Assembly (NCBI RefSeq): GCF_014200405.1
Contig: NZ_JACHBQ010000001.1
Span: forward strand, 3,658,001-3,722,000
DNA: 64,000 nucleotides
Direction of reading: 5' to 3'
Origin: Cryobacterium roopkundense
GTDB lineage: Bacteria; Actinomycetota; Actinomycetes; Actinomycetales; Microbacteriaceae
In this document: in pieces, positions 1 through 64,000 of the stretch
How the letters are laid out: every line of letters starts with the position of its first letter
How positions within the stretch are numbered: the first letter of the stretch is position 1
The notes under the pieces: model-generated
The model's database searches: none
What the model was told of the DNA's origin: nothing
The model's input: the letters and a program-made list of their open reading frames with translations, nothing else
Made by a program: the position numbers and the translations under genes

Positions 1-3000
1 CGGTGTCGGCGAGGGCCTGCGATTCGGCGCTCAGCACGAACGCGGTGACCGCACTGCGCGCGGCCGGCGGGGTGCCCGCCGCCCCGGGAGCGGATGCCTC
101 GGGCCCGGCCTCCGGCACCACGACGGCCGGCTCAACGACGGGCGGCTCCGCCACGGTGACCCGGCGAACCTCGGAATAGGCCGTGGCGCCGAACGGATCC
201 GCGGAGAAGGCGTACCAGCCGTGTGTGCCGGCACCGGGGGTCCATACGGCGGTCACCTCCGAGCCGCTCGCCACGTCGGCGAAGGCCGCGATCTCGGTGG
301 TGGTCAGGATGTCGACGGTGAAGGAATCCGTCGCGAGAGTCTTGACCATCGGGGTGAGGCCGAACGCGGCGTAGGGCACGGCAAACTCCTGGTGCGCGAG
401 GTCAAGGGTGGGGTCGTCGGAGTTGTAGGCGTCGAGGTACGGCGAGTACGTGCGCACGCCGATCTGTTGGCTCTCATTGTCGAACTGCAGCAGGCGCAGG
501 AACGACTGCCCGCCCTCTGGCAACCCCTGATAGTCGAAGAGCATCTGGTACACCGAGCGGTCGGGGATGCCGTCGCCGGTGTCGTCGAACTGATCGATGC
601 GGGTGAAGGCGTCGTGGTAGTGGCCGGAGAAGACCATGGCCACGTTCGCGTTGGGGGCCACGACCTCGTCGTAGATCTGCTGCGGCACCTCGCCCAGACC
701 GCCGGTGGTGAGCATGTATTCGTGCAGGTTGAGGATCGCCGTGCGCTCGGGGTACCTGGCGAGAACCTCGTTGAGCCAGTCGATACCCTCCTGGCTCGGC
801 GCCCAGCCCTGGTAGAGCATCAGGAAGTCCATGCCGCCGGCCGTGATCAGGTCGTAGTGACCGCGGTTGTCTTCGAAGCTCTCGCCGAACCAGGGGTTGG
901 CGTCGTAACGGGCGGCGCCGAAGTTGGCCTTGTACGCGGTGTAGTCGTCGTCTTTCTGGCCCACATCGTGGTTGCCGGCCAGCACGCCGTAGGGCAGCTG
1001 AGCATCGTCGAGCATGGAGTAGGCCGCGTTGGCGTTGGTCCACTGGTTCTCGTCGAGGTTGTTGTCCACGATGTCCCCGGTGTGAAACAGGTACTGCAGG
1101 TTGGTGGCCTCGCGTTCCTCGAGCAGGTAGTTGTGGATGTCGAGCTGGCGTTCATAGTACGACGCGTTGTAGTACTGCGTGTCTGATTCCCAGGCGAGGG
1201 TGAAATCGTACGCGGACCGCGGGGTGTCGTTCACGTTGTTGGCGGGCAGCTGGCTCGCTCGGTCGCTCAGGTTCTCCCCGGCGAATCCTTCCGAGTGCTG
1301 GATCAGCACGGTGATCACCTGCCCGGTCAGGTGGTTCGCTGCCGGCACCATGGCGTCGAGGGTGAACGCGGTTGTCCCCTCGCCGATCGTCACGTGACGG
1401 TCGACCTCGTCCCAGGCCCCTGTAGTCACATTCTGCACGTACATGAGCACCTTGGCGTCGGCGTTAGCGGTTCCGTCCCAACGCACCCGGGCCGTGAAAT
1501 CGACCCCGGCATCGGCCGGAACGTCGACCTCGAAGAGTTGGTAGGGAAAGGCATCGTCTGAGAACACCGGTTCGGCGGCCCCGTCGAGGCGCGCCATGGC
1601 GATGACCTGGTCACCCGTGAGCAGCGTCTTTCCCGCTCTGTCGGTGTCGGTGGCGATGCGGGTCGTTCCCGAGTACGGCCGCACGGTGTTGTCGGCAACG
1701 GATGCGACGAATCCCTCGTTGAGGGTGACCTGCAGCCGGTCACCGGTGGGGTCGGTGGCCCGCGCAGTGAGGTCCACCGGCCCCGCCGGCACCGTCGCGC
1801 CGTCGAGCGGGGTGATCAGTTCGTTGCCGGGTTCCTCCACAGGCGTGGAGAAAACCGTGCTGAGCACGCTCTGGTTGCCCACCCGGTCCAGCGCGGTGAG
1901 GGCGAGCGTGTGGTCGCCGTCGGCAAGTTCGATCGATGAGGTGGCGAACGGCAGGGTGATCGGGCGACCGTCGAGGGTGGCGACGAGAGTGTCGAGGCCG
2001 GCGCCGGCATCCGTCGCCTCACCGTCGACCATGAACTCGCCCTGATAGAGCTGCCCGTCGACAACGGATGTCGCCACCTGCGGAGCCGTGTTGTCAACCG
2101 TCACCTGTCGGGTCAGCGTGGTCGTGCCGTTGCTCGCGGTCACCGGGTGGGTGCCGTCTTCGACCGCGGTGGTGTCCCACTCGTGCGCGACGGCCATATA
2201 TGCGTCTTCCGGAATACTGAAGCTCGCGTCGTAGAAGTCGAACTTGCCGGGGCTGTCACCCATGTTGAGCACGAGTTCCGGGTCGGTGTAGCCGGTGGGC
2301 TGCAGGCTGCGGCCATCGGGCAGCACGAGGCGCAGGTTGCGAATCTGGAAGTCGTCGTTGTTCTCGTCGAGGTTGATCTCTGGCGCGACCTTCGTGCCGG
2401 CCCAGACGCTCACCACGAGGTTGTCGCCCCGGGTCACGTTGGTGAGCGGCACGGGTGTCGCGATGGTCTCCCAGCCCTCCGGGATGCCGTCGTCGAAGAT
2501 GCGCAGCACGTCCTCGCCCACGAGCACGCCGTTCTTGAAGAACGTGTTCACCGCCGTCACGTCGAAGACGAACTGCGGGGCGGCCTCGAGCTCGGGCTGG
2601 GTGGCCACCGGGGCGCCGTCGATGCTGAGCGAGACCGGAGTCGCCGCGGGGCCTGCGTCACCCGCGGCGGAGATCACGGTGGTGCCGGTGAGGAATTGCC
2701 CGTCGGTCACGTTCAGGCGCACCGGGGAATCGTCCACACCCGTGAGCGCGACCCGGGTCACGGGGGTGCTGCTGTCGTTACGGCCGTCGCTGGCCGTGAA
2801 GAAGTACTCGAACCAGCGTTTGGCCGTGAGGTCTACCTGCTGGAGGTCGTGGCGGTAGGCGCCTGCGGCATCCGTCGTGAGGTTGAATGGCGTGAAATCG
2901 GCGTCGAGGTTGCTCTTGAGGTGCAGGGTCACCGTGCGGGCCTGCACATCGTCATTGACCGTGGCCTGAAGCGCGAAGTTCTGCGCCGGGTCGATCTCGC

Positions 3001-4363
3001 CGAGGGTCTGGTCGGCGGTGACCGGCGCGGTCGTGTCGGCCGCGACGACCATGAGGCCCGCGGGAACCTGCGCCGCGTAGACGGCGCCGGGGGTCGCCGC
3101 AACCGTGCCGAGCTTGAGCTGCCGGCCGAGGTTGGTGGCGTCGGCACCGTATTGGATGCCCACGTTCGCCTCCACATCGTCGACGCCGTCGAGGTTGTAG
3201 TACGCCGTGTTCACGCTGAAGCCGGTGTTCGTCAGGATCTCGATGCCGCGCGGCGACCCGTTGGCGAGGCCGCCGGCAAAGACCTCCACGAGGTCGGCGC
3301 CGGGAGTGAGGCTCGTGCCGAACTGGGCGTTGAAGTCGGCCGCGGTGAGCGCGTCGTTCGGGCCGTTCTTGATCCAGAACACGAGGGCGGCCCCGGGGTC
3401 GATCACGGTGTCGGCGGGGGTGCTCGGCCAGCGCACGGTGGAGCTGTTGGTGAGATCGGAGAGCGGGTACAGGTAGTTGAGCGTGTAGTCGGAGAAGTCG
3501 ATCGGCTCGGCGGTGGCGTTGTATACCTCGATGAACTCGAAGCCGTCGCCCGATCCCACGTTGGTGGTGTCGGGGGTGATCTCGGTGATCTGAAGCGCCG
3601 CCGTGACCAGAGTCGGGTCGGGGGTGGGCGTGGGGGCCGGCGTCACGGTGGGCGTGGGGGCCGGCGTCACGGTGGGCGTGGGGGTGGGGGTCGGGGTGGG
3701 CGCCTCGACCGGACTGGGGTGACCGGGCGTGGGAACGCCGAGCCGATGCGCGAGCGCTTGGGAGGGCGACTCGCTTGAGGCGGGGGCACCGAAGTGCGCG
3801 CTCCTGTCCACGGCGACAGACCCCGCCGGGTAGACCGCCCAGCTGATCGACACATCGGTGCCATCGACAATACGGATGCCGCGGCCACCGCCGTTCGCCA
3901 TGCCAGGCTGCCCGGTGACCCGCACGACCGCGTACTCGTCGGCGGGGCTCTCCGAAGTCGCGAAATGCGCCCGGAAATCCTGCTCGGTGAACGCCTGGGT
4001 GTCGACGGTCGAGGTGGCATAGTCGAGCCAGAACACGGTGGACTCCCCCGCCGCGATCACCGTTCCGGCCGGCACGGCGAAGGGCACGTCCTTCGCGCGG
4101 TCGTCAGAGTCGGCGTAGATGTAGCTGAGGCCGATGCCCGCGGCGTCCATGTCGATGTCGACGGTGGTGGTGTTGGTCACCTCGAAGAATTCGAAGTTGT
4201 CGTAGCCCACATTGTCGGGGGTGATCTCCGTCACGAGTAGCGGCGCGGACGTCACCGTCGGTGCGGCCGCGGCGGGAGCGGCCGCAGCCACTCCACCGCC
4301 CAGAAGTAGCACGAGCCCGAGGGCGATCGGTGACGGACGGAAGGGACGACGGAGAGTGCGCAC
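1..4363 (-). CDS. Secreted lamin-tail-domain / calcineurin-like metallophosphoesterase (3' end outside window)
   Basis: A minus-strand frame stays open from a GTG at 4363 to the window edge (at least 1454 residues), so the C-terminus is missing. A cleavable signal peptide is visible (basic start, hydrophobic core LGLVLLLGGGVAAA, then an Ala-rich cleavage region). Two lamin-tail-type domains follow, each opening with an ITEITPD motif. They are separated by a Thr-Pro repeat linker near 3610-3700. Ig/cadherin-like segments come next, then a calcineurin-type phosphoesterase core with GDIVDN, GNHDVG, NLHEY and SGHYHD metal-ligand motifs around 1080-620. An AAGG Shine-Dalgarno lies just upstream of the GTG. 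The family suggests an exported or surface-bound nuclease or phosphatase acting on extracellular phosphoesters. The substrate cannot be told. The gene has its own upstream spacer and no obvious operon partner. Confidence 0.85.
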   Translation of the reverse strand, partial: MRTLRRPFRPSPIALGLVLLLGGGVAAAAPAAAAPTVTSAPLLVTEITPDNVGYDNFEFFEVTNTTTVDIDMDAAGIGLSYIYADSDDRAKDVPFAVPAGTVIAAGESTVFWLDYATSTVDTQAFTEQDFRAHFATSESPADEYAVVRVTGQPGMANGGGRGIRIVDGTDVSISWAVYPAGSVAVDRSAHFGAPASSESPSQALAHRLGVPTPGHPSPVEAPTPTPTPTPTVTPAPTPTVTPAPTPTPDPTLVTAALQITEITPDTTNVGSGDGFEFIEVYNATAEPIDFSDYTLNYLYPLSDLTNSSTVRWPSTPADTVIDPGAALVFWIKNGPNDALTAADFNAQFGTSLTPGADLVEVFAGGLANGSPRGIEILTNTGFSVNTAYYNLDGVDDVEANVGIQYGADATNLGRQLKLGTVAATPGAVYAAQVPAGLMVVAADTTAPVTADQTLGEIDPAQNFALQATVNDDVQARTVTLHLKSNLDADFTPFNLTTDAAGAYRHDLQQVDLTAKRWFEYFFTASDGRNDSSTPVTRVALTGVDDSPVRLNVTDGQFLTGTTVISAAGDAGPAATPVSLSIDGAPVATQPELEAAPQFVFDVTAVNTFFKNGVLVGEDVLRIFDDGIPEGWETIATPVPLTNVTRGDNLVVSVWAGTKVAPEINLDENNDDFQIRNLRLVLPDGRSLQPTGYTDPELVLNMGDSPGKFDFYDASFSIPEDAYMAVAHEWDTTAVEDGTHPVTASNGTTTLTRQVTVDNTAPQVATSVVDGQLYQGEFMVDGEATDAGAGLDTLVATLDGRPITLPFATSSIELADGDHTLALTALDRVGNQSVLSTVFSTPVEEPGNELITPLDGATVPAGPVDLTARATDPTGDRLQVTLNEGFVASVADNTVRPYSGTTRIATDTDRAGKTLLTGDQVIAMARLDGAAEPVFSDDAFPYQLFEVDVPADAGVDFTARVRWDGTANADAKVLMYVQNVTTGAWDEVDRHVTIGEGTTAFTLDAMVPAANHLTGQVITVLIQHSEGFAGENLSDRASQLPANNVNDTPRSAYDFTLAWESDTQYYNASYYERQLDIHNYLLEEREATNLQYLFHTGDIVDNNLDENQWTNANAAYSMLDDAQLPYGVLAGNHDVGQKDDDYTAYKANFGAARYDANPWFGESFEDNRGHYDLITAGGMDFLMLYQGWAPSQEGIDWLNEVLARYPERTAILNLHEYMLTTGGLGEVPQQIYDEVVAPNANVAMVFSGHYHDAFTRIDQFDDTGDGIPDRSVYQMLFDYQGLPEGGQSFLRLLQFDNESQQIGVRTYSPYLDAYNSDDPTLDLAHQEFAVPYAAFGLTPMVKTLATDSFTVDILTTTEIAAFADVASGSEVTAVWTPGAGTHGWYAFSADPFGATAYSEVRRVTVAEPPVVEPAVVVPEAGPEASAPGAAGTPPAARSAVTAFVLSAESQALADT
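3623..3685. repeat. 24-bp tandem repeat encoding the Thr-Pro linker
   Basis: Two full copies and one partial copy of a 24-bp unit lie inside the phosphoesterase gene. On the coding strand they encode a PTPTVTPA-type linker between the two lamin-tail domains. Such in-frame repeats can change copy number by slippage. Confidence 0.8.
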
Positions 4364-4411
4364 TGAGCAGGCCTTTGGTTCGGGAGCGGGCTCGCTCAAC
4401 CTAGGGAAGTC

Positions 4412-4460
4412 CGGGGTGTTGCCTGTGTCCTTTCGATGAACACTCGGGGTGTTGCCTGTG
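4412..4460. repeat. Direct repeat of CGGGGTGTTGCCTGTG
   Basis: The 16-bp word occurs at 4412-4427 and again at 4445-4460, 33 bp apart, just upstream of the phosphoesterase start. It may be a regulator-binding pair or slippage; the function is unknown. Confidence 0.7.
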
Positions 4461-4536
4461 GCGCGAGGACAAGAACGCTCCCCGAGCGACGCCCACCGGC
4501 AGCACAACAGAGCACCCCCTCCGCGGCACCCCTTCC

Positions 4537-4681
4537 GCGAGAGCGGGTGCGATGTCGCCTCGAGCACCCCCAAGCGACGAACCACCCGCTCTCGCGGAAC
4601 AACCCCGCGTCGTCTCTCCCGCGAGAGCGGGTCGTTCGTCGCCTCGAGGGGCTCCAACCGACAACGAGCCCGCTCTCGCGG
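4537..4681. repeat. Two palindrome-bounded repeat units (CGCGAGAGCGGGT ... CCCGCTCTCGCGG)
   Basis: Two units of about 61 bp (about 4537-4597 and 4619-4681) each begin with CGCGAGAGCGGG and end with CCCGCTCTCGCGG. Each could fold into a long hairpin. Internal words such as GTCGCCTCGAG are also shared. They look like REP-type palindromic repeats and not like coding DNA. Confidence 0.75.
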
Positions 4682-4682
4682 A

Positions 4683-4717
4683 GGGGGGGGTACGGGGCGG
4701 GGGGGCGGGGGTGCGGG
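4683..4717 (+). other. G-tract block with G-quadruplex potential
   Basis: Five G runs of 8, 4, 7, 5 and 3 bases are separated by loops of 1 to 3 bases. This satisfies the usual four-run quadruplex rule on the plus strand. It lies directly after the stop of the SCP-like gene. Confidence 0.6.
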
Positions 4718-4727
4718 AGGAGCGCGC

Positions 4728-5087
4728 CTACAGAACCGGAACGTGACCCGTGAGGTCGGCGCGGGCTCCGGAGGCGTGGATGAGGCCCGATGCGATTCCG
4801 TCGGGCCAGCTCAGGGCGCCCGTTGCGAGGGCGAGCCAGGTGGCGACATCCGTTTCGACGACGTTCGGCGGCGTGCCGCGGGTGTGGCGGGGGCCTGCCA
4901 CGCACTGCACGGCGCCGAACGGCGGCACCCGCACCTCGAGGGTGTTGCCCTCGGCCTGCTCGGCGAGCAGCTGCAGGGTGTATCGAACGGCCTGCGCACG
5001 GATGTCCCGGCTCGCGCCCGCACCCTCGGCGAGCGCCGCGCGCACGGCCACCCGGCCGGCTCCGTCGTCGATTCTCGCTCGTGCCAT
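4728..5087 (-). CDS. SCP-like (sterol-carrier family) small protein
   Basis: A 119-residue protein starting MARARIDDGAG. It has the conserved segment EVRVPPFGAVQC, then GPRHTRGTPPNVVE and a C-terminal ASGARADLTG. These are typical of the actinobacterial bacterial-SCP-orthologue family, usually encoded near purL/purF. The biochemical role is not established. Its start codon and first nine codons lie inside the 49-bp repeat at 5060-5108, whose second copy is at 26808-26856. The gene therefore probably once followed the small gene now at 26853-27056. It now lies 17 bp downstream of the MFS gene stop. Confidence 0.85.
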   Translation of the reverse strand: MARARIDDGAGRVAVRAALAEGAGASRDIRAQAVRYTLQLLAEQAEGNTLEVRVPPFGAVQCVAGPRHTRGTPPNVVETDVATWLALATGALSWPDGIASGLIHASGARADLTGHVPVL

Positions 5088-5108
5088 GGTTCCAGTCTGC
5101 CGGATCAG
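5060..5108. repeat. Left copy of the 49-bp perfect direct repeat (island boundary)
   Basis: All 49 bases match 26808-26856, and the match stops sharply on both sides. The copy contains the ATG and first codons of the intact SCP-like gene. It also supplies the TGA stop of the adjoining MFS gene at 5105-5107. Confidence 0.95.
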
Positions 5109-6574
5109 CGCGACGGCGGGTACTCGGCGGCGGGCACGCGGGGACGAACAACATAGATCGCGCCGGTGGACACGTCCTCCTCGATGGCCTCGAGGGTGCG
5201 TCCTCGAGTCTCGGGAACCTGGGTGGCAACGAAGAGGATCGCTGCCAGCCCCACAAAGCCGAATATAAAGAACGTCCCCGAAATACCGATGGCCTCCACA
5301 GCCGTGGGGAAGAACAGCCCCAGCAAGGCATTCACCGTCCAGCCACAGAAGACCGAGATGCCGATTGCGAGGCCGCGGATGCGCAGCGGGAAAATCTCGG
5401 ACAGCATCACCCAGATCGCAATGTTCAGGAACGTCTGCATGGAGCCGACAAACAACACGACAAGCAGGAGGATGACAAAGGGACGCGCCGAGTTACCCAC
5501 CGGGAGCGCGAGGGAAGCGCTTCCGATGAGGAAGTGAGCCGTCGTCGTGAGAATAAAGCCCAGCAGCAAGGTGGTCCGGCGGTTGATGCGCTGCATGAGC
5601 GAGAGCCCAATGATGCCGCCGATGACGGCAATCACCCCGGGTGCGATGTTGGCGATCAGAGCTGTGTCCTGATTGAACCCAGCCTCAGTGAGGACGGATT
5701 GGCCGTAGTACATGATCGAGTTGATTCCGGTAAGTTGCTGACCGACGGCCAGCCCGATTCCCACCAGAAGAATTCGGATGACCCACTTCTCCTTGAGCGC
5801 ACGCCATCCGGGGCTGACCAAGGTCGACTGTTCGTTGGCCAGGTGAACGATTTCGTCCAGTTCCGCGCGCGCCCGCTCGGGGCTGCGAACGCTCTCGAGC
5901 ACAGTCAGGGCATCATCTACCCTGCCCTGTGAAATCAGCCAGCGCGGTGATTCCGGTACCCGCATCATCCCGATCAACAGCGCGACTGCGGGAAGGGCAG
6001 CGACGGCGAGCATGTACCGCCAGACACCCTCGTGGTCGCTCCATACCGTTCCAATGACGGCGTTGACGACGAAAGCGGCGAGTTGTCCGATGACAATCAT
6101 CAATTCGTTCCGCCCAGCCAGCGCGCCCCGAATTTCGAATGGTGCCAGTTCCGACAGGAACACCGGGACAACCACGGATGCCCCACCAACTGCCAAGCCG
6201 AGGACGATTCGCCCTGCGACCATGAACTCGAGATTGGGTGTGAAGACACAGGCAAGTGCGCCAGCGATGAAGAAGACGGCGATCAGGATGATCATTTTCC
6301 GACGCCCGATCGAGTCGGACAACCTGCCCCCGGCCAACGCCCCGAACGCGGCGCCGACAAGAAGAGAGCTTGTGACCACACCTTCGGTCAGTGCCGTGAG
6401 CCCGAGTTCCGCTTTCATGGGCGCCAAAGCGCCGTTGATCACACCCGTGTCATATCCAAAGAGGAGCCCACCCAATGTCGCGATCAAGGCCACTGTTCGC
6501 AGCCTATGCGTGTGGCGTCCGATAGTGAGTGGCGGAAGCGGATGCGCCTCAGTGGTGGACAGTGCCCGGCTCAT
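5105..6574 (-). CDS. iolT: MFS sugar porter, probable myo-inositol/sugar:H+ symporter
   Basis: 489 residues with 12 predicted membrane spans and the full sugar-porter signature set: GGLLFGYDTGVINGAL in TM1, GRRK after TM2, PESPRWL before the central loop, QQLTGIN in TM7, NRR in the central repeat and PETRGRTLEAIE at the C-terminus. These match the IolT/XylE class that imports myo-inositol or pentoses/hexoses with protons. The iol genes in the same island make inositol the favoured substrate, which is inference. The ATG at 6574 has AGGGAG six bases upstream. The stop lies inside the 49-bp repeat, so the C-terminal end coincides with the island edge. Confidence 0.8.
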   Translation of the reverse strand: MSRALSTTEAHPLPPLTIGRHTHRLRTVALIATLGGLLFGYDTGVINGALAPMKAELGLTALTEGVVTSSLLVGAAFGALAGGRLSDSIGRRKMIILIAVFFIAGALACVFTPNLEFMVAGRIVLGLAVGGASVVVPVFLSELAPFEIRGALAGRNELMIVIGQLAAFVVNAVIGTVWSDHEGVWRYMLAVAALPAVALLIGMMRVPESPRWLISQGRVDDALTVLESVRSPERARAELDEIVHLANEQSTLVSPGWRALKEKWVIRILLVGIGLAVGQQLTGINSIMYYGQSVLTEAGFNQDTALIANIAPGVIAVIGGIIGLSLMQRINRRTTLLLGFILTTTAHFLIGSASLALPVGNSARPFVILLLVVLFVGSMQTFLNIAIWVMLSEIFPLRIRGLAIGISVFCGWTVNALLGLFFPTAVEAIGISGTFFIFGFVGLAAILFVATQVPETRGRTLEAIEEDVSTGAIYVVRPRVPAAEYPPSR

Positions 6575-6673
6575 ATGACTCCCTCGTCGATGCGACCGGC
6601 GAATATTCCGCCGGGAGAGGCGATTTTGGCTGCATCGCCCCGCTGGCTCAACCCTAGACGTTTCTCATATATT

Positions 6674-6686
6674 GGACAAATCGTCC
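6674..6686. promoter_or_regulatory. Candidate operator GGAC-N5-GTCC upstream of the MFS gene
   Basis: An inverted repeat with GGAC/GTCC arms and a 5-bp spacer lies in the AT-richer region between the MFS start and the IclR stop. A GGAC-N5-GTCC element also precedes iolB at 16967-16979. Short arms make this tentative. Confidence 0.3.
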
Positions 6687-6728
6687 GTTTTACGAGCGGT
6701 CCCTCCCCCTGAAGCCTCGCGATTCGAA

Positions 6729-7541
6729 TTACCGAGTGAACCCTTGGTTGCGTTCACGCTTGGCAACGCGCGCACTCCCACTTGAACTCTCCTCGAGCGC
6801 GTCGGCCGAAGCAGAAAGCGCCGAGGCGGCGCGATCCAGCGCCGCGAGGTACTCGTCCCGGTGCGCTCGCATGTCCTCGGCCAGCCCCCCGATCGACACG
6901 CAAGCACGCACTTCGCCCGACGGATCGAGAATCGGCCTGCCGAGTGCGCCAATCCCGACCGTGGCATCCTCATCGGAGACCGAGAACCCGCGTTCGAGGG
7001 TCCGCTGAATGTCGTCGCGCAACTCGTCTGCCGCCGTCAACGTCGATGGTGTCAGCTTGGCGAGCGGAGCACGCTTCATATAGTCGTCGAGGTCGCCGGC
7101 GTAGGCCAGCAGGAGTCGACCTGCCGCACCTGCGTGCAGAGGAAGAGCTCGACCCGGCTTAAAGGTCAGCACACCGATTCCTCGACCCGGCACCCAGTCA
7201 ATGCACACGGCGTTGTCGTCGCGCAGGACACTCAGGAATGCGGTCTGGCCCGTCGCGTCCACCAAGTCCAACAGCGCCGCTTTCGCTCCCGCCCACTCTT
7301 CCATGGCGGAACGAGCCTCGTCGGCAATATGAAGCCAGCGCAGGCTCAAGGCGACTCGTGCGTCCGGAAGAGTCTCGGTGAGATTAATTGCATTGAGGCC
7401 ATCGACCAGGCGATAGATACTGGGGCGAGGGACGTCGATCCTCTCGGCTATCTCGGCCGGAGTGAGGGGCCCGACTTCTGACAGCAGATCGACGAGATCG
7501 CGAGCGTTCGCCAGGACGCGAGTTGGCTTGATCGATTTCAT
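6729..7541 (-). CDS. IclR-family transcriptional regulator (first of an overlapping pair)
   Basis: 270 residues. The N-terminal winged helix-turn-helix (LTPAEIAERIDVPRPSIYRLV) is followed by an IclR effector domain (LPLHAGAAGRLLLAY, RGFSVSDEDATVGIGALG). It starts at ATG 7541 with a strong GGAGGAG site and overlaps the stop of the upstream IclR gene by 4 bp, so the two are co-translated. IclR proteins bind small catabolites and repress or activate nearby catabolic operons. Likely targets are the MFS gene downstream and the transketolase operon upstream. The effector is unknown. Confidence 0.88.
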   Translation of the reverse strand: MKSIKPTRVLANARDLVDLLSEVGPLTPAEIAERIDVPRPSIYRLVDGLNAINLTETLPDARVALSLRWLHIADEARSAMEEWAGAKAALLDLVDATGQTAFLSVLRDDNAVCIDWVPGRGIGVLTFKPGRALPLHAGAAGRLLLAYAGDLDDYMKRAPLAKLTPSTLTAADELRDDIQRTLERGFSVSDEDATVGIGALGRPILDPSGEVRACVSIGGLAEDMRAHRDEYLAALDRAASALSASADALEESSSGSARVAKRERNQGFTR

Positions 7542-8323
7542 GGCTCTCCTCCGAGATAGCCCAGTGCCCGGCTGCTCGTGAGGGCCGCATCGAGGACGAG
7601 GTCAATTGTCGAACGGTCCTCCGACAGGACCAGAGCGCGCAAGCCGCTAATCGACAGGGCGGCCTCGATCTCCCCTCGATGATTGAAGACAGGCGCCCCG
7701 ATGGCCGCGATGCCCGGCGTCACGTCTCCATCAGAAATGGAGTATCCCCGCACTCGAGTTTCCTCAGCGATTCGATTCAGTTCGGCCCGGCTGGGGATCG
7801 AGGCATCGGCAGCCCGGGAGGAATCCAGCTGTTCGATCACAGCCCCCCTCTCGCTGTCAGGCAGGTGAGCGAACAGCGCAACCGGTGCCGCACCGAGGTA
7901 GAGGGGCAACGAATCCCCCAGCGACATCGCCAGGGACCGAACATCGCGTCCCTCGAATCGTTCGACGCACACTGCTCGAGTGCCTCGACGCAAGCACAGG
8001 AAGCTGGTCGCGCCCGTCGACGCCAGGAGAGCCTTCAGTGACGGAACGGCTGCGTCCCGGACGCTGATCTGGTCTTCCAGACGCCCGCCGATCCGCATGA
8101 ACTGCACGCCGAGTCGAAACAGGCCGCGACGCGAACCCGGATCCACCCAACCAATAGACGCGAGATTGGTGAGCAGGCGGTAGGTGGAGCTCATTGGTTC
8201 ATCGACCGCCACGGCGATGGCAGCCGCGGTCAATTCGCCTTGCCCCTCGAGAGCCTGGATCACCGCGTCCGCTTTGGCGAGGATCTCTAAGCCACCACCC
8301 TGGGAAGATTCCGTGCTGCTCAT
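7538..8323 (-). CDS. IclR-family transcriptional regulator (second of the pair)
   Basis: 261 residues from ATG 8323 (MSSTESSQGGG), chosen because GGAAG lies upstream. The longer frame to 8401 adds a stretch without family similarity. The HTH segment (LTAAAIAVAVDEPMSSTYRLL) and the effector domain (LPLYLGAAPVALFAHL, RGYSISDGDVTPGIAAIG) parallel the neighbouring IclR, which suggests an old tandem duplication. It is divergent from the transketolase operon across a 152-bp AT-rich spacer and probably controls it. Confidence 0.85.
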   Translation of the reverse strand: MSSTESSQGGGLEILAKADAVIQALEGQGELTAAAIAVAVDEPMSSTYRLLTNLASIGWVDPGSRRGLFRLGVQFMRIGGRLEDQISVRDAAVPSLKALLASTGATSFLCLRRGTRAVCVERFEGRDVRSLAMSLGDSLPLYLGAAPVALFAHLPDSERGAVIEQLDSSRAADASIPSRAELNRIAEETRVRGYSISDGDVTPGIAAIGAPVFNHRGEIEAALSISGLRALVLSEDRSTIDLVLDAALTSSRALGYLGGEP

Positions 8324-8475
8324 ACAGTCATCTTCCCACATGCCGGACACGGGTGCTGCCGCGCGGGGAAAGAAAACTATCCAAGCGCACATTTTTCTCA
8401 TAAGATAGACATGTAGTTCATTTTACGGTATCTTTTACTCAAGGCAAGGTAGCCTCGACCAGACGAAAGAGCGAC
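8324..8475. promoter_or_regulatory. Divergent promoter region between the IclR and transketolase operons
   Basis: The AT-rich stretch 8385-8445 stands out from its surroundings. AAGATA (8402-8407) and TATCTT (8429-8434) form an inverted pair around a 21-bp spacer, a possible IclR-type operator. Start sites are not certain. Confidence 0.4.
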
Positions 8476-9369
8476 ATGAGCCTAAGCATCGAGAACGATC
8501 TCACTACCGCGAATTTGGCCAACATTGCCCAAGAAGCCCGGTGGCGCGTAATAGAAACGGTCACCTCCAGCAAGGCCGGCCACGTCGGCGGTCCCCTGTC
8601 CGCAATCGACATGCTGGTTGCCCTCTACTTCCATCAAATGAGAGTGGATCCCGCCAGCCCCCAGAATCCGGACCGCGATCGCTTCATTCTGTCCAAGGGA
8701 CACTGTGCCATCGGCCTTTACTCAGTCCTGGCGCTGCGCGGCTATTTCCCCGTTGCAGAACTCCTGACATTCGATCACGGCGACTCTCGGCTTCAAGGAC
8801 ATCCCGACATGCTCCTCACCCCGGGTGTTGATTCTTCCTCCGGATCGCTGGGACAAGGGCTCTCCGCAGGTGCAGGGATGGCCCTTGCAGCGAAGCGTCT
8901 GGGAAAGGAGTTCCACACGTGGGTCATGGTCGGCGATGGCGAAATTGAAGAGGGCATGGTGTGGGAGACGATCATTGCCGCGCCTCGGTACGGCCTCGAC
9001 AACCTGACCCTGGTCATCGACCTGAATGGCCTGCAGCAGTACGGTTGGCCGGCCGGCAAGGGCGACCGCTTCGACAGGAGCGAACCTATGGGCCACGTCG
9101 ATCTTCCCGCCGTGCTCGGCGGATTCGGCTGGAACGTCATCTCGATCGATGGGCACGACTTCAACGACATCCTGGCCGGCTATGCGCGGGCAGAGGAACA
9201 CCGAGGCGTCTCCGGCAAGCCCACCGTGATCATCGGAAATACGACGAAGGGAAATGGCATCTCGTTCACCAGCGGAACCTACAAGTGGCACAACGGTGTC
9301 GCAACCCCCGAACAGCTCGAGACAGCCCGCGCCGAACTGCGCGACACGGAGACAGGAATGTACGCATGA
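8476..9369 (+). CDS. Transketolase, N-terminal (TPP-binding) subunit
   Basis: 297 residues forming the thiamine-diphosphate-binding half of a split transketolase: SKGHCAIGLY, then the GDGEIEEGMVWE ... DLNG metal/TPP motif, then a KGNGISFTSGTYKWHNG end. With the C-terminal subunit encoded by the next gene (4-bp ATGA overlap) it should transfer two-carbon ketol units between sugars or sugar phosphates. Split transketolases occur in secondary pentose, apiose and other sugar pathways, so the real substrate may not be a pentose-phosphate intermediate. A GAAAGAG site precedes the ATG. Confidence 0.88.
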   Translation: MSLSIENDLTTANLANIAQEARWRVIETVTSSKAGHVGGPLSAIDMLVALYFHQMRVDPASPQNPDRDRFILSKGHCAIGLYSVLALRGYFPVAELLTFDHGDSRLQGHPDMLLTPGVDSSSGSLGQGLSAGAGMALAAKRLGKEFHTWVMVGDGEIEEGMVWETIIAAPRYGLDNLTLVIDLNGLQQYGWPAGKGDRFDRSEPMGHVDLPAVLGGFGWNVISIDGHDFNDILAGYARAEEHRGVSGKPTVIIGNTTKGNGISFTSGTYKWHNGVATPEQLETARAELRDTETGMYA

Positions 9370-10298
9370 AGGCTCAGCGCCAGGTCTGGGGAGAAACGCT
9401 CGCCGAGCTCGCCCAAGTCGACTCGCGAGTAGTCGTTCTGGACGCGGACCTCGCCACGTCAACCAGGGCCGACATCGTCGCCGACAAGGCTCCCCATGCA
9501 TTCATCCAGATCGGCATCGCCGAACAGAACATGGTCGGTATGGCCTTCGGCATGTCGACCCTGGGCTACCGACCGTGGCTCTCCACGTTCGGCGTCTTCC
9601 TCACCCACCGAGCCCTGGACCAAATCCGGATGCTCGTCTCGCAGACCAAAGCGCCGGTACGCATCGCGGCTGCATACAGCGGGTTGTTGAATGGCTCCAG
9701 CGGCAAGACCCATCAAGACATCGAAGACCTGGCCATCATGAGGGCAATGCCCAACATGACCGTGCTCGCTCCCGCCGATGAATTCGAGGCTGCCGCCATC
9801 ATCCGCTGGGCCGCCGAGCATGACGGCCCGGTTTACATCCGTTTCGCCCGCGACGCAGTCCGGCCCGTATTCGACGCCAGCTACACATTCGTCCCTGCGC
9901 AACCGGTCGAACTGCTCGCCGGGCCCGACATCACCCTGATCTCCACGGGCGTGCAGACCTCGCGCACATTCGAGGCCGCTCAGCTCCTCGCGGCCGACGG
10001 CATCCAAGCGCAGCTCATTCATCTGCCCTCCATCAAACCGCTCGATGAGGCGGCGCTCCTGTCGACCGTCGGCGACGCGAAGCACGTCATCACCGTCGAA
10101 GACCATAGCCGCATCGGCGGACTGGGTGGGCTCATTGCCGAGATAGCCGCAACTGCCGGCAGCTTCCGCGTCACGCGGATTGGCCTCGATGACCGATGGG
10201 CGGAATCTGCACCCAATGACTTCCTTCTGGACAAATACGGACTGTCGCCAGAGCGCGTCGCAGACAGCATCCGTGGCGCCCTCAAGCAGTCAGGGTGA
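9366..10298 (+). CDS. Transketolase, C-terminal (pyrimidine-binding) subunit
   Basis: 310 residues from ATG 9366, which overlaps the previous stop. The longer in-frame extension to 8961 lies inside the N-subunit gene and is not used. It carries the pyrimidine-domain motif FIQIGIAEQNMVGMAFG with the catalytic Glu of IAEQN, then HQDIEDLAIMRAMPN and the C-terminal transketolase fold (EDHSRIGGLGGLIAE). It forms the active enzyme with the N-subunit. The stop overlaps the GTG of the next gene, so the genes form one translationally coupled operon. Confidence 0.88.
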   Translation: MKAQRQVWGETLAELAQVDSRVVVLDADLATSTRADIVADKAPHAFIQIGIAEQNMVGMAFGMSTLGYRPWLSTFGVFLTHRALDQIRMLVSQTKAPVRIAAAYSGLLNGSSGKTHQDIEDLAIMRAMPNMTVLAPADEFEAAAIIRWAAEHDGPVYIRFARDAVRPVFDASYTFVPAQPVELLAGPDITLISTGVQTSRTFEAAQLLAADGIQAQLIHLPSIKPLDEAALLSTVGDAKHVITVEDHSRIGGLGGLIAEIAATAGSFRVTRIGLDDRWAESAPNDFLLDKYGLSPERVADSIRGALKQSG

Positions 10299-11263
10299 GG
10301 TCCCGAGTCGTCACGTTGACCCCCTCTCCCGCGATCGATCGCGTGTACACCGTCGGATCAATGGTCCCGGGAGCCGTCAACCGAGCAGTAGCAGTTGAGT
10401 CGTACCTCGCGGGCAAGGGGATCAACGTGGCGAAGACCTTGCGCACCGCAGGAAACCAGATCATCGCCGTGGCCCCCATGAACCTCAGGGACGTGCGCTC
10501 GCTTCTCGATGACCCACGCCTGTACCGTACCGTGGGCGTCGAAGCGCCGACGCGGGTCAACGTTGTGATCATCGCCGAAGACGGTTCGACGACGAACATC
10601 AACCAGTCTGCGACCGAACTCGTTCCCGGGGTGTGGCTCGGGCTATGCGCTGCCGCCGGCAGCGAAATGAGACAGATGGACGCGGATTGGATCGTCGTCG
10701 CTGGGAGCATGCCGCGCGAGGCCGGAACCGGGGCTCCTCTCGACCCAGAGCCACTGATGAGTGAGGCACGCCGGGCGGGCGCGCGGGTGTGCCTTGATTC
10801 CGGCGGAACGACTTTGCGTCGATGGATCCGTTCGGGGTATGCACCGCACCTGGTCAAACCCAATGTGCACGAGCTGTCTGCGACGGTCGGGCGAACATTG
10901 AGGACTGTCGGGGACGTGGTCATCGCGGCGCGCCAACTTGTGGACGTCGGCGTGGAGACCGTGCTTGCAAGCCTCGGTTCAGACGGTGCGGTCGTCGTCA
11001 CTGATTCAATGGCCCTATGGGCGCGCGCGCCTCGTACCGAAGTCGTGAACACTACCGGTGCCGGCGACGCTGCGTTGGCGGGCTTTCTCAGCGGGTGGAC
11101 GGGAGAGGATTCACAGCAATTGGCTGCCGCCCTCGTCCGTGCCGTGAGCTGGGGATCCCTCGCAGTGGGCGAAGCCACCCCGGTCCTGACCGAACTCAGA
11201 TCGGTAGCCGGCATCGAAATCGGCGAACCGATGGCCGTCCGTGAGCTCACTGACGCGGCCTGA
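10295..11263 (+). CDS. PfkB-family sugar (phosphate) kinase, 1-phosphofructokinase/LacC-like
   Basis: 322 residues from GTG 10295 (GTGA overlap with the transketolase subunit). The start VVTLTPSPAIDRVYTV and AGKGINVAKTLR match the FruK/LacC subgroup. The anion-hole and catalytic motif NTTGAGDAALAGF gives the base Asp. It does not look like the 5-dehydro-2-deoxygluconokinase IolC. Position suggests it phosphorylates the product or substrate of the split transketolase. Substrate unknown. Confidence 0.82.
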   Translation: MRSRVVTLTPSPAIDRVYTVGSMVPGAVNRAVAVESYLAGKGINVAKTLRTAGNQIIAVAPMNLRDVRSLLDDPRLYRTVGVEAPTRVNVVIIAEDGSTTNINQSATELVPGVWLGLCAAAGSEMRQMDADWIVVAGSMPREAGTGAPLDPEPLMSEARRAGARVCLDSGGTTLRRWIRSGYAPHLVKPNVHELSATVGRTLRTVGDVVIAARQLVDVGVETVLASLGSDGAVVVTDSMALWARAPRTEVVNTTGAGDAALAGFLSGWTGEDSQQLAAALVRAVSWGSLAVGEATPVLTELRSVAGIEIGEPMAVRELTDAA

Positions 11264-11309
11264 GGACGCGGGCTCTCCGTATTCCGCCCAACCGAAGGAC
11301 TTCGCTCGG

Positions 11310-12548
11310 ATGAACATTCGACCGTTTCGATGGCGTTTCCACGCTGCCGTGCCTGTGCTTGGCGTGATTATCCTGATCGGCTTGGTCTTACGCGGTCCCA
11401 TCGTCGCTGTTGCTCCGATCGCTGCCACCATCCGGGCGGACACTGGCCTGAGCTCGGCCGGCATCGGCCTGCTCACCAGCCTGCCCATCCTGTTGTTCGC
11501 CATCGCGACGCCGTTTGCCGCGGCACTGATCGGGCGGGTCGGTCCCAACGCCGCGACCACGATATGTCTCCTCGGTGTGATTCTGGGATCAATAGTCCGA
11601 TCCACCGGCGGGGTCACCGCCTTGTTTGTCGGGGCCGCACTCATTGGCCTGTTCATCACAATCGGCAACGTTGTCATTCCCGTCCTCATCCGGCGAGACG
11701 TCGATCCGAGGCGAGTCGGGTTCGCGACCGGGGTCTATTCCTCGGCGCTGAATATCGGATCGATGGTCACGTCCTTTGCGACAGCGCCTCTGGCGGAGGC
11801 CTGGGGATGGCGGGTCGCCCTGCTCTTCTGGGCGACCTTCGCCGTGGTTGCGACCGCGGGGTGGATGTCGAGCGTGGGGTGGCGTGGGGGGTTCGTGTCA
11901 GGTGAGAGACCCCGCCTACGAATGCGCGACGACCGCACGGGCGGAATGCGTATGACGGCGCGAACTGACCGGCCCCGATTAGGCGGCACGGCCGCGCTCC
12001 TGGCGATTGCGTTCTCCGGACAGGCCTTCGCCTACTACGGGACCACGGCTTGGTTGCCGCAGATCTTGCACGACGAGCAGGGCTACTCGCAAACGTCGGC
12101 TGGCTCGTCTGCGTCGCTCTTCCAAATAGCAGCTCTCATCGGCGCGATGGGAATTCCGGCGCTTGTCGCACGCACCAACGCGACGTGGGGTGTCCTCGCA
12201 GTATTCCTGGGGTGGCTGACGATCCCGCTCGGGCTCCTACTCGCCCCAAGCCTCTACCTCCTCTGGGAACTCATCGGCGGCGCGGCCCAGGGCGGCGGCT
12301 TCACGGCGGTCTTTATTATTGTTCTGCGGATGGCGACCGACGACCGGCACGCTCGGAGACTGTCGGCGCTTGTGCAGGGCGTCGGCTACGGAGTGGCGTG
12401 CACAGCACCATCCCTCTTGGGTGCCGCCCACGACTTCAGCGATGGATGGACCGTTCCCATCGTGCTGATCTCCCTCGGCGTGGCCACCTTCGGCAGCTGC
12501 GGCCTCATCGCGTCCAGGCGGCAATCTCGCGATCTTTCAAGCCTGTGA
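11310..12548 (+). CDS. MFS transporter, CynX/NimT-like
   Basis: About 412 residues with 12 hydrophobic spans. It starts at ATG 11310 with GAAGGA upstream; a GTG at 11241, inside the kinase gene, is an alternative giving 435 residues. The LVLRGPIVAVAPIAATIRADTGLSSAGIGLLTSLPIL-type opening (shown here only in part) and the later FSGQAFAYYGTTAWLPQIL segment are typical of the CynX/NimT branch. It is last in the transketolase operon, so import or export of that pathway's substrate is likely. Substrate unknown. Confidence 0.75.
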   Translation: MNIRPFRWRFHAAVPVLGVIILIGLVLRGPIVAVAPIAATIRADTGLSSAGIGLLTSLPILLFAIATPFAAALIGRVGPNAATTICLLGVILGSIVRSTGGVTALFVGAALIGLFITIGNVVIPVLIRRDVDPRRVGFATGVYSSALNIGSMVTSFATAPLAEAWGWRVALLFWATFAVVATAGWMSSVGWRGGFVSGERPRLRMRDDRTGGMRMTARTDRPRLGGTAALLAIAFSGQAFAYYGTTAWLPQILHDEQGYSQTSAGSSASLFQIAALIGAMGIPALVARTNATWGVLAVFLGWLTIPLGLLLAPSLYLLWELIGGAAQGGGFTAVFIIVLRMATDDRHARRLSALVQGVGYGVACTAPSLLGAAHDFSDGWTVPIVLISLGVATFGSCGLIASRRQSRDLSSL

Positions 12549-12580
12549 GACCGCCCGCGTGGCTGGCCGAGTTGTGCGTG

Positions 12581-14053
12581 CTACCACGAGACGGCGATGT
12601 ACTGGCTCTCCAAATACTCAAGCAGCCCCTCGGCGCCGCCTTCGCGGCCGATTCCACTTTGCTTCATGCCGCCGAAGGGCGCTGCGGGGTCAGAGACCAA
12701 GCCACGATTGAGCCCGACCATGCCGCATTCGATCTGCTCGCTCACACGCAGTCCGCGCGCGAGGTCTCTCGTGTACACATACGACACCAGCCCAAACGCG
12801 GTGCCATTTGCCAGACGAACGGCGTCTGCTTCGCTGCGAAACGTGACGATGGGCGCAACAGGGCCAAAAATCTCCTGGTTGAGGATTGAGGAAGCGGCTG
12901 GCACGTCTACCAGGACTGTCGCCGGGTAGAAATAGCCCTCGCCACCGGGGATGTCACCGCCGATGAGCAGGCTTGCCCCCTCCTCTACGGCGCCGCATAC
13001 GAGCCTGTGGATGTCTTCACGGGCGTCACCGTTGATGACCGGGCCCAGTTGGGAATCGTTGCTACGCCCCGGGCCGACACGCAGGCTACCCATGCGAGCC
13101 GCGAGGCGACGGCCGAACTCAGCGGCTACACCTTCTTGCACATAGAAGCGGTTCGCTGCGGTGCAGGCTTCGCCACCGTTGCGCATTTTCGCGATCATGG
13201 CGCCATCAAGTGCCTCGTCCAGGTCTGCGTCGTCGAAGACGATGAACGGGGCATTGCCGCCGAGCTCCATGGAGGTGTTCACGACTGTTCTAGCAGCCAG
13301 CTGCATGAGTGTGATTCCAACCTCGGTCGAACCGGTGAAGGAAAGCTTTCGCACACGCCCGTCGTTCACCATCGCCTCCACAACTTCCCCCGACCGCCGG
13401 GTCGGTAGAACGTTGACTACGCCGGAGGGAACGCCGGCCTGCTCAAAAATGCGCGCAATTGCAAGCGCGGTGAGCGGCGTCTCGCTCGCAGGCTTGAGAA
13501 TGACCGTGCAGCCAGCCGCGAGGGCAGGACCGATTTTGCGCGTAGCCATCGCCGCAGGAAAGTTCCACGGAGTGACGAGCACGGCAATACCGACCGGGTG
13601 GTGGGTGACAAGAATCTTGTTCGTTCCACCGGGTGCCGTCTGAACAGTCCCCGGGATCCGCACGGCCTCTTCGGCGTACCAACGGAGGAATTCGGCGGCG
13701 TAGGCGACCTCGCCGCGGGCATCGGCGAAGATCTTGCCGTTCTCGGCGACAATCAGGCTTGCCAGGTCGTCGCCAGCCGCAGTCATCAGCTCGAATGCTC
13801 GTGACAGAATGATTGATCGCTGCCGAGGAGGTGTCTGGGCCCAGGACACCGCTGCGGCTTGGGCGGCGTCCACGGCCGCGATCGCATCGTCGACCGTGCC
13901 ACTCGCCACGCGGGCGAGCATCTTGCCGGTCGCCGGGTCAACCACATCGAATTCGGCGCCGTCGGATGCGGAGCGGACGGCCCCGCCGATGAAGAGTCCG
14001 GTCGGGACGCGGGCGATGATCTCGTCGATGGGAGACAGGGTTGAGATGGTCAT
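12581..14053 (-). CDS. NAD(P)-dependent aldehyde dehydrogenase, succinate-semialdehyde type
   Basis: 490 residues from ATG 14053 (a GTG four codons earlier is possible). Motifs: TPWNFPAAMATRK for cofactor binding, SFTGSTEVG, MELGGNAPFIVFDDAD with the general-base Glu, GGEACTAANRF with the nucleophilic Cys, and EIFGPVAPI plus FGGMKQSGIGREGG near the end. The pattern fits succinate-semialdehyde/glycolaldehyde-type ALDHs and not the CoA-acylating IolA. It lies downstream of the iol operon, past an intrinsic terminator. It may oxidise an aldehyde from inositol or transketolase reactions. Confidence 0.85.
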   Translation of the reverse strand: MTISTLSPIDEIIARVPTGLFIGGAVRSASDGAEFDVVDPATGKMLARVASGTVDDAIAAVDAAQAAAVSWAQTPPRQRSIILSRAFELMTAAGDDLASLIVAENGKIFADARGEVAYAAEFLRWYAEEAVRIPGTVQTAPGGTNKILVTHHPVGIAVLVTPWNFPAAMATRKIGPALAAGCTVILKPASETPLTALAIARIFEQAGVPSGVVNVLPTRRSGEVVEAMVNDGRVRKLSFTGSTEVGITLMQLAARTVVNTSMELGGNAPFIVFDDADLDEALDGAMIAKMRNGGEACTAANRFYVQEGVAAEFGRRLAARMGSLRVGPGRSNDSQLGPVINGDAREDIHRLVCGAVEEGASLLIGGDIPGGEGYFYPATVLVDVPAASSILNQEIFGPVAPIVTFRSEADAVRLANGTAFGLVSYVYTRDLARGLRVSEQIECGMVGLNRGLVSDPAAPFGGMKQSGIGREGGAEGLLEYLESQYIAVSW

Positions 14054-14093
14054 GCGTGAACTCACTCTCGTATGGGTGGATCAAATGTAGATA

Positions 14094-14134
14094 GGAAAAA
14101 TGGGGCGGATGGACCGCCACGGCCATCCGCCCCA
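14094..14134 (-). terminator. Intrinsic terminator after iolD
   Basis: A perfect 12-bp stem (14101-14112 with 14123-14134) around a 10-base loop is followed on the minus strand by a T5 run (14096-14100). It separates iolD from the aldehyde dehydrogenase gene. Confidence 0.85.
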
Positions 14135-14153
14135 TCGTCGTTCGCGTGAGGTG

Positions 14154-16034
14154 TTAGAGGTATAGGTGTTGCGCTTCGCGCTCCCGGTCGTACTCCTGTC
14201 GGGCCAAAGTGGCCGACTCCAGCGTCGAAACCTCAGCGACGGGAACGTCCCACCACGCGCCGGAGCCGCCAAAGCGCGCCTGTTCGTCTACTTGCACGTA
14301 GACAACGCTGGTGCCGTCGAAGGCGACGGCCTCGTCGAGCGCTGCCTGAAAGGACTTGGCGCTGTCGGCGCTCCATACCGAGGCGCCATAGCTCGCCGCG
14401 TTTGAGGCGAAGTCGACCTCGATGCGGGCGCCGTCATGGCGCTCGCCTTCTCCGCGTTCGTTGAATCGGCACGCGAAGCCCTGCGATCCGCGGCTTTCTG
14501 AGAGAGCGGCGATGGAGCCGTAGCCGTAGTTGTCCACGATCACGATCGTCATATTCAGCTGCTCTTGAACGGCCGTCATGATCTCCTGAGAAAGCATCAG
14601 GTAGGTGCCATCCCCGATCAGGCAGAAGACGTGTCGGCTCGAGTCGGCGAGCGCATTCCCGATCGCGCCCGGGATCTCGTATCCCATGCAGGAATTGCCG
14701 TACTCCAGGTCGTACCCTTTGACCGATCCTGCACGCCAGAGACGGTGCAGGTCACCCGGCATTGATCCGGCGGCGTTCACGATCACATCGCGCTCACCCG
14801 CTGCGGCGTTCAGGACGCCGATCATCTGAGCCTGCGACAGCGTGGTGCTTGTGCCGAGGTCAATGATTCGGTCGACCTCGCGTCGCCAGCCGGCCGCGGC
14901 GGCCATCGTGCCGGACCGCGTCGTGTCTGACACCTTCCAGCCGTCCAGCGCGTCCAGCAGATCGAGCAATGTCTCGCGCGCGTCACCCATGAGTGGCGTC
15001 GCCGTTTCCTTGACCACGTCGATCTCGGCGACGTTGATGTTGACGAAGCGGACGTTCGGATTCTTGAACATCGTGTTCGAGGCAGTTGTGAAATCCGTAT
15101 AGCGCGTTCCAATGCCGATGACAACGTCGGCGCTGCCCGCGATGTCGTTCGCAAAGGCCGAGCCGCTGGCGCCGAGAGCGCCGAGAGCGAGCTCGTGGTC
15201 GTGAGGAATGGAAGCTTTGCCGGCCTGGGTGACACCCACGCCGATACCTGTCGCTTCCGCGAACGCGACGAGCTGATCGCTTGCGTCCGAGTAGATGACC
15301 CCGCCGCCGGCGATTATCACCGGATTTGTCGAGGACGCGATGATTTTCGCAGCCCTGGCGATAGCTGCCCGGTCGGCGCGATTCCGGGCCACATGCCACA
15401 CGCGGTCGGCGAATAGGGCCCTCGGGAAGTCGTAAGCCTCGGCCTGCACGTCCTGTGGCAGTGCGATGGTGACGGCACCCGTGTCGGCGGGACTGGTCAG
15501 CACTCGCATCGCCTCGAGCAGGGCCGGTGCAAGCTGCTCGGGGCGCCAGATGCGGTCGAAGTATCGCGAGACAGGCCGGAAGGCATCGTTGGCGGTGATG
15601 TCGCCCGCGTACGGCATCTCCTGCTGCTGCAGCACTGCGCCCGTCGAGCGCGTTGCAAAGACGTCGCTGGGCAGAAGCAGCACCGGGAGGTGGTTGACCG
15701 TTGCGGTCCCCGCTCCCGTGACCATGTTCGTGGCACCCGGCCCGATCGAAGTACTGACCGCGAGTGCGCCGAGACGGTTTTTCATTTTTGCGTAGCCGAT
15801 GCCGATGTGGACCATGCCTTGCTCATTGCGGCCCTGGTAATAGCGGAACTCGTCCTGGTATTGCAACATCGCCTGGCCGATTCCGGCCACGTTGCCGTGC
15901 CCGAAGATGCCAAAGGCACCGCCGAAGAACAATTCGGTCACGCCGTCGCGCTCGACGTACTGTGCCTTGAGAAATTGAATCACGGCCTGACCGACGGTGA
16001 GGCGAATGGTGGGAACTGCGGTTGTGTGCGTCAT
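14154..16034 (-). CDS. iolD: 3D-(3,5/4)-trihydroxycyclohexane-1,2-dione hydrolase
   Basis: 626 residues from ATG 16034 with AAAGGACT upstream. The longer frame to 16256 runs into iolB and is rejected. It is a thiamine-diphosphate enzyme of the acetolactate-synthase fold: an N-terminal ERDGVTELFFGGAFGIFGHG block with the catalytic Glu region, a central NAD-like domain, and the TPP/Mg motif GDGTYLMLSQE ... VIVDN. The length and the FGIFGHGN motif are characteristic of IolD, which opens the inositol ring to 5-deoxyglucuronate. It is last in the minus-strand iol operon. Confidence 0.92.
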   Translation of the reverse strand: MTHTTAVPTIRLTVGQAVIQFLKAQYVERDGVTELFFGGAFGIFGHGNVAGIGQAMLQYQDEFRYYQGRNEQGMVHIGIGYAKMKNRLGALAVSTSIGPGATNMVTGAGTATVNHLPVLLLPSDVFATRSTGAVLQQQEMPYAGDITANDAFRPVSRYFDRIWRPEQLAPALLEAMRVLTSPADTGAVTIALPQDVQAEAYDFPRALFADRVWHVARNRADRAAIARAAKIIASSTNPVIIAGGGVIYSDASDQLVAFAEATGIGVGVTQAGKASIPHDHELALGALGASGSAFANDIAGSADVVIGIGTRYTDFTTASNTMFKNPNVRFVNINVAEIDVVKETATPLMGDARETLLDLLDALDGWKVSDTTRSGTMAAAAGWRREVDRIIDLGTSTTLSQAQMIGVLNAAAGERDVIVNAAGSMPGDLHRLWRAGSVKGYDLEYGNSCMGYEIPGAIGNALADSSRHVFCLIGDGTYLMLSQEIMTAVQEQLNMTIVIVDNYGYGSIAALSESRGSQGFACRFNERGEGERHDGARIEVDFASNAASYGASVWSADSAKSFQAALDEAVAFDGTSVVYVQVDEQARFGGSGAWWDVPVAEVSTLESATLARQEYDREREAQHLYL

Positions 16035-16066
16035 CGCATTAGTCCTTTTCGTGTGCAGTTCTTGTG

Positions 16067-16909
16067 CTACGCCTGCGGGTATCGCGGGATGAGCGGAAGG
16101 CGTGGGTCCATGTCCATCTCGGGCCAGGCATTGGCCAGCTCGGAGAGCTTGGGGTCCTGAGCGGCCTGCAAGGTGCGCTGCAGGGCTGGTCCAGCCATCA
16201 CGTTGAGATAGTAGAGATCGTGACCGTGCGCGGCGACGGTGGTGTGATACGCCCACGGAAGCAGACAGATATCACCGTCACGAACAGTTTCGGCCAGCTC
16301 GAAGCCGCGCTCTGGACTATAGGCGCGCTGCATCGCCCACCCGCTCTCTGGCTTCCTGAGACGGTAGTAGTAGGTCTCCTCGAGCTCCGCCTCACCGTCG
16401 TGGTCGTGCTCGTGCTTGTGTGGAGGGAAGCTCGACCAGTTGCCGCCGGGAGTCCAGACTTCGATGACCAACAGACGGTCCGCGGGGAATGCCGGAGGAA
16501 TGAGCGTGGAAATCTGTCGCGAGGCATTGCCTGCGCCTCGAGTATCCAGAGGGAGGTCGGCCGGCGTGACGAGGACGATCTCATGCTTCGTTGTCGCCGG
16601 AGTTGATGCGATCGCGAGCTCGGCGCCTGCGCTCGCAGTGACCGTGGCAGCGGTATCGCGGGGAATGTAGAGGCAATGGCCAAGCCCGTCAAAGACGCTG
16701 GTCCGACCGCCGAACACATACTCGACACCGTTGATGGTGGCCGTGACCGTGCCGGACAGCGGCACGAGGGCGCGTTCATTGGTGTCGGCGTCAAAAGAGA
16801 GGGTCTGCCCGTCGAAGACAGTGACTTCGAAGGAGACGAACTCCCATCCGGCAATCTCGGGCGTGATTTTGTCCCACGTGCCGTGTTTCAGGATTTGGGG
16901 TTCAGACAT
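16067..16909 (-). CDS. iolB: 5-deoxy-glucuronate isomerase
   Basis: 280 residues from ATG 16909 with AAAGGACT, the same leader as iolD; the upstream extension is not needed. Cupin-type IolB motifs include the metal-binding PPHKHEHDHD segment, EETYYYRL and LLPWAYHTTVAAHGHDLYYLNVMAGP. It converts 5-deoxyglucuronate to 5-dehydro-2-deoxygluconate, the step after IolD, in the cytoplasm. A 32-bp gap to iolD and the order B then D support one transcript. Confidence 0.93.
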   Translation of the reverse strand: MSEPQILKHGTWDKITPEIAGWEFVSFEVTVFDGQTLSFDADTNERALVPLSGTVTATINGVEYVFGGRTSVFDGLGHCLYIPRDTAATVTASAGAELAIASTPATTKHEIVLVTPADLPLDTRGAGNASRQISTLIPPAFPADRLLVIEVWTPGGNWSSFPPHKHEHDHDGEAELEETYYYRLRKPESGWAMQRAYSPERGFELAETVRDGDICLLPWAYHTTVAAHGHDLYYLNVMAGPALQRTLQAAQDPKLSELANAWPEMDMDPRLPLIPRYPQA

Positions 16910-16966
16910 GGGGCAGTCCTTTCTCGGCGACGCGTTCGCGCCGACACCTAAACAATATTGCTTACC

Positions 16967-16979
16967 GGACGTGATGTCC
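16967..16979. promoter_or_regulatory. Candidate operator GGAC-N5-GTCC upstream of iolB
   Basis: GGAC/GTCC arms with a 5-bp spacer lie in the 92-bp gap before iolB. The arm and spacer layout matches the element at 6674-6686. There may be an internal promoter here, since AT-rich DNA (CAATATTG) adjoins it. Confidence 0.3.
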
Positions 16980-17001
16980 AGTGTGTGATACTTTTCGACA
17001 T

Positions 17002-17868
17002 TTAGTACGTTCCGAGTTCGGCACGATAGAAAACCTCGAGGGTGGTGGACCGAGCCAGCTCGAGTGCCGTTTCCAGGGAGCGCGCACGATGTTCGTCGGA
17101 AATGACCTCCACTCCCCACGCGCCCACGTACCCCATGCTGCGGAGAGTACGGACGAATCCGACGACGTCCTGCTGACCACGGCCCACGAGGGTGCGCCGG
17201 TTGCGGGTGTCCTCAAAGAGGGTGCCGACAACCTCGCTCGGCGCGTCGCTGAGCTCGACACCAAACACCTTCTCGATCGGAACCAACGCGGCAAAGTCCC
17301 CCAGCGACGTTCCCGCACGGAACACATGCCAGAAATCCACAATGAGGCCAGCGGCCGGATGGTCCACGGCACGGACGAGTTCGGCCCCACGCGGCAGCGA
17401 TTCGATCACGGAAAAGGGTAGGGGCTCCAACGCGATCCGACAGCCGATCTGGGCGGCCTCCTCTGCCAGTCGGCGCAGCGGCTTCACATAGGAAGCCAAG
17501 TCCGTGGCCGGAGCGCCCGCTGCGGGACCGGCCTTGATAAACGTTGCGCCGAGAGTCTCAGCGGCCTCGAGCAACATTTCCCAGCGGGGCCGCCAGGACC
17601 GTTCATCCGGATCGGACCAGTTGGTCACCAGTTCGACCTCAACATGACTGAAACCTGCCGCGTCGATCTCGTCGCGCAACGCGGCGAATCCGATCGTGTC
17701 GCGCACGACGGCGAGATCCTCGTGAGCGAAGCCGAAGCCGTCCCATCCGGCGGCAGCGATCGCGTGGAGGCGATCCGCCGGGGAATGCGGGCTGACCTCG
17801 GAGCGGTCGAGCGGCCCCACGTTTCCGGCGCTCGTCCAGCATGTCGCGACAAGGCGTGGGGCGTTCAT
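17002..17868 (-). CDS. Sugar phosphate isomerase/epimerase-like TIM-barrel protein (IolE/IolI type)
   Basis: 288 residues of the xylose-isomerase-like TIM-barrel (AP endonuclease 2) family. Acidic/His metal-ligand positions are visible in IALEPLPF, LIVDFWHVFRAG and FGVELSDAP. In inositol clusters such proteins are inosose isomerases (IolI), epimerases or dehydratases (IolE). The better IolE candidate is at 20002-20889, so IolI-like isomerase is the working guess. It overlaps iolG by 4 bp (ATGA). Confidence 0.75.
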   Translation of the reverse strand: MNAPRLVATCWTSAGNVGPLDRSEVSPHSPADRLHAIAAAGWDGFGFAHEDLAVVRDTIGFAALRDEIDAAGFSHVEVELVTNWSDPDERSWRPRWEMLLEAAETLGATFIKAGPAAGAPATDLASYVKPLRRLAEEAAQIGCRIALEPLPFSVIESLPRGAELVRAVDHPAAGLIVDFWHVFRAGTSLGDFAALVPIEKVFGVELSDAPSEVVGTLFEDTRNRRTLVGRGQQDVVGFVRTLRSMGYVGAWGVEVISDEHRARSLETALELARSTTLEVFYRAELGTY

Positions 17869-18875
17869 GCGCGCAGGTCGACGTCGACGGTGCGTCCGGT
17901 GCGCGCGGACAACTCTGCGGCGTCTGCCAGGATGAGCGCAGCTCGTCCGTCCTCGAAGCCAGGGCTGCGCGACGGTTCCCCGGCTACCGTGTCGATGAAT
18001 GCCTCGAGTTCGAACCGGTAGGCGTCTGCGTATCGTTCGAGGAAGAACGAATGATAGGCACCCTGGGCCTCAACGAGGGACGTGGAGTAGGACCTGATGA
18101 CGCTGGGCCCAATGTTGCCGACCTGCAGCATGCCCTCGGAGCCGAAGGCTTCGAAACGCTGATCGTATCCGAAGGCGCTGTGACGCGAGTTGGTGATGGT
18201 GACCAACTCCCCACCCTCCGCTTCCAAGGTGACGACGACGGCATCGAAGTCGCCGGCTGCGGCGATGGCCGGACTGAACTGATTCGCGCCGCGGGCGGTG
18301 ACGGAGACGATATTAGGCAGGAAGAACCGAGCCATGTCGAAGTCGTGAATCGTCATATCGCGGAAGATTCCACCGGAGACCGCGACGTAGGCGGCAGGTG
18401 GTTCTGCAGGATCGCGACTGACGATGGCGAGCTGTTCGAGGGCGCCGATCTCGCCGCTGGCGACGCGGCGTTGCAGCTCGGCAAAGTGCGGGTCGAAGCG
18501 ACGGTTGAAACCGAGGACGACTGGCACCGTCGCCGCGTCCGCCTTCGCTCGCAGCGCATCGACGCGCGTGATGTCGAGGTCGATCGGTTTCTCGCAGAGT
18601 ACCGGAATTCCGGCGTCGAGGGCCTGATCGATCAGTTCGACATGTGTCGGTGTCGATGAGGCGATGATAAGCGCGTCGATGTCCTCAGCCGCAAAGAGAT
18701 CGGCGGGTTCCGCCGTGGCGCGCCCACCATATTTTGCGGCCGTCGCGTTGGCACCGTCGACAAATGGATCGCACACCCATTGGAGGCTGGCGCGAGGAGA
18801 GGAGGCGATGCTGGCGGCGTGTACTTGGCCGATCCGGCCGGTACCGAAAAGACCGAATCGCAGGGGCGTGGTCAT
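17865..18875 (-). CDS. iolG: Inositol 2-dehydrogenase, Gfo/Idh/MocA family
   Basis: 336 residues. The N-terminal Rossmann motif FGLFGTGRIGQVHA is followed by the lysine motif CEKPIDLDITRVD and the active-site region RDMTIHDFDMARFF, typical of IolG (Lys plus Asp/His). It oxidises myo-inositol to scyllo-inosose with NAD+. ATG 18875 has AAGGAACT upstream. It is coupled to the TIM-barrel gene downstream. Of the three Gfo/Idh proteins in the operon this one looks most like classical IolG. Confidence 0.82.
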   Translation of the reverse strand: MTTPLRFGLFGTGRIGQVHAASIASSPRASLQWVCDPFVDGANATAAKYGGRATAEPADLFAAEDIDALIIASSTPTHVELIDQALDAGIPVLCEKPIDLDITRVDALRAKADAATVPVVLGFNRRFDPHFAELQRRVASGEIGALEQLAIVSRDPAEPPAAYVAVSGGIFRDMTIHDFDMARFFLPNIVSVTARGANQFSPAIAAAGDFDAVVVTLEAEGGELVTITNSRHSAFGYDQRFEAFGSEGMLQVGNIGPSVIRSYSTSLVEAQGAYHSFFLERYADAYRFELEAFIDTVAGEPSRSPGFEDGRAALILADAAELSARTGRTVDVDLRA

Positions 18876-18928
18876 GTGGAGTTCCTTACATCGTGGAGCG
18901 TGGGCGTGAATTCGAGGGCGGTAATCGA

Positions 18929-20005
18929 CTATCGGCTGGGAGCCGGCAGGAGGACTGGTGCAGCCGTCAGCCGGGACAGCGCGGCGGCCTCAGCGATTTC
19001 TATCGCATGGATCCCCGAGCGTGGCTGCGTGAGATTTGCGTCTTCGCCGCGAACGAGTCGGAGGAAGTGGGCGATCTCGCTGCGAAACGCGATCTCGAAG
19101 CGATCGATGAACTGAGGGTACGGTCGTTCGGGGCCGGGGACATCGGGTTCCGTGGAGGTCACAGCCATACGCGGTTCAAGGCCGACCGAGAAAGTGTTGT
19201 CGGAACCGCACACTTCCAGGCGAACGTCCTGGCCCGCACCGTTGCGGCGCGTCCCACTGACCAAGGCAAGTGCGCCGGACTCGAGGGTGAGGATCGCCGC
19301 GGCCGTGTCGGTGTCACCGTACTCGCCGTATAGAGGTTCGTCGAGAACGGATCCAACCGCCTGCACTCGCACCACGCGCTCCCCCGTGACCCAAGGAATT
19401 GCATCGAAATCGTGGATCAACATGTCGTGCCACATCCCGCCCGACTTGGGTATGTAGTCCAAAGCCAGAGGGAGGTGATCGTGACCCGTTGCTCGCACGA
19501 TCCGGAGTCGACCCAATTCGCCGGCGCTGACCCGCCGGCGCAAACTCTGGTGCGCAGGGTCGTAACGACGATGGAACGCAACCATCACCTGCGCCGAGAG
19601 CCCGTCCAGCTCGTCGGACAGCATCTTGAGCTCATCGAGATCGAGTGATAGCGGCTTTTCCACGAGAACAGGCAGTCCGGCTCGCGCGGCCTGCCGTGCA
19701 AGCTGTGGGTGCGATGCCGTCGGCGAGGCGATGACCAATCCATCGATGTCGGCGGCGATCGAATCGATGGAACCGGTAGACCATGCCAGATCGACCTCGG
19801 CCGACGCCGGGGCATGCTCGCCGGCGATATCGGCGGGGGAACCGGGCGCGATGCTGTCCAGCAGACTCTGGGCAACTTCCGCCAGGCGAGTGCCATCCCG
19901 TCCAAGCAGTGTGATCCGATCGACGTCGGGGTTCTGCGCAAGGTTGCGGGCGTGCATCAATCCTGCCCGTCCGACTCCGATCACACCGATGTGCATTCCC
20001 GTCAC
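18929..20005 (-). CDS. Gfo/Idh/MocA-family oxidoreductase
   Basis: About 358 residues from GTG 20005 (GTGA overlap with the upstream gene; ATG 19996 is a close alternative). It has the Rossmann motif GVIGVGRAGLMHARN, the VEKPLSLDLDEL lysine motif and SGGMWHDMLIHDFDAIPW. It is probably a second inositol-type dehydrogenase (scyllo- or D-chiro-inositol, or an epimeric inosose). The exact substrate cannot be read from the sequence. Confidence 0.8.
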   Translation of the reverse strand: MTGMHIGVIGVGRAGLMHARNLAQNPDVDRITLLGRDGTRLAEVAQSLLDSIAPGSPADIAGEHAPASAEVDLAWSTGSIDSIAADIDGLVIASPTASHPQLARQAARAGLPVLVEKPLSLDLDELKMLSDELDGLSAQVMVAFHRRYDPAHQSLRRRVSAGELGRLRIVRATGHDHLPLALDYIPKSGGMWHDMLIHDFDAIPWVTGERVVRVQAVGSVLDEPLYGEYGDTDTAAAILTLESGALALVSGTRRNGAGQDVRLEVCGSDNTFSVGLEPRMAVTSTEPDVPGPERPYPQFIDRFEIAFRSEIAHFLRLVRGEDANLTQPRSGIHAIEIAEAAALSRLTAAPVLLPAPSR

Positions 20006-20889
20006 GACACGGCAAGCGCGGACAGGATTCCGCGCAGGTAGTTCACACTGGCACGGGCATCCTCGATCGGCCCCTCACCCAGTTCCGGGTATTCCTGCAC
20101 GATCTTGTCCTGCTCAAGAACGATCCAGCCGTTGTAGCCGCTCTCCACGAGGCTCGTAACAATGGCGCGCACGTCCACGTCGCCCTGGCCGACCGGCGTG
20201 TAGAGGCCGGCAATGCACGCGTCGTAGTAGCTGATCTCGCCATTCTTGACCTTGTGCATCCACTCGAGGGACACGTCTTTGAGATGTGTATGAGCAATAC
20301 GGTCGGCGTGCGCTGCGGCAAAGGCTACGGGATCGGTGCCACCAATCATGAGGTGTCCGGTATCGAAGCAGAACGGAATCGTCGACCCCTCAAGCACGCG
20401 CGTCACATCATCTGCCGTTTCAACGACAGTCCCAACGTGCGGATGAAGAGCCGCCCGGACACCCTGTGCCGAGGCCACGCGGGTGATGCGGTCAAGGTTT
20501 CCGAAAAGGGTTGTCCACTCGCCATCCGTGAGGACTTCCCGTGTCGCGTCGTAGCCGCGGAGCCCGGTGACAGCGCAGACCACAAGAACGTCTCCGCCGG
20601 CCGCAGCGTACGCTTCGAGCTCACGCTCAAGCCGCGGCAGCGGGTCGACGTCGGCTCTGTGCATGACGACCGGCACGAAGCTCCCGATCGCTTCGAGGCC
20701 GTATTCCCGCAGTGTCGCGGCCTTGTCGGCCGGCGCTTCGGGGAGAAAGCCATCCGCTCCGATTTCCGTGGCAGTGAAACCGAGTTCTGCCATCTCGGAG
20801 AGCACTCGTTCCGGAGGGAGCTGGACACCCCAGCCGGGGACTTCGCTGACTCCCCAGGAGATGGGAGCGGTTGCGATCTTGGCGCTCAT
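20002..20889 (-). CDS. iolE: myo-Inosose-2 dehydratase-like TIM-barrel protein
   Basis: 295 residues with a start MSAKIATAPISWGVSEVPGW followed by LPPERVLSEMAELGFTATEIG, the classic IolE opening. ALHPHVGT, CFDTGHL and AHTHLKDV carry the metal-binding residues. It would dehydrate scyllo-inosose to the trihydroxycyclohexane-dione used by IolD. ATG 20889 has AAGGATCC upstream. It lies between two Gfo/Idh genes in the iol operon. Confidence 0.85.
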   Translation of the reverse strand: MSAKIATAPISWGVSEVPGWGVQLPPERVLSEMAELGFTATEIGADGFLPEAPADKAATLREYGLEAIGSFVPVVMHRADVDPLPRLERELEAYAAAGGDVLVVCAVTGLRGYDATREVLTDGEWTTLFGNLDRITRVASAQGVRAALHPHVGTVVETADDVTRVLEGSTIPFCFDTGHLMIGGTDPVAFAAAHADRIAHTHLKDVSLEWMHKVKNGEISYYDACIAGLYTPVGQGDVDVRAIVTSLVESGYNGWIVLEQDKIVQEYPELGEGPIEDARASVNYLRGILSALAVS

Positions 20890-20941
20890 TGTGGATCCTT
20901 ACTCGCACCCGGACGGCGCGGATTGTCGTTGCGGGGAGAAG

Positions 20942-22138
20942 TTACTGCGCGAAGGCTGCGGTGCTGCCGGCGATGATGGGCAAGGACACCCACAAGCCGG
21001 ATGCGGCCGATTCCTCGGCAGCGTCGAGCACGCGAGCCGACGCCACCGCGTCATGGATGTTTGAGGATTCGGCCGATCCGCCGGTGACAGCGAGGAGGAA
21101 TTTCTTCGCCTCGATGGTCTTGAGGTCGTCATACCCCATTCCCGTGCCTGAGCTGGGCTGGAAGCGTTCGAACTCGGGGAATGAACTGTTGGCGAGCACG
21201 GTGGTGAAGCCGATGAAGGGTCCTGTGCGGGTGAGCGCCACATCCAGTTCGTTCATGCGGGCGAAGTTCCAGCGCACGGATCCTTCGGTTCCGTTGATCT
21301 CGAAGCCATAATCTGAGGAGGAGCCGACCGCGATTCGGGATGCCTCCAGACTGCCCAGTGCGCCGGCGGCAACCGCGGAGTCGTGGAAACGAATCAGCAT
21401 GCTCGCGAAGTCCTCGTTTTCCACGGGCAGGAGGCCGGTCGCCGTGGAGCCGGGCAACGCCGGCCGCTCGGCTATATAGGTTCCAGTGGCCGCCGTAACG
21501 GCAGAGATTGGTCCCAGCACATGGTGCATCAGGTCGACCAGATGGCCCATGAGATCGCCCAGCACGCCACTGCCGGACATGGAGCGAACGAAGCGCCATG
21601 CCAGGGGGTCTTCTGGATTGGAGGAGAATCCTCCGAAGAATCGTCCGCGGACGTTGGTAACGCGGCCGAGCTGACCTTCGGCGATGAGCTTTTTGGCCAG
21701 TTCGACCGCAGGCACGTGACGATAGTTGAAACCGATGCACGTCACGACGCCCGCCGCGTCGGCGGCGGCCTCGACCGCTGCCGTCTCTTTCCCGCCACGC
21801 CCGACCGGCTTTTCGACCCAGAAGGGTTTTCCCGCCTTCGCGGCGGCGATGCTGACCTCAGCGTGCAGGAAGTTCGGAGCACAGATCGACACGACGTCGA
21901 CCTCTGGGTTGGCGAGGACGTCGCGGTAGTCGGTTGTCGTGGTCTCGTACCCGAGGACGTTCTCGGCGTAATCGCGCCCGGCTTGGGCGGTATCAGCGGC
22001 CTGCACGAGGCGTGGCTTGAGCCCGAGCTCTGGATAGATAAGCGGTAGCGCGGCGTAAGCGCGGCTGTGGAGCCGTCCCATCCAGCCGACGCTGATGAGG
22101 CCGACACCGATGGTGCGTGTCTGGGGACTTGTCGACAT
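20942..22138 (-). CDS. Gfo/Idh/MocA-family oxidoreductase, first gene of the iol operon
   Basis: 398 residues from ATG 22138 with TAGGAATC upstream; an ATG nine codons earlier is less likely. It has a Rossmann fold (GLISVGWMGRLHSRAY), a VEKPVGRGGKE lysine motif and GVLGDLMGHLVDLMHHVLG in the active-site region. It is longer than IolG. Candidate roles are scyllo-inositol or other sugar dehydrogenase. It heads the minus-strand operon and is preceded by two palindromic operator-like sites at 22341-22372. Confidence 0.8.
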   Translation of the reverse strand: MSTSPQTRTIGVGLISVGWMGRLHSRAYAALPLIYPELGLKPRLVQAADTAQAGRDYAENVLGYETTTTDYRDVLANPEVDVVSICAPNFLHAEVSIAAAKAGKPFWVEKPVGRGGKETAAVEAAADAAGVVTCIGFNYRHVPAVELAKKLIAEGQLGRVTNVRGRFFGGFSSNPEDPLAWRFVRSMSGSGVLGDLMGHLVDLMHHVLGPISAVTAATGTYIAERPALPGSTATGLLPVENEDFASMLIRFHDSAVAAGALGSLEASRIAVGSSSDYGFEINGTEGSVRWNFARMNELDVALTRTGPFIGFTTVLANSSFPEFERFQPSSGTGMGYDDLKTIEAKKFLLAVTGGSAESSNIHDAVASARVLDAAEESAASGLWVSLPIIAGSTAAFAQ

Positions 22139-22428
22139 TGAGATTCCTATCAGGTGCGGCGACACGCCAGGTCGCGGGCGAAATGGAAAATCGCGGGCGC
22201 GTGCGGAGGGCAGACTTGCGGCGACACCAGCAGGGCCCGGATTGGGTCTTCTTCGGAGTAGACCGGAGGTCAGTGAAGATGCTCACATCGTGCGCGCATC
22301 CTCGCGCTCTACCTTTTGAAAAACCATAATCGAGGTCAAATTGGACCGGTCCGAAATCTTGGATTGGTCCAAAGCTAAGGGTGGATCCTCTCCATGTCAA
22401 GTCAAAGGTCGACTGTCTGCTCGAAGGT
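22139..22428. other. 290-bp leader of the iol operon
   Basis: Non-coding space between the LacI stop and the first iol gene. It contains the tandem palindromes listed next and an AT-rich patch around 22315-22335. No small gene is supported. Confidence 0.5.
22341..22372. promoter_or_regulatory. Tandem operator-like palindromes upstream of the iol operon
   Basis: TTGGACCGGTCCGAA (22341-22355) contains the perfect palindrome GGACCGGTCC. TTGGATTGGTCCAA (22359-22372) has TTGGA/TCCAA arms. Their centres are 18 bp apart. They have the form of LacI-family operators, and the lacI-type gene is adjacent. Confidence 0.65.
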
Positions 22429-23445
22429 TCAGAGAATCCGTCGGGTCGAATTCCTGACTCGCAACGTCGGTGCGATGAGCTCCTGATGGTCTTGGGCATT
22501 CCCCACCAAACCGTCGGCAAGGATCTCGGCCGAGCGTCGGCCAATGGCCTCGTTTCCCGGGTCGACTGTGGTGAGAGAGATCTGTCGGAGCGCTGCCAGG
22601 TAGGTGTCGTCGTAGCCCGTCACGCTCATCACGACACCGCGTTCACCGGCAGAAGACAGGGCGCCGATGGCAGCCAGGTCATTGACGGCGGTGATCGCCG
22701 TCGGGGGGACGGCGGCGGTCAGAAGCAGCTCGGCTGCGGCGTGCCCAGACGCTTCCGAATAGTCGGCAGGTGAAATCCGGCTGAAATCGCCGAGTCCGTG
22801 TTCAGCCATGGCCAGTTCGTATGCGCGGGCGCGGGCCTCGGCGACGGAGCCTCCCCGGCCGCCAATATGCGCGATATTGCGATGGCCCAGGCCCACGAGA
22901 TGGTCGATGACCAGGCGCATACCGGCCAGGTCATCCCCGCGAACGGTGGGCGCCTCGGGAAGGTAGTCTGCGATGGCGCTTGCGACGACGATCGTTGAGT
23001 TCGGAGCCAGTTCCGCGATGGCAGGCATGTCCGGCACCGAACCCACGATGAGAATCCCGCGTGGGCGAAGGTCTCGGAAAAACGCGAGCAGTCGGTCGTC
23101 GAGGACGTGCTGGCTCGCCTCTCCCGGCAGGGTCGCGCTGGTCATGAGGCTAGCCTCCCCGACTCGGGCGAATTCTCGCCGGGCGGCGTCAACGATATCG
23201 GCGAAGACCGGGTTGTGGAGATCGGCGACAAGAATCACAATAAAGTTCCCGTCACCCCCGGCCAGAGACCGAGCGACGACATTCGGCGTGTAGCCGAGCG
23301 CTGCCGCCGCGTCGAGCACTCGCTTGGCACGTGCAGGGCTAACACCTGACGGGCGGGCATAAACCAGGGCGGCCAGAGATTTCGACACTCCAGCCGCGTC
23401 CGCAACATCTCGGATCGTCGGGCGCTTGCTGCGGTTGGTGACCAT
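22429..23445 (-). CDS. LacI-family transcriptional regulator
   Basis: 338 residues from ATG 23445. The N-terminal LacI HTH (TIRDVADAAGVSKSLAALVY, then the hinge region RVLDAAAALGYTPN) precedes a periplasmic-binding-like effector domain (FIVILVADLHNPVFADIVDAA, then HIGGRGGS and TGYDDTYLAALRQI). It most likely senses an inositol-derived or sugar ligand. It lies between the iol operon (same strand, downstream) and the divergent ABC importer, so it probably controls both. Confidence 0.87.
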   Translation of the reverse strand: MVTNRSKRPTIRDVADAAGVSKSLAALVYARPSGVSPARAKRVLDAAAALGYTPNVVARSLAGGDGNFIVILVADLHNPVFADIVDAARREFARVGEASLMTSATLPGEASQHVLDDRLLAFFRDLRPRGILIVGSVPDMPAIAELAPNSTIVVASAIADYLPEAPTVRGDDLAGMRLVIDHLVGLGHRNIAHIGGRGGSVAEARARAYELAMAEHGLGDFSRISPADYSEASGHAAAELLLTAAVPPTAITAVNDLAAIGALSSAGERGVVMSVTGYDDTYLAALRQISLTTVDPGNEAIGRRSAEILADGLVGNAQDHQELIAPTLRVRNSTRRIL

Positions 23446-23505
23446 GATTTGCCCATTCTGCCGGACGGAACGAGATCCTTGAGTCGAATGGGGCCAGGTA
23501 GGCGG

Positions 23506-23523
23506 TCGAACCTTCCAGTTCGA
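23506..23523. promoter_or_regulatory. Candidate operator TCGAAC-N6-GTTCGA between lacI and the ABC importer
   Basis: Perfect 6-bp inverted arms around a 6-bp spacer lie in the 222-bp divergent spacer. A LacI-type autoregulatory site is possible. It does not resemble the GGACCGGTCC sites of the iol leader. Confidence 0.45.
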
Positions 23524-23667
23524 GAACAGCAAAGCAGTCTTTAGTTTCATGCAGCGAACATCTTGTCTGCCGAACGGGAATGCACTATGTTGGCATCAGT
23601 CCCGGTCGAGCGGCCGCAGCCGCTCACTGACTCGGGTGCCCTTTCACGGCAAACAAAGGAGATTTTC

Positions 23668-24663
23668 GTGAAGAAATTCCGTATGGCAGCTGGCCTCGCC
23701 GCATTGGCGCTGGTCCCCGTTATCGCACTCGCTGGGTGTTCCAGCGCCGGTGGCCGAACCGAGCCCGCGTCCGGGAGCGGCGACACAGGAGCAGCTGCAA
23801 GCACTCCCCCGATGACGATCGCGATGATTACACACGCGGCGGCGGGTGACACGTTCTGGGACATCGTCAGGAAAGGGGCCGAGGCCGCAGCCGCCAAGGA
23901 CAACGTCAAGCTCGTCTACTCGGGAGACGCCGACGGTGGACGGCAGGCCCAACTCGTGCAGCAGGCCATCGATCAGAACGTCGACGGCATCGCACTGACC
24001 TTCGCCAAAGCGGACGCGATGAAAGACGTGGTGCAGAAGGCACTGGATGCGGGCATCCCCGTCGTCGGGTTCAATGGAGGTCAGCAGGAGGCCCTGGCTG
24101 CGGGCGCGCTCACCTACATCGGACAGGACGACAAGCAGGCCGGCGTCGAAGCCGGCAAGAAACTCGTCGCTGACGGATTCACGCAGCCGATCTGCATGAT
24201 CCAGGAGCAAGGCCACGTCGGCCTCGAGGCGCGCTGCGCGGGCATCAAGGAGCAGATTCCGGCTACAGAAATCCTTTACGTGACCGGGACCGACATGGCC
24301 CAGGTGTCTTCGACTCTGACAGCGAAGCTTCAGGCCGACACCAGCGCGGACGTAGTGATGGGCCTCGGCGCACCGTTCACGCTCGCAGCCATCGACGTGG
24401 TCGCCCAGACCGGGTCCAAGGCCAAGATCGGATCCTTCGATATGAACGCCGATCTCGCGCAGGCGATCATCGACGGAAAGGTCATCTTCACCGTCGACCA
24501 GCAGCCATATCTGCAGGGCTACGAATCCGTCGATGCGCTCTGGCTGAAGAAGAACGGTGGCTTCGCGCTTGGTGGCGGCGGCGCAGTCGCAACCGGTCCC
24601 ACCATCGTTACCCCGGGCACCGCGGAGGCCGTCCTCGCGGGCGCCAAAGAAGGCATCCGCTAA
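23668..24663 (+). CDS. Sugar ABC transporter substrate-binding lipoprotein
   Basis: 331 residues from GTG 23668, chosen for a perfect AAAGGAG site. The lipobox LAGC ends an N-terminal signal. The mature part is a type-I periplasmic-binding fold (MTIAMITHAAAGDTFWDIV, DGIALTFAKADAMKDVV, GIPVVGFNGG, YIGQDDKQAGVEAGKKL), as in ribose/inositol/xylose binding proteins. It delivers a sugar or inositol to the permease encoded next. A hairpin at 24678-24705 follows, which often lets the binding protein be made in excess. Confidence 0.9.
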   Translation: MKKFRMAAGLAALALVPVIALAGCSSAGGRTEPASGSGDTGAAASTPPMTIAMITHAAAGDTFWDIVRKGAEAAAAKDNVKLVYSGDADGGRQAQLVQQAIDQNVDGIALTFAKADAMKDVVQKALDAGIPVVGFNGGQQEALAAGALTYIGQDDKQAGVEAGKKLVADGFTQPICMIQEQGHVGLEARCAGIKEQIPATEILYVTGTDMAQVSSTLTAKLQADTSADVVMGLGAPFTLAAIDVVAQTGSKAKIGSFDMNADLAQAIIDGKVIFTVDQQPYLQGYESVDALWLKKNGGFALGGGGAVATGPTIVTPGTAEAVLAGAKEGIR

Positions 24664-24677
24664 CCCCAGGCAATTCG

Positions 24678-24705
24678 GGGCCGGGCGGAGCATTCCGCCT
24701 GGCCC
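24678..24705 (+). terminator. Intercistronic stem-loop between binding protein and permease genes
   Basis: Twelve-base GC-rich arms (24678-24689 and 24694-24705) with one mismatch and a GCAT loop, and no T run. It is probably a 3'-end stabiliser or partial terminator, as is common after binding-protein genes. Confidence 0.6.
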
Positions 24706-24725
24706 CCGGACCTAAGGACACACTC

Positions 24726-25805
24726 ATGGCCACCACCACTACCACCACTCCCCCAGTTCCCCGGGCTGCCAAGGCGCCGAAGAACCAGTTCGACGAACGG
24801 GTCGGTCAGCGCTCGCTGATCTCCACCCTCCTTGGGCGACCGGAAATGGGTGCCGTCGTCGGTGCCATCGTCGTCTTCGCCTTCTTCGCCATTTTCGCCC
24901 CGACCTTCACCCAACCGAACTCGATCGCGACCGTCCTGTACGGCTCATCCACCATCGGCATATTGGCCGTAGGAGTGTCGCTCCTCATGATCGGCGGCGA
25001 GTTCGACCTGTCTACCGGTGTTGCCGTCATTTCTTCAGCGCTGACCGCGTCGATGTTCTCCTGGTATTTCTCTACGAATATCTGGGTCGGCATCTTCGTC
25101 GGACTGGCGTTTTCCCTGCTCGTAGGATTCGTCAACGGCTGGCTTCTGATCAAGACCAAGCTCCCTTCCTTCATCGTCACGCTCGCGACATTCCTCATGC
25201 TGACCGGCATCAACCTTGGTGTCACGCGACTTGTCGGTGGCGGCGTCGCGTCGCCATCCATCTCCGACCTGGACGGATTCGCTTCCGCCAAAGCCGTGTT
25301 CGCCTCGGACATCCCGATTTTCGGCATCAACGTGAAGATCACTGTATTCATCTGGATAGCTCTCGTGGCGGTTGCCACTTTCATCCTCATGCGAACCGAG
25401 ATCGGCAACTGGATCTTTGCCGTGGGTGGCGACGAAAACGCTGCTGCGGCAGTAGGCGTCCCCGTGGCGAAGACCAAGATCGGCCTCTTCATGGCAGTCG
25501 GATTCTGTGCCTGGATCGCAGGCATGCACAATCTTTTTGCATTCAACGTCGTGCAGTCCGGTGAAGGTATCGGAAATGAGTTCCTGTACATCATCGCCGC
25601 GGTAATCGGCGGATGCTTGCTGACTGGCGGATACGGCTCCGCCATCGGTGGCGCGATCGGCGCACTGATTTTCGGCATGGCCAACAAGGGCATTGTCTAC
25701 GCGCAGTGGAATCCGGACTGGTTCAAGTTCTTCCTGGGACTGATGCTGCTGCTGGCCACCATCGTCAACCTCGTTGTAAAGAAGAGAGCGGAGCAGAAAT
25801 CATGA
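24726..25805 (+). CDS. Sugar ABC transporter permease (RbsC/FrcC type)
   Basis: 359 residues with about ten membrane spans. It has the signature GGEFDLSTGVAVISSALTAS, the KLPSFIVTLATFLML segment and GGDENAAAAVGVPVAKTKI, typical of BPD-transporter permeases for ribose, fructose or inositol. It begins MATTTTTT after a short spacer. Its stop overlaps the ATPase start by 4 bp. It forms the membrane channel of the importer. Confidence 0.9.
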   Translation: MATTTTTTPPVPRAAKAPKNQFDERVGQRSLISTLLGRPEMGAVVGAIVVFAFFAIFAPTFTQPNSIATVLYGSSTIGILAVGVSLLMIGGEFDLSTGVAVISSALTASMFSWYFSTNIWVGIFVGLAFSLLVGFVNGWLLIKTKLPSFIVTLATFLMLTGINLGVTRLVGGGVASPSISDLDGFASAKAVFASDIPIFGINVKITVFIWIALVAVATFILMRTEIGNWIFAVGGDENAAAAVGVPVAKTKIGLFMAVGFCAWIAGMHNLFAFNVVQSGEGIGNEFLYIIAAVIGGCLLTGGYGSAIGGAIGALIFGMANKGIVYAQWNPDWFKFFLGLMLLLATIVNLVVKKRAEQKS

Positions 25806-26719
25806 CGAAGAACACCACATCACAGCATGACGAGTCGGAGGCCTATGACGTATCGACCGAGAACGCCGGGACGGGTCTCACGCACGTTCCTCACCTGCTC
25901 TCGCTGAAGGGCGCAGGGAAGAGCTACGGCAACATCATTGCCCTGTCCGACGTCGACATGGACGTCGACGCGGGGCGGGTCACCTGCGTTCTGGGCGACA
26001 ACGGCGCCGGCAAGTCCACGCTCATCAAGATCATCGCGGGGCGGCACGAACACACAACCGGAACGTTTGAAATCAATGGCGAAAGTGTCACGCTGAAGTC
26101 GCCCCGAGAGGCGCTGAACCTCGGGATCGCAGCTGTCTATCAGGACCTCGCAGTAGTACCGCTGATGCCCATCTGGCGCAATTTCTTCCTCGGATCTGAA
26201 CTCAAACGAGGGTGGGGGCCGCTCAGAATCCTCGACGTGGAGGAGATGAAGAGGATCACCAAAAGAGAACTTCTCGAGATGGGCATCGACCTACGAGACG
26301 TGGACCAGCCGATTGGGCAGCTCTCTGGCGGTGAGCGCCAGTGCGTGGCGATCGCCCGCGCCGTCTACTTCGGGGCGAAAGCTCTCATTCTGGATGAACC
26401 CACCGCCGCCCTGGGCGTCAAGCAGTCCGGGGTAGTGCTTCGGTACATTCTCCGTGCCCGCGACCGTGGTCTCGGCGTGATCTTCATTACGCACAACCCG
26501 CACCACGCATTCCCCGTCGGCGACCGATTCCTACTTCTCAAGCGCGGTAAATCCATCGGCTACTACGAGAAGAAGGACGTGACCCTCAACGAACTGACAG
26601 CGCAGATGGCGGGGGGTGCGGAACTGGAAGAGCTCGCCCACGAGCTTGAGCAGGTCGGCGGGAACACCGCACTGATTCACCAGATCCGCGAGGCCGAAGT
26701 CACGTCCCCGACAGTGTGA
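25802..26719 (+). CDS. Sugar ABC transporter ATP-binding protein (single-domain, FrcA-like)
   Basis: 305 residues from ATG 25802 (ATGA overlap); the longer upstream frame lies inside the permease gene. Walker A GDNGAGKSTLIK, Q-loop region YQDLAVVP, signature LSGGERQ, Walker B ALILDEPTAALG and the switch His in FITHNPHHA are intact. Only one nucleotide-binding domain is present, so it should dimerise. It energises sugar or inositol uptake and is the last gene of the island. Confidence 0.9.
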   Translation: MTKNTTSQHDESEAYDVSTENAGTGLTHVPHLLSLKGAGKSYGNIIALSDVDMDVDAGRVTCVLGDNGAGKSTLIKIIAGRHEHTTGTFEINGESVTLKSPREALNLGIAAVYQDLAVVPLMPIWRNFFLGSELKRGWGPLRILDVEEMKRITKRELLEMGIDLRDVDQPIGQLSGGERQCVAIARAVYFGAKALILDEPTAALGVKQSGVVLRYILRARDRGLGVIFITHNPHHAFPVGDRFLLLKRGKSIGYYEKKDVTLNELTAQMAGGAELEELAHELEQVGGNTALIHQIREAEVTSPTV

Positions 26720-26727
26720 GGAGTTGC

Positions 26728-26759
26728 GTCCCGCGCGAAATCGACCGTGCGCGCGGGAC
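26728..26759 (+). terminator. Stem-loop after the ABC importer operon
   Basis: GTCCCGCGCG and CGCGCGGGAC form a perfect 10-bp stem with a 12-base loop 8 bp after the ATPase stop. A GC-rich hairpin without a T run is common for actinobacteria. Confidence 0.7.
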
Positions 26760-26807
26760 GGCGCCTTCACCACGGAGGCGCAGTAGCTGCCACGACAGCC
26801 TTGAAAC

Positions 26808-26856
26808 CTCCGTCGTCGATTCTCGCTCGTGCCATGGTTCCAGTCTGCCGGATCAG
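26808..26856. repeat. Right copy of the 49-bp direct repeat, with a nine-codon remnant of the SCP-like gene
   Basis: Identical to 5060-5108. Read on the minus strand from 26835 it repeats the start MARARIDDG of the SCP-like gene and then diverges. This is therefore a truncated duplicate of the gene start, and it marks the other island edge. It also covers the stop codon of the small gene at 26853-27056. Confidence 0.95.
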
Positions 26857-27056
26857 GTCGCGGGCGTGTACTCCACGACGGCGAGCAGGGAGATTTTACC
26901 GAAGAGCGCGCTCGTCCAGTTGGTCTGCAGCGTCAGGGCGACGATGCGCGCGTCAGGAAAAGGAATCAGCGCCAGGCGCAGGGCGTCCGAGGCGGTCTCC
27001 AGGCTATAGCCGGGAACTGTGACTGTAACGAGGGTCTGGGAAGGGATGAGTGCCAT
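26853..27056 (-). CDS. Small hypothetical protein
   Basis: 67 residues from ATG 27056, chosen for AAGGTG five bases upstream; a GTG two codons earlier is also possible. The sequence (LVTVTVPGYSLETASDAL, then TLQTNWTSALFGKISLLAV) matches no family I know. It is divergent from purD. Its stop lies inside the right 49-bp repeat, 17 bp from the duplicated SCP start. This suggests it was once co-transcribed with the SCP-like gene. Confidence 0.6.
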   Translation of the reverse strand: MALIPSQTLVTVTVPGYSLETASDALRLALIPFPDARIVALTLQTNWTSALFGKISLLAVVEYTPAT

Positions 27057-27109
27057 GGCCACACCTTATTGCCCCGGCAATCCCCACCCGCGGCATCCGA
27101 TAACCTGAA

Positions 27110-28378
27110 ATGGTGAAAATCTTGGTTCTCGGTTCCGGTGCCCGCGAGCACGCCATCATTACCGCGCTGCTCCGCGAGGAGCCCCGGCACTCGATCACGG
27201 CCGCGCCCGGCAACGCCGGCATCGCTGTCGACGTGCCCGTCGTCGCGCTGGATGCAACGGATGCCGAGGCCGTCAGCAACTACGCCATCCGCGAGAATGT
27301 TGAACTCGTTGTGATCGGGCCGGAGGCTCCACTCGTGGCCGGAGTCGCCGACGCGCTGCGCACCCGCGGGATCGCGGTGTTCGGCCCCGACAAGGCCGCC
27401 GCTGCCCTCGAGGGCAGCAAAACCTTCGCCAAGCGCATCATGGACGAAGCCGGGGTGCCCACCGGTCGCGCCGTGCGCGCCGGCACCCTCGCCGAGGTCG
27501 AGGCCGCCCTCGCCGAGTTCGGTGCGCCCTATGTCGTGAAGGCGGACGGCCTCGCCGCCGGCAAGGGCGTGCTCGTGACCGACGACCTGTCCGCCGCGCT
27601 CGAACACGCCAGGTACTGGCTCGAGCACGGCAGCATCCTCGTGGAGGAGTTCCTCGACGGCCAGGAGATCTCCCTGTTCCTGCTGAGCGACGGCCACACG
27701 GTTCTCCCGCTCTCCCCCGCCCAGGACTACAAGCGCCTCGGCAACAACGACGCCGGCCCGAACACCGGCGGCATGGGCGCCTACTCGCCGCTGCCCTGGC
27801 TCGACGCCGAGTTCGGCAGCGAGAAGGAGTTCGTGCAGCAAATCATCGACACCGTCGCGCTGCCCACCGTGCGCCAGCTCGCCCGGGAGGGCACGCCCTT
27901 CGTCGGGCTGCTCTACTGCGGCCTGATCGTGACGAAGGCGGGCGTGCGGGTGATCGAATTCAACGCGCGCTTCGGCGACCCGGAGACCCAGGTCGTGCTG
28001 CCTCGACTCGTGACGCCGCTCTCGGAGCTGCTGTTCGACGCCTCGACCGGAGCCCTCGACGGCCGCGACTGGCCCGAGTTCTCAGCCGACGTGGCCGTGA
28101 CCGTGGTGCTCGCGAGCGAAAACTACCCCGAGACGCCGCTCACCGGCCGGGTGATCACCGGCTTGGACGACGCCCTGCAGGTGCCCGGCGTCACCATCGC
28201 GCACGCCGCGACAGGCGTGCAGGGCGATTCGCTGGTGTCGACCGGCGGACGGGTTCTGAGCGTCGTCGCCATGGGCCCCTCGTTCGCCGAGGCCCGCGCT
28301 CGCGCCTATGAGGCACTCGGCCACGTGCAGCTCGAGGGCGCCCAGTTCCGCACGGACATCGCCGCCCGCGTCGCCTAA
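27110..28378 (+). CDS. purD: Phosphoribosylamine-glycine ligase
   Basis: 422 residues with the ATP-grasp GARS pattern: [11 protein letters not shown] at the start, [13 protein letters not shown], a conserved [11 protein letters not shown] loop, [23 protein letters not shown], and [12 protein letters not shown] carrying Mg2+ ligands. It makes GAR from phosphoribosylamine, glycine and ATP in purine synthesis. It is the first of four pur genes in the window (purD, purC, purS, purQ), here separated by accessory modules. Confidence 0.96.
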
Positions 28379-28420
28379 TACTGCGTTCACCTGGCGGGGT
28401 CGGAGAGTGGCTCGCGGGAT

Positions 28421-28460
28421 CTCGAGACACGCCGTAGACGGCGTTCCTCGATCAGCGGAA
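28421..28460. repeat. Palindromic intergenic repeat after purD
   Basis: CTCGAGAC is followed by the inverted pair ACGCCGT/ACGGCGT (28429-28435, 28438-28444) and CCTCGATCAGCG. The same outer words recur at 62242-62280, so this is a dispersed palindromic repeat. Confidence 0.65.
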
Positions 28461-28508
28461 GGAGAACGATCCTTCGTCGCACCTAGACCAGCGGACGAAC
28501 CGACCCGG

Positions 28509-30014
28509 TTAGCGGCCGAGCGAGTGGTAGCGGGCCACTCGGCGCGGCAGCAGCTCCTCGACGGGCACCGCGGCGAGCTCTGACAGCTCGTACTCGATGG
28601 CCCCGGCAAGGCGCTCGCAGAACGCGCGGCCCTCCTCGGCCGCGTCGGGGCGCTCGTCCACGATGTGGTCGACGATCCCGTTGGCGTAGAGCGAGGCCAC
28701 GTTCACGCCCTGCGCCTCCGACATGGCCGGCGCGAATTCCGTGCTGCGGTGCACGATGGCGCTCGCCCCCTCGGGAGGCAGCGGTGACAGCCAGGAATGC
28801 TGCGCGGCGATGGTGCGGTCGGCGGGCAGCAGCGCGAGCGCCCCGCCGCCGGCGCCCTGCCCGAGCAGCACCGACACGGTGGCGGACTTGAGTCCGATGA
28901 GCTCGTGCAGGGACCGGGCGATCTCGCCGGCCATCCCGCCCTCCTCGGCCTCCTTTGACAGCGCGGCCCCGGCCGTGTCGATCACGGTGAGCAGCGGGAT
29001 GCCGAGCTCCTCGGCCAGCCGCATGCCGCGACGGGCCTCCCGAAGCGACCCTGGGCCCATCTTCGTGTCCTGCGAGGGCCTCGGCCGGATGTGCCCGAGC
29101 ACGATGCAGCTCTGCTGCCCGAACCGCGCCATCGCGAGCATGAGCCCCGGGTCCTTCTCTCCCTCGCCAGTGCCGTTGAGGGGCAGCACGTCGTGCGCAC
29201 CGTAGGCGAGTAGCTGGCGCAGGTCGGGTCGGCGCGGGTTACGCGAGATCTGAATGGATGCCCATGCCCCGGCATCCGCCGGCCGCACATTAAGGGTGTC
29301 CGGGGCCGTCACCGGCGCGGAGGCCCGGCGAGTCAGAATGGTCAGCGCTCGGTGCACGATCTCAGGCAGCTGCTCCGGCGGCACGACAGCGTCGATCAGT
29401 CCCTGGTTGAACAGGTTCTCGGACACCTGCACGTTCTCCGGGAACTTCTTGCCGTAGAGCGCCTCGTAGACCCGTGGGCCAAGAAACCCAAGCAGCGCGC
29501 CCGGCTCGGCCACGGTCACGTGCCCGAGCGAGCCCCACGAGGCCATCACTCCGCCCGTCGTGGGGTGCCGCAGATACACCAGATACGGATGCCCCGCCGC
29601 GCGGTGCGCACGCACCGCCGCCGTGATCTTCACCATCGACAAAAAGGCCAGTGTGCCTTCCTGCATGCGGGTACCGCCCGATGCCGGTCCGGCCAAGACC
29701 GGCAACCCTTCGCGTGTGGCGCGTTCGATCGCCTCCACGATGCGGTCGGCCGCGGAGAGGCCTATCGACCCGGCGAGGAACGCGAACTCGCTCACCACGA
29801 TCGCCACCCGGCTGCCGCGAATCAGGCCCTCGCCGGTGAGCACAGACTCGTCGGTACCCGCCTTTGCACGCGCCTTCGCGAGGTCGGCCCGGTACGCGTC
29901 GCTCGGCTCTGGATCGACCACGGTCCGGTCCCAGCTCGCGAAGGAGCCCGCGTCGAGGACAACGTCAATGAGTTCTGCGGCGGTGAGGTGGCGTACCTCT
30001 TCCTGGGTGGTCAT
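28509..30014 (-). CDS. Fused AccD/AccA-type acyl-CoA carboxyltransferase
   Basis: 501 residues that join a beta-type half (GGTRMQEGTLAFLSMVKI, LGHVTVAEPGALLGFLG) to an alpha-type half (GPGSLREARRGMRLAEEL, LLTVIDTAGAALSKEAEEGG). The AccD zinc-ribbon cysteines are absent. Acyl-CoA or malonyl-CoA carboxyl transfer is expected, but no biotin carboxylase or BCCP gene is nearby. Malonyl-CoA decarboxylation, as in the MdcD/MdcE relatives, is therefore an alternative. The start overlaps the CoA-transferase stop (ATGA). Confidence 0.78.
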   Translation of the reverse strand: MTTQEEVRHLTAAELIDVVLDAGSFASWDRTVVDPEPSDAYRADLAKARAKAGTDESVLTGEGLIRGSRVAIVVSEFAFLAGSIGLSAADRIVEAIERATREGLPVLAGPASGGTRMQEGTLAFLSMVKITAAVRAHRAAGHPYLVYLRHPTTGGVMASWGSLGHVTVAEPGALLGFLGPRVYEALYGKKFPENVQVSENLFNQGLIDAVVPPEQLPEIVHRALTILTRRASAPVTAPDTLNVRPADAGAWASIQISRNPRRPDLRQLLAYGAHDVLPLNGTGEGEKDPGLMLAMARFGQQSCIVLGHIRPRPSQDTKMGPGSLREARRGMRLAEELGIPLLTVIDTAGAALSKEAEEGGMAGEIARSLHELIGLKSATVSVLLGQGAGGGALALLPADRTIAAQHSWLSPLPPEGASAIVHRSTEFAPAMSEAQGVNVASLYANGIVDHIVDERPDAAEEGRAFCERLAGAIEYELSELAAVPVEELLPRRVARYHSLGR

Positions 30015-31243
30015 CGTGCGATTCCTTCCAACGAGCGGTTGAGCCAGCGACGAATGTCGGGACCGTGCTGGTCGAGCACTGGCGGCGCCGAGTGCGTCGT
30101 ATTGGTGGTTTCCACGGTATCGGCGGGGCCGAAGAAACGGAGCGGCGGACCGGGGAGGCTGATCCGGCCGAGTACCTCGTGCTCCACGTCAATCAGCAAC
30201 CCCTGCGAGAGAACCTGATCCCATTTATAGACCTCATCGAGGGAACGCACCTTGCCGGCCGGTATGCCGGCGTCGGCGAGTTTCTGCAGCAGGGTCGCGG
30301 CGTCGAAGCGGGCGAAGGCATCCGCTATCGCTGTTTTGAGCCCCGCGCGGTTGCGTACCCGGTGCGCGTTGGTGGCCCACTCGGCCCGTGCCGCATCGAG
30401 GCCGAACTCGCCGGCGAAGGCGGCCCAGAGCTTCTCACTGCCGATGCTGATCTGCACACTGCCGCCGCGGCAGGGGAACAGACCGTACGGCGCGATCGAC
30501 GGATGGTGGTTGCCCTGCGCCTCCGGCACCTCGCCGGCCACCGTGGTGCGGGTGCCCTGAAAGGCGTGCACTCCCACGAGGGCGGCAAGCAGCGAGGTGC
30601 GCACCACCTGCCCCCGCCCGGTCCGTTCGCGTTCGAGCAGCGCGGCGAGCAGCCCGAACGCGCCGTACATGCCCGAGAGCAGGTCGGCGATGGGCACGCC
30701 CACGCGCTGCGGGTCGTCGGGACCGGAGCCGGTGAGCGACATCAGACCGGCCTCTCCCTGCAGAATCTGGTCGTAGCCGCTGCGACTCGATTCCGGGCCG
30801 TCGTGGCCGAAACCGGTGATCGACAGGATCACGAGGGCCGGGTTGAGTGCGTGCATCGCCTCCGGCGAGAAGCCGAGGCGGTCGAGAACTCCTGGCCGAA
30901 AATTCTCCACCACCACGTCGGCGCGCAGCAGGAGTTCGCCGAGCACCTCGCGCCCGTCGTCGCTTTTCAGGTCGAGGGCGATCGACTCCTTGTTGCGGTT
31001 GCAGGAGAGGAAGTACGTGGACTGCGGATCGTCCGCGGGTCCCACGAAGGGCGGCCCCCACCCTCGGGTGTCGTCCCCCGTGCCGGGAGTCTCCACCTTG
31101 ATCACGCGCGCGCCGAGGTCGGCGAGCATCATGGTCGCGTGCGGCCCGGCGAGTGCGCGGCTCAGGTCCACGACGAGGTAGCCCGCGAGCGGCCCCTGCG
31201 AGCGGGTGTCGGCACGCGTGTCAGTGTAGGTTTCGGTGCTCAT
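30011..31243 (-). CDS. CaiB/BaiF (class III) CoA-transferase
   Basis: 410 residues from ATG 31243 with AAAGGAC upstream; the longer open frame to 32671 is a misreading of the transporter gene. Motifs include GYLVVDLSRALAGPHATMMLADLGA, the GDDTRGWGPPF loop and VVENFRPGVLDRLGF, with DLLSGMYGAFGLLAAL later. It moves CoA between carboxylic acids. With the MatC-type transporter, activation of imported malonate or another dicarboxylate is likely. Translationally coupled to the carboxyltransferase. Confidence 0.85.
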   Translation of the reverse strand: MSTETYTDTRADTRSQGPLAGYLVVDLSRALAGPHATMMLADLGARVIKVETPGTGDDTRGWGPPFVGPADDPQSTYFLSCNRNKESIALDLKSDDGREVLGELLLRADVVVENFRPGVLDRLGFSPEAMHALNPALVILSITGFGHDGPESSRSGYDQILQGEAGLMSLTGSGPDDPQRVGVPIADLLSGMYGAFGLLAALLERERTGRGQVVRTSLLAALVGVHAFQGTRTTVAGEVPEAQGNHHPSIAPYGLFPCRGGSVQISIGSEKLWAAFAGEFGLDAARAEWATNAHRVRNRAGLKTAIADAFARFDAATLLQKLADAGIPAGKVRSLDEVYKWDQVLSQGLLIDVEHEVLGRISLPGPPLRFFGPADTVETTNTTHSAPPVLDQHGPDIRRWLNRSLEGIAR

Positions 31244-31281
31244 GTTCGGTCCTTTCTCGATGTCGGGCAGGCTGCGGCGGT

Positions 31282-32649
31282 TTACAGCCAGCCGGGCAGC
31301 ACCAGCACGGCCCAGGCGATGGCCGGCCCGGCCACGACCACAATCCCGCTGTAGGCAAGGATCTGCTTGTAGAAGCGGTCCTTGTCCACGTCGTCGGGGG
31401 CGTTGGCCAGCACGAGTGCGCCGTTGGTGGAGAAGGGCGACACGTCCACGATGGTCGAGGCCACGGCGAGAGCACAGATAACGCCGATGGCGCTGATTTC
31501 TCCGGTGGCGAGGAACGGCACGGCGAGCGGGATGAGCGCGGCCAGGATGGCTGTCGACGAGGCGAAGGCCGAGACCACGGCGCCGATGTAGCAGATCAGA
31601 AGCGCTGCCAGCAGCGGCATGCCGAGGGTCGCGACCGCCTCCGACACGAACTCGATGGTTCCGGCCTCTTCGAGCACGCCGACGAACGTGAGCATGCCGC
31701 AGATGAGCAGCACTGTCGACCAACTGATCTTGTTGACCGCGCCCTTCTGGGCGGCGGGCGAGACGAGCGCCAGAATGACGGCGATAGTGATGGCCACGAA
31801 GCCCACGTCCACCTTGAAGCCGAGGGCGATCACAGCGAGGGCGATGAGCCCGGCCACGGTGACGAGCTGAGGGATGCGCTCCCCGCGGGTCGCGGTGGCC
31901 TGCACGCCGTCGCCGGCGGGGTCGCGGGGGCCATAGATGCCCGAGCCGAAGCCCTTGAAGTCCACGTCGCCGCCGACGCGCGCACCCACACTCACCGACA
32001 TACGAGCTTCGGCTGCCTGCTCCACGAAGTGTCCGACCCGGCTCGACATCAGCTTCCGCCCGCCGAGCACAACGAACAGGACGACGGCGATCAGGAAGTT
32101 GAAGATCAGGCTCGATAGGAACACCGCGGTGGGGCTCGCATCGAGTCCAGTGGTGGCGATGAGACTGTTCACGATCACGCCGTAGACGGCGATCGGCGAG
32201 AACCCGCCGCCCTGCGCGCCATGGATCACCATCATGCCCATCAACAGCGGGCTGATCTTGTATTTGCGGGCGAAGCCGAGCGCGATCGGCGCCACGATCG
32301 CGACGGCTGCTGGGGAGAGCGCCCCGACCGCGGTGATCACGGCGGTGATCACGAACATCACCCACGGGATGAGGGCCACGCGGCCGCCGACGAGCCGCAC
32401 GGCACCGCGCACCAGCAGATCGATCGTGCCGTTGCCCTGTGCAATCGCGAAGAGGTACGTGACTCCCACGAGCGTGAGGAACAGCCCGCCAGGAAAGTTG
32501 GCGAGAATATCGGTGGTTTCCATACCGAGGAAGACGGCACCGAGCAGGAATGCACCCACGAAGGCCAGTGCACCCATGTTGACGGGTAGGAGCGTGGCGA
32601 TCAGAAACATCACCGCCAGGATGATGATCGAGATAACGGGAGCGGACAT
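31282..32649 (-). CDS. MatC-type dicarboxylate (malonate-like) transporter
   Basis: 455 residues with about 11-12 membrane spans. The N-terminal LLPVNMGALAFVGAFLLGAV and NFPGGLFLTLVGVTYLFAIA segments match the dicarboxylate carrier MatC N-terminal domain. HGAQGGGFSPIAVYG and SPFSTNGALVLANAPDD lie in the conserved cores. MatC of rhizobia imports malonate. ATG 32649 has GGAGGAA upstream. It is the first gene of the operon, divergent from a GntR regulator. Confidence 0.8.
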   Translation of the reverse strand: MSAPVISIIILAVMFLIATLLPVNMGALAFVGAFLLGAVFLGMETTDILANFPGGLFLTLVGVTYLFAIAQGNGTIDLLVRGAVRLVGGRVALIPWVMFVITAVITAVGALSPAAVAIVAPIALGFARKYKISPLLMGMMVIHGAQGGGFSPIAVYGVIVNSLIATTGLDASPTAVFLSSLIFNFLIAVVLFVVLGGRKLMSSRVGHFVEQAAEARMSVSVGARVGGDVDFKGFGSGIYGPRDPAGDGVQATATRGERIPQLVTVAGLIALAVIALGFKVDVGFVAITIAVILALVSPAAQKGAVNKISWSTVLLICGMLTFVGVLEEAGTIEFVSEAVATLGMPLLAALLICYIGAVVSAFASSTAILAALIPLAVPFLATGEISAIGVICALAVASTIVDVSPFSTNGALVLANAPDDVDKDRFYKQILAYSGIVVVAGPAIAWAVLVLPGWL

Positions 32650-32772
32650 CGTTGTTCCTCCATTGGTTCAAGCGGATGTGGGCTATTGGCTCACTGGACT
32701 AGCCTCCTAGACAGTAGGTGAGTTTGTCAAGAGCCGTGTAACCTTGGGGCCAAGAGGCACCGGGAGGCAGGC

Positions 32773-33474
32773 ATGAAGCAGCAGGCGACACCGCAGCCAT
32801 TGATGCGCGTCACGAAACCACGCCTCTACGAGCAGCTCGTGGCCCAACTACTCGCCTACATCGAGTCGGCCAGCCTCGGCCCGGGCGACCTGCTGCCCGC
32901 CGAACGCGACCTGGCGGAGCGACTCGGCGTCTCCCGCGCCACACTCGCCCAGGCGCTCGTGGCCCTCGAGGTGCTCGGCGTCATCGACGTGCAGCACGGC
33001 ACCGGCGCCGTGCTTGTCTACCGGCCGAGCATCGCCACCGTCATCAAAGGCCTCCGGGAACACCGCAACCGGCTTCCCGAAATCGTCGAAGCCCGCAGCA
33101 CCCTTGAGGTGAAACTGGCCGAGCTGGCCGCGGAGCGCCGAACGGATGCCGACCTGGCCGCGATCGAGAATGCCCTCCAGGTGATGTCCGAAGAAATCGC
33201 CGCAGGCGACCGCGGAGCACACGGCGACGAGCTCTTCCACCAGGCCGTCACGACCGCCGCGCACTCCCCCGTCCTCGCCCAGCTCATGACGTTCATCGCC
33301 GAGATGATCCTCGAGACCCGACTCGAATCCCTCGCCCAGCCGGGCCGCCCGGAGCAGTCCCTCGCCTCGCACCGCACCATCACCGCAGCCATCCGTGCCC
33401 AGGACCCCGCAGTGGCGACCGCGGCGATGCTCTCGCACATCGAGCTGGTCTCCGACGTGGCCCTGCTCAAGTAG
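32773..33474 (+). CDS. GntR-family (FadR subfamily) transcriptional regulator
   Basis: 233 residues. The winged HTH (LYEQLVAQLLAYIESA, LLPAERDLAERLGVSRATLA) is followed by an FCD-type all-helical effector domain (ARSTLEVKLAELAAERR, HGDELFHQAVTTAAHS, SHRTITAAIRAQDP) with metal-binding His/Asp positions. GGGAGG precedes ATG 32773. FCD regulators bind carboxylic acids. This one is divergent from the MatC operon and is probably its malonate-like sensor (compare MatR). Confidence 0.87.
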   Translation: MKQQATPQPLMRVTKPRLYEQLVAQLLAYIESASLGPGDLLPAERDLAERLGVSRATLAQALVALEVLGVIDVQHGTGAVLVYRPSIATVIKGLREHRNRLPEIVEARSTLEVKLAELAAERRTDADLAAIENALQVMSEEIAAGDRGAHGDELFHQAVTTAAHSPVLAQLMTFIAEMILETRLESLAQPGRPEQSLASHRTITAAIRAQDPAVATAAMLSHIELVSDVALLK

Positions 33475-33488
33475 GAGAGAATAGGCGG

Positions 33489-34439
33489 GTGACCGAATCC
33501 GCGCAGCCCCCAGCATCCGTCGCCCTCGATCTGCCGGGGTGGCGACACGCCTACTCGGGCAAGGTGCGCGACCTCTATGTTCCGACAGACGACACAACGG
33601 ATGCCCCGGCCGACTTGGCCAGCGCCCAGCGTGTTCTCGTGGTCGCGAGCGACAGAGTGAGCGCATTCGACCGGGTGCTCGAACCCGGCATCCCGGGCAA
33701 GGGCGAGCTGCTCACCACCCTCAGCCTGTGGTGGTTCGACCGTCTCACGGCGGTGCCCAACCATCTGGTGGCAGACCACGAACTCGTGGGCGACACCGTG
33801 CGCGAGCTGATTCCGGCCGCCGTCGCCGGCCGGGCCATGCTCTGCAAGACGCTCGACATGTTCCCGGTGGAGTGCGTTGTACGCGGCTACCTCACCGGCT
33901 CCGGCTGGAAGGAGTACCAGGCCAGTCAGTCGGTCTGCGGCGTCCAACTGCCCGCAGGGCTCACGAACGGTGACCGGCTGCCCGAGCCCATCTACACTCC
34001 GGCGTGGAAGGCACCGATGGGCTTGCACGACGAAAACATCTCCTTCGAGCGCACTGTCGAACTCGTGGGCGCCCGCGTGGCAGCCGAGCTGCGCGACCTG
34101 TCGCTCGCCCTGTTCGCCACCGCCTCGACGATCGCCGAGAGGGCCGGTGTGATTCTCGCCGACACGAAGTTCGAGTTCGGCGCCGACCGTGCGACCGGCG
34201 CCACCACCCTCGCCGACGAGGTGCTCACGAGCGACTCGAGCCGTTACTGGGATGCCGCGGCCTGGCAGTCGGGAACGACCCCCGAGGAGCGCATGGCCAG
34301 CTTCGACAAGCAGATCGTGCGCAACTGGCTCGCGGCACACTGGGACGGCATCGGAATCCCACCGCTGCTGCCCGCCGACATCGTGGAGCAGACCGCCGCC
34401 CGCTACCGCGAACTGCTCGAACGGCTCACCGGGGCGTAA
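33489..34439 (+). CDS. purC: Phosphoribosylaminoimidazole-succinocarboxamide synthase
   Basis: 316 residues from GTG 33489. The motif YSGKVRDLY, then VASDRVSAFDRVLEPGIPGKG, VVRGYLTGSGWKEY and ISFERTVEL typify SAICAR synthetase. It joins CAIR and aspartate using ATP. It follows the GntR gene by only 14 bp and may share its transcript. Confidence 0.96.
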   Translation: MTESAQPPASVALDLPGWRHAYSGKVRDLYVPTDDTTDAPADLASAQRVLVVASDRVSAFDRVLEPGIPGKGELLTTLSLWWFDRLTAVPNHLVADHELVGDTVRELIPAAVAGRAMLCKTLDMFPVECVVRGYLTGSGWKEYQASQSVCGVQLPAGLTNGDRLPEPIYTPAWKAPMGLHDENISFERTVELVGARVAAELRDLSLALFATASTIAERAGVILADTKFEFGADRATGATTLADEVLTSDSSRYWDAAAWQSGTTPEERMASFDKQIVRNWLAAHWDGIGIPPLLPADIVEQTAARYRELLERLTGA

Positions 34440-34481
34440 CTTCCGATCCGGGCGTCGTGGGCCTTCTGTAGTGTTCACGGT

Positions 34482-34871
34482 ATGAGAATCAAAATGTGCA
34501 GCGTGCACGTCACCGACCCATCCTCGGCGTTCGTGTTCTACACGAAGATCCTCGGTTTCGAAGAGCTCGTGAAGATGCCGGAGCACGAGCTCTACATCGT
34601 GCGCTCACCCGAAGACCCCACGGGCGTGGGTCTGCTGCTCGAGCCCACCGACACCAAGGTGGGCAAGACCTACCAGGAGGGGCTCTACCGCCTGGGCATT
34701 CCGGCGATCGTCTTCGGCGTTCCCGACGTGCAGGCCGAGTACGACCGCCTCGTGGCCCTCACGGTGCGGTTCGTGGAGAAGCCCAACACCGACGCCTCCG
34801 GCACCTCCGCCGAGTTCGACGACACGTGCGGCAACCTCATCCAGCTGCACCAAGACGAACCCAGCGTCTAA
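34482..34871 (+). CDS. VOC-superfamily (glyoxalase-like) protein
   Basis: 129 residues with the paired beta-alpha-beta-beta-beta modules of the vicinal oxygen chelate fold (CSVHVTDPSSAFVFYTKILGF, FDDTCGNLIQLHQDE with the ligand Glu region). It is likely a metal-dependent lyase, dioxygenase or antibiotic-binding protein. The substrate cannot be inferred. Confidence 0.8.
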   Translation: MRIKMCSVHVTDPSSAFVFYTKILGFEELVKMPEHELYIVRSPEDPTGVGLLLEPTDTKVGKTYQEGLYRLGIPAIVFGVPDVQAEYDRLVALTVRFVEKPNTDASGTSAEFDDTCGNLIQLHQDEPSV

Positions 34872-34929
34872 CCGATGCCGCGCGCCAGTGCCCGGCCCGC
34901 GGCATCCGCTGGCCAGGCACCGGCCGCCG

Positions 34930-36474
34930 CTACCTCGGAGCGCGCAGGCGAATGTCGGCCTCGGCGATCTGGCCTGCCTTCACCCGGACGACGGTGAACC
35001 CGGGGGTGCCGGCATTCTGCACCTGCACGCGATACGTGCCGGGAGCGAGGTCGACGGCGGCGAACCAGCCAGAGCCATCCGTCTGAAGCGTGATCGCCTC
35101 GCCGAGCGTCTTGTCCGTCGGCCGCGACACCGGGGTGACCTGCACGGCGACCTGTGCGGCTGCGACTCCCGACGTCGCGACAGTTCCCGCCAGGAGGCCG
35201 GTCGTCGGCGTCGCCTTCCACTCCATCACCGGCACGTCGGCGTCGGTCGTGAACACGTCGGCGCGAAGAGCCGCGGCGAGGGCGTCGCGTTCCGCCTCCT
35301 TCACGGCCGGGTCGGCGGATGCCGTGGCATCAAGCGACACGTTCGCGTACGAATAGCCCATCCAGCCATCCAAGCCGGCGTCGACCACGTCGTGCGCCTG
35401 CTGCACGGAGTCGTCGATGCCGTTCAGGTAGAGCGCCGGACCACTCACGACATGGCGACCGGCGCCGTACTCGGCGAGGGCGGTATTCCACTCGTCGAAC
35501 ATGCGGGCCTGTTCGGGCATCCACTCGCGCTTGTAGTTCATGGCAGTGACGGTGTCAACGATGCCCTCGTCGAGCCAGCCCTTCCAGTCCTGCATCACGT
35601 TGGCATAGGGGCGAGCGTTCTCCCAGCCGCCGTAGCTGGCCGGACCATAGGCGTACGTGATTCCGTTGATGCTGAGTCGATCGCTCGCATCAACGTCATA
35701 CATGGCCACGTAGATCTTGCGCACGAGGTTGGAGACCTGATCTCGGCGCCAGTCGCTGAACTGCGCATCCGTGGGTTCCGGGATATCCGTGCGACCTGTC
35801 GCCGCCGCGAACCGGGCCAGGGAGGTCTCGGAATAGCCCCAATCGTTCTGGAAATCTCCCGAGTTGAAGTCGGGGTACCGAATGTAGTCGAGGTTGACCC
35901 CGTCGACGTCGTAATTGCTCGTGATCGAGGCCACTGCGTCCACGATGTAGTCCGTGGCCGCCGGGTTTGCCGGGTCGATATAGGTGTTTGTACCCACCTG
36001 TTCGACTCCGTCGTGGCGTTTGTTGAGCCAACGATCGGCTCCAGTCTCGGTGAGCCCGTGCGCGTTGAAGGCGTGGTCCGCTGAGACAGGCGGCGTCGCG
36101 GAGTTCCAGAGCGTGGTGGCGTTGACCCAGGCGTGCACCTCGATCCCCGCGGCATGCGCCTGATCTATCACCTCAGCCAGCGGGTCGTAGGGCGCCGCGG
36201 CGATGGCCGCGTCGGTACGCGGGTAGAGGGCGTCGTTGCAGAAGCAATCGAAGCGGCGCGCGACCTGAACGACGAGGGCGTTCGCGCCGGCATCCTGAGC
36301 GTCGTCGACGAGGCCGGTCACCTGCTCCGGCGTGTAGACCCCCACATTGAAGGCGTCTACCCAGTAGCCGCGCCACTGCTGCTCTGGCTCGTCGGCGCCG
36401 GCGGGGGCGGCAAGCGCCAGGGCGGGCAACAGGGACAGGCCGGCTACGGCCGTGAGCGTTCGTTTCATCTTCAT
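34930..36474 (-). CDS. Secreted GHL10-type glycosyl hydrolase
   Basis: 514 residues with a signal peptide (MKMKRTLTAVAGLSLLPALA, AAPAGA cleavage). The catalytic TIM barrel resembles the family-10-like GHL10 group: RGYWVDAFNVGVYT, GANALVVQV, VHAWVNATTLWN, DVDGVNLDYIRYPD and a late GYSYANVSL. A C-terminal carboxypeptidase-regulatory-like domain of about 90 residues follows (LAGTVATSGVAAAQVAV onward). It probably acts on an extracellular or cell-wall glycan. ATG 36474 or 36468. Confidence 0.85.
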   Translation of the reverse strand: MKMKRTLTAVAGLSLLPALALAAPAGADEPEQQWRGYWVDAFNVGVYTPEQVTGLVDDAQDAGANALVVQVARRFDCFCNDALYPRTDAAIAAAPYDPLAEVIDQAHAAGIEVHAWVNATTLWNSATPPVSADHAFNAHGLTETGADRWLNKRHDGVEQVGTNTYIDPANPAATDYIVDAVASITSNYDVDGVNLDYIRYPDFNSGDFQNDWGYSETSLARFAAATGRTDIPEPTDAQFSDWRRDQVSNLVRKIYVAMYDVDASDRLSINGITYAYGPASYGGWENARPYANVMQDWKGWLDEGIVDTVTAMNYKREWMPEQARMFDEWNTALAEYGAGRHVVSGPALYLNGIDDSVQQAHDVVDAGLDGWMGYSYANVSLDATASADPAVKEAERDALAAALRADVFTTDADVPVMEWKATPTTGLLAGTVATSGVAAAQVAVQVTPVSRPTDKTLGEAITLQTDGSGWFAAVDLAPGTYRVQVQNAGTPGFTVVRVKAGQIAEADIRLRAPR

Positions 36475-36720
36475 GCGGTCTCCTCATCGAAACGCAGAAG
36501 GAGCCGATCGACCCCCCTATGAAAATAAGCATGCCTGTCTAGGTCACTTTACGCAAACTATTTTCGCATGGGATGCCCGCGCCGGTGTCGCCGCGCGCGG
36601 CAGCCACAGCGGGCGCGCGCGGCCTTCGGGCGCGCGCCGAGGATGCCCGCGCCGCTATCGTGGGACGCTACCGCCGCAGCGGCAGCACGCCGCCACACCG
36701 GCGCAGCGGGCGGGGGGAAG
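36475..36720. other. 246-bp GC-rich spacer with hairpins
   Basis: It contains the promoter side of the glycosidase gene near 36480-36560 (AT-richer) and a very GC-rich part with duplicated GATGCCCGCGCCG words (about 36574 and 36642). No gene is supported. Confidence 0.5.
36612..36638 (-). terminator. GC-rich hairpin downstream of the TetR gene
   Basis: A nine-base-pair stem (GGCGCGCGC with its complement) and a short loop that includes TTCG lie 83 bp after the TetR stop. Probable terminator. Confidence 0.5.
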
Positions 36721-37425
36721 CTAGGCGGCGGGGCCATGGCCGGAGCGGCCGGCGCGCTTGGCGCGGCGGGTGAGGCCGTGCAGGGTCGCCCGGAACTCCT
36801 TGGCGTTGAGCGGTCGGCCAGCGAGCTTCGGCCTCGCGTACCCGGCCGGGCGCAGTCCATCGAGCACGATCGACAGCTGCCGGCGCCACTGGCCGGCGTA
36901 TTCCTCGCCGAGGCTGCCGAGCGAACCCACCATAGTGACGAGGATGGCGATGTCGACAGCGTCCACGTCGGGGCGCAGATCGCCATCCTTCTTTGCCTGG
37001 GTCACGAGCGCCGCGATGAACGTGTCGAACTGGGCCGCCGGGCGATTTGCGGGGTCGATGAGCGCCATCCGCTTGAGAATGGACGGCAGGGACGGGTCGG
37101 CCACCAACCACTCGGCCACACGTTCGGTGTAGATCACCACGCCGTCCCAGGCCGTGGCCGCGGCCTCCATCTCGCCGCGCACCGAGGCCAACTCGGCCAG
37201 GGCCAGGTCGTAGAGCGCCCGCACGAGATCGTCACGGGTGGGAAAGTTTCGGTAGAGCGTTGCCACGCCCACGTCGGCACGGCGGGCGATTTCCTCGAGG
37301 GAGGCGTCCACGCCGTCGGTCGCGAACAGCGCGCGGGCCTCGGTCACGAGGCGTTCCCGGTTCTGCCTGGCGTCACGGCGCCGGGGTTGCGAACCTTCCT
37401 GGGGCGCGCGAGGGGACGAAGTCAT
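36721..37425 (-). CDS. TetR-family transcriptional regulator of the kynurenine operon
   Basis: 234 residues from ATG 37425; the longer frame to 37527 reads through the divergent promoter. The HTH segment ([37 protein letters not shown]) is cited here by its end motif [17 protein letters not shown] helical ligand domain follows. It is divergent from kynA with a perfect inverted repeat between them at 37457-37478, which it likely binds. The ligand may be tryptophan or kynurenine-derived (inference). Confidence 0.87.
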
Positions 37426-37456
37426 GCAGTTGATTCTAGGACCCCTGGCTCCATGT

Positions 37457-37478
37457 TCACGGAGGGAATCCTCCGTGA
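37457..37478. promoter_or_regulatory. Palindromic operator between the tetR-type gene and kynA
   Basis: Nine-base arms TCACGGAGG and CCTCCGTGA are perfect complements around GAAT. The size and symmetry are usual for a TetR operator, and the position lies in the 166-bp divergent spacer. Confidence 0.75.
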
Positions 37479-37591
37479 TGCCCTCGGGCGGGGCATCCGT
37501 CTTGCATCGGCGACGCCCAGCACGCACAATTCAGGGAACGGAACTGGCATTGTCGCCGCACGCGCAGCCGGTTCGGAAACGGAAAAAACGC

Positions 37592-38446
37592 ATGCCCGTC
37601 GAGAACAACACCCGCGACTTCGACCCCGAAATCATCACCGATTTTCGCGAACGGATGAGCTACGGCTCCTACCTCGACCTGCCCACGCTGCTGGCAGCGC
37701 AGAAGCCGGTGAGCACGCCGGAGCACCACGACGAACTGCTGTTCATCATCCAGCACCAGACGACTGAACTCTGGCTCAAGCTTGTGCTGCACGAGCTGCG
37801 CGCGGCCACCGAGTCGCTGCGCGTCGACGACCTCGCGCCGGCCCTTAAACGCATCGCCCGAGTGAAACACATCCAGCGCACGCTCACGGAGCAGTGGTCT
37901 GTGCTCGCGACGCTCACCCCCACCGAGTACGCCGAATTCCGCGGCTTTCTCGGCAATTCCTCCGGCTTCCAGTCATATCAGTACCGCGCCGTCGAATTCG
38001 CCCTCGGCAACAAGAACAGGCGAATGCTGAGCGTGTTCGAGAGTGACCCCGCGGCACACGCGCTGCTCACAGCGGTGCTCGAGGCACCGAGCATCTACGA
38101 TGAGTTTCTGCGCTACCTCGCGCGCAACGGATTCGACATTCCCGCCGAGGTGCTCGAGCGGGACGTGACGGAGGCCTGGGTGCTGCATCCCGACCTCGTG
38201 GCCGTGTTCCGCACCATCTACGAGAACGCGAGCGAGCACTGGAGCGCCTACGAGGCCTGCGAAGAGCTCGTCGATCTCGAAGACAACTTTCAACTCTGGC
38301 GCTTCCGCCACCTCAAGACGGTGCAGCGCATCATCGGTATGAAGCCGGGCACCGGCGGATCGAGCGGCGCCGCGTTCCTACAGAAGGCGCTCGAGCTCAC
38401 GTTCTTCCCGGAGCTGTTCGCGGTGCGCACGGAGATCGGCCGGTGA
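37592..38446 (+). CDS. kynA: Tryptophan 2,3-dioxygenase
   Basis: 284 residues from ATG 37592; the frame extends to 37424 but that part overlaps the operator. Family motifs: [29 protein letters not shown] (heme/substrate pocket), [22 protein letters not shown] and [14 protein letters not shown]. It cleaves L-tryptophan to N-formylkynurenine with O2 and heme. Its stop overlaps the next start (GTGA). Confidence 0.95.
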
Positions 38447-39309
38447 CGGTGCTCCCGCCGTTCTTAGACGCGCATGTTCACTTGGCCCTAATAAATCCGA
38501 CGATCCTCCTCGCCGGCGGAATCTCCAGGGTGCTCGACCTCGGCGGCCTGCCCGGGCCATTCGCCGACAATATGCCCGAAACGGCATACGCCAACCAGTT
38601 CCTCACGGCCCCGGGCGGCTACCCGGCGAGGCAGCCGTGGACGCCGCCCGGCAGCGTGTGCTCGGTGGCCACGCGAGCGGATGCCGCGGCCGCGGTCGAC
38701 CTGCAGGCCGCCGCCGCCGCATCCGTTGTGAAGGTCACGCTCAACTCGGACGCCGGCCCGGTGCTCGCCGACGACGTGCTGCGTGCCGTCGTGGAACGGG
38801 CCAGCGAAAAGCGCCTGCCCGTGGTCGCCCACGCCCAGGGCGCCGGCCAGGCCGGGCGCGCCTTCACCGCTGGCGTCGACATGCTGGCGCACACTCCCTT
38901 CAGCGAACGGCTCGACGACGACCTCGTGGTCGCTATGGCTCCCCGCATGGCCTGGATCAGCACCCTCGACATCCACGGGTGGGGCGACCGAAACGATGAC
39001 TTTGCTCGGGCGAGCGACAACCTTGCGCGATTCCACGCGGCCGGTGGGCGGGTGCTCTACGGCACCGACCTCGGCAACGGTCCGCTGCCGGTGGGTCTCA
39101 ACCGGCGCGAGATCGAGGCCCTTCTCGAAGCCGGCCTCTCCCCCGACGCCGTGATCTCGGCCCTCACGAGCACGGCGGGACTCGAGTGGACCTCCGACCG
39201 GGTTACCGTTATGTCGGGCCTCCGCCCCGCCGACCCCGCCGGTTTCGTCGACTGGCTATGCACCGCTCGCGCAGTCTCGACGAGCGCTCAGATGAAGGAA
39301 GACGCATGA
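38443..39309 (+). CDS. Amidohydrolase-family protein in the formamidase position
   Basis: 288 residues from GTG 38443, coupled to kynA and kynU by 4-bp overlaps on both sides. Metal-ligand motifs of the imidazolonepropionase/amidohydrolase barrel are visible: [22 protein letters not shown] and YGTDLGNG. Kynurenine pathways need N-formylkynurenine hydrolysis at this step, usually by the unrelated KynB cyclase family. This enzyme may replace KynB. Alternatively it acts on a side product. Confidence 0.8.
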
Positions 39310-40592
39310 CTCCCCCAGAGCCCATCGGCCTCGACGCTCACCTCACGTTCGCGCGCCGCATGGACCGCATCGACGGCCTCGCCCACTACCGGCCCCGGTT
39401 CATCGGAACGGATGCCCTGCCCGACGACGCCAACCCGCTCGCCTACCTCGACGGCAACTCCCTCGGCCGGCCCACGAAGGCCAGCGCGGAGCGGATCGCC
39501 GAGTTCATCACCCACGCCTGGGGCGAGCGCCTCATCCGCGGCTGGGACGAATCCTGGATGGAGCTGCCGCTGCGCATCGGCGACGACCTCGGCCGCTCCG
39601 TGATCGGTGCCGCGCCCGGCCAGACGTTCGTGGGCGATTCCACGACGGTGCTGCTCTACAAACTCGCGCGCGCCGCGGTGGATTCCCGTCCCGGCCGCAC
39701 GGAGATCGTACTGGACTCCGACAACTTCCCCACCGACCGCTACGTGCTCGAAGGAATCGCCGCCGAGCGCGGGCTCAGCCTGCGCTGGATCGTCTCGTCG
39801 ACCGAGGGAGGCGTCACGCCAGAGCAGGTGCGCGATGCGGTGGGGCCCCGCACGGCCCTCGTGGTGCTCAGCCATGTGGCGTACCGCTCCGGCTACATCG
39901 CCGACATGCGTTCGATCACACAGATCGCGCACGAGCACGACGCCCTCGTGCTGTGGGACCTCTCCCACTCCACTGGGTCAATTCCCGTGGAACTCGACCT
40001 CTGCGACGTGGACCTTGCCGTGGGCTGTTCCTACAAGTACCTCAACGGTGGCCCTGGGTCGCCGGCCTTCGGCTACGTGCGCGCCGACCTGCAGGAGGTT
40101 CTCGTGCAGCCGATCCAGGGGTGGATGGGAACCAAAGACGTGTTCGCGATGGGCCCGGAGTATGTTCCGGCCACCGGCATCCGTCGTTTCATGAGTGGCA
40201 CGCCGGCCATCGTGGCGATGCTCGCCATGCAGGACACCATCGGCATGATCGAGGAGGCCGGCATCGAACAGGTGCGCGCCAAATCGGTGGCGCTCACCGA
40301 ATTCACCATCACACTCGTGGACGAGTGGCTCGCTCCGATGGGCGTCACCGTGGCGTCGCCGCGCGAAAGCTCGCACCGCGGCGGGCACGTCACGATCAAC
40401 CATCCGGCGATGCGACAGGTGACCACGACCCTGTGGGCGCACGATGTGATTCCCGATTTCCGCAGCCCGAACGGCCTGCGCATCGGCCTGTCGCCGCTCA
40501 GCACGAGCTTCGTCGAGACCTATGACGGCCTCGCCGCCATCCGCGATGTGCTGCGTGGCGTGCTGCTCGGCCAGAGCGGGCTGACCGCGTAG
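39306..40592 (+). CDS. kynU: Kynureninase
   Basis: 428 residues from ATG 39306 (ATGA overlap). It is a PLP fold-type I enzyme with YLDGNSLGRPTK, VGDSTTVLLYKL, SHVAYRSGYIAD, LWDLSHSTGSIPVEL and the PLP-lysine motif GCSYKYLNGGPGSPAFGYV. It splits kynurenine into anthranilate and alanine. It completes a short tryptophan-to-anthranilate operon with kynA and the amidohydrolase. Confidence 0.95.
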   Translation: MTPPEPIGLDAHLTFARRMDRIDGLAHYRPRFIGTDALPDDANPLAYLDGNSLGRPTKASAERIAEFITHAWGERLIRGWDESWMELPLRIGDDLGRSVIGAAPGQTFVGDSTTVLLYKLARAAVDSRPGRTEIVLDSDNFPTDRYVLEGIAAERGLSLRWIVSSTEGGVTPEQVRDAVGPRTALVVLSHVAYRSGYIADMRSITQIAHEHDALVLWDLSHSTGSIPVELDLCDVDLAVGCSYKYLNGGPGSPAFGYVRADLQEVLVQPIQGWMGTKDVFAMGPEYVPATGIRRFMSGTPAIVAMLAMQDTIGMIEEAGIEQVRAKSVALTEFTITLVDEWLAPMGVTVASPRESSHRGGHVTINHPAMRQVTTTLWAHDVIPDFRSPNGLRIGLSPLSTSFVETYDGLAAIRDVLRGVLLGQSGLTA

Positions 40593-40647
40593 CCGCGTCG
40601 GCCTGTAGAATCGACCCATCCACCCTCGAATCAAAGCGGAGTGCGCT

Positions 40648-40905
40648 GTGCCAACAATCGTTGTAGAAGTTATGCCCAAGGCCGAGCTGCTTGACCCTCA
40701 GGGCAAGGCCGTCGCCGGCGCCCTCGGTCGCCTCGGTCAGACCCAGTTTTCCGGCGTGCGCGTCGGCAAGCGTTTCGAGATCACCATCGACGGGCCAGCG
40801 GATGCCGCGGCCCTCGCCGCCGTGGCCGAGCTCGCCGACACCGTGCTGTCCAACTCCGTGATCGAGGATGTCGTCGGCATCCACGTCGTCGAACCGGCCA
40901 ACTAG
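40648..40905 (+). CDS. purS: FGAM synthase PurS subunit
   Basis: 85 residues from GTG 40648 ([38 protein letters not shown]). It is the small bridging subunit of the PurLQS complex. The stop overlaps the purQ start by one base. Confidence 0.94.
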
Positions 40906-41600
40906 TGCGCATCGGCGTCGTCACCTTCCCCGGTTCGCTTGACGATCGCGACGCCCAGCGCGCGATCCGCCTGGCCGGCGCGGAGCCCGTTGCCCTGTGG
41001 CACGGCGATCACGACCTGCACGGCGTCGACGCCCTGGTGCTCCCGGGCGGCTTCAGCTACGGCGATTACCTGCGCTGCGGCGCGATCGCGAGCCTCTCGC
41101 CCATCATGACCGAGGTCATCGACGCGGCGAACACGGGCATGCCCGTGCTCGGAATTTGCAATGGCTTCCAGATGCTCGCCGAGGCGCACCTGCTCGACGG
41201 CGGACTGATTCGTAACGAGGCCGGCCGTTTCATTTGCCGTGACCAGCAGCTGCGCGTGGAGAACACCTCGACGGACTGGACCGGCGGCTTCGCGACCGGC
41301 CAGGAGATCACCATCCCACTCAAGAACGGCGAGGGCGCGTTCATCGCCTCAGCGGACACCCTTGAACGCCTCGAGGGCGAAGGCCAGGTGGCGTTCCGCT
41401 ATCTCGGAGTGAACCCGAACGGCTCGCTCAACGACATCGCCGGCGTCACGAACGCGCGCGGCAACGTGGTGGGGCTCATGCCGCACCCTGAGCACGCCGT
41501 CGAGGCCGGTTTCGGACCCGACACCGCCGACGCCATGCGCAGCGGCATCGACGGGCTCACCTTCTTCACCTCCGTGATCGAGCGGGCCCTCGTCCACTAG
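40905..41600 (+). CDS. purQ: FGAM synthase glutaminase subunit PurQ
   Basis: 231 residues from GTG 40905. It is a class I amidotransferase with the nucleophile in [10 protein letters not shown] and the His/Glu pair in MPHPEHAVE. It feeds ammonia to PurL. purL, which normally follows, is not in the window; a 116-bp inverted-repeat element and panD come next. Confidence 0.95.
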
Positions 41601-41605
41601 CCCGT

Positions 41606-41721
41606 TGGTCGAGGCGCGACGAAGGAGCGATCGAGGCTCCGCACGCCGAACCTCAGACTTCGGATGCGCTGTCAGGAATACCTCACCTGGTTTCGATCGC
41701 TCGTGCCTCGCGCCTCGACCA
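41606..41721. repeat. 116-bp inverted-repeat element between purQ and panD
   Basis: A 29-base left arm (41606-41634, starting TGGTCGAGGCGCGACG) pairs with 41693-41721 with about four mismatches, around a 58-base centre. It resembles a small non-coding palindromic element, possibly MITE-like. Confidence 0.75.
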
Positions 41722-41756
41722 GCGTGGGTGGCTCGACAAGGGAAAGGAGTACCGCC

Positions 41757-42170
41757 ATGTTGCGAACGATGTTCACCGCCAAGATTCACCGCGCCACCGT
41801 CACCCACGCCGACGTGAACTACGTCGGCTCGGTGACGATTGACCGTGACCTGCTCACCGCCGCAAACATTCTGCCCGGCGAGAAGGTCGCCATCGTGGAT
41901 GTGACGAACGGTGCCCGCCTTGAAACCTACGTGATCGAGGGCGAAGCGGGCAGCGGCGTGCTCGGCATCAACGGCGCCGCCGCGCACTTGGCGTTCCCGG
42001 GCGACGTCGTGATCGTGATCGCCTACGGTCTCATGAGCACCGAGGAGGCCCGGGAGTACACCCCCCGGGTTGTGCACGTCGATGCCGACAATCGCATCGT
42101 GGCCACCGGCATCCGTCCCGCCGAATCTCTGACGGAGGGCCTCGCGTCACCCCCCTTCGCCATCGTCTGA
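41757..42170 (+). CDS. panD: Aspartate 1-decarboxylase
   Basis: 137 residues from ATG 41757 with AAAGGAG upstream. [17 protein letters not shown] places the self-cleavage Gly24-Ser25 that generates the pyruvoyl group. [12 protein letters not shown] and NGAAAHL follow. It makes beta-alanine for pantothenate. It converges on the TctA gene across 3 bp. Confidence 0.95.
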
Positions 42171-42173
42171 GGG

Positions 42174-43697
42174 CTACTCCGCCTCCACCCGTTCCCGAGT
42201 CGGCGCAACCGCCGTCTTCGCCCGGCGGCGTCGGCGGCTGACGAAGGAGTAGGCCAGGAACACCGCGAGAAGCCCAAAGATCGTCGCCGAGATCGGGTCG
42301 GTCACGAAAATGTCGAGACTGCCGCCCGAAATCAGCATTGACTGCCGGAACGACCGCTCCAGGATCGGCCCGAGAATGAACGCGAGCACGAGCGGCCCCG
42401 GATCGAAACCGGTCTTGATCATGATCCAGCCGAAGACGCCGAAGATCAGCACGACCCACATATCGAACGGGTTGTTGTTGATCGAGTACACGCCCACCAT
42501 GACCACCATCAGGGCGAAGGTGGCCAGAATCCCGGTTCTCACCCGAAGCATCTGGATGAAGATACCGATCAGCGGGATATTCAGAATCACGAGCATGAGG
42601 TTGCCGATATACATCGAAGCGATCACGCCCCAGAAAATGTCGGGGCGATCCTCGATCAACGACGGCCCAGGCGTGATCCCCTGCAACAACAGGGCGCCGT
42701 AGAGCATCGCGAGCACCACGTTGGAGGGAATCCCCAGAATGAGTAGGGGTATGAAAGCGGATGTCGACGACGCGTTGTTCGCCGTCTCCGGCCCCGCGAC
42801 CCCCTCGATCGCTCCCTTGCCGAACCGGGATGGGTCCTTCGCTCGGCGCTTTTCGAGCGCATAGGAGGCGAGCGACGAGATGACCCCTCCGCCACCGGGC
42901 AGCACACCGATCACGAAGCCGAGCAGCGAGCCACGAGCGATGGCACCTGAAGAATCGCGGAAATCCTTGCGGGACGGCCAAATGTTCTTGATCTTGGTCG
43001 TGATCGCCTGCGCCTTCTCGGTGCGTTCGAGGCTGTGCAGCAGCTGACCGACACCGAAGAGGCCCATCGCGATCGCCACGAAGTCGAACCCGCCGAGCAG
43101 TGAGGGAATGCCGAAGGTGAAGCGGGCCGTGCCTGTGATCGGGTCCTGGCCCACTGTCGAAAGCAGCAGGCCGATCGCGGCCATGCAGAGGCTCTTCATC
43201 GTGGAGCCGGTTCCCAGCGAGGTCACCAGGAAGAGCCCGAGCACCATGATCGCCACGTAGGAAGCGGGGCCGACGGCCACGGCGACCTGCGCGAGGAGGG
43301 GGGCCAAAAAGGTAAGGCCGATGATGGCCACGGTGCCGCCGATGAAGCTGCCGATCGCACTGATGCCGAGCGCGGGGCCGGCGCGGCCCTGCTTGGTCAT
43401 CTGATACCCGTCGAAGGTCGTCACAACGGATGCTGCCTCCCCCGGAATCCGCAACAGCACCGAGGTGATCGTGCCGCCGTACATCGAGCCGTAGTAGATG
43501 CCCGCGAGCATAATCACCGCTGTCGTGGCGTCCATCGTGTAGGTGATCGGCAGCAGGAGCGCGATCGTGGCCGTGGGCCCGAGGCCCGGCAGCACCCCGA
43601 TGGCGGTGCCGATGACGACCCCGATGAAGACGAACAGCAGGTTCATCGGGTCGAAGGCGACGGAGAATCCGAGGCCCAGGTTGTTGAAGACGTCCAT
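42174..43697 (-). CDS. tctA: Tripartite tricarboxylate transporter large permease TctA
   Basis: 507 residues with 11-12 spans and TctA motifs: GVLPGLGPTATIALLLP, GIYYGSMYGGTITSVLLRIPGE (cited in part), GVLPGGGGVISSLASYALEKR, GPETANNASSTSAFIPLLILGIP (in part). It is the main membrane subunit of a sodium- or proton-coupled carboxylate importer. It follows tctB by one base and tctC upstream. The C-terminal tail is basic. Confidence 0.93.
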   Translation of the reverse strand: MDVFNNLGLGFSVAFDPMNLLFVFIGVVIGTAIGVLPGLGPTATIALLLPITYTMDATTAVIMLAGIYYGSMYGGTITSVLLRIPGEAASVVTTFDGYQMTKQGRAGPALGISAIGSFIGGTVAIIGLTFLAPLLAQVAVAVGPASYVAIMVLGLFLVTSLGTGSTMKSLCMAAIGLLLSTVGQDPITGTARFTFGIPSLLGGFDFVAIAMGLFGVGQLLHSLERTEKAQAITTKIKNIWPSRKDFRDSSGAIARGSLLGFVIGVLPGGGGVISSLASYALEKRRAKDPSRFGKGAIEGVAGPETANNASSTSAFIPLLILGIPSNVVLAMLYGALLLQGITPGPSLIEDRPDIFWGVIASMYIGNLMLVILNIPLIGIFIQMLRVRTGILATFALMVVMVGVYSINNNPFDMWVVLIFGVFGWIMIKTGFDPGPLVLAFILGPILERSFRQSMLISGGSLDIFVTDPISATIFGLLAVFLAYSFVSRRRRRAKTAVAPTRERVEAE

Positions 43698-43698
43698 G

Positions 43699-44229
43699 TC
43701 ACATTCCGATCAGTCGGGTGATGGTGCCCACGACGATGTCGTCGGGAAAGGGGACACCGAGCAGAACGGCGAACCCCACGTAGAAGACGGCGGTGCCGCC
43801 GACGGCGAGCACGAGGGCGAGCCGCCAGGATTCCTCGCCGAAGACCCGCAGCCACAGCAGGAGGAGGAGGAACGCGGGAACGACGAAGCCGATCGCTGTG
43901 AACAGCAGGATGAAGACGACGAGGCTCAGCACACCTCCGGCGAGCAGCGTCGTGCGCCTGGTCCACTTCTCGTACGCCTCAGTGTCGGGAACGATGGTGA
44001 GGATTGCGGCCGTGACGGTGACCGCAATCGAGACCACGAACGGCCAGAGACCGGGCTCTGGATTGGTAAGCTCGCCGAGGCCGAGCCGCCAGGACTCGAC
44101 TACGGCGCCGACTCCCGTGATCAGGAGAACAACGGGAACAAGTCGGTAGCGACCGCCATTCCGGGCGGCCCCGCTGCTCACGGCAACGGGCCCGGCCACC
44201 TCGGTGGCCTCGAGCGTGGCGTCGCTCAT
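43699..44229 (-). CDS. tctB: Tripartite tricarboxylate transporter small permease TctB
   Basis: 176 residues with four hydrophobic spans of the poorly conserved TctB family. It is identified by size and position between tctC and tctA; the start overlaps the tctC stop by 4 bp. Confidence 0.85.
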   Translation of the reverse strand: MSDATLEATEVAGPVAVSSGAARNGGRYRLVPVVLLITGVGAVVESWRLGLGELTNPEPGLWPFVVSIAVTVTAAILTIVPDTEAYEKWTRRTTLLAGGVLSLVVFILLFTAIGFVVPAFLLLLLWLRVFGEESWRLALVLAVGGTAVFYVGFAVLLGVPFPDDIVVGTITRLIGM

Positions 44230-45230
44230 TCTTGGCCGAGGATGGGTTCGTAAAGCTTCTGCATGTCGGCGAAGATCGTGTCGAGGGCGGCCGCATCGCC
44301 GAATTCTGCCGGCACGAACATCGTTCCCACCTGGTCGATCACCTTCGGGTCTGCAGAGCAGGTCTTGAGTTCGGCCTCGAGCGTGGCGACGAGCGCGTCG
44401 GGCAGGCCCTTGGGCCCTACGACCCCGAAGACGGAGACAGCGTTGACGAGTTCGGGGAATCCCTGTTCCGCCAGTGTCGGCACGTCGGGGTACCAGTCGG
44501 CACGCTCCGGGCTGCTTACGGCGAGCGGCACAAAGGAGCCGTCGTCGATGCGCGCCTGCACGTCCTGGTGGTCGGTGATGAACAGTGCGTCCACGTGCCC
44601 GCCCAGCAGGCTCGTGGTCATCTCGGCGTTGCCGACGGCGGGAACGGCCGTCACCTCGATGTCGTATTCGTCGTTGAGCCGCTGCAGCTCGATCGCCGCC
44701 GACGTGGTCGCTCCCGGAATGGCGACGCTGAGCGTGCCGGGCTTCTTCTCGGCGGCGGCGAAGAATTCGTCGGCGCTCTCGTAGGGGGAATCCTCGCCGA
44801 CAACCAGCACGGTCGGCATCTGCGCCATGACCCCGACCGAGGTGAAGTCCTCAATGCCGTAGTTGAGCTTGTTGATCATGGGGTTCATCACGAGCGGACC
44901 GTTCGTGCCGAGCGTCAGCGTGTAGCCGTCGGGCTTGGCGCTCGACACCTCCTGCATGGCAAGGCCGCCGCTACCGCCCGGCTGGTTCTCGATCACGAAG
45001 GTTTGGCCGAGGCCCTCTTCCAGGCACGAGGCGTAGGCGAGTGCGGTCACGGTGGATGGGCCCCCCGCGGCGAACGGCACCACGAAGGTCACGGGTTTCG
45101 AGGGGTAGTCGGCTGCCGGCTCCTGGGCGCCGGCGGCTGCGCTGCAGCCGACAAGGCCCAGCATGGCCAGTCCGGCGAGTGCGGGCAGGAATACAACGGT
45201 GTTCTTCTTCAAAGCTGACCTCATTGTCAT
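44226..45230 (-). CDS. tctC: TctC-type solute-binding lipoprotein (first copy)
   Basis: 334 residues from ATG 45230 (ATG 45224 possible), with a lipobox LVGC. TctC features: YPSKPVTFVVPFAAGGPS, ENQPGGSGGLAMQEV and GGHVDALFITDH. It binds a carboxylate for TctAB. It is closely similar to the second copy at 52568-53548. The upstream region holds the CCAATA-N15-ATTG element at 45301. Confidence 0.9.
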   Translation of the reverse strand: MTMRSALKKNTVVFLPALAGLAMLGLVGCSAAAGAQEPAADYPSKPVTFVVPFAAGGPSTVTALAYASCLEEGLGQTFVIENQPGGSGGLAMQEVSSAKPDGYTLTLGTNGPLVMNPMINKLNYGIEDFTSVGVMAQMPTVLVVGEDSPYESADEFFAAAEKKPGTLSVAIPGATTSAAIELQRLNDEYDIEVTAVPAVGNAEMTTSLLGGHVDALFITDHQDVQARIDDGSFVPLAVSSPERADWYPDVPTLAEQGFPELVNAVSVFGVVGPKGLPDALVATLEAELKTCSADPKVIDQVGTMFVPAEFGDAAALDTIFADMQKLYEPILGQE

Positions 45231-45300
45231 CTGTCTTGTGCCTCATGGTGGGGTGATTTGCGCCAGCCCATTTCACTGTCGCAGAATCATAAATTCATTT

Positions 45301-45331
45301 CCAATACCATTTTGGGGCCGTATTGATACCC
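45301..45331 (+). promoter_or_regulatory. LysR-type element A (CCAATA-N15-ATTGATACCC)
   Basis: CCAATA at 45301-45306 and ATTGATACCCC from 45322 are separated by exactly 15 bases, as at sites B and C. TTTGGGG (45311-45317) and CCCCAAA (45329-45335) also form a perfect 7-bp inverted pair with an 11-base spacer, a LysR-like layout. It lies 71 bp upstream of tctC. Confidence 0.65.
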
Positions 45332-45356
45332 CAAATGCATAAAATCGTGTCCGTGG

Positions 45357-46538
45357 TCAGACCCGTTCGAGCAGCATTGCCGTGCCCTGGCCGAGGCCTA
45401 CGCACATCGTTGCGAGGCCGCGGGGGGCGTCTGCGCGCTCCATCCGACCCAGCAGGGTGATGGCGATGCGGGAGCCGGAGGACCCGAGCGGATGCCCGAG
45501 GGCTATCGCCCCGCCGTCGCTGTTCACGATCCGCGGGTCAAGCCCGAGGCGACGGATGCAGGCGAGCGCCTGGACCGCAAAGGCCTCATTGAGCTCGATC
45601 GCCCCCACATCGTCGAGGGACCACCCTGCGCGTTCGAGCACCTTTCGGGTCGCCGGGACCGGCCCGATGCCCATGATCTGTGGGGGCACCCCGGCCGAGG
45701 CGCCGTCTACGATCCGCGCGCGCGGAGTGAGGCCAAACCGGTCGATGGCGCGTTCACTCGCCACGAGCACGGCGGAGGCTCCGTCGTTGAGCGTGCTGGA
45801 GTTGCCGGCAGTCACGATCCCGCCGGGTCGCACGACAGGGCGCAGGCCCGCGAGGGCCTCGAGCGTGGTCTCACGCCTCGGCCCCTCGTCATGCTCCACG
45901 ATTCCATTGTGTGTGGCCACCGGAACGATTTCGGCGGCGAAACGGCCCGCATCGATCGCGGCGGCGGCCCGCTCCTGGGAGCCGAGGGCGAAGGCATCCG
46001 CTTCGTCGCGCGTGATGTTGTCGACCCGGGCGAGCTCCTCCGCCGTCTCCGGCATGGAGAGGGTGGTCGTGGGCGCAAATCGGGGGTTCACGAAGCGCGC
46101 GCCGATGCTGGTGTCGGAGATCTCGCCCGGTCGCCCGAAGGCCTTCTCGGGCTTCGCGAGCACCCACGGTGCCCGCGACATCGACTCCACACCGCCCGCC
46201 AGTACCACGTCGGCGGCTCCGCTCCTGATCATCTGAGAAGCCAGGATGATGGCACTCAGACCCGAGGCGCACAGCCGGTTAACCGTCAGCCCGGGGATCT
46301 CTTCGGGAAAACCGGCCAGCAGGCTCGCCATTCGCGCCACGTTGCGGCTGTCTTCGCCGGCCTGGTTGGTGTTGCCCATAATCACCTCGTCGATCACGGC
46401 GGGGTCGATGCCGGTGCGCGTCACGAGCTCGCCGAGCACGAGCGCCGCCAGGTCGTCGGAGCGGATGCCTGACAGGGCTCCGCCGTATCGGCCGACGGGG
46501 GTACGCACCCCGCCCACCAGAAAGGCCTCGGGAATCAC
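45357..46538 (-). CDS. Thiolase (acetyl-CoA C-acetyltransferase type)
   Basis: 393 residues from GTG 46538 (GTGA overlap with the SDR gene); the 584-residue extended frame is an artefact. It has the catalytic Cys in VNRLCASGLSAI, NEAFAVQALA, the His in GGAIALGHPLG and the second Cys in CVGLGQGTAM. It cleaves acetoacetyl-CoA or a longer 3-ketoacyl-CoA. It is the last gene of the operon from the CoA-transferase down, next to the tct genes. Confidence 0.92.
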   Translation of the reverse strand: MIPEAFLVGGVRTPVGRYGGALSGIRSDDLAALVLGELVTRTGIDPAVIDEVIMGNTNQAGEDSRNVARMASLLAGFPEEIPGLTVNRLCASGLSAIILASQMIRSGAADVVLAGGVESMSRAPWVLAKPEKAFGRPGEISDTSIGARFVNPRFAPTTTLSMPETAEELARVDNITRDEADAFALGSQERAAAAIDAGRFAAEIVPVATHNGIVEHDEGPRRETTLEALAGLRPVVRPGGIVTAGNSSTLNDGASAVLVASERAIDRFGLTPRARIVDGASAGVPPQIMGIGPVPATRKVLERAGWSLDDVGAIELNEAFAVQALACIRRLGLDPRIVNSDGGAIALGHPLGSSGSRIAITLLGRMERADAPRGLATMCVGLGQGTAMLLERV

Positions 46539-47311
46539 CGCGCGCCCCCGTTGATGTAGAGGGTCTGGCCGGAGACGTAGGAGGAATCGTCGCTCGCAAA
46601 GAAGGCGATCGCTGCCGCGACCTCCTCCGGCGCACCCACCCGGCCGAGCGGTGTACGGTCGGCGGTGGCCTTCTGGTGCTCCTCGGCGGTTCTTCCGACC
46701 CGCTCGGCGGTGGCCGCGGTCATGGCCGTTGCGATATACCCGGGTGCGACGGCGTTCACGGTGATGTTGAACGGCCCGAGCTCGAGCGCGAGCGTGGCGG
46801 TGAGCCCCTGGATGCCGGCCTTGGCCGCCGCGTAGTTCGCCTGTCCCCTGTTGCCGAGCGCCGAACGACTGCTGAGGCTCACGATCCGGCCGTAACGGGC
46901 GGGAACCATGAATTTCTGCGCGGCCTGGGCGCAGAGAAAGGCGCTCGTGAGGTTGGTCACGAGCACCGAGTCCCAGTCGGCGCGGCCCATTTTGAACAGC
47001 AGGTTGTCGCGAGTGATCCCTGCGTTGTTCACGAGGATGTCGAGGCGGCCACCGGTCTCGAAGACCTGCTGGAACGCATCCGCTACCCGATCTTCGTCGG
47101 TGACGTCGCACACGAGGCCGCTGGCCGATCCGCCGGCCGCGACGACGGCGTCCGTCTGGGAAATCTGCTCGGCTGTCGCGGCTGCGCGTTCGCCGTTCAG
47201 ATCGAGGATGGCCACGTGCGCGCCTTCCGTGGCGAGTCGCAGGGCCGTGGCCGCTCCGATCCCCTGGGCGCCGCCGGTAATCACGGCGACTCTGCTGTTG
47301 AGCCGGTTCAT
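46535..47311 (-). CDS. SDR 3-oxoacyl-CoA/ACP reductase (FabG/PhaB-like)
   Basis: 258 residues from ATG 47311 with GGGAG upstream. TGGAQGIGAATA for NAD(P), NNAGITRDNLLFKM, a catalytic Tyr-Lys in NYAAAKAG and a serine in SLSSRS are present. In this cluster it should interconvert 3-hydroxybutyryl-CoA and acetoacetyl-CoA. FabG/PhaB-type enzymes are usually specific for the R-isomer. Confidence 0.88.
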   Translation of the reverse strand: MNRLNSRVAVITGGAQGIGAATALRLATEGAHVAILDLNGERAAATAEQISQTDAVVAAGGSASGLVCDVTDEDRVADAFQQVFETGGRLDILVNNAGITRDNLLFKMGRADWDSVLVTNLTSAFLCAQAAQKFMVPARYGRIVSLSSRSALGNRGQANYAAAKAGIQGLTATLALELGPFNITVNAVAPGYIATAMTAATAERVGRTAEEHQKATADRTPLGRVGAPEEVAAAIAFFASDDSSYVSGQTLYINGGAR

Positions 47312-47358
47312 CGAATCTCCCTGGTCATTCATGGTCGGACTGTCGCGGGCGGAACGGC

Positions 47359-48567
47359 TCACGCGAACGCCGAAATTCCGGTGATGTCGCGGCCGATGAG
47401 CAGCGATTGGATGGAGTCCGTGCCCTCGTAGGTGTGCACGACCTCCATGTCGGTAAGGTGGCGAGCCACGTGGTTCTCCAACAGCAGGCCGTTACCGCCG
47501 AGCATGTCGCGGGCCTCCTGGCAGATCCAGCGCCCCTTCTGCGCGGTGTGCATCTTGGCGAGGGAGGCCATAGCCCCGGTCATCTTCCCCTGGTCGGCCA
47601 GCGTCGCCAGTCGGAAGCAGATGAGCTGCATCGCGGTGAGCTCGGCGAGCATATTGGCGAGTTTGTTCTGCACGAGTTGGTAGCTCGCGATCGGCTTGCC
47701 GAACTGCACGCGATCGCGGGCGTACGTGACGGCGGTCTCGTATGCGGCCGTGGCGTGGCCGAGGGCCTCCCACGCTGCCCCGCCGCGGGTGGAATTGAGC
47801 ACGCGCACAGCGTCTTTAAAGGAGTGGCCGTCGACGAGCTTGTTCTCGGCGGGAATTCGTAGATTCGTGATTGTAATGTCGGGCTGCAGGATGGCGCGTT
47901 TGCCGATCTTGCCGGTGATCACGGTGGCGTCGTAGCCCTCGGGGAAGGATCCGTCGGCGTTCTTCTCCATCACGAAGGCCTTCACCTTTCCGTCGGATTC
48001 GTCGCGCGCCCAGATCACGACGACGTCGGCGAAGCTCGCGTTGCCGATCCAGCGCTTGGCGCCGTTGAGCACGTAGTGCGCGCCGTCGAGCCGGGCGCTC
48101 GTCTCCAGGGCCACCGAATCGGAACCGTGGTTGGGCTCGGTGAGCCCGAACGCGCCCACGAGGTCGAGCGCCGCGAGGCCGGGCAGCCAGCGCTGCTTCT
48201 GCTCCTCGCTGCCGAGCATGTTGATGGTGCCCATGGTGAGACCGGACTGCACGCCGATGAAGGTGTTGATCGAGCCATCGGCCCTGGACATTTCCAGCGA
48301 CACCATTCCGGCGCCCAGGCGGCTCAGCCCGGGGCATCCGTGGCCTTCGATCGTGCCGCCCACAATGCCGAGCCTGGCGATCTTCGGAACGAGCTCGAAC
48401 GGAAACGCGGCGCGGTCCCAGTAGTCGTTGATGATGGGGAGAACTTCGGCGTCGGCGAAGGCGCGCACCTTGAGGCGGATGGCCCGCTCCTCGTCGGTGA
48501 GAAAATCGTCGACCAGGTAGTAGTCCATATTGACTGCTGTTTCACTATTGACTGCTGTGTCACTCAT
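47359..48567 (-). CDS. Acyl-CoA dehydrogenase, glutaryl-CoA dehydrogenase-like (copy 1)
   Basis: 402 residues from ATG 48567 with AAAGGCA upstream; the ATG overlaps the thioesterase stop. It has FGLTEPNHGSDS, NGAKRWIGNASFADVVVIWAR for FAD/substrate binding and a catalytic Glu in VHTYEGTDSIQSLLIG. The LLGGNGLLLENHVARHLTDME stretch is typical of the GCDH branch, which oxidises and decarboxylates glutaryl-CoA to crotonyl-CoA. A second, closer GCDH homologue lies at 51392-52558. Confidence 0.87.
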   Translation of the reverse strand: MSDTAVNSETAVNMDYYLVDDFLTDEERAIRLKVRAFADAEVLPIINDYWDRAAFPFELVPKIARLGIVGGTIEGHGCPGLSRLGAGMVSLEMSRADGSINTFIGVQSGLTMGTINMLGSEEQKQRWLPGLAALDLVGAFGLTEPNHGSDSVALETSARLDGAHYVLNGAKRWIGNASFADVVVIWARDESDGKVKAFVMEKNADGSFPEGYDATVITGKIGKRAILQPDITITNLRIPAENKLVDGHSFKDAVRVLNSTRGGAAWEALGHATAAYETAVTYARDRVQFGKPIASYQLVQNKLANMLAELTAMQLICFRLATLADQGKMTGAMASLAKMHTAQKGRWICQEARDMLGGNGLLLENHVARHLTDMEVVHTYEGTDSIQSLLIGRDITGISAFA

Positions 48568-49004
48568 GCTGTGCCTTTCTGTTGGTGCGTCTGCTGCGGG
48601 GCAGCGGCGATAAGCCACCGGGCGAGCGAGGTGCGCTCCTCGGCGTCGAGCGGTCGGGACTCGCCGCGCACGGGGTGTACGGGAACCATCACTGTCGAGG
48701 CGTCCAGCACCGGGAGGCCGGCCTGAACTCCCGAATACCGCAGGGTGTACGACTTTGACCCCACCCGGCCGACCCACACGTCGATCTCGACGTCGGGGCC
48801 GAACTCGATCGGACGGAGAAAACTGAGCTGGAGGGCAGCCACCACCGTCGGGGAAGCCGCATGGTCATACCCGGTGAGAGCGTGCGTCCGCCACGCCATC
48901 CGGGCCTCTTCGAGCAGGGTCGCCACCCGGGCATTGTTGACGTGTCCGTTGAGGTCCTGGTCGCTCCAGCGAACGCCGACTCGCGCTCGGAACGGCTCAG
49001 TCAA
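48564..49004 (-). CDS. 4HBT-family acyl-CoA thioesterase
   Basis: About 146 residues of hot-dog fold with VRWSDQDLNGHVNNARVATLLEEAR, the motif of 4HBT/YbgC thioesterases. The start is uncertain: TTG 49004 would overlap the CoA-transferase stop, TTG 49043 would add 13 residues, and no ATG or GTG fits. It may release CoA from dead-end acyl-CoA intermediates. Confidence 0.75.
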   Translation of the reverse strand: MTEPFRARVGVRWSDQDLNGHVNNARVATLLEEARMAWRTHALTGYDHAASPTVVAALQLSFLRPIEFGPDVEIDVWVGRVGSKSYTLRYSGVQAGLPVLDASTVMVPVHPVRGESRPLDAEERTSLARWLIAAAPQQTHQQKGTA

Positions 49005-50205
49005 CGAGCTGCGCCTCGCGCGTGGCCAGCCACGACCGCACAAGGTCTGAACTCTCGTTGAGGCGCGGCGGAGCCAGATCGTAGGTCACGGGTGTCTGGG
49101 AGAATTTCACCGGATGCCGCACCGTGGGGATGCGGCGATCCCCGGTTCCCGCGAGCACCACCGGCTCGAGGCCGAGCTTCTCGGCCAGTTCGATGCCCCC
49201 CTTCACATCCTGGATGGGCGCACACGGCAGGCCCAATTCGGAGAGAAACTCGAACCATTCCGCGGCCGATCGCCGGGCGAGTTCGCGCTGCAGGATCTCC
49301 CGCAGCGCGGCGCGGTTCGAGTTGCGGTGCTGGGGCGAGCAGAAGCGTGCATCCGTTGCCGCCTCCGGAATGTCGAGCGCCGTGCACAGCTTGCTGAATT
49401 GCGGGTTATTGCCCGCCGCGATGATGAGCATGCCATCGCCCGTGGGCATGGGCTCGTAGGGATAGAGGCTCGGGTGCTCGTTGCCCATACGGGTGGGGAT
49501 GACGCCGCCCGTCACGTATGCGGCCGACTGGTTGACCATGCCGGAGAGGGCGGAGGAAAGCAGGTTGAGCTCCACCCGCTGTCCGCTGCCGGTGAGGTCC
49601 TTGTGGTGCAGCGCGCCGAGCACACCCATCCCCGCATGCAGCCCGGTGATCACATCGAACATAGCCAGACCCGCGCGGTAGGGTTCGGTGTCCTGCCCTC
49701 CGGTGAGGCTCATCATGCCGGAGACGGCCTGCACGAGCAGGTCGTACCCGGGCAGCCCCGCCCCGGCTCCGGTCCCAAACCCCGTGATCGAGGCGTAGAT
49801 CACCTCGGGGTTGCGCCTGACGACGGAGTCGTAGTCCAGGAAGAATCGGTCGAGACCGCCCGGTTTGAAGTTCTCCACGAGCACATCGGCCCGAGCCGCG
49901 AGCTCGTGGGCTACGTCGAGGTCGGCGGGATCGTTGAGGTCGAGTGCGATCGAGTGTTTGTTGCGGTTGACCGAGAGGTAGAACGTGGCCTCGTCGTCGC
50001 GCACCGGCGGAATCCAGCCTCGGGTGTCGTCTCCCTGCGGGCTCTCCACCTTGATGACCGTGGCACCCATGTCGGCCAACAGCATCGTGCAATACGGGCC
50101 GGCGAGAACGCGGCTGAAGTCCGCCACTATGACGCCGCTGAGCGGTCCGCTCCCGGGTCTACCCAAAATACTGTGCAGCCTCGTTGCTGCGCCAGATTCA
50201 TCCAT
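48997..50205 (-). CDS. CaiB/BaiF (class III) CoA-transferase, glutarate-type candidate
   Basis: 402 residues from ATG 50205 with AGGGAG upstream. GVIVADFSRVLAGPYCTMLLADMGA, GDDTRGWIPPVRDDE and VLVENFKPGGLDRFF are class III motifs. Family members include succinyl-CoA:glutarate CoA-transferase (SUGCT). With two GCDH-like enzymes, activation of a C5 dicarboxylate is likely. It heads the minus-strand operon, divergent from lysR across element B. Confidence 0.87.
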   Translation of the reverse strand: MDESGAATRLHSILGRPGSGPLSGVIVADFSRVLAGPYCTMLLADMGATVIKVESPQGDDTRGWIPPVRDDEATFYLSVNRNKHSIALDLNDPADLDVAHELAARADVLVENFKPGGLDRFFLDYDSVVRRNPEVIYASITGFGTGAGAGLPGYDLLVQAVSGMMSLTGGQDTEPYRAGLAMFDVITGLHAGMGVLGALHHKDLTGSGQRVELNLLSSALSGMVNQSAAYVTGGVIPTRMGNEHPSLYPYEPMPTGDGMLIIAAGNNPQFSKLCTALDIPEAATDARFCSPQHRNSNRAALREILQRELARRSAAEWFEFLSELGLPCAPIQDVKGGIELAEKLGLEPVVLAGTGDRRIPTVRHPVKFSQTPVTYDLAPPRLNESSDLVRSWLATREAQLVD

Positions 50206-50264
50206 TGAATGGCTCCCTGTTCGTCTGTCGTGCCTCCACTGTTGCAAAGGGAATTACTCCACGT

Positions 50265-50296
50265 CCAATATCAATTCCGCCGCGCATTGATACCCT
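50265..50296 (+). promoter_or_regulatory. LysR-type element B (CCAATA-N15-ATTGATACCC)
   Basis: CCAATA at 50265-50270 and ATTGATACCC from 50286 with a 15-base gap. TATCAAT (50269-50275) and ATTGATA (50286-50292) are perfect inverted arms with a 10-base spacer. It lies in the divergent CoA-transferase/lysR spacer, where an autoregulating LysR protein binds. Confidence 0.72.
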
Positions 50297-50354
50297 TGGA
50301 GCAATAATGTATGAATACTTGACGGTTTCATGCGCCCATCTGAAGGGGAGAAGC

Positions 50355-51278
50355 ATGGAACTGCAGCAGCTCCGCGCATTCCTGGCCGTGGCTGAGGAGC
50401 TGCATTTCGGCCGCGCGGCCGAGAAGCTCTTCATCGCGCAGCCACCGTTGAGCCGGGCGATCCAGAATCTTGAACGAGAGCTTGGAACCTTGCTCTTCGC
50501 GCGCAGCACACGCTCGGTGCGGCTCACGCCAGCGGGCGAAGCGCTCGTGCAGCCGGCCACCGATATCCTCGACGGCGTGCGCCGGGCCGGAGTCGCCGTG
50601 GCATCGGCCGGCAAGGGCGAGACGGGAAGGGTGCGGGTGGCCTTCGCCGGGGCCTCGTCGCACGTGATGGTCGGCAAGCTCGCCAAACTCGTGCGCGAAA
50701 CGCACCCGGGGATCGAGTTCGAGCTCTACAGCTCCAACTTCGCGATCCCGGCGCTCGACAAGGTGATCAACCGGGAGATGGAGATCGGGCTCGGGCGGTG
50801 GAACTTCATTCCGGCCGGCATTGAGCGCCGGGTGATCGCCTATGAAAACCTCGTCATCGCGGTTCACTCCAGCCATCCGCTCGCCGATCGCCGTTCGGTG
50901 TGCATGAAGGACCTGGTCGGCCAACCCTTCGTGACGCTGCCCCAGGACCCCGGCGCCATCTTGCGGGACCACCTGCTGCGACTCGCGAGCACGGCGGGCT
51001 TCGTGCCCACCATCGTGCAGGTAGCGCCCGATACCTGGACCCTCGTCTCCCTTGTGGCCGCCGAGATCGGCATCGCGCTCACCGTGTCGACCGTGGCCGA
51101 AAACGTGTACTACCCCGGCGTCGTCTTCCTGCCCCTGGACGACGAGACGCAGCCCATCCTGTTACAGCTCGTCTGGCGGGCCGACAACGACAGTCCGGCG
51201 CTGCGCGAGGTCTTGCGGCTGTCCGAGGCAGTACTCCCCACTCCCCCAGTGGCGCCCGACGCCGAGATTCATACCTGA
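50355..51278 (+). CDS. LysR-family transcriptional regulator
   Basis: 307 residues from ATG 50355 with GGGGAG upstream; longer frames are rejected because they include element B. The HTH start MELQQLRAFLAVAEELHFGR and IAQPPLSRAIQNLERELGT is followed by the co-inducer domain (VRVAFAGASSHVMVGKLAKL and VSLVAAEIGIALTVSTVAEN). It probably activates the divergent CoA-transferase operon, the following ACAD operon and the tct operon through the three shared elements. Confidence 0.92.
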   Translation: MELQQLRAFLAVAEELHFGRAAEKLFIAQPPLSRAIQNLERELGTLLFARSTRSVRLTPAGEALVQPATDILDGVRRAGVAVASAGKGETGRVRVAFAGASSHVMVGKLAKLVRETHPGIEFELYSSNFAIPALDKVINREMEIGLGRWNFIPAGIERRVIAYENLVIAVHSSHPLADRRSVCMKDLVGQPFVTLPQDPGAILRDHLLRLASTAGFVPTIVQVAPDTWTLVSLVAAEIGIALTVSTVAENVYYPGVVFLPLDDETQPILLQLVWRADNDSPALREVLRLSEAVLPTPPVAPDAEIHT

Positions 51279-51285
51279 ACAGAAA

Positions 51286-51311
51286 GCAATACCTCCAGGA
51301 TTTGGTATTGG
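51286..51311 (-). promoter_or_regulatory. LysR-type element C (minus-strand CCAATA-N15-ATTG)
   Basis: On the minus strand this reads CCAATA, 15 bases, ATTGC. CAATACC (51287-51293) and GGTATTG (51304-51310) are perfect arms with a 10-base spacer. It lies about 80 bp upstream of the second acyl-CoA dehydrogenase gene. Confidence 0.68.
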
Positions 51312-51391
51312 ATCGAAAATAGATTTGCTGGCACAGTCGAGAGCGTGCAGCTGGTCACCCAGCGCGCCAACTCGGCAAAGGAGCCACTGAT

Positions 51392-52558
51392 ATGCCCGCG
51401 ACTACCTCGGATGTTCTCAACCTCGACGGGCTGTTGAGCCCTGTGGAACTCGAACTGCGTGACACCGTTCGCGCCTTCGTTCGCACCAGCATCGCGCCGC
51501 ACATCAAAGGCTGGTACGAATCGGCGTATTTCCCCCTCGAGCTCGTGGAGCAGATCGGCGGTCTGGGGCTGCTCGGCATGCACCTCACGGGTTACGGCTG
51601 CCCCGGCCGATCGAGCGTGGAATACGGCCTCGCGGCCATGGAGCTCGAGGCCGGCGATTCCGGCCTGCGCACGTTTGTGAGCGTGCAGGGCTCGCTCGCG
51701 ATGAGCAGCATCCACAAGTGGGGTTCCGAGGAGCAGAAGAATCACTACCTGCCCGACATGGCAGCCGGCCGCGTGATCGGATGCTTCGGGCTCACTGAGC
51801 CGACCGCGGGTTCCGACCCGTCGAGCATGGCCACGACGGCCCGCCGGGATGATTCCGGGGGCTGGATACTCGAGGGGTCCAAGCGGTGGATCGGTCTCGC
51901 ATCCGTTGCCCAGATCGCGATCATCTGGGCGATGACCGACGAGGGCGTGCGCGGCTTCATCGTGCCCACCGACACCCCGGGCTTCACGGCGACGCCGATC
52001 GAGGCGAAGTTGTCGATGCGGGCCTCCATCCAGTGCGACATCCTGCTCGAAGACGTTCGACTGCCGGATACCGCGCTACTGCCCGACGCGCGCGGCCTGG
52101 GCGGGCCGTTCGCCTGCCTCAACGAGGCCCGGTACGGCATCATCTGGGGCGCGATGGGTGCTGCGCGCGACAGCTACGAGGTGGCGCTGGCATATTCCCT
52201 CGGGCGCCCGCAATTCGACAAGCCCCTCGCCGCGTACCAGATCACGCAGGTGAAGCTCGTGGACATGCTTCTGGAGATCCAGAAGGGCACCCTGCTCGCC
52301 ATCCACACAGGACGCATGAAGGATGCCGGCACTCTCGAACCCGTACAAATTTCGCTCGGCAAACTCAACAATGTGCGGGAGGCCCTCTCCATTTGCCGGG
52401 AGGCTCGCTCCATCCTCGGCGGCAACGGCATCACCCTCGACTACTCGCCGCTGCGCCACGCTAACAACCTCGAGTCTGTGCGCACCTACGAGGGTACGGA
52501 CGAGGTGCACACCCTCATCCTGGGCAACCACATCACCGGCATTCCGGCGTTCCGGTAG
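51392..52558 (+). CDS. Glutaryl-CoA dehydrogenase-like acyl-CoA dehydrogenase (copy 2)
   Basis: 388 residues from ATG 51392 with AAAGGAG upstream. GLTEPTAGSDPSSMATTARR, SKRWIGLASVAQIAIIWAM and the catalytic Glu in VRTYEGTDEVHTLILGNHIT match glutaryl-CoA dehydrogenase very closely. It should form crotonyl-CoA from glutaryl-CoA with an electron-transfer flavoprotein. It starts the plus-strand operon with TctC and MaoC genes. Confidence 0.9.
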   Translation: MPATTSDVLNLDGLLSPVELELRDTVRAFVRTSIAPHIKGWYESAYFPLELVEQIGGLGLLGMHLTGYGCPGRSSVEYGLAAMELEAGDSGLRTFVSVQGSLAMSSIHKWGSEEQKNHYLPDMAAGRVIGCFGLTEPTAGSDPSSMATTARRDDSGGWILEGSKRWIGLASVAQIAIIWAMTDEGVRGFIVPTDTPGFTATPIEAKLSMRASIQCDILLEDVRLPDTALLPDARGLGGPFACLNEARYGIIWGAMGAARDSYEVALAYSLGRPQFDKPLAAYQITQVKLVDMLLEIQKGTLLAIHTGRMKDAGTLEPVQISLGKLNNVREALSICREARSILGGNGITLDYSPLRHANNLESVRTYEGTDEVHTLILGNHITGIPAFR

Positions 52559-52567
52559 GCGTTCGTC

Positions 52568-53548
52568 ATGCACAAGACCCGCAGATATCTCGTGATCCCC
52601 GCCGCCGCTCTCGGACTGTCGGCAGTTCTCGCCGGCTGCCAGTCCGGCGCGACCGGCAGCCCCGACCAGTACCCGTCGAAGCCCGTCACGGTACTTATGC
52701 CCTACGCGGCCGGCGGTCCCTCCGACCTCACCGCCCGGTCGATTTCCGCCTGTCTGGGAGACAGCCTCGGCCAGACTTTCGTGGTGGAGAACAAGGCGGG
52801 AGGTAGCGGCGCGGTGGCCATGCAGGAACTAGCGAGCGCGATGCCCGACGGCCACACCCTCGGCCTGGGTACCGCCGGAACGCTGGTGATGACGCCGATG
52901 GTGAACTCGCTGACGTATTCGATCGACGACTTCACGCCGATCGGCGTGATGGCAGAGAACCCCACGCTCATCGTGGTGGGCGAGGACTCGCCGTACCGGA
53001 GCGCGGAAGAGTTCTTCGCTGCGGCCAAGAAGAAGCCGGGCACGCTCACCGTGGGCGTTCCCGGCGCCACCAGCCCGGCCGCGATAGAGCTGAAGCGCCT
53101 GGCCGACCAGTACAACGTTGAGGTCGTGGCCGTGCCCGCTGCCGGGAATGCCGAGATGACTACGAACCTGCTCGGCGGGCACGTCGATGCTCTGTTCATC
53201 AACGATCACCCCGACGTCGATTCTCGAATCGACGAGGGATCATTCCGGGCGCTGGCCGCGACCACGCCGGAACGGCTTCCGTGGCTTCCGGATCTGCCGA
53301 CGCTTGCGGAACTCGGGTACACGGATCTCGTGGATGCGACATCCGTTTTCGGGCTGTTCGGCCCGCACGACCTGCCAGCGCCCGTCGCGACGGCGCTCGA
53401 GGGCGCGCTTGAGGGCTGCCTCGCCGACCCCGCGGTGCGGAAACAGCTCGGGGAGACCCTCGTGCCCGCTGAATTTCGGGACGGGGCGGCCCTTGGCGGA
53501 AGCCTCACCGAGATCCAGGCGCTCTACCGATCCATTCTGGAGGGCTGA
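52568..53548 (+). CDS. TctC-type solute-binding lipoprotein (second copy)
   Basis: 326 residues with the lipobox LAGC and the same landmarks as the first copy: YPSKPVTVLMPYAAGGPSD, ENKAGGSGAVAMQEL, VPGATSPAAIELKRL and GGHVDALFINDH. No tctAB gene accompanies it here, so it probably shares the permease at 42174-44229 or binds a different carboxylate. It sits between a GCDH gene and a MaoC gene. Confidence 0.9.
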   Translation: MHKTRRYLVIPAAALGLSAVLAGCQSGATGSPDQYPSKPVTVLMPYAAGGPSDLTARSISACLGDSLGQTFVVENKAGGSGAVAMQELASAMPDGHTLGLGTAGTLVMTPMVNSLTYSIDDFTPIGVMAENPTLIVVGEDSPYRSAEEFFAAAKKKPGTLTVGVPGATSPAAIELKRLADQYNVEVVAVPAAGNAEMTTNLLGGHVDALFINDHPDVDSRIDEGSFRALAATTPERLPWLPDLPTLAELGYTDLVDATSVFGLFGPHDLPAPVATALEGALEGCLADPAVRKQLGETLVPAEFRDGAALGGSLTEIQALYRSILEG

Positions 53549-53551
53549 GCC

Positions 53552-54004
53552 GTGCGCGAAATTCAGGGCCTCTCGCAGCTGTCGGCTCTCGTGGGCGAGG
53601 AGCTCGGAGTGAGCGACTGGCACACTGTGACGCAGGATCAAGTACAGGCCTTCGCCGATTCGACGGGAGACCAGCAATGGATTCACGTTGACCCGATCGC
53701 GGCGGCGGCGGGACCGTTCGGCCGCACGGTGGCTCACGGCTACCTCACGCTGTCGATGATCCCGTTCTTGACCAAGCAGGTGTACAGGGTCAATGGGCTG
53801 CGAATGGTCGTGAACTACGGGCTGAACCGGGTGAGGTTTCCGAACCCGGTCCCCGTGGGTTCCCGGGTGCGCGACCGGCTCACGCTGGTGTCGGTGACTC
53901 CTGCGGAGCGCGGCCACCAGGCCGTCATCCGCCACCAGATCGAGCTCGACGGCCCGGGCAGGCCCGCGTGCGTCGCCGAAACCGTGTCGCTCTTGGTCGA
54001 GTAG
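53552..54004 (+). CDS. MaoC-family hydratase
   Basis: 150 residues from GTG 53552 with GGAGGGC upstream. It has a hot-dog fold with the hydratase motif DQQWIHVDPIAAAAGPFGRTVAHGYLTLS, shown by its core residues Asp/His. It likely hydrates crotonyl-CoA to 3-hydroxybutyryl-CoA, giving the R-isomer if it behaves like known MaoC/PhaJ enzymes. It is the last gene of the plus-strand operon. Confidence 0.86.
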   Translation: MREIQGLSQLSALVGEELGVSDWHTVTQDQVQAFADSTGDQQWIHVDPIAAAAGPFGRTVAHGYLTLSMIPFLTKQVYRVNGLRMVVNYGLNRVRFPNPVPVGSRVRDRLTLVSVTPAERGHQAVIRHQIELDGPGRPACVAETVSLLVE

Positions 54005-54024
54005 CCTCCCCTCCCGCCCCGAAT

Positions 54025-54095
54025 TCGACGGAGATCTCGCCCCAAACGGGCCGCTTTTGGCTAAAACCGGTCCTGAGAGCCAGAATCTCCGTCGA
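54025..54095. terminator. Bidirectional hairpin between MaoC and protease genes
   Basis: TCGACGGAGAT (54025-54035) and its exact complement (54085-54095) flank a 49-base loop in the convergent spacer. It may serve as a two-way terminator or be a dispersed repeat. Confidence 0.5.
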
Positions 54096-54121
54096 TTTCG
54101 CGGGCGGAGAAGCGTGTGGCG

Positions 54122-55624
54122 CTACTTCTGCACGGCGGCCAGGGCGTTCACCATCCCGGCGCCGAAGAAGCCGTTGTCGGCGGGACTGCCGACGCACTGC
54201 ACCGAGCCGACCGGGCACGGCACATCCGTGGCCTGGCCGGAGAGCAGGCCGGCGAGAGCCTGGCCAGACATGTCAGGGTGCGTGGATTTGATCAGCGCAG
54301 CCACACCGGCGGCGTGCGGTGAGGCCATCGAGGTGCCCGAGTAGAGGGCGTAGCCGCCACCCGTGACGGTCGAGAGGATCGCCGAGCCGGGTGCTGCCAC
54401 GTCAACCACATCGAGGCCGTAGTTGGAGAAGCCCGACTTCGCGCTCGTGTTCGTGGTGGAGGAGACCGTCACGACGCCGTCGAGTTCGGCGGGAATGTCG
54501 GCGCAGCCTGTGTCAATCGCACGCAGCAGCGGAGTGGTGTCGTTGGGACTCGAGGCATCCGTCGTCTTGTTCGCGAGGTCGATGTTCGAGTTGCCGGCGG
54601 CGGCCACGTTCACGACGCCCTTGCTCTGCGAGTACTGAACGGCACGGTCTACAGCCGTCTTGACGGCGGCCTGGTCTGCGTCGTTGTCGCACCAGAACAT
54701 CCACGGGTCGATGTAGTAGCTGTTGTTGGTCACATCGGCGCCGGTCGAAGTTGCGTACATGAAGCCGCAGATGGCGGCCTCGGGGTAGATGAAGCCGTCA
54801 TCGTTGACGACCTTCACCGACGAGAGCCGAACGTCCGGGGCAACGCCCACGATGCCCACGCCGTTACGGGCCGCGGCAATGGTGCCGGCCACGTGCGTGC
54901 CGTGTGAGCTCGTGCTGGGCTGCCACGCCTCCGGCGCCGTGTTCGGCACTCCGCTGTTACAGCCGGCCGAAACCGTCGCGTCGACGTTGGCGGCCAGGTC
55001 GGGGTGTGTGGCCTCGATGCCGGAGTCGAGAACGGCCACGAGAACGTTGCGGTCACCGTCAGTGATCTGGTGCGCTGCGTCGGCGCCGATCAGTGACATG
55101 TCCCACTGCTCGGACTCGCGGGGGTCGGCGACGACATCACCCGCGGCCTCGACGCCCATGTCCTTGGTCACCGCCGCGCTGCGGCGCTCGGGAGCGGTGG
55201 TGGCCGCGTCACCGCGGTAGGTGGCATCCGCTGTATCGACGGGTGCCGTGCGGGTGGCCCCGACCGATTCGACGGCCTTGTCGAGGCGCAACGTGTCTGC
55301 GAAGACTGTGTTGTCGGACTGGGCAATTACGACGCCGATCTCGGCATAGGAGGCCACGACCTCGCCGCCAGCCTGTTCCACGGCTCGCTCGGCCTTCTGG
55401 GTCTGGCCGTTGTTCGCCTTGGTCACGTTGATCGCGTAGTTCATCACGTCACCGTGGATGATCTCCGCCTGCGGCGGTGGCTTGGGCGCCGCATTGGCGA
55501 TGCCCGGCGCCAGGAAGGCGGCACTCAGCGCGGCCGTCAGGGCGATGCCCGCGGCCGTACCGCGCCGGCGGCCGGCGGTCTTCGAAATGCTACTGGTAGG
55601 GGGACTGAACATCCTGCTCCTCAT
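54122..55624 (-). CDS. Secreted subtilisin-like (S8) serine protease
   Basis: 500 residues from ATG 55624 (GGGAG upstream); the longer frame to 55795 is unsupported. A signal peptide (AAGIALTAALSAAFLAPGIANA) precedes an I9-like propeptide region. The catalytic triad is visible as Asp in VAVLDSGIEATHPDL, His in SSHGTHVAGTIAAARNG and Ser in YSGTSMASPHAAGVAALIK. It probably degrades extracellular protein. The gene stands alone. Confidence 0.93.
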   Translation of the reverse strand: MRSRMFSPPTSSISKTAGRRRGTAAGIALTAALSAAFLAPGIANAAPKPPPQAEIIHGDVMNYAINVTKANNGQTQKAERAVEQAGGEVVASYAEIGVVIAQSDNTVFADTLRLDKAVESVGATRTAPVDTADATYRGDAATTAPERRSAAVTKDMGVEAAGDVVADPRESEQWDMSLIGADAAHQITDGDRNVLVAVLDSGIEATHPDLAANVDATVSAGCNSGVPNTAPEAWQPSTSSHGTHVAGTIAAARNGVGIVGVAPDVRLSSVKVVNDDGFIYPEAAICGFMYATSTGADVTNNSYYIDPWMFWCDNDADQAAVKTAVDRAVQYSQSKGVVNVAAAGNSNIDLANKTTDASSPNDTTPLLRAIDTGCADIPAELDGVVTVSSTTNTSAKSGFSNYGLDVVDVAAPGSAILSTVTGGGYALYSGTSMASPHAAGVAALIKSTHPDMSGQALAGLLSGQATDVPCPVGSVQCVGSPADNGFFGAGMVNALAAVQK

Positions 55625-55880
55625 CTGTAACGGCTCCCAATAAGCCGTCACCCGGCCCCGCGCCCGCGCCCGCAGGGCGACAGAAACAGCCGACACTGGC
55701 AGACAAGAAAGGCGACGCGGCGATCGGTGTCCGGGGCACGACCCGACGAGCCTGCGGTCACGAGCCCCCGGCGATCGTGGCCAACTCCTAAGCAACGCTA
55801 ACGATTCTCAGGACCGGTGTATAGTCCACACAAAGGCGGACACAGCATATATGCAGGTCAAGCGCGACATTACAAAATGC
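55625..55880. other. 256-bp spacer upstream of the protease gene
   Basis: GC-rich near the protease start and AT-richer at 55795-55875. It probably holds the protease promoter. No small gene or RNA is supported. Confidence 0.4.
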
Positions 55881-56747
55881 TTACCCGTTCACTGCGATGG
55901 CGGCGATGGCCGTGAGGGCAAGGCCCATGCCGACAAGCTGCATTCGCCCCACACGCTCCTTGAGCACGAGGACCGCGAGCAACACGGTCACGGCCGGGTA
56001 GAGCGAGATGAGCACCGACACGAGGGACAACAGGCCACCCTGAAAGGCGTAGAGCATGGTGACGACGCCGATAACGTCAAGCACGGCCACCAGGATTGCG
56101 AAGCCGATGATATCGCCCGGCGGCCTCACGAACTGACCCGTTCCCGCCGCGATGGCGATCACGATAACGGATGCCACGGTGCGCGCCACGACCAGCGGCC
56201 ACAGTCCGGTTCCGACCTCGATCTGGTGCGTGAATACAAAGCTCAGCGCGAAGCAGACGCCCGCACCGACCGTGAACCAGGCAACGCGGCGTGTGAACTG
56301 CGGCGCCTTCGCCCCCGAAACTGTGTGGTCTCCCACTCCGGGAGGCTCCCGGCTCACCAGGATCACGGCCACAATCGCGAGGGCGATGCCCCCGTAGGAG
56401 ACAACCGACGGGCGCTCCCCGCCAACGACGCCCACGATCACCGGTATTCCGGCCACGATTACGGCGGTCAGTGGCGAGACGACGCTCATCGGCCCCTCGG
56501 CCAGAGCGATGTAAAACCACCACATGGCAAGTGCCATCACGAGGCCCGACGCCGCGCCGAACAGCATCGACCGCCACGAGAATTCGCCGCCCACGAACGC
56601 CGCGGCGATGGCGATGATCACCGCGGAAATCGGGTAGGACACGAGCACAACCCGCAGGGCCGCAATCCGTCGCGATGCGATACCGCCGAGAAAATCGCTC
56701 ATGCCGTACGCCGCAGCCGACACAAGGGCGAGAACGACGCCCATCAT
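55881..56747 (-). CDS. EamA/DMT-family transporter
   Basis: 288 residues with ten hydrophobic spans in two EamA repeats (VSAAAYGMSDFLGGIASRR; VLISLYPAVTVLLAVLVLKE). It is a drug/metabolite transporter, probably an exporter of amino acids or metabolites. Start ATG 56747 or 56744. Confidence 0.85.
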   Translation of the reverse strand: MMGVVLALVSAAAYGMSDFLGGIASRRIAALRVVLVSYPISAVIIAIAAAFVGGEFSWRSMLFGAASGLVMALAMWWFYIALAEGPMSVVSPLTAVIVAGIPVIVGVVGGERPSVVSYGGIALAIVAVILVSREPPGVGDHTVSGAKAPQFTRRVAWFTVGAGVCFALSFVFTHQIEVGTGLWPLVVARTVASVIVIAIAAGTGQFVRPPGDIIGFAILVAVLDVIGVVTMLYAFQGGLLSLVSVLISLYPAVTVLLAVLVLKERVGRMQLVGMGLALTAIAAIAVNG

Positions 56748-56812
56748 AAGTCGTGACAGGGTCGGAGGGTTTGCATGGGATCACGTTAGCGCTCGACGCG
56801 CCGCGCACACGA

Positions 56813-56848
56813 CTGCGCCCCCGCCGACAGTGGTCGGTGGGGGCGCAG
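56813..56848 (-). terminator. Strong hairpin downstream of the DHA2 exporter gene
   Basis: Sixteen-base arms (56813-56828 and 56833-56848) pair with one G-T wobble around a four-base loop, 16 bp after the exporter stop. Confidence 0.8.
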
Positions 56849-56863
56849 CCGTGCTGGGTGTCT

Positions 56864-58525
56864 CTAGGTCCTCGGCGCGAGCGGGCGAGCGGATGCCGCG
56901 GGCTTTTCCTCGACTCCGTCGGCGGCCGTGGAAGCCTCAAGGCGCACGTAGGTTGCGCCGTCCGTTTCACGTGTCTCGGGCAGGATGTCCCGCTCGATCG
57001 TGGTGGCGAGCGGCTTCTCCGTGACAAAGCAGAGCAGAATAACAGCCACGATGATCAGCGGAACCATGTAGAGGAAGACCGGCGTGAGAGCGTCGTTGTA
57101 GCCGCTGATCACGACCTGGCGAGCCGCCTCCGGAAGGTCACGCACCATGGCCGGGGTGAACGAGTTCGCGGCTCCGGCGCCTGAGGCACCCGCCGGCATC
57201 CGCTCGGTCAGCAGTTCGGTGAGGCGAGCGGCGAACAGGCTGCCGACCACGGCGGCGCCGAGAGAGGCGCCGATCTGTCGAAAGTAGTTGTTCGACGCGG
57301 TGGCCGTGCCCACCTCGGAGTTGGGGAAGGAGTTCTGCACGATCAGGATGAGGATCTGCATGCTGAGGCCGAGCCCGATGCCCATGATGGCGAGATAGCT
57401 GCACAGCACCCAGATGGCGAGCGTCGGGGTCATCGTCGACAGCAGCACGAGGGCGAAACCGACGATGATGGTGCCGGCGATCGGCATCCACTTGTAGCGG
57501 CCGAACTTACTGACCAGCCAGCCCGATCCGATCGAGCTGATGAGCAGTGCGGCCATCATGGGGATCATCAGGAAGCCGGCCTCAGTCGCGTTCGCGCCGG
57601 TCACCATCTGCAGGTAGGTGGGCAGGTAAGCCAGGGCGCCGAACATGGCGATGCCTGTGATGAGACCGGCGATCGTGGTGAGGTTGAAGTTGCCGTCCTT
57701 GAACAGGTGCAGGGGCATGATCGGTTCGACCGCTCGGCGCTCGACCATGACGAAGGCCACGGCGGCCACGAGAGTGGCGATGATGAGGGAGATGATGAGC
57801 AAGGAGTCCCAGGCGTAGGTCGTTCCGCCCCAGGTCGTGGTGAGCACAAGAGCCGTTGAGGCGATGGCAAGCAGGCCCATTCCGGCCACATCGAGCTTCG
57901 GGCGGGTGTTCTCCACCTTGGGCAGGCGCAGGAAGAAGATGGCTGTGACGATGGCGAGGGCGCCGAGGGGGATGTTCATCCAGAACGCCCAGCGCCAACC
58001 GATGCCCTCGGTGAACCAGCCACCGAGCAGCGGGCCGGCCACGGAGGAGAGCGCGAAGACGCCACCCATGATGCCCATGTACTTGCCGCGATCCCGGGCG
58101 GGAACGACGTCGGCGATGATCGCCTGCGAGAGGATCATCAGGCCGCCGCCGCCGAGGCCCTGCACTGCGCGGCCGATGACGAGCCAGGTCATGTCAGGGG
58201 CGAGACCGCCCACGATCGACCCGAGGATGAAGATGCTGATCGCGCCGATGAACAGCCCCTTGCGACCGATCAGGTCACCGAGCTTTCCGTAGACCGGCAG
58301 CATGATCGTAGAGGCGAGAATGTACGCCGTGGTCACCCAGAGCATGTGGTCGACACCGTTGAGCTCGCCCACGATGGTGGGCAGGGCGGTGCTGAAGATG
58401 GTCTGGTCAAGGGAGGCGAGCAGCATCGTCACCATGAGGCCGGCGAAGACCAGCAGAATGTGGCGCTTGCCAGGGATCGCGGCGGGTGCCGGGATGGAGG
58501 GTGGCGCGGTGAGTGTGTCGGTCAT
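56864..58525 (-). CDS. DHA2-family MFS multidrug exporter
   Basis: 553 residues with about 14 spans. Antiporter motifs: LDQTIFSTALPTIVGEL in TM1, GKLGDLIGRKGLF after TM2, GRAVQGLGGGGLMILSQ, and GPLLGGWFTEGIGWRWAFWM (antiporter motif C). It expels toxic compounds in exchange for protons. The ATG overlaps the TetR stop by 4 bp, so it was controlled together with that repressor, which is now interrupted by an IS. Confidence 0.9.
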   Translation of the reverse strand: MTDTLTAPPSIPAPAAIPGKRHILLVFAGLMVTMLLASLDQTIFSTALPTIVGELNGVDHMLWVTTAYILASTIMLPVYGKLGDLIGRKGLFIGAISIFILGSIVGGLAPDMTWLVIGRAVQGLGGGGLMILSQAIIADVVPARDRGKYMGIMGGVFALSSVAGPLLGGWFTEGIGWRWAFWMNIPLGALAIVTAIFFLRLPKVENTRPKLDVAGMGLLAIASTALVLTTTWGGTTYAWDSLLIISLIIATLVAAVAFVMVERRAVEPIMPLHLFKDGNFNLTTIAGLITGIAMFGALAYLPTYLQMVTGANATEAGFLMIPMMAALLISSIGSGWLVSKFGRYKWMPIAGTIIVGFALVLLSTMTPTLAIWVLCSYLAIMGIGLGLSMQILILIVQNSFPNSEVGTATASNNYFRQIGASLGAAVVGSLFAARLTELLTERMPAGASGAGAANSFTPAMVRDLPEAARQVVISGYNDALTPVFLYMVPLIIVAVILLCFVTEKPLATTIERDILPETRETDGATYVRLEASTAADGVEEKPAASARPLAPRT

Positions 58526-59143
58526 CGGAGTCTCTCTAAAAGGTCTGTCGCGAGCGCGATCGCTCGTCGTTCAAGTTCGTGGGTGCTGCTGTCGCGGGGT
58601 GACTCCGGGGCCGCGGCCCATTCCTTCACGGCCGCGCGCACGGCGCCTCCGCACAGGGCCAGCACAAGGTCAGCGGATGCCGCGCGGTCGGCGACCACAT
58701 CCGTCTCGAAGCGCGGATCCCGCATGAGGAGAGCCTGCACGGCGTCGGTCAGTTCGGCCGTCAGTCGCGTGAACTGCGCGAGCTGAGCCGACATGAGGTG
58801 CGGGTGGCGACGGAGAATCTCGAGACGGTCCTCGCGCATCGTCGCCCGGGTGTACGGAGGTCCCATCACGGCGATCAGCAGGTGAACCACCGTCTCGATG
58901 ATGCCGTTTTCCTCGACGCGCTCGCACTGGGCTGCGAGGCCCTCGGCCCCGATCTCCACGTAGCGAAGCCCGATGATGGCGGCATCCTTGGTCTCGAAGT
59001 AATTGAAGAAGGTACGCGGCGACACGTCGGCGAGCTCGCTGATCGCATCCACTGTCGTGTGTTCGAGGCCGTCACGAAGTACGAGCGTGACCGCGGCGTC
59101 TTCCAGGCGTGCCCGCGTCTCGAGGCGCTTGCGGTAGCGCAGT

Positions 59144-59158
59144 CCCGGATTCGGCGCG
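59144..59158. repeat. 15-bp target-site duplication, left copy
   Basis: CCCGGATTCGGCGCG, identical to 60906-60920, directly abuts the TGTGTT end of the IS. Confidence 0.92.
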
Positions 59159-59175
59159 TGTGTTGTCTCTTGACC

Positions 59176-59256
59176 TTGTTTACAGTCTGTCTCAGGACGT
59201 TGTTTACACGCTGTCTCAGCTCCTTGTTAACACCATGTCTCACGACCTTGTTGACA
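59176..59256 (+). repeat. Left-end array of TTGTTTACA-type sites, 24-bp spacing
   Basis: Sites start at 59176, 59200, 59224 and 59248 (TTGTTTACA, TTGTTTACA, TTGTTAACA, TTGTTGACA), exactly 24 bp apart. Each of the first three is followed by NNNTGTCTCA. They are probably transposase-binding sites. Confidence 0.9.
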
Positions 59257-59306
59257 GTTCCACGGGGTGCGAAATCTAGGACTGATCTCGGTTTCGATAA
59301 TGGGGA

Positions 59307-60788
59307 GTGCCCAAATCCCTTAGTCCCTCCGTCCGTCGCCAGATCATCGAATACGACCCGATTGCCGTTGATGGCCCGAGCGTTTCCGAGTTCTGCCAGC
59401 GCCTGGGCATCAGCCGCCCATCGTTCTATAACCTCAGGCGTCGCTTCATTCACGAAGGGAACACGGCGCTGAACCCGCGCTCGTCAGCACCGATCAACCC
59501 GGTGCGGATCTTCGACTCGCACACGACCGAGATCGTGTTGCGGATCCGCGCCCGGCTGAAGAAGGAGGGCTGGGACCACGGGCCCAAATCGATCTGGTTC
59601 ACCGGCATCGACACCAGCGAATTCACCGAGAATATCCCTTCGGTGGCGACGATCGCCCGCATCTTGGCATCCTCCGGCGTCACGAACGCTAACCCGCGGA
59701 AGCGACCGCGGTCGGCGTGGCTACGGTTCTCCCGAGCCGCCGCAATGGAGATGTGGCAGCTCGATGCGTTCGAGTACCGCCTCGCCGACGCGGCAGGCCC
59801 GACCCCGTTGGGTGCCAAGGTCACGGTGTATCAGCTGCTGGACGATTCGACCCGGTTCGATGTCGGGACCCTGGGCTTCGCCGACCCGGAGAACGGCACC
59901 GATGCCATCACCACGCTGGACGCCGCGTTCACCGCGCACGGGGTGCCGCGGGAGTTGCTCAGCGATAACGGGCTGGCGTTCAGCCAGGCCCGGCGCGGCA
60001 ACATCTCTGCCACCGAACGCTTCCTCGCCGACCGGGGTTGCTTCGGGATCACCGGCCGCGACCGCCATCCTCAAACCCAAGGCAAGAATGAGCGCAGCCA
60101 CCAAACCATCCTGCGGTTCCTCGATGCCAACGCTCCCGACACTCTCGAACGCCTCAACGCCCTCATCATCGATTACCGCACCTATTACAACTATCGTCGC
60201 CGGCACCAGGCGCTGCCCGGCTCGATGACGCCGGGACAGGCGTGGGACGCTGCCGAGCACAACCCCACCGACGGCACCCCGATCAGCCACGACGTGCTCC
60301 AAGCGCGGGCGGATTCCTACCGGGACAAAACCCTCGCCACCGTGGGTGATGATCCTAGAGCTGTCGATCTGCGAGAGACCACGATCCCGACCGAGCATCG
60401 CGAGCCGTCCAAGCCCCACGGCGGGCGACTGCGCGATTCCCCCGACCACGTCGTCATCACCCGCAGCAACCCTCAGATCTACTTCCAGAGCATCCGGATC
60501 AAAGTCCCCACCACTTTGGTCGGCACCTATCAGGTCGTCACGACTGAGACCGAATTCATGATGTTTGACGTGATCAGCGGGGTCGAGAGCATCTATTTCC
60601 CGTTGCCCCTGCGCACCGAAGCCACCCAGGAACCCTTCCCGCTTTGGCAAGTCGCCGGGGCCCGAATACGCGACCCGAAACCGGCCTGGCTCCACAAACG
60701 TCAGGCCTACGAGACCGAGCACTTTCCTGCAGATCGTGATCTTACGAGCCCGCAGCTTCCGCTGGCTGGGCGGTTCCGCCGGTTGTAA
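59307..60788 (+). CDS. IS481-family DDE transposase
   Basis: 493 residues from GTG 59307. It has an N-terminal helix-turn-helix region (SEFCQRLGISRPSFYNLRRR) and an rve integrase core: WQLDAFEYRL with the first Asp, ELLSDNGLAFS with the second Asp, and HPQTQGKNERSHQTILRFL with the Glu. A C-terminal extension of about 150 residues follows. Its TAA stop is part of the first right-end site. Function should be intact. Confidence 0.92.
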   Translation: MPKSLSPSVRRQIIEYDPIAVDGPSVSEFCQRLGISRPSFYNLRRRFIHEGNTALNPRSSAPINPVRIFDSHTTEIVLRIRARLKKEGWDHGPKSIWFTGIDTSEFTENIPSVATIARILASSGVTNANPRKRPRSAWLRFSRAAAMEMWQLDAFEYRLADAAGPTPLGAKVTVYQLLDDSTRFDVGTLGFADPENGTDAITTLDAAFTAHGVPRELLSDNGLAFSQARRGNISATERFLADRGCFGITGRDRHPQTQGKNERSHQTILRFLDANAPDTLERLNALIIDYRTYYNYRRRHQALPGSMTPGQAWDAAEHNPTDGTPISHDVLQARADSYRDKTLATVGDDPRAVDLRETTIPTEHREPSKPHGGRLRDSPDHVVITRSNPQIYFQSIRIKVPTTLVGTYQVVTTETEFMMFDVISGVESIYFPLPLRTEATQEPFPLWQVAGARIRDPKPAWLHKRQAYETEHFPADRDLTSPQLPLAGRFRRL

Positions 60789-60888
60789 ACAACGTCGTTA
60801 GGTCGTGTGTAAACAACGTGGTGACCTCGACTGTAAACAACCTAACGAGAGAGGTTGTAAACAAGGTGGTGAGAGCGTGTGTAAACAA
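60784..60888 (-). repeat. Right-end array of TGTAAACAA sites, 24-bp spacing
   Basis: Five identical sites at 60784, 60808, 60832, 60856 and 60880, exactly 24 bp apart and inverted relative to the left array. The first overlaps the transposase stop codon. Confidence 0.92.
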
Positions 60889-60905
60889 CCTGATGCGAGA
60901 ACACA

Positions 60906-60920
60906 CCCGGATTCGGCGCG
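60906..60920. repeat. 15-bp target-site duplication, right copy
   Basis: CCCGGATTCGGCGCG follows the AACACA end of the IS and continues into the 5' codons of the interrupted TetR gene. Confidence 0.92.
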
Positions 60921-60973
60921 TTCGATTCGGTAGCCATAAGTGCAATTCTTGCGCGCGCTGCGTTATTGCGCAA

Positions 60974-61002
60974 CTGCAAATTTACAGGACTGCAATTTTC
61001 AG
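60974..61002. promoter_or_regulatory. Candidate TetR operators upstream of the interrupted gene
   Basis: CTGCAAATTTACAG (60974-60987) and CTGCAATTTTCAG (60990-61002) are two near-palindromes 16 bp apart, 37-65 bp upstream of the original TetR ATG at 60937. They look like an autoregulatory operator pair. Confidence 0.5.
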
Positions 61003-61036
61003 GGCGCGTGTTCAGCTTCGCGCCGCGGCCCCGGGA

Positions 61037-61543
61037 TCAGTCGACGGGCAGAGGCGCCGGAGGCCGGCCGAACGCGCGCATCACGGCCGGGGACGCGTCG
61101 AGACTCGACCACGGCGCATCAAACCCGATCACAGCGAGCGCGGAGGTGGCCATCGACACCGATCCGTTGGTGAGGAGGGAGGCGAGGCCCTCGATTCCGG
61201 GGTTGTGGCCGACGACAATCACGGTGCGCGCGTCGTCGGGCAGCCCGCGCAGGATGTCGAGAAGCTCAGCCGGCGACGCTCCGTAGGCGACGTCGTCGAA
61301 CCTCGCAGGCGGCGGGCCGTCGAGTTCCGCCGAGACGAGCTTCCACGTGCTTCTCGTGCGATTAGCCGGCGACACGACGGCCGCATCGACGCGGCCGATG
61401 TTGCCGGCCACCCAGGCGCCCGCGATCGGCGCTTCGCGCAGACCCCGCTTGTTCAGTGGCCTGTCGACGTCGGCCTCGCCGCCGGACCAATCCGACTTCG
61501 CGTGACGCAACAGGATCAAGGTTCGCTCGGGCATCCGTGACAT
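61037..61543 (-). CDS. SixA-like histidine phosphatase
   Basis: 168 residues from ATG 61543 (GTG 61549 and ATG 61534 are alternatives). It has the RHG-type motif LLRHAKSDW, SPANRTRSTW and VVGHNPGIEGLA with the second His. These are small phosphohistidine phosphatases of the SixA branch. The target is unknown. Confidence 0.87.
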   Translation of the reverse strand: MSRMPERTLILLRHAKSDWSGGEADVDRPLNKRGLREAPIAGAWVAGNIGRVDAAVVSPANRTRSTWKLVSAELDGPPPARFDDVAYGASPAELLDILRGLPDDARTVIVVGHNPGIEGLASLLTNGSVSMATSALAVIGFDAPWSSLDASPAVMRAFGRPPAPLPVD

Positions 61544-61663
61544 GGTCACAGTGTGGCACCGCCGCGCGCCGCTCGATAGCCGCCCGCCGGGCAGATGCGG
61601 AGGCTGGTCTGCGACGATGGGGTGCACCACCCCACCTGCCATCCCATCTGGAGTGTTATTCAC

Positions 61664-62125
61664 GTGTCTCCCCGCCTGCTGTTTCGAACCGTCGCCATCG
61701 CGGAAGCCATCACCTGGACCCTGCTGATTGCCGGCATGCTCATGAAGTACGTACTGGAGGTCGGCGAGGTCGGTGTTCAGGTCGGCGGGTTCCTGCACGG
61801 TTTGGTTTTCATCGCCTTCGGCATGACGGCAGTTCTGATGGGCGTGAACCAGCACTGGGGCCCTAGACTCACTGCCATCGCGGTGTTCACCGCGATAGTT
61901 CCATTCGCCACGATCCCCCTCGACCGCAGGCTCGAGAAGGCCGGGCGGCTCGACGGCGACTGGCGCCGCACCCGCACAGACGATCCCCGCGACCACACCG
62001 GGATGAGCGCGATGCTGCGCTGGATGCTCGCGCGCCCAGTGCTCTTCACGACCGTGCTCGTAATCGGTCTCATCACAATCATGACGACGCTGCTCTTCGT
62101 GGGCCCTCCCGGCGGCGCCAGCTAG
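61664..62125 (+). CDS. DUF3817 membrane protein
   Basis: 153 residues from GTG 61664 with GGAG upstream; the longer frame to 61595 is unlikely. Three or four hydrophobic spans with RTVAIAEAITWTLLIAGMLMKY, the typical opening of the actinobacterial DUF3817 family. Function unknown. Divergent from the SixA gene. Confidence 0.8.
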   Translation: MSPRLLFRTVAIAEAITWTLLIAGMLMKYVLEVGEVGVQVGGFLHGLVFIAFGMTAVLMGVNQHWGPRLTAIAVFTAIVPFATIPLDRRLEKAGRLDGDWRRTRTDDPRDHTGMSAMLRWMLARPVLFTTVLVIGLITIMTTLLFVGPPGGAS

Positions 62126-62384
62126 GTGAACCGAGCCATCAGGTTGGTGGCGCCAGCCCGGGCCTGACGATCGACTCGCGGGTCTACCAGGAAAGTGCAG
62201 CCCATTTCCCCATCCCACGATGGCGCGAAACGCCTCGCCAGCTCGAGACGCGCGCCAGCGCGCACTCCTCGATCAGCGGGATGGGGAGAGCCCGAACCGC
62301 GCTAGGAGCGTGGGTCAGTAGTACCAAACTTTAAAACGCCGGTCGATTTCCCGGGCTTGGGGTGGTGGTCTGGGAAAATTGCTT
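62126..62384. other. 259-bp spacer before the IS1182 transposase
   Basis: Contains the palindromic repeat at 62242-62280 and, nearer the gene, probably the left end of the IS (around 62315-62384). The exact terminus was not identified. Confidence 0.4.
62242..62280. repeat. Palindromic repeat related to 28421-28460
   Basis: CTCGAGACGCGCGCC and GCGCGCACTCCTCGATCAGC share the outer words of the element after purD. It is probably a dispersed palindromic repeat. Confidence 0.55.
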
Positions 62385-63887
62385 ATGAGCGATTCTGATG
62401 GCCTGTTCCCCGCGACGGAACTTGAGCACGTTGACGTGGTCGTGGATGACGGCGTTGAGGCTGGCGGTGGCGTGAACAAGCGGTTTCGGGCTTTCGAGCC
62501 GAATGCTGTGATGTTGGTGCCGCCGGATTTGGGTGAGTGGTTGCCGCAGAATCACCTTTCCCGTTTCATCGCGGACATCGTCGAAACTCAGCTGGATCTG
62601 AAGAAGTTCTATGCCTCTTACGCGAAGTCGAAGGGGCAGCCGCCGTATGACCCTCGGTTGATGGTCCGGGTGCTCCTTTACGGGTATTGCGTCGGGGTTC
62701 GTTCGTCACGCGAGTTGGAGCGGGTGTGCGTGGACGTGGTCGCGTTTCGCTGGTTGGCGGCGCAGCAGGCACCTGATTTTCGTTCCATCGCCCGGTTCCG
62801 AAAACGCCACCTCTCCAGTCTGGGAAACGTGTTCTTGCAGGCATTGGAACTCTGCCGCGCGGCCGGAATGGTCTCACTCGGGCAGGTCGCGTTGGACGGC
62901 ACGAAGGTGCGCGCGAATGCGTCCCGGCGCAAGGCGATGAGTTACGCCCGGTTGACGGAGAAGCAGAAGGTCCTCGCCGACGAGGTGTCTGCACTGCTGG
63001 CTGACGCGGACGCGATCGATGACGCGGAGGATGCTCGTTTCGGAAAGGACAAACGCGGTGATGAGTTGCCGCCGGAGCTTGCCCGGCGGGAGTCACGCTT
63101 GGTGAAACTGGCCGAAGCGCGCGCTGGCTTGGAGGCCGACGCGGCCGTCCGGGCGCGGAAAGAGGCCGAGAAGAAGGCCCGGGACAAGGGCGACGATGAC
63201 GACATTGCTGCGCAGAAGGGTGATGATGCGGCGAAGAACGCGGTCGTGAGGCCGAAGGCTCAACGCAACTTCACCGACCCGGATTCACGGATCATGAAGA
63301 CCGCCGACGGGTCGTTCCACTACGCCTACAACGCACAGGCCATCGTTGATGCCGACCATCAGATCATCGTCGCGACGACGCTGACGAATATTGGCGTGGA
63401 TGTTGAACAGGTCGTGCCGCTGGTCGAGAAACTCCACGCCACGACCGGCGTCCTGCCCCGGCAGGTCCTGGCGGATGCCGGGTATTGTTCCGCAACAAAT
63501 CTGGACTACGCGAAGACTGTTGAAGATGGCAGCGACGGCCGGACCGAGTTTTTCATCGCGACCGGCCGGGTCAAGCACGGCGAGCGTGTTCCTGAAGTTC
63601 CTCGGGGCCGGATCCCGGCCAATGCGACGCTGCGGGAACGCATGGCGCGGAAGCTCAAGACGAAGAAGGGCCGCGCGGTTTATGCGCGGCGCAAAGCGAT
63701 CGTGGAGCCCGTGTTCGGTCAGATCCACACTCGGCAGGGCAAGTTTGTGTTGCTGCGCGGGTTGGAGCAAGCAGCGCACGAGTGGTATCTGATCGCGGCC
63801 TGCCACAACCTGATGAAGCTGCACACCATGCAAACCAAGGCGCTTCTGGCCACGCCGGCCGCGCTGATAGCTAGCCCGGCAACCTAA
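62385..63887 (+). CDS. IS1182-family transposase
   Basis: 500 residues from ATG 62385 (TTG 62379 gives two more). It has the N-terminal transposase domain (LVPPDLGEWLPQNHLSRFIA; YDPRLMVRVLLYGYCVGVRS), DGTKVRANASRRKAMSY, a charged linker with many Ala/Lys/Asp, and the DDE region (NAQAIVDADHQIIVATT, QVLADAGYCSATNLDY, RKAIVEPVFGQIHTRQG with Glu). It looks intact. The right end of the IS may lie beyond the window. Confidence 0.88.
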   Translation: MSDSDGLFPATELEHVDVVVDDGVEAGGGVNKRFRAFEPNAVMLVPPDLGEWLPQNHLSRFIADIVETQLDLKKFYASYAKSKGQPPYDPRLMVRVLLYGYCVGVRSSRELERVCVDVVAFRWLAAQQAPDFRSIARFRKRHLSSLGNVFLQALELCRAAGMVSLGQVALDGTKVRANASRRKAMSYARLTEKQKVLADEVSALLADADAIDDAEDARFGKDKRGDELPPELARRESRLVKLAEARAGLEADAAVRARKEAEKKARDKGDDDDIAAQKGDDAAKNAVVRPKAQRNFTDPDSRIMKTADGSFHYAYNAQAIVDADHQIIVATTLTNIGVDVEQVVPLVEKLHATTGVLPRQVLADAGYCSATNLDYAKTVEDGSDGRTEFFIATGRVKHGERVPEVPRGRIPANATLRERMARKLKTKKGRAVYARRKAIVEPVFGQIHTRQGKFVLLRGLEQAAHEWYLIAACHNLMKLHTMQTKALLATPAALIASPAT

Positions 63888-63891
63888 AGAG

Positions 63892-63909
63892 CAGGGCGGA
63901 ACCGCCCTG
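63892..63909 (+). terminator. Hairpin after the transposase
   Basis: CAGGGCGG-AA-CCGCCCTG is a perfect 8-bp stem four bases after the stop. Confidence 0.65.
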
Positions 63910-64000
63910 ACGGGCCGCGGCAACAACCTCGCCTGAACCACCAACGCGACCGTGGCCCTCTTTTCAATCGGCACAACCACAATCCCTGCGCCACAGGCCT

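Follow-up and report, generated by a model that had tools for sequence, protein, structure and literature searches.

A block of inositol and sugar genes interrupts a core-gene junction in Cryobacterium roopkundense, and we consider it probable, with some reserve, that it was captured there in one event that was independent of a recombinase and left a short duplication of the target. The analyzed window comprises 64,000 nucleotides, and its relevant features are collected in Table 1. The block lies between the two copies of the duplicated sequence, it is of foreign origin, its site is empty in relatives, no recombinase was recognized inside, and the same junction holds other cargo elsewhere in the genus.

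Table 1. Features of the island and its two boundaries (positions in the window)
Feature	Position	Strand	Remark
SCP-like core gene (PF17844 SCP_3), 119 aa, intact	4728..5087	-	left island neighbor
Left 49-bp repeat copy	5060..5108	.	SCP start (28 nt), 17-nt spacer, small-gene stop codon (here the sugar-porter stop) and one base
Sugar porter family MFS transporter, inositol-transporter-like	5105..6574	-	stop codon in left repeat
Sugar-porter tail codons AEYPPSR, resembling small-gene tail VEYTPAT	5109..5133	.	in frame, 17/25 nt
Two IclR-family regulators	6729..8401	-	6729-7541 and 7538-8401
Split transketolase	8476..10298	+	N subunit 8476-9369, C subunit 9366-10298
PfkB sugar kinase	10295..11263	+	hexose kinase TIGR03168 above cut-off; IolC cut-off missed by far
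MFS transporter, CynX/NimT-like	11241..12548	+	below cut-off
Aldehyde dehydrogenase, closest to succinate-semialdehyde dehydrogenases (SSADH-like)	12581..14065	-	below NCBIfam cut-off
IolD	14154..16256	-	TIGR04377 above cut-off
IolB	16198..17119	-	TIGR04378 above cut-off; only residues 84-307 covered
Xylose-isomerase-like TIM barrel protein	17002..17868	-	PF01261
IolG inositol 2-dehydrogenase	17865..18875	-	TIGR04380 above cut-off
Gfo/Idh	18929..20005	-	first of three genes in 18929..22165
IolE-like	20002..20889	-	below cut-off
Gfo/Idh	20942..22165	-	last of three genes in 18929..22165
LacI-family regulator	22429..23550	-
ABC sugar importer	23563..26719	+	binding protein 23563-24663, permease 24726-25805, ATPase about 25802-26719
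Island right end, non-coding	26720..26807	.	terminator-like hairpin at about 26734-26760, by eye
Right 49-bp repeat copy	26808..26856	.	with nine codons of SCP
Small gene, 69 aa, intact, without Pfam match	26853..27062	-	stop codon inside right repeat
purD	27110..28378	+	right core neighbor; taken to be purD from sequence and synteny

The two repeat copies are identical letter for letter, as originally predicted, and exact matches occur only twice in the genome, both at the block ends (two contigs, 4,531,652 bp; chromosome contig 4,452,429 bp); assuming independent bases, a repeated 49-mer is expected by chance in 64 kb with a frequency of about 1e-18. Between the copies lie 21,699 bp (21.7 kb) with a GC content below that of the flanks, the ranges in 2-kb windows overlapping (61.3–64.8% in 10 island windows, 62.4–70.2% in 21 flank windows). 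The right copy does carry the predicted remnant of the SCP-like gene, its first 28 nt encoding MARARIDDG plus one base. The copies had also been said to diverge at once on both sides, which is true of the SCP-gene side, whereas a weaker similarity, between the sugar-porter and small-gene tails, runs on past the opposite edge. This stretch is possibly a remnant of a diverged junction or a patchy-homology joint, or it may reflect chance: as high a score is reached by 1 of 3,494 other 3' ends, and the similarity is less striking under codon shuffling (60 of 20,000 shuffles), where chance is possible. An ordinary sugar-porter tail was rejected as its source, none of the 44 other homolog tails ending alike (45 tails, own included, from the 120 closest sugar-porter homologs), a weak comparison given that such tails vary.

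The main open reading frames tiling 5105-26719 were scanned against Pfam and NCBIfam. All are metabolic, transport or regulatory genes, separated by gaps of at most about 265 bp, and no recombinase, integrase or transfer gene was recognized among them, in agreement with the original prediction. The true start of IolD is probably near 16000, because the TIGR04377 match covers residues 85-696. Neither a tRNA or tmRNA nor an Rfam-listed RNA was found in the window, and the target is indeed a gene junction and not a tRNA.

The empty site was sought in the genus, represented by 57 genomes including this one, with no conspecific among them; the SCP-like gene and purD are each matched in 56 of the 57, and G030 is the nearest relative by both. 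The compact gene order expected on removal of the block is found: the rejoined flanks align as single pieces (921–931 bp at 74.8–82.3%) in G015, G367, G035 and G004, four of the ten relatives aligned. The distance from SCP to purD does not exceed 471 bp in 50 of the 53 other genomes in which it is measurable, it is 1.0–2.8 kb in three, and 22.0 kb here. Among the island-permease matches listed in the other 56 genomes, none exceeds 52% identity, and the island was not seen in these relatives. These data, together with the greater likeness of the block to other genera, largely refute the very improbable reading that the island is ancestral and was lost elsewhere, or that misassembly produced the second repeat copy. 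Nothing was found in favor of either; with so short a repeat, and with the block contained in one chromosome contig, misassembly is unlikely.

The SCP–small gene–purD junction is a variable core-gene junction: it holds other genes as cargo in four close relatives, namely G010, G016 and G017, as well as G030, where the region extends over two contigs. The 49-bp sequence was looked for at other island ends, and no second junction copy was found before purD within 330 bp in G010, G016 and G017, nor within 270 bp in G030; the G010 cargo has 10 bp at its right end that echo the junction, but 95 of 1,000 shuffles did as well and the resemblance was dropped. The 30-nt repeat core, at up to 3 mismatches, is matched in 17 of the 57 genomes and occurs twice only here, a comparison uninformative for the 40 genomes without any match.

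Its sequence affinities mark the block as a catabolic cluster acquired by horizontal transfer. Nineteen island proteins match a single Rathayibacter cluster at 66–89% identity, the SCP and purD matches in the same genome being at 61% and 71%, and the cluster is also carried by a circular Curtobacterium plasmid. At the DNA level, 495 plasmid records match the right end and 22 the left, the best ones at distant identity; of the three best records by coverage two were examined, the third, NZ_AP024648.1, being left out. The uninterrupted junction in relatives, in which the island was not seen, agrees with the predicted single acquisition, and capture in this lineage probably took place once and recently.

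As to how the DNA was joined, and in what order, we infer that a foreign cluster fragment entered the SCP–small gene–purD junction without a dedicated recombinase. One end would have joined beside the sugar-porter stop codon, at the patchy similarity to the small-gene tail. The joint at the other end, for which no homology is visible, would lie 49 bp deeper in the SCP start, and double copying of the sequence separating the joints would have given the duplication. Candidate routes are (i) staggered-break fill-in with end joining, (ii) template switching and (iii) one-sided homologous joining. Ku was matched in 53 of the 57 genus genomes, this one included; no match was found in G016 and G017, which both carry cargo at the junction, and such insertions therefore do not all require Ku. 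Counting against such a capture, one-sided illegitimate joining usually deletes target DNA, according to the available part of a conjugation study (PMC3240628).

The original prediction invoked a 49-bp site used by a mover that acted in trans, was lost or went unrecognized. In this reading, an integrative element in circular form had an att core that matched the SCP start, and the repeats are its attL and attR. A site-specific recombinase would also leave a perfect repeat around a foreign block, with one copy keeping the interrupted gene whole and an empty site in relatives, and its integrase may since have been lost or have been supplied in trans; AICEs and ICEs in Streptomyces tRNA genes show repeats of 42–43 nt in the part of the report available (PMC6722414). 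We nevertheless regard this reading as unlikely, as no integrase or transfer gene was recognized inside, the cargo of the four relatives lies at the junction without the repeat, a third copy is absent from the genome, plasmid and phage records gave no match at E <= 1e-5, and two copies of the core occur only here among the genomes with a match. A reusable att site was rejected on the same searches, and capture independent of a recombinase is the simpler account. A DDE transposon was likewise rejected: no inverted repeat of at least 22 nt joins the island ends, no transposase lies inside, and 49 bp is long for a target duplication, which in such elements spans 2 to about 14 bp.

Alternatively, circular DNA (a plasmid or recircularized fragment) bearing a short copy of the SCP–small gene junction could have integrated by a single RecA-type crossover, its backbone absent or lost. 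This would fit the plasmid-borne cluster, and a small-gene tail in diverged form, next to the left repeat, is to be expected from a foreign copy of the junction, but we find this alternative quite improbable: 49 bp is short for a RecA crossover, donor and recipient would have been identical over 49 bp yet only 68% alike in the next 25, and no backbone gene is left. In the available part of the conjugation study, the outcome seen most often was a single crossover with a circle that had been shortened (56 of 60 clones with the duplication product), and the duplications in 14 sequenced clones of this product measured 109–950 bp (PMC3240628).

The inositol-type cargo originally proposed is borne out by iolG, iolD and iolB, all above curated cut-offs. 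The iolC kinase and aldolase step of a canonical cluster lie instead in a resident cluster at 4.235 Mb; no iolC, Cgl0159-type aldolase or CoA-acylating dehydrogenase was found in the island. IolB yields 2-deoxy-5-keto-gluconate, a 2-ketose that ends in a carboxylate. The split transketolase would pass the two-carbon end of this compound on to a sugar phosphate; the malic semialdehyde left behind would be oxidized to malate by the SSADH-like enzyme, a scheme that would have its counterpart in the transketolase route by which sulfoquinovose is degraded. The transketolase set was found in six cluster regions, and G174, G015 and G003 have IolD-like genes at 46–48% without a transketolase match. 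In G073, G256, G076, G218, G083 and G291, no transketolase or iolD was seen within 20 kb, and these six regions were left out of this comparison. The gene set hints at an undescribed way of breaking down inositol. No description of a route combining inositol and transketolase was found in the titles and abstract openings listed. We tentatively suggest that the island could be a mobile alternative inositol pathway that dispenses with IolC, aldolase and CoA-dependent dehydrogenase. If so, iolC-less clusters, which a survey put down to incomplete sequence, could partly represent a transketolase pathway, and the cargo would matter more, as a second way to dismantle inositol that moved between genera on plasmids and islands. 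In the available part of their description, IolCatGC clusters (PMC9430895) resemble the island in iolB, iolD, iolG, IolE-like genes, a sugar importer and an inositol-type porter; the island differs in having the split transketolase and SSADH-like gene instead of iolC, the Cgl0159-type aldolase and the CoA-acylating dehydrogenase.

With its perfect duplication, and absent from the nearest genome, this is a recent-looking case of a large catabolic block entering a chromosome without a recognizable recombinase. In the portion of Oliveira et al. 2017 available (PMC5635113), integrase-less hotspots are common across 80 species, and mobile-element evidence is missing in half of the surveyed hotspots, a setting in which a clean footprint with visible joints is of use.

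As an integrase-free island between core genes, the block belongs to an already known kind. It resembles AICEs and ICEs in end repeats of similar length and in a target gene left whole at one end, and differs in that no integrase or transfer gene was recognized, the target is not a tRNA and no second user of the site was found; relative to ICEs, IMEs and AICEs generally, direct repeats keep the target whole here, and no internal integrase was recognized and no shared use of the site core found. Products of homology-facilitated illegitimate recombination and single crossover, in the part of the source available (PMC3240628), are alike in being joined without a dedicated recombinase and, for single crossover, in short duplications; that system is E. 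coli with a test plasmid, whereas here the duplication is 49 bp and there is no plasmid backbone. Variable content between the same core genes in relatives, which marks integrase-less hotspots, is found here, and the island shares with them, as far as the available portion describes (PMC5635113), variable cargo and no recognized mobility gene; what sets it apart is its short, perfect duplication of the target, for which no counterpart was found next to the cargo in the four relatives.

The island is bounded by two 49-bp stretches that, as had been claimed from the sequence alone, are identical by sequence comparison; exact matching recovers exactly two copies in the whole genome. On the minus strand, the unit comprises the last base before the stop codon of the small gene, that stop codon, 17 nt of spacer and the start of the SCP-like gene (SCP; 28 nt). 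The small gene is complete at the right copy, where only the anticipated nine-codon stub of SCP is left; the left copy adjoins an intact SCP, and there the stop codon has come to terminate the sugar porter gene. The interior between the copies measures 21,699 bp, and the identity of all 49 bases suggests that the event was recent. Downstream of SCP lies an imperfect inverted repeat of 108 nt with many CCGCGAGAGCGGG-like palindromes; by eye, similar palindromes precede purD in some relatives (L014, L024).

The uninterrupted junction sought in related genomes is present. SCP and purD are each matched in 56 of 57 genus genomes (G006 has neither) and share a contig in 54, where the gap is 49–471 bp in 50 and larger in G010 (1,001 bp), G017 (2,708 bp), G016 (2,845 bp) and the window genome (22,022 bp). 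In G030 and G012 the two genes are on separate contigs; the two contigs of G030 seem, by eye, to overlap. When rejoined with one repeat copy, the window flanks align in a single piece across the junction in four of ten relatives aligned: G015 (82% identity), G367 (78%), G035 (77%) and G004 (75%). The small gene is matched in these four (in G035 only over residues 8–56) and not in the other six, where the alignment breaks at this gene. Sharing of the island by close relatives, which would have argued against acquisition, is not what we find: its permease is matched at E ≤ 1e-80 in 41 of the 57 genomes, its own included, with no match above 52% identity outside its own genome.

Acquisition is further borne out by composition and by the closest homologues. 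GC content is 62.9% in the island, against 68.2% and 66.25% in the left and right flanks; in 2-kb windows the ranges overlap at the margin (61.3–64.8% versus 62.4–70.2%). The whole cluster is present in one Rathayibacter genome (G104), from a different genus of the same family, with 66–89% identity over 19 island proteins, compared with only 61% for SCP and 71% for purD; its IclR-to-ABC block is inverted relative to the porter. A similar gene set, at 40–80% identity, is carried on P20, a 147,860-bp circular plasmid of Curtobacterium sp. MCJR17_020. No immediate donor was found among the genomes and plasmids compared. In G104 the cluster (L083/L093) lies ~27 kb from that genome's SCP–purD pair, whose two genes are separated by 184 bp; the porter is at the end facing the pair, and its strand relative to SCP matches that in the window. 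By our arithmetic, a cluster would fall within 30 kb on either side by chance in ~1% of cases in a 4.6-Mb genome. This unexplained linkage, seen in one genome only, would be in keeping with a donor fragment homologous at one of its ends.

A dedicated mover of the 49-bp sequence, as originally predicted, is not supported. The four nearest genomes by purD all hold other cargo at the junction (L031, L032, L033, L034): a PAS-GGDEF-EAL protein in G030 (93%), an FAD oxidoreductase and UbiA prenyltransferase in G016 and G017 (both 86%), and a 1-kb insert with an ORF of 238 aa lacking a Pfam match in G010 (85%). A second copy of their own junction before purD was found neither in G010, G016 and G017 (330 bp) nor in G030 (270 bp); the best score was reached by 95 (G010), 599 (G030), 824 (G017) and 977 (G016) of 1,000 shuffles, compared with 0 of 1,000 for the window itself as positive control. 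A 30-nt core of the repeat (≤3 mismatches) occurs in 17 of the 57 genus genomes, and twice only in the window genome. Based on these observations, the junction is variable in the clade, but the 49-bp sequence does not have the look of an integration core used in common.

The expected abrupt divergence outside the repeat holds at the right joint, where no similarity precedes it, and fails at the left copy, which continues to resemble the tail of the small gene over ~25 nt (17/25) in the same reading frame (porter AEYPPSR-stop, small gene VEYTPAT-stop). Among the ends of other long ORFs that close with TGA in the fetched loci, 1 of 3,494 reached this score, as did 60 of 20,000 permutations of the porter's own last codons. 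In G010 and G016 an apparent short small-gene tail is kept beside SCP, ahead of the cargo (by eye). The left joint would be either (i) what is left of a junction broken beforehand, (ii) a joining at patchy similarity or (iii) chance.

The simplest account is a single capture event, in the course of which the 49 bp would have been copied twice. End joining may be available, since Ku is matched in 53 of the 57 genus genomes, the own genome among them; G016 and G017, both with cargo at the junction, gave no Ku match. Integration of a shortened circular DNA by a single crossover, leaving a duplication, has a precedent in a conjugation study that ascribed duplications in 56 of 60 recombinants to this process (PMC3240628), where the 14 sequenced ones spanned 109–950 bp; this makes it a candidate here too, if an improbable one. 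An integrase since lost, or working in trans, is a slightly better candidate for the origin of the repeat, and still an unlikely one. No recombinase is among the genes named by Pfam and NCBIfam in a scan of the main ORFs; these genes tile 5105-26719 with no gap above ~265 bp. Such an absence is unremarkable, because in a survey of hotspots an integrase was encoded by 45%, and mobility proteins of any kind were missing from 27% (PMC5635113). Two transposase genes of the window are >32 kb from the island. Right where the rve-type gene ends, TGTAAACAA-type motifs form an array with 24-bp spacing, which looks like a set of putative sites for transposase binding at the end of an element.

Positions of the features discussed (window-relative unless marked)
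Feature	Position	Remarks
49-bp repeat, left copy	5060-5108	
49-bp repeat, right copy	26808-26856	
Sugar porter gene	5105-6574	
Small gene	26853-27062	
Inverted repeat downstream of SCP	4490-4726	
Transketolase-type inositol cluster	8476-10298, 12581-14065, 14154-18875	without iolC, aldolase, MMSDH
Resident cluster (L207)	4235069-4243000, own chromosome	iolC and MMSDH (TIGR01722), both above cut-off; Cgl0159-like aldolase; iolB- and iolD-like genes
rve-type transposase gene	59307-60788	
TGTAAACAA-type array	60781-60895	
DDE transposase gene	62379-63887	PF01609, DUF772

Within the island, iolD, iolB and iolG score above the NCBIfam cut-off and an IolE-like protein below it. The search of the island turned up neither iolC nor a Cgl0159-type aldolase nor a CoA-acylating dehydrogenase; genes of these three kinds stand in the resident cluster, a second and canonical inositol cluster elsewhere on the chromosome. 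The nearest solved relative of the island's split transketolase is a split-chain transketolase (that of the C subunit is named from Carboxydothermus hydrogenoformans), and the island's aldehyde dehydrogenase is closest to SSADHs. We compared twelve regions chosen for matches to island genes, each of 20–45 kb, and the presence or absence of a gene refers to that span. Both transketolase subunits, iolD and iolG occur together in six (the window, G104, Curtobacterium P20, G271, G302 and G311), where queries with the resident iolC and aldolase gave no match; the resident MMSDH matched in five, at ~30% only and to the SSADH-like gene itself. The sixth, G311, has no match to the resident MMSDH or an SSADH-like protein, and its IolB match is only 35%. 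G115 has transketolase without iolD, the Pseudarthrobacter plasmid and G191 carry the resident-type set without transketolase, and G265, G347 and G309 have neither.

Taking the transketolase route of sulfoquinovose breakdown as a model, we infer that the cluster might convert 2-deoxy-5-keto-gluconate via malic semialdehyde to malate, possibly an undescribed pathway. Among the papers listed, none describes inositol breakdown via transketolase, judged by titles or abstract starts. In an inositol survey that covered 193,757 genomes, iolC counts as one of the essential core genes, and cases where a fourth core gene is missing are put down to frameshift, assembly error or incomplete sequence; the word "transketolase" is absent from its main text (PMC9430895). 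The island belongs to a known kind of element; what would repay work at the bench is its cargo.
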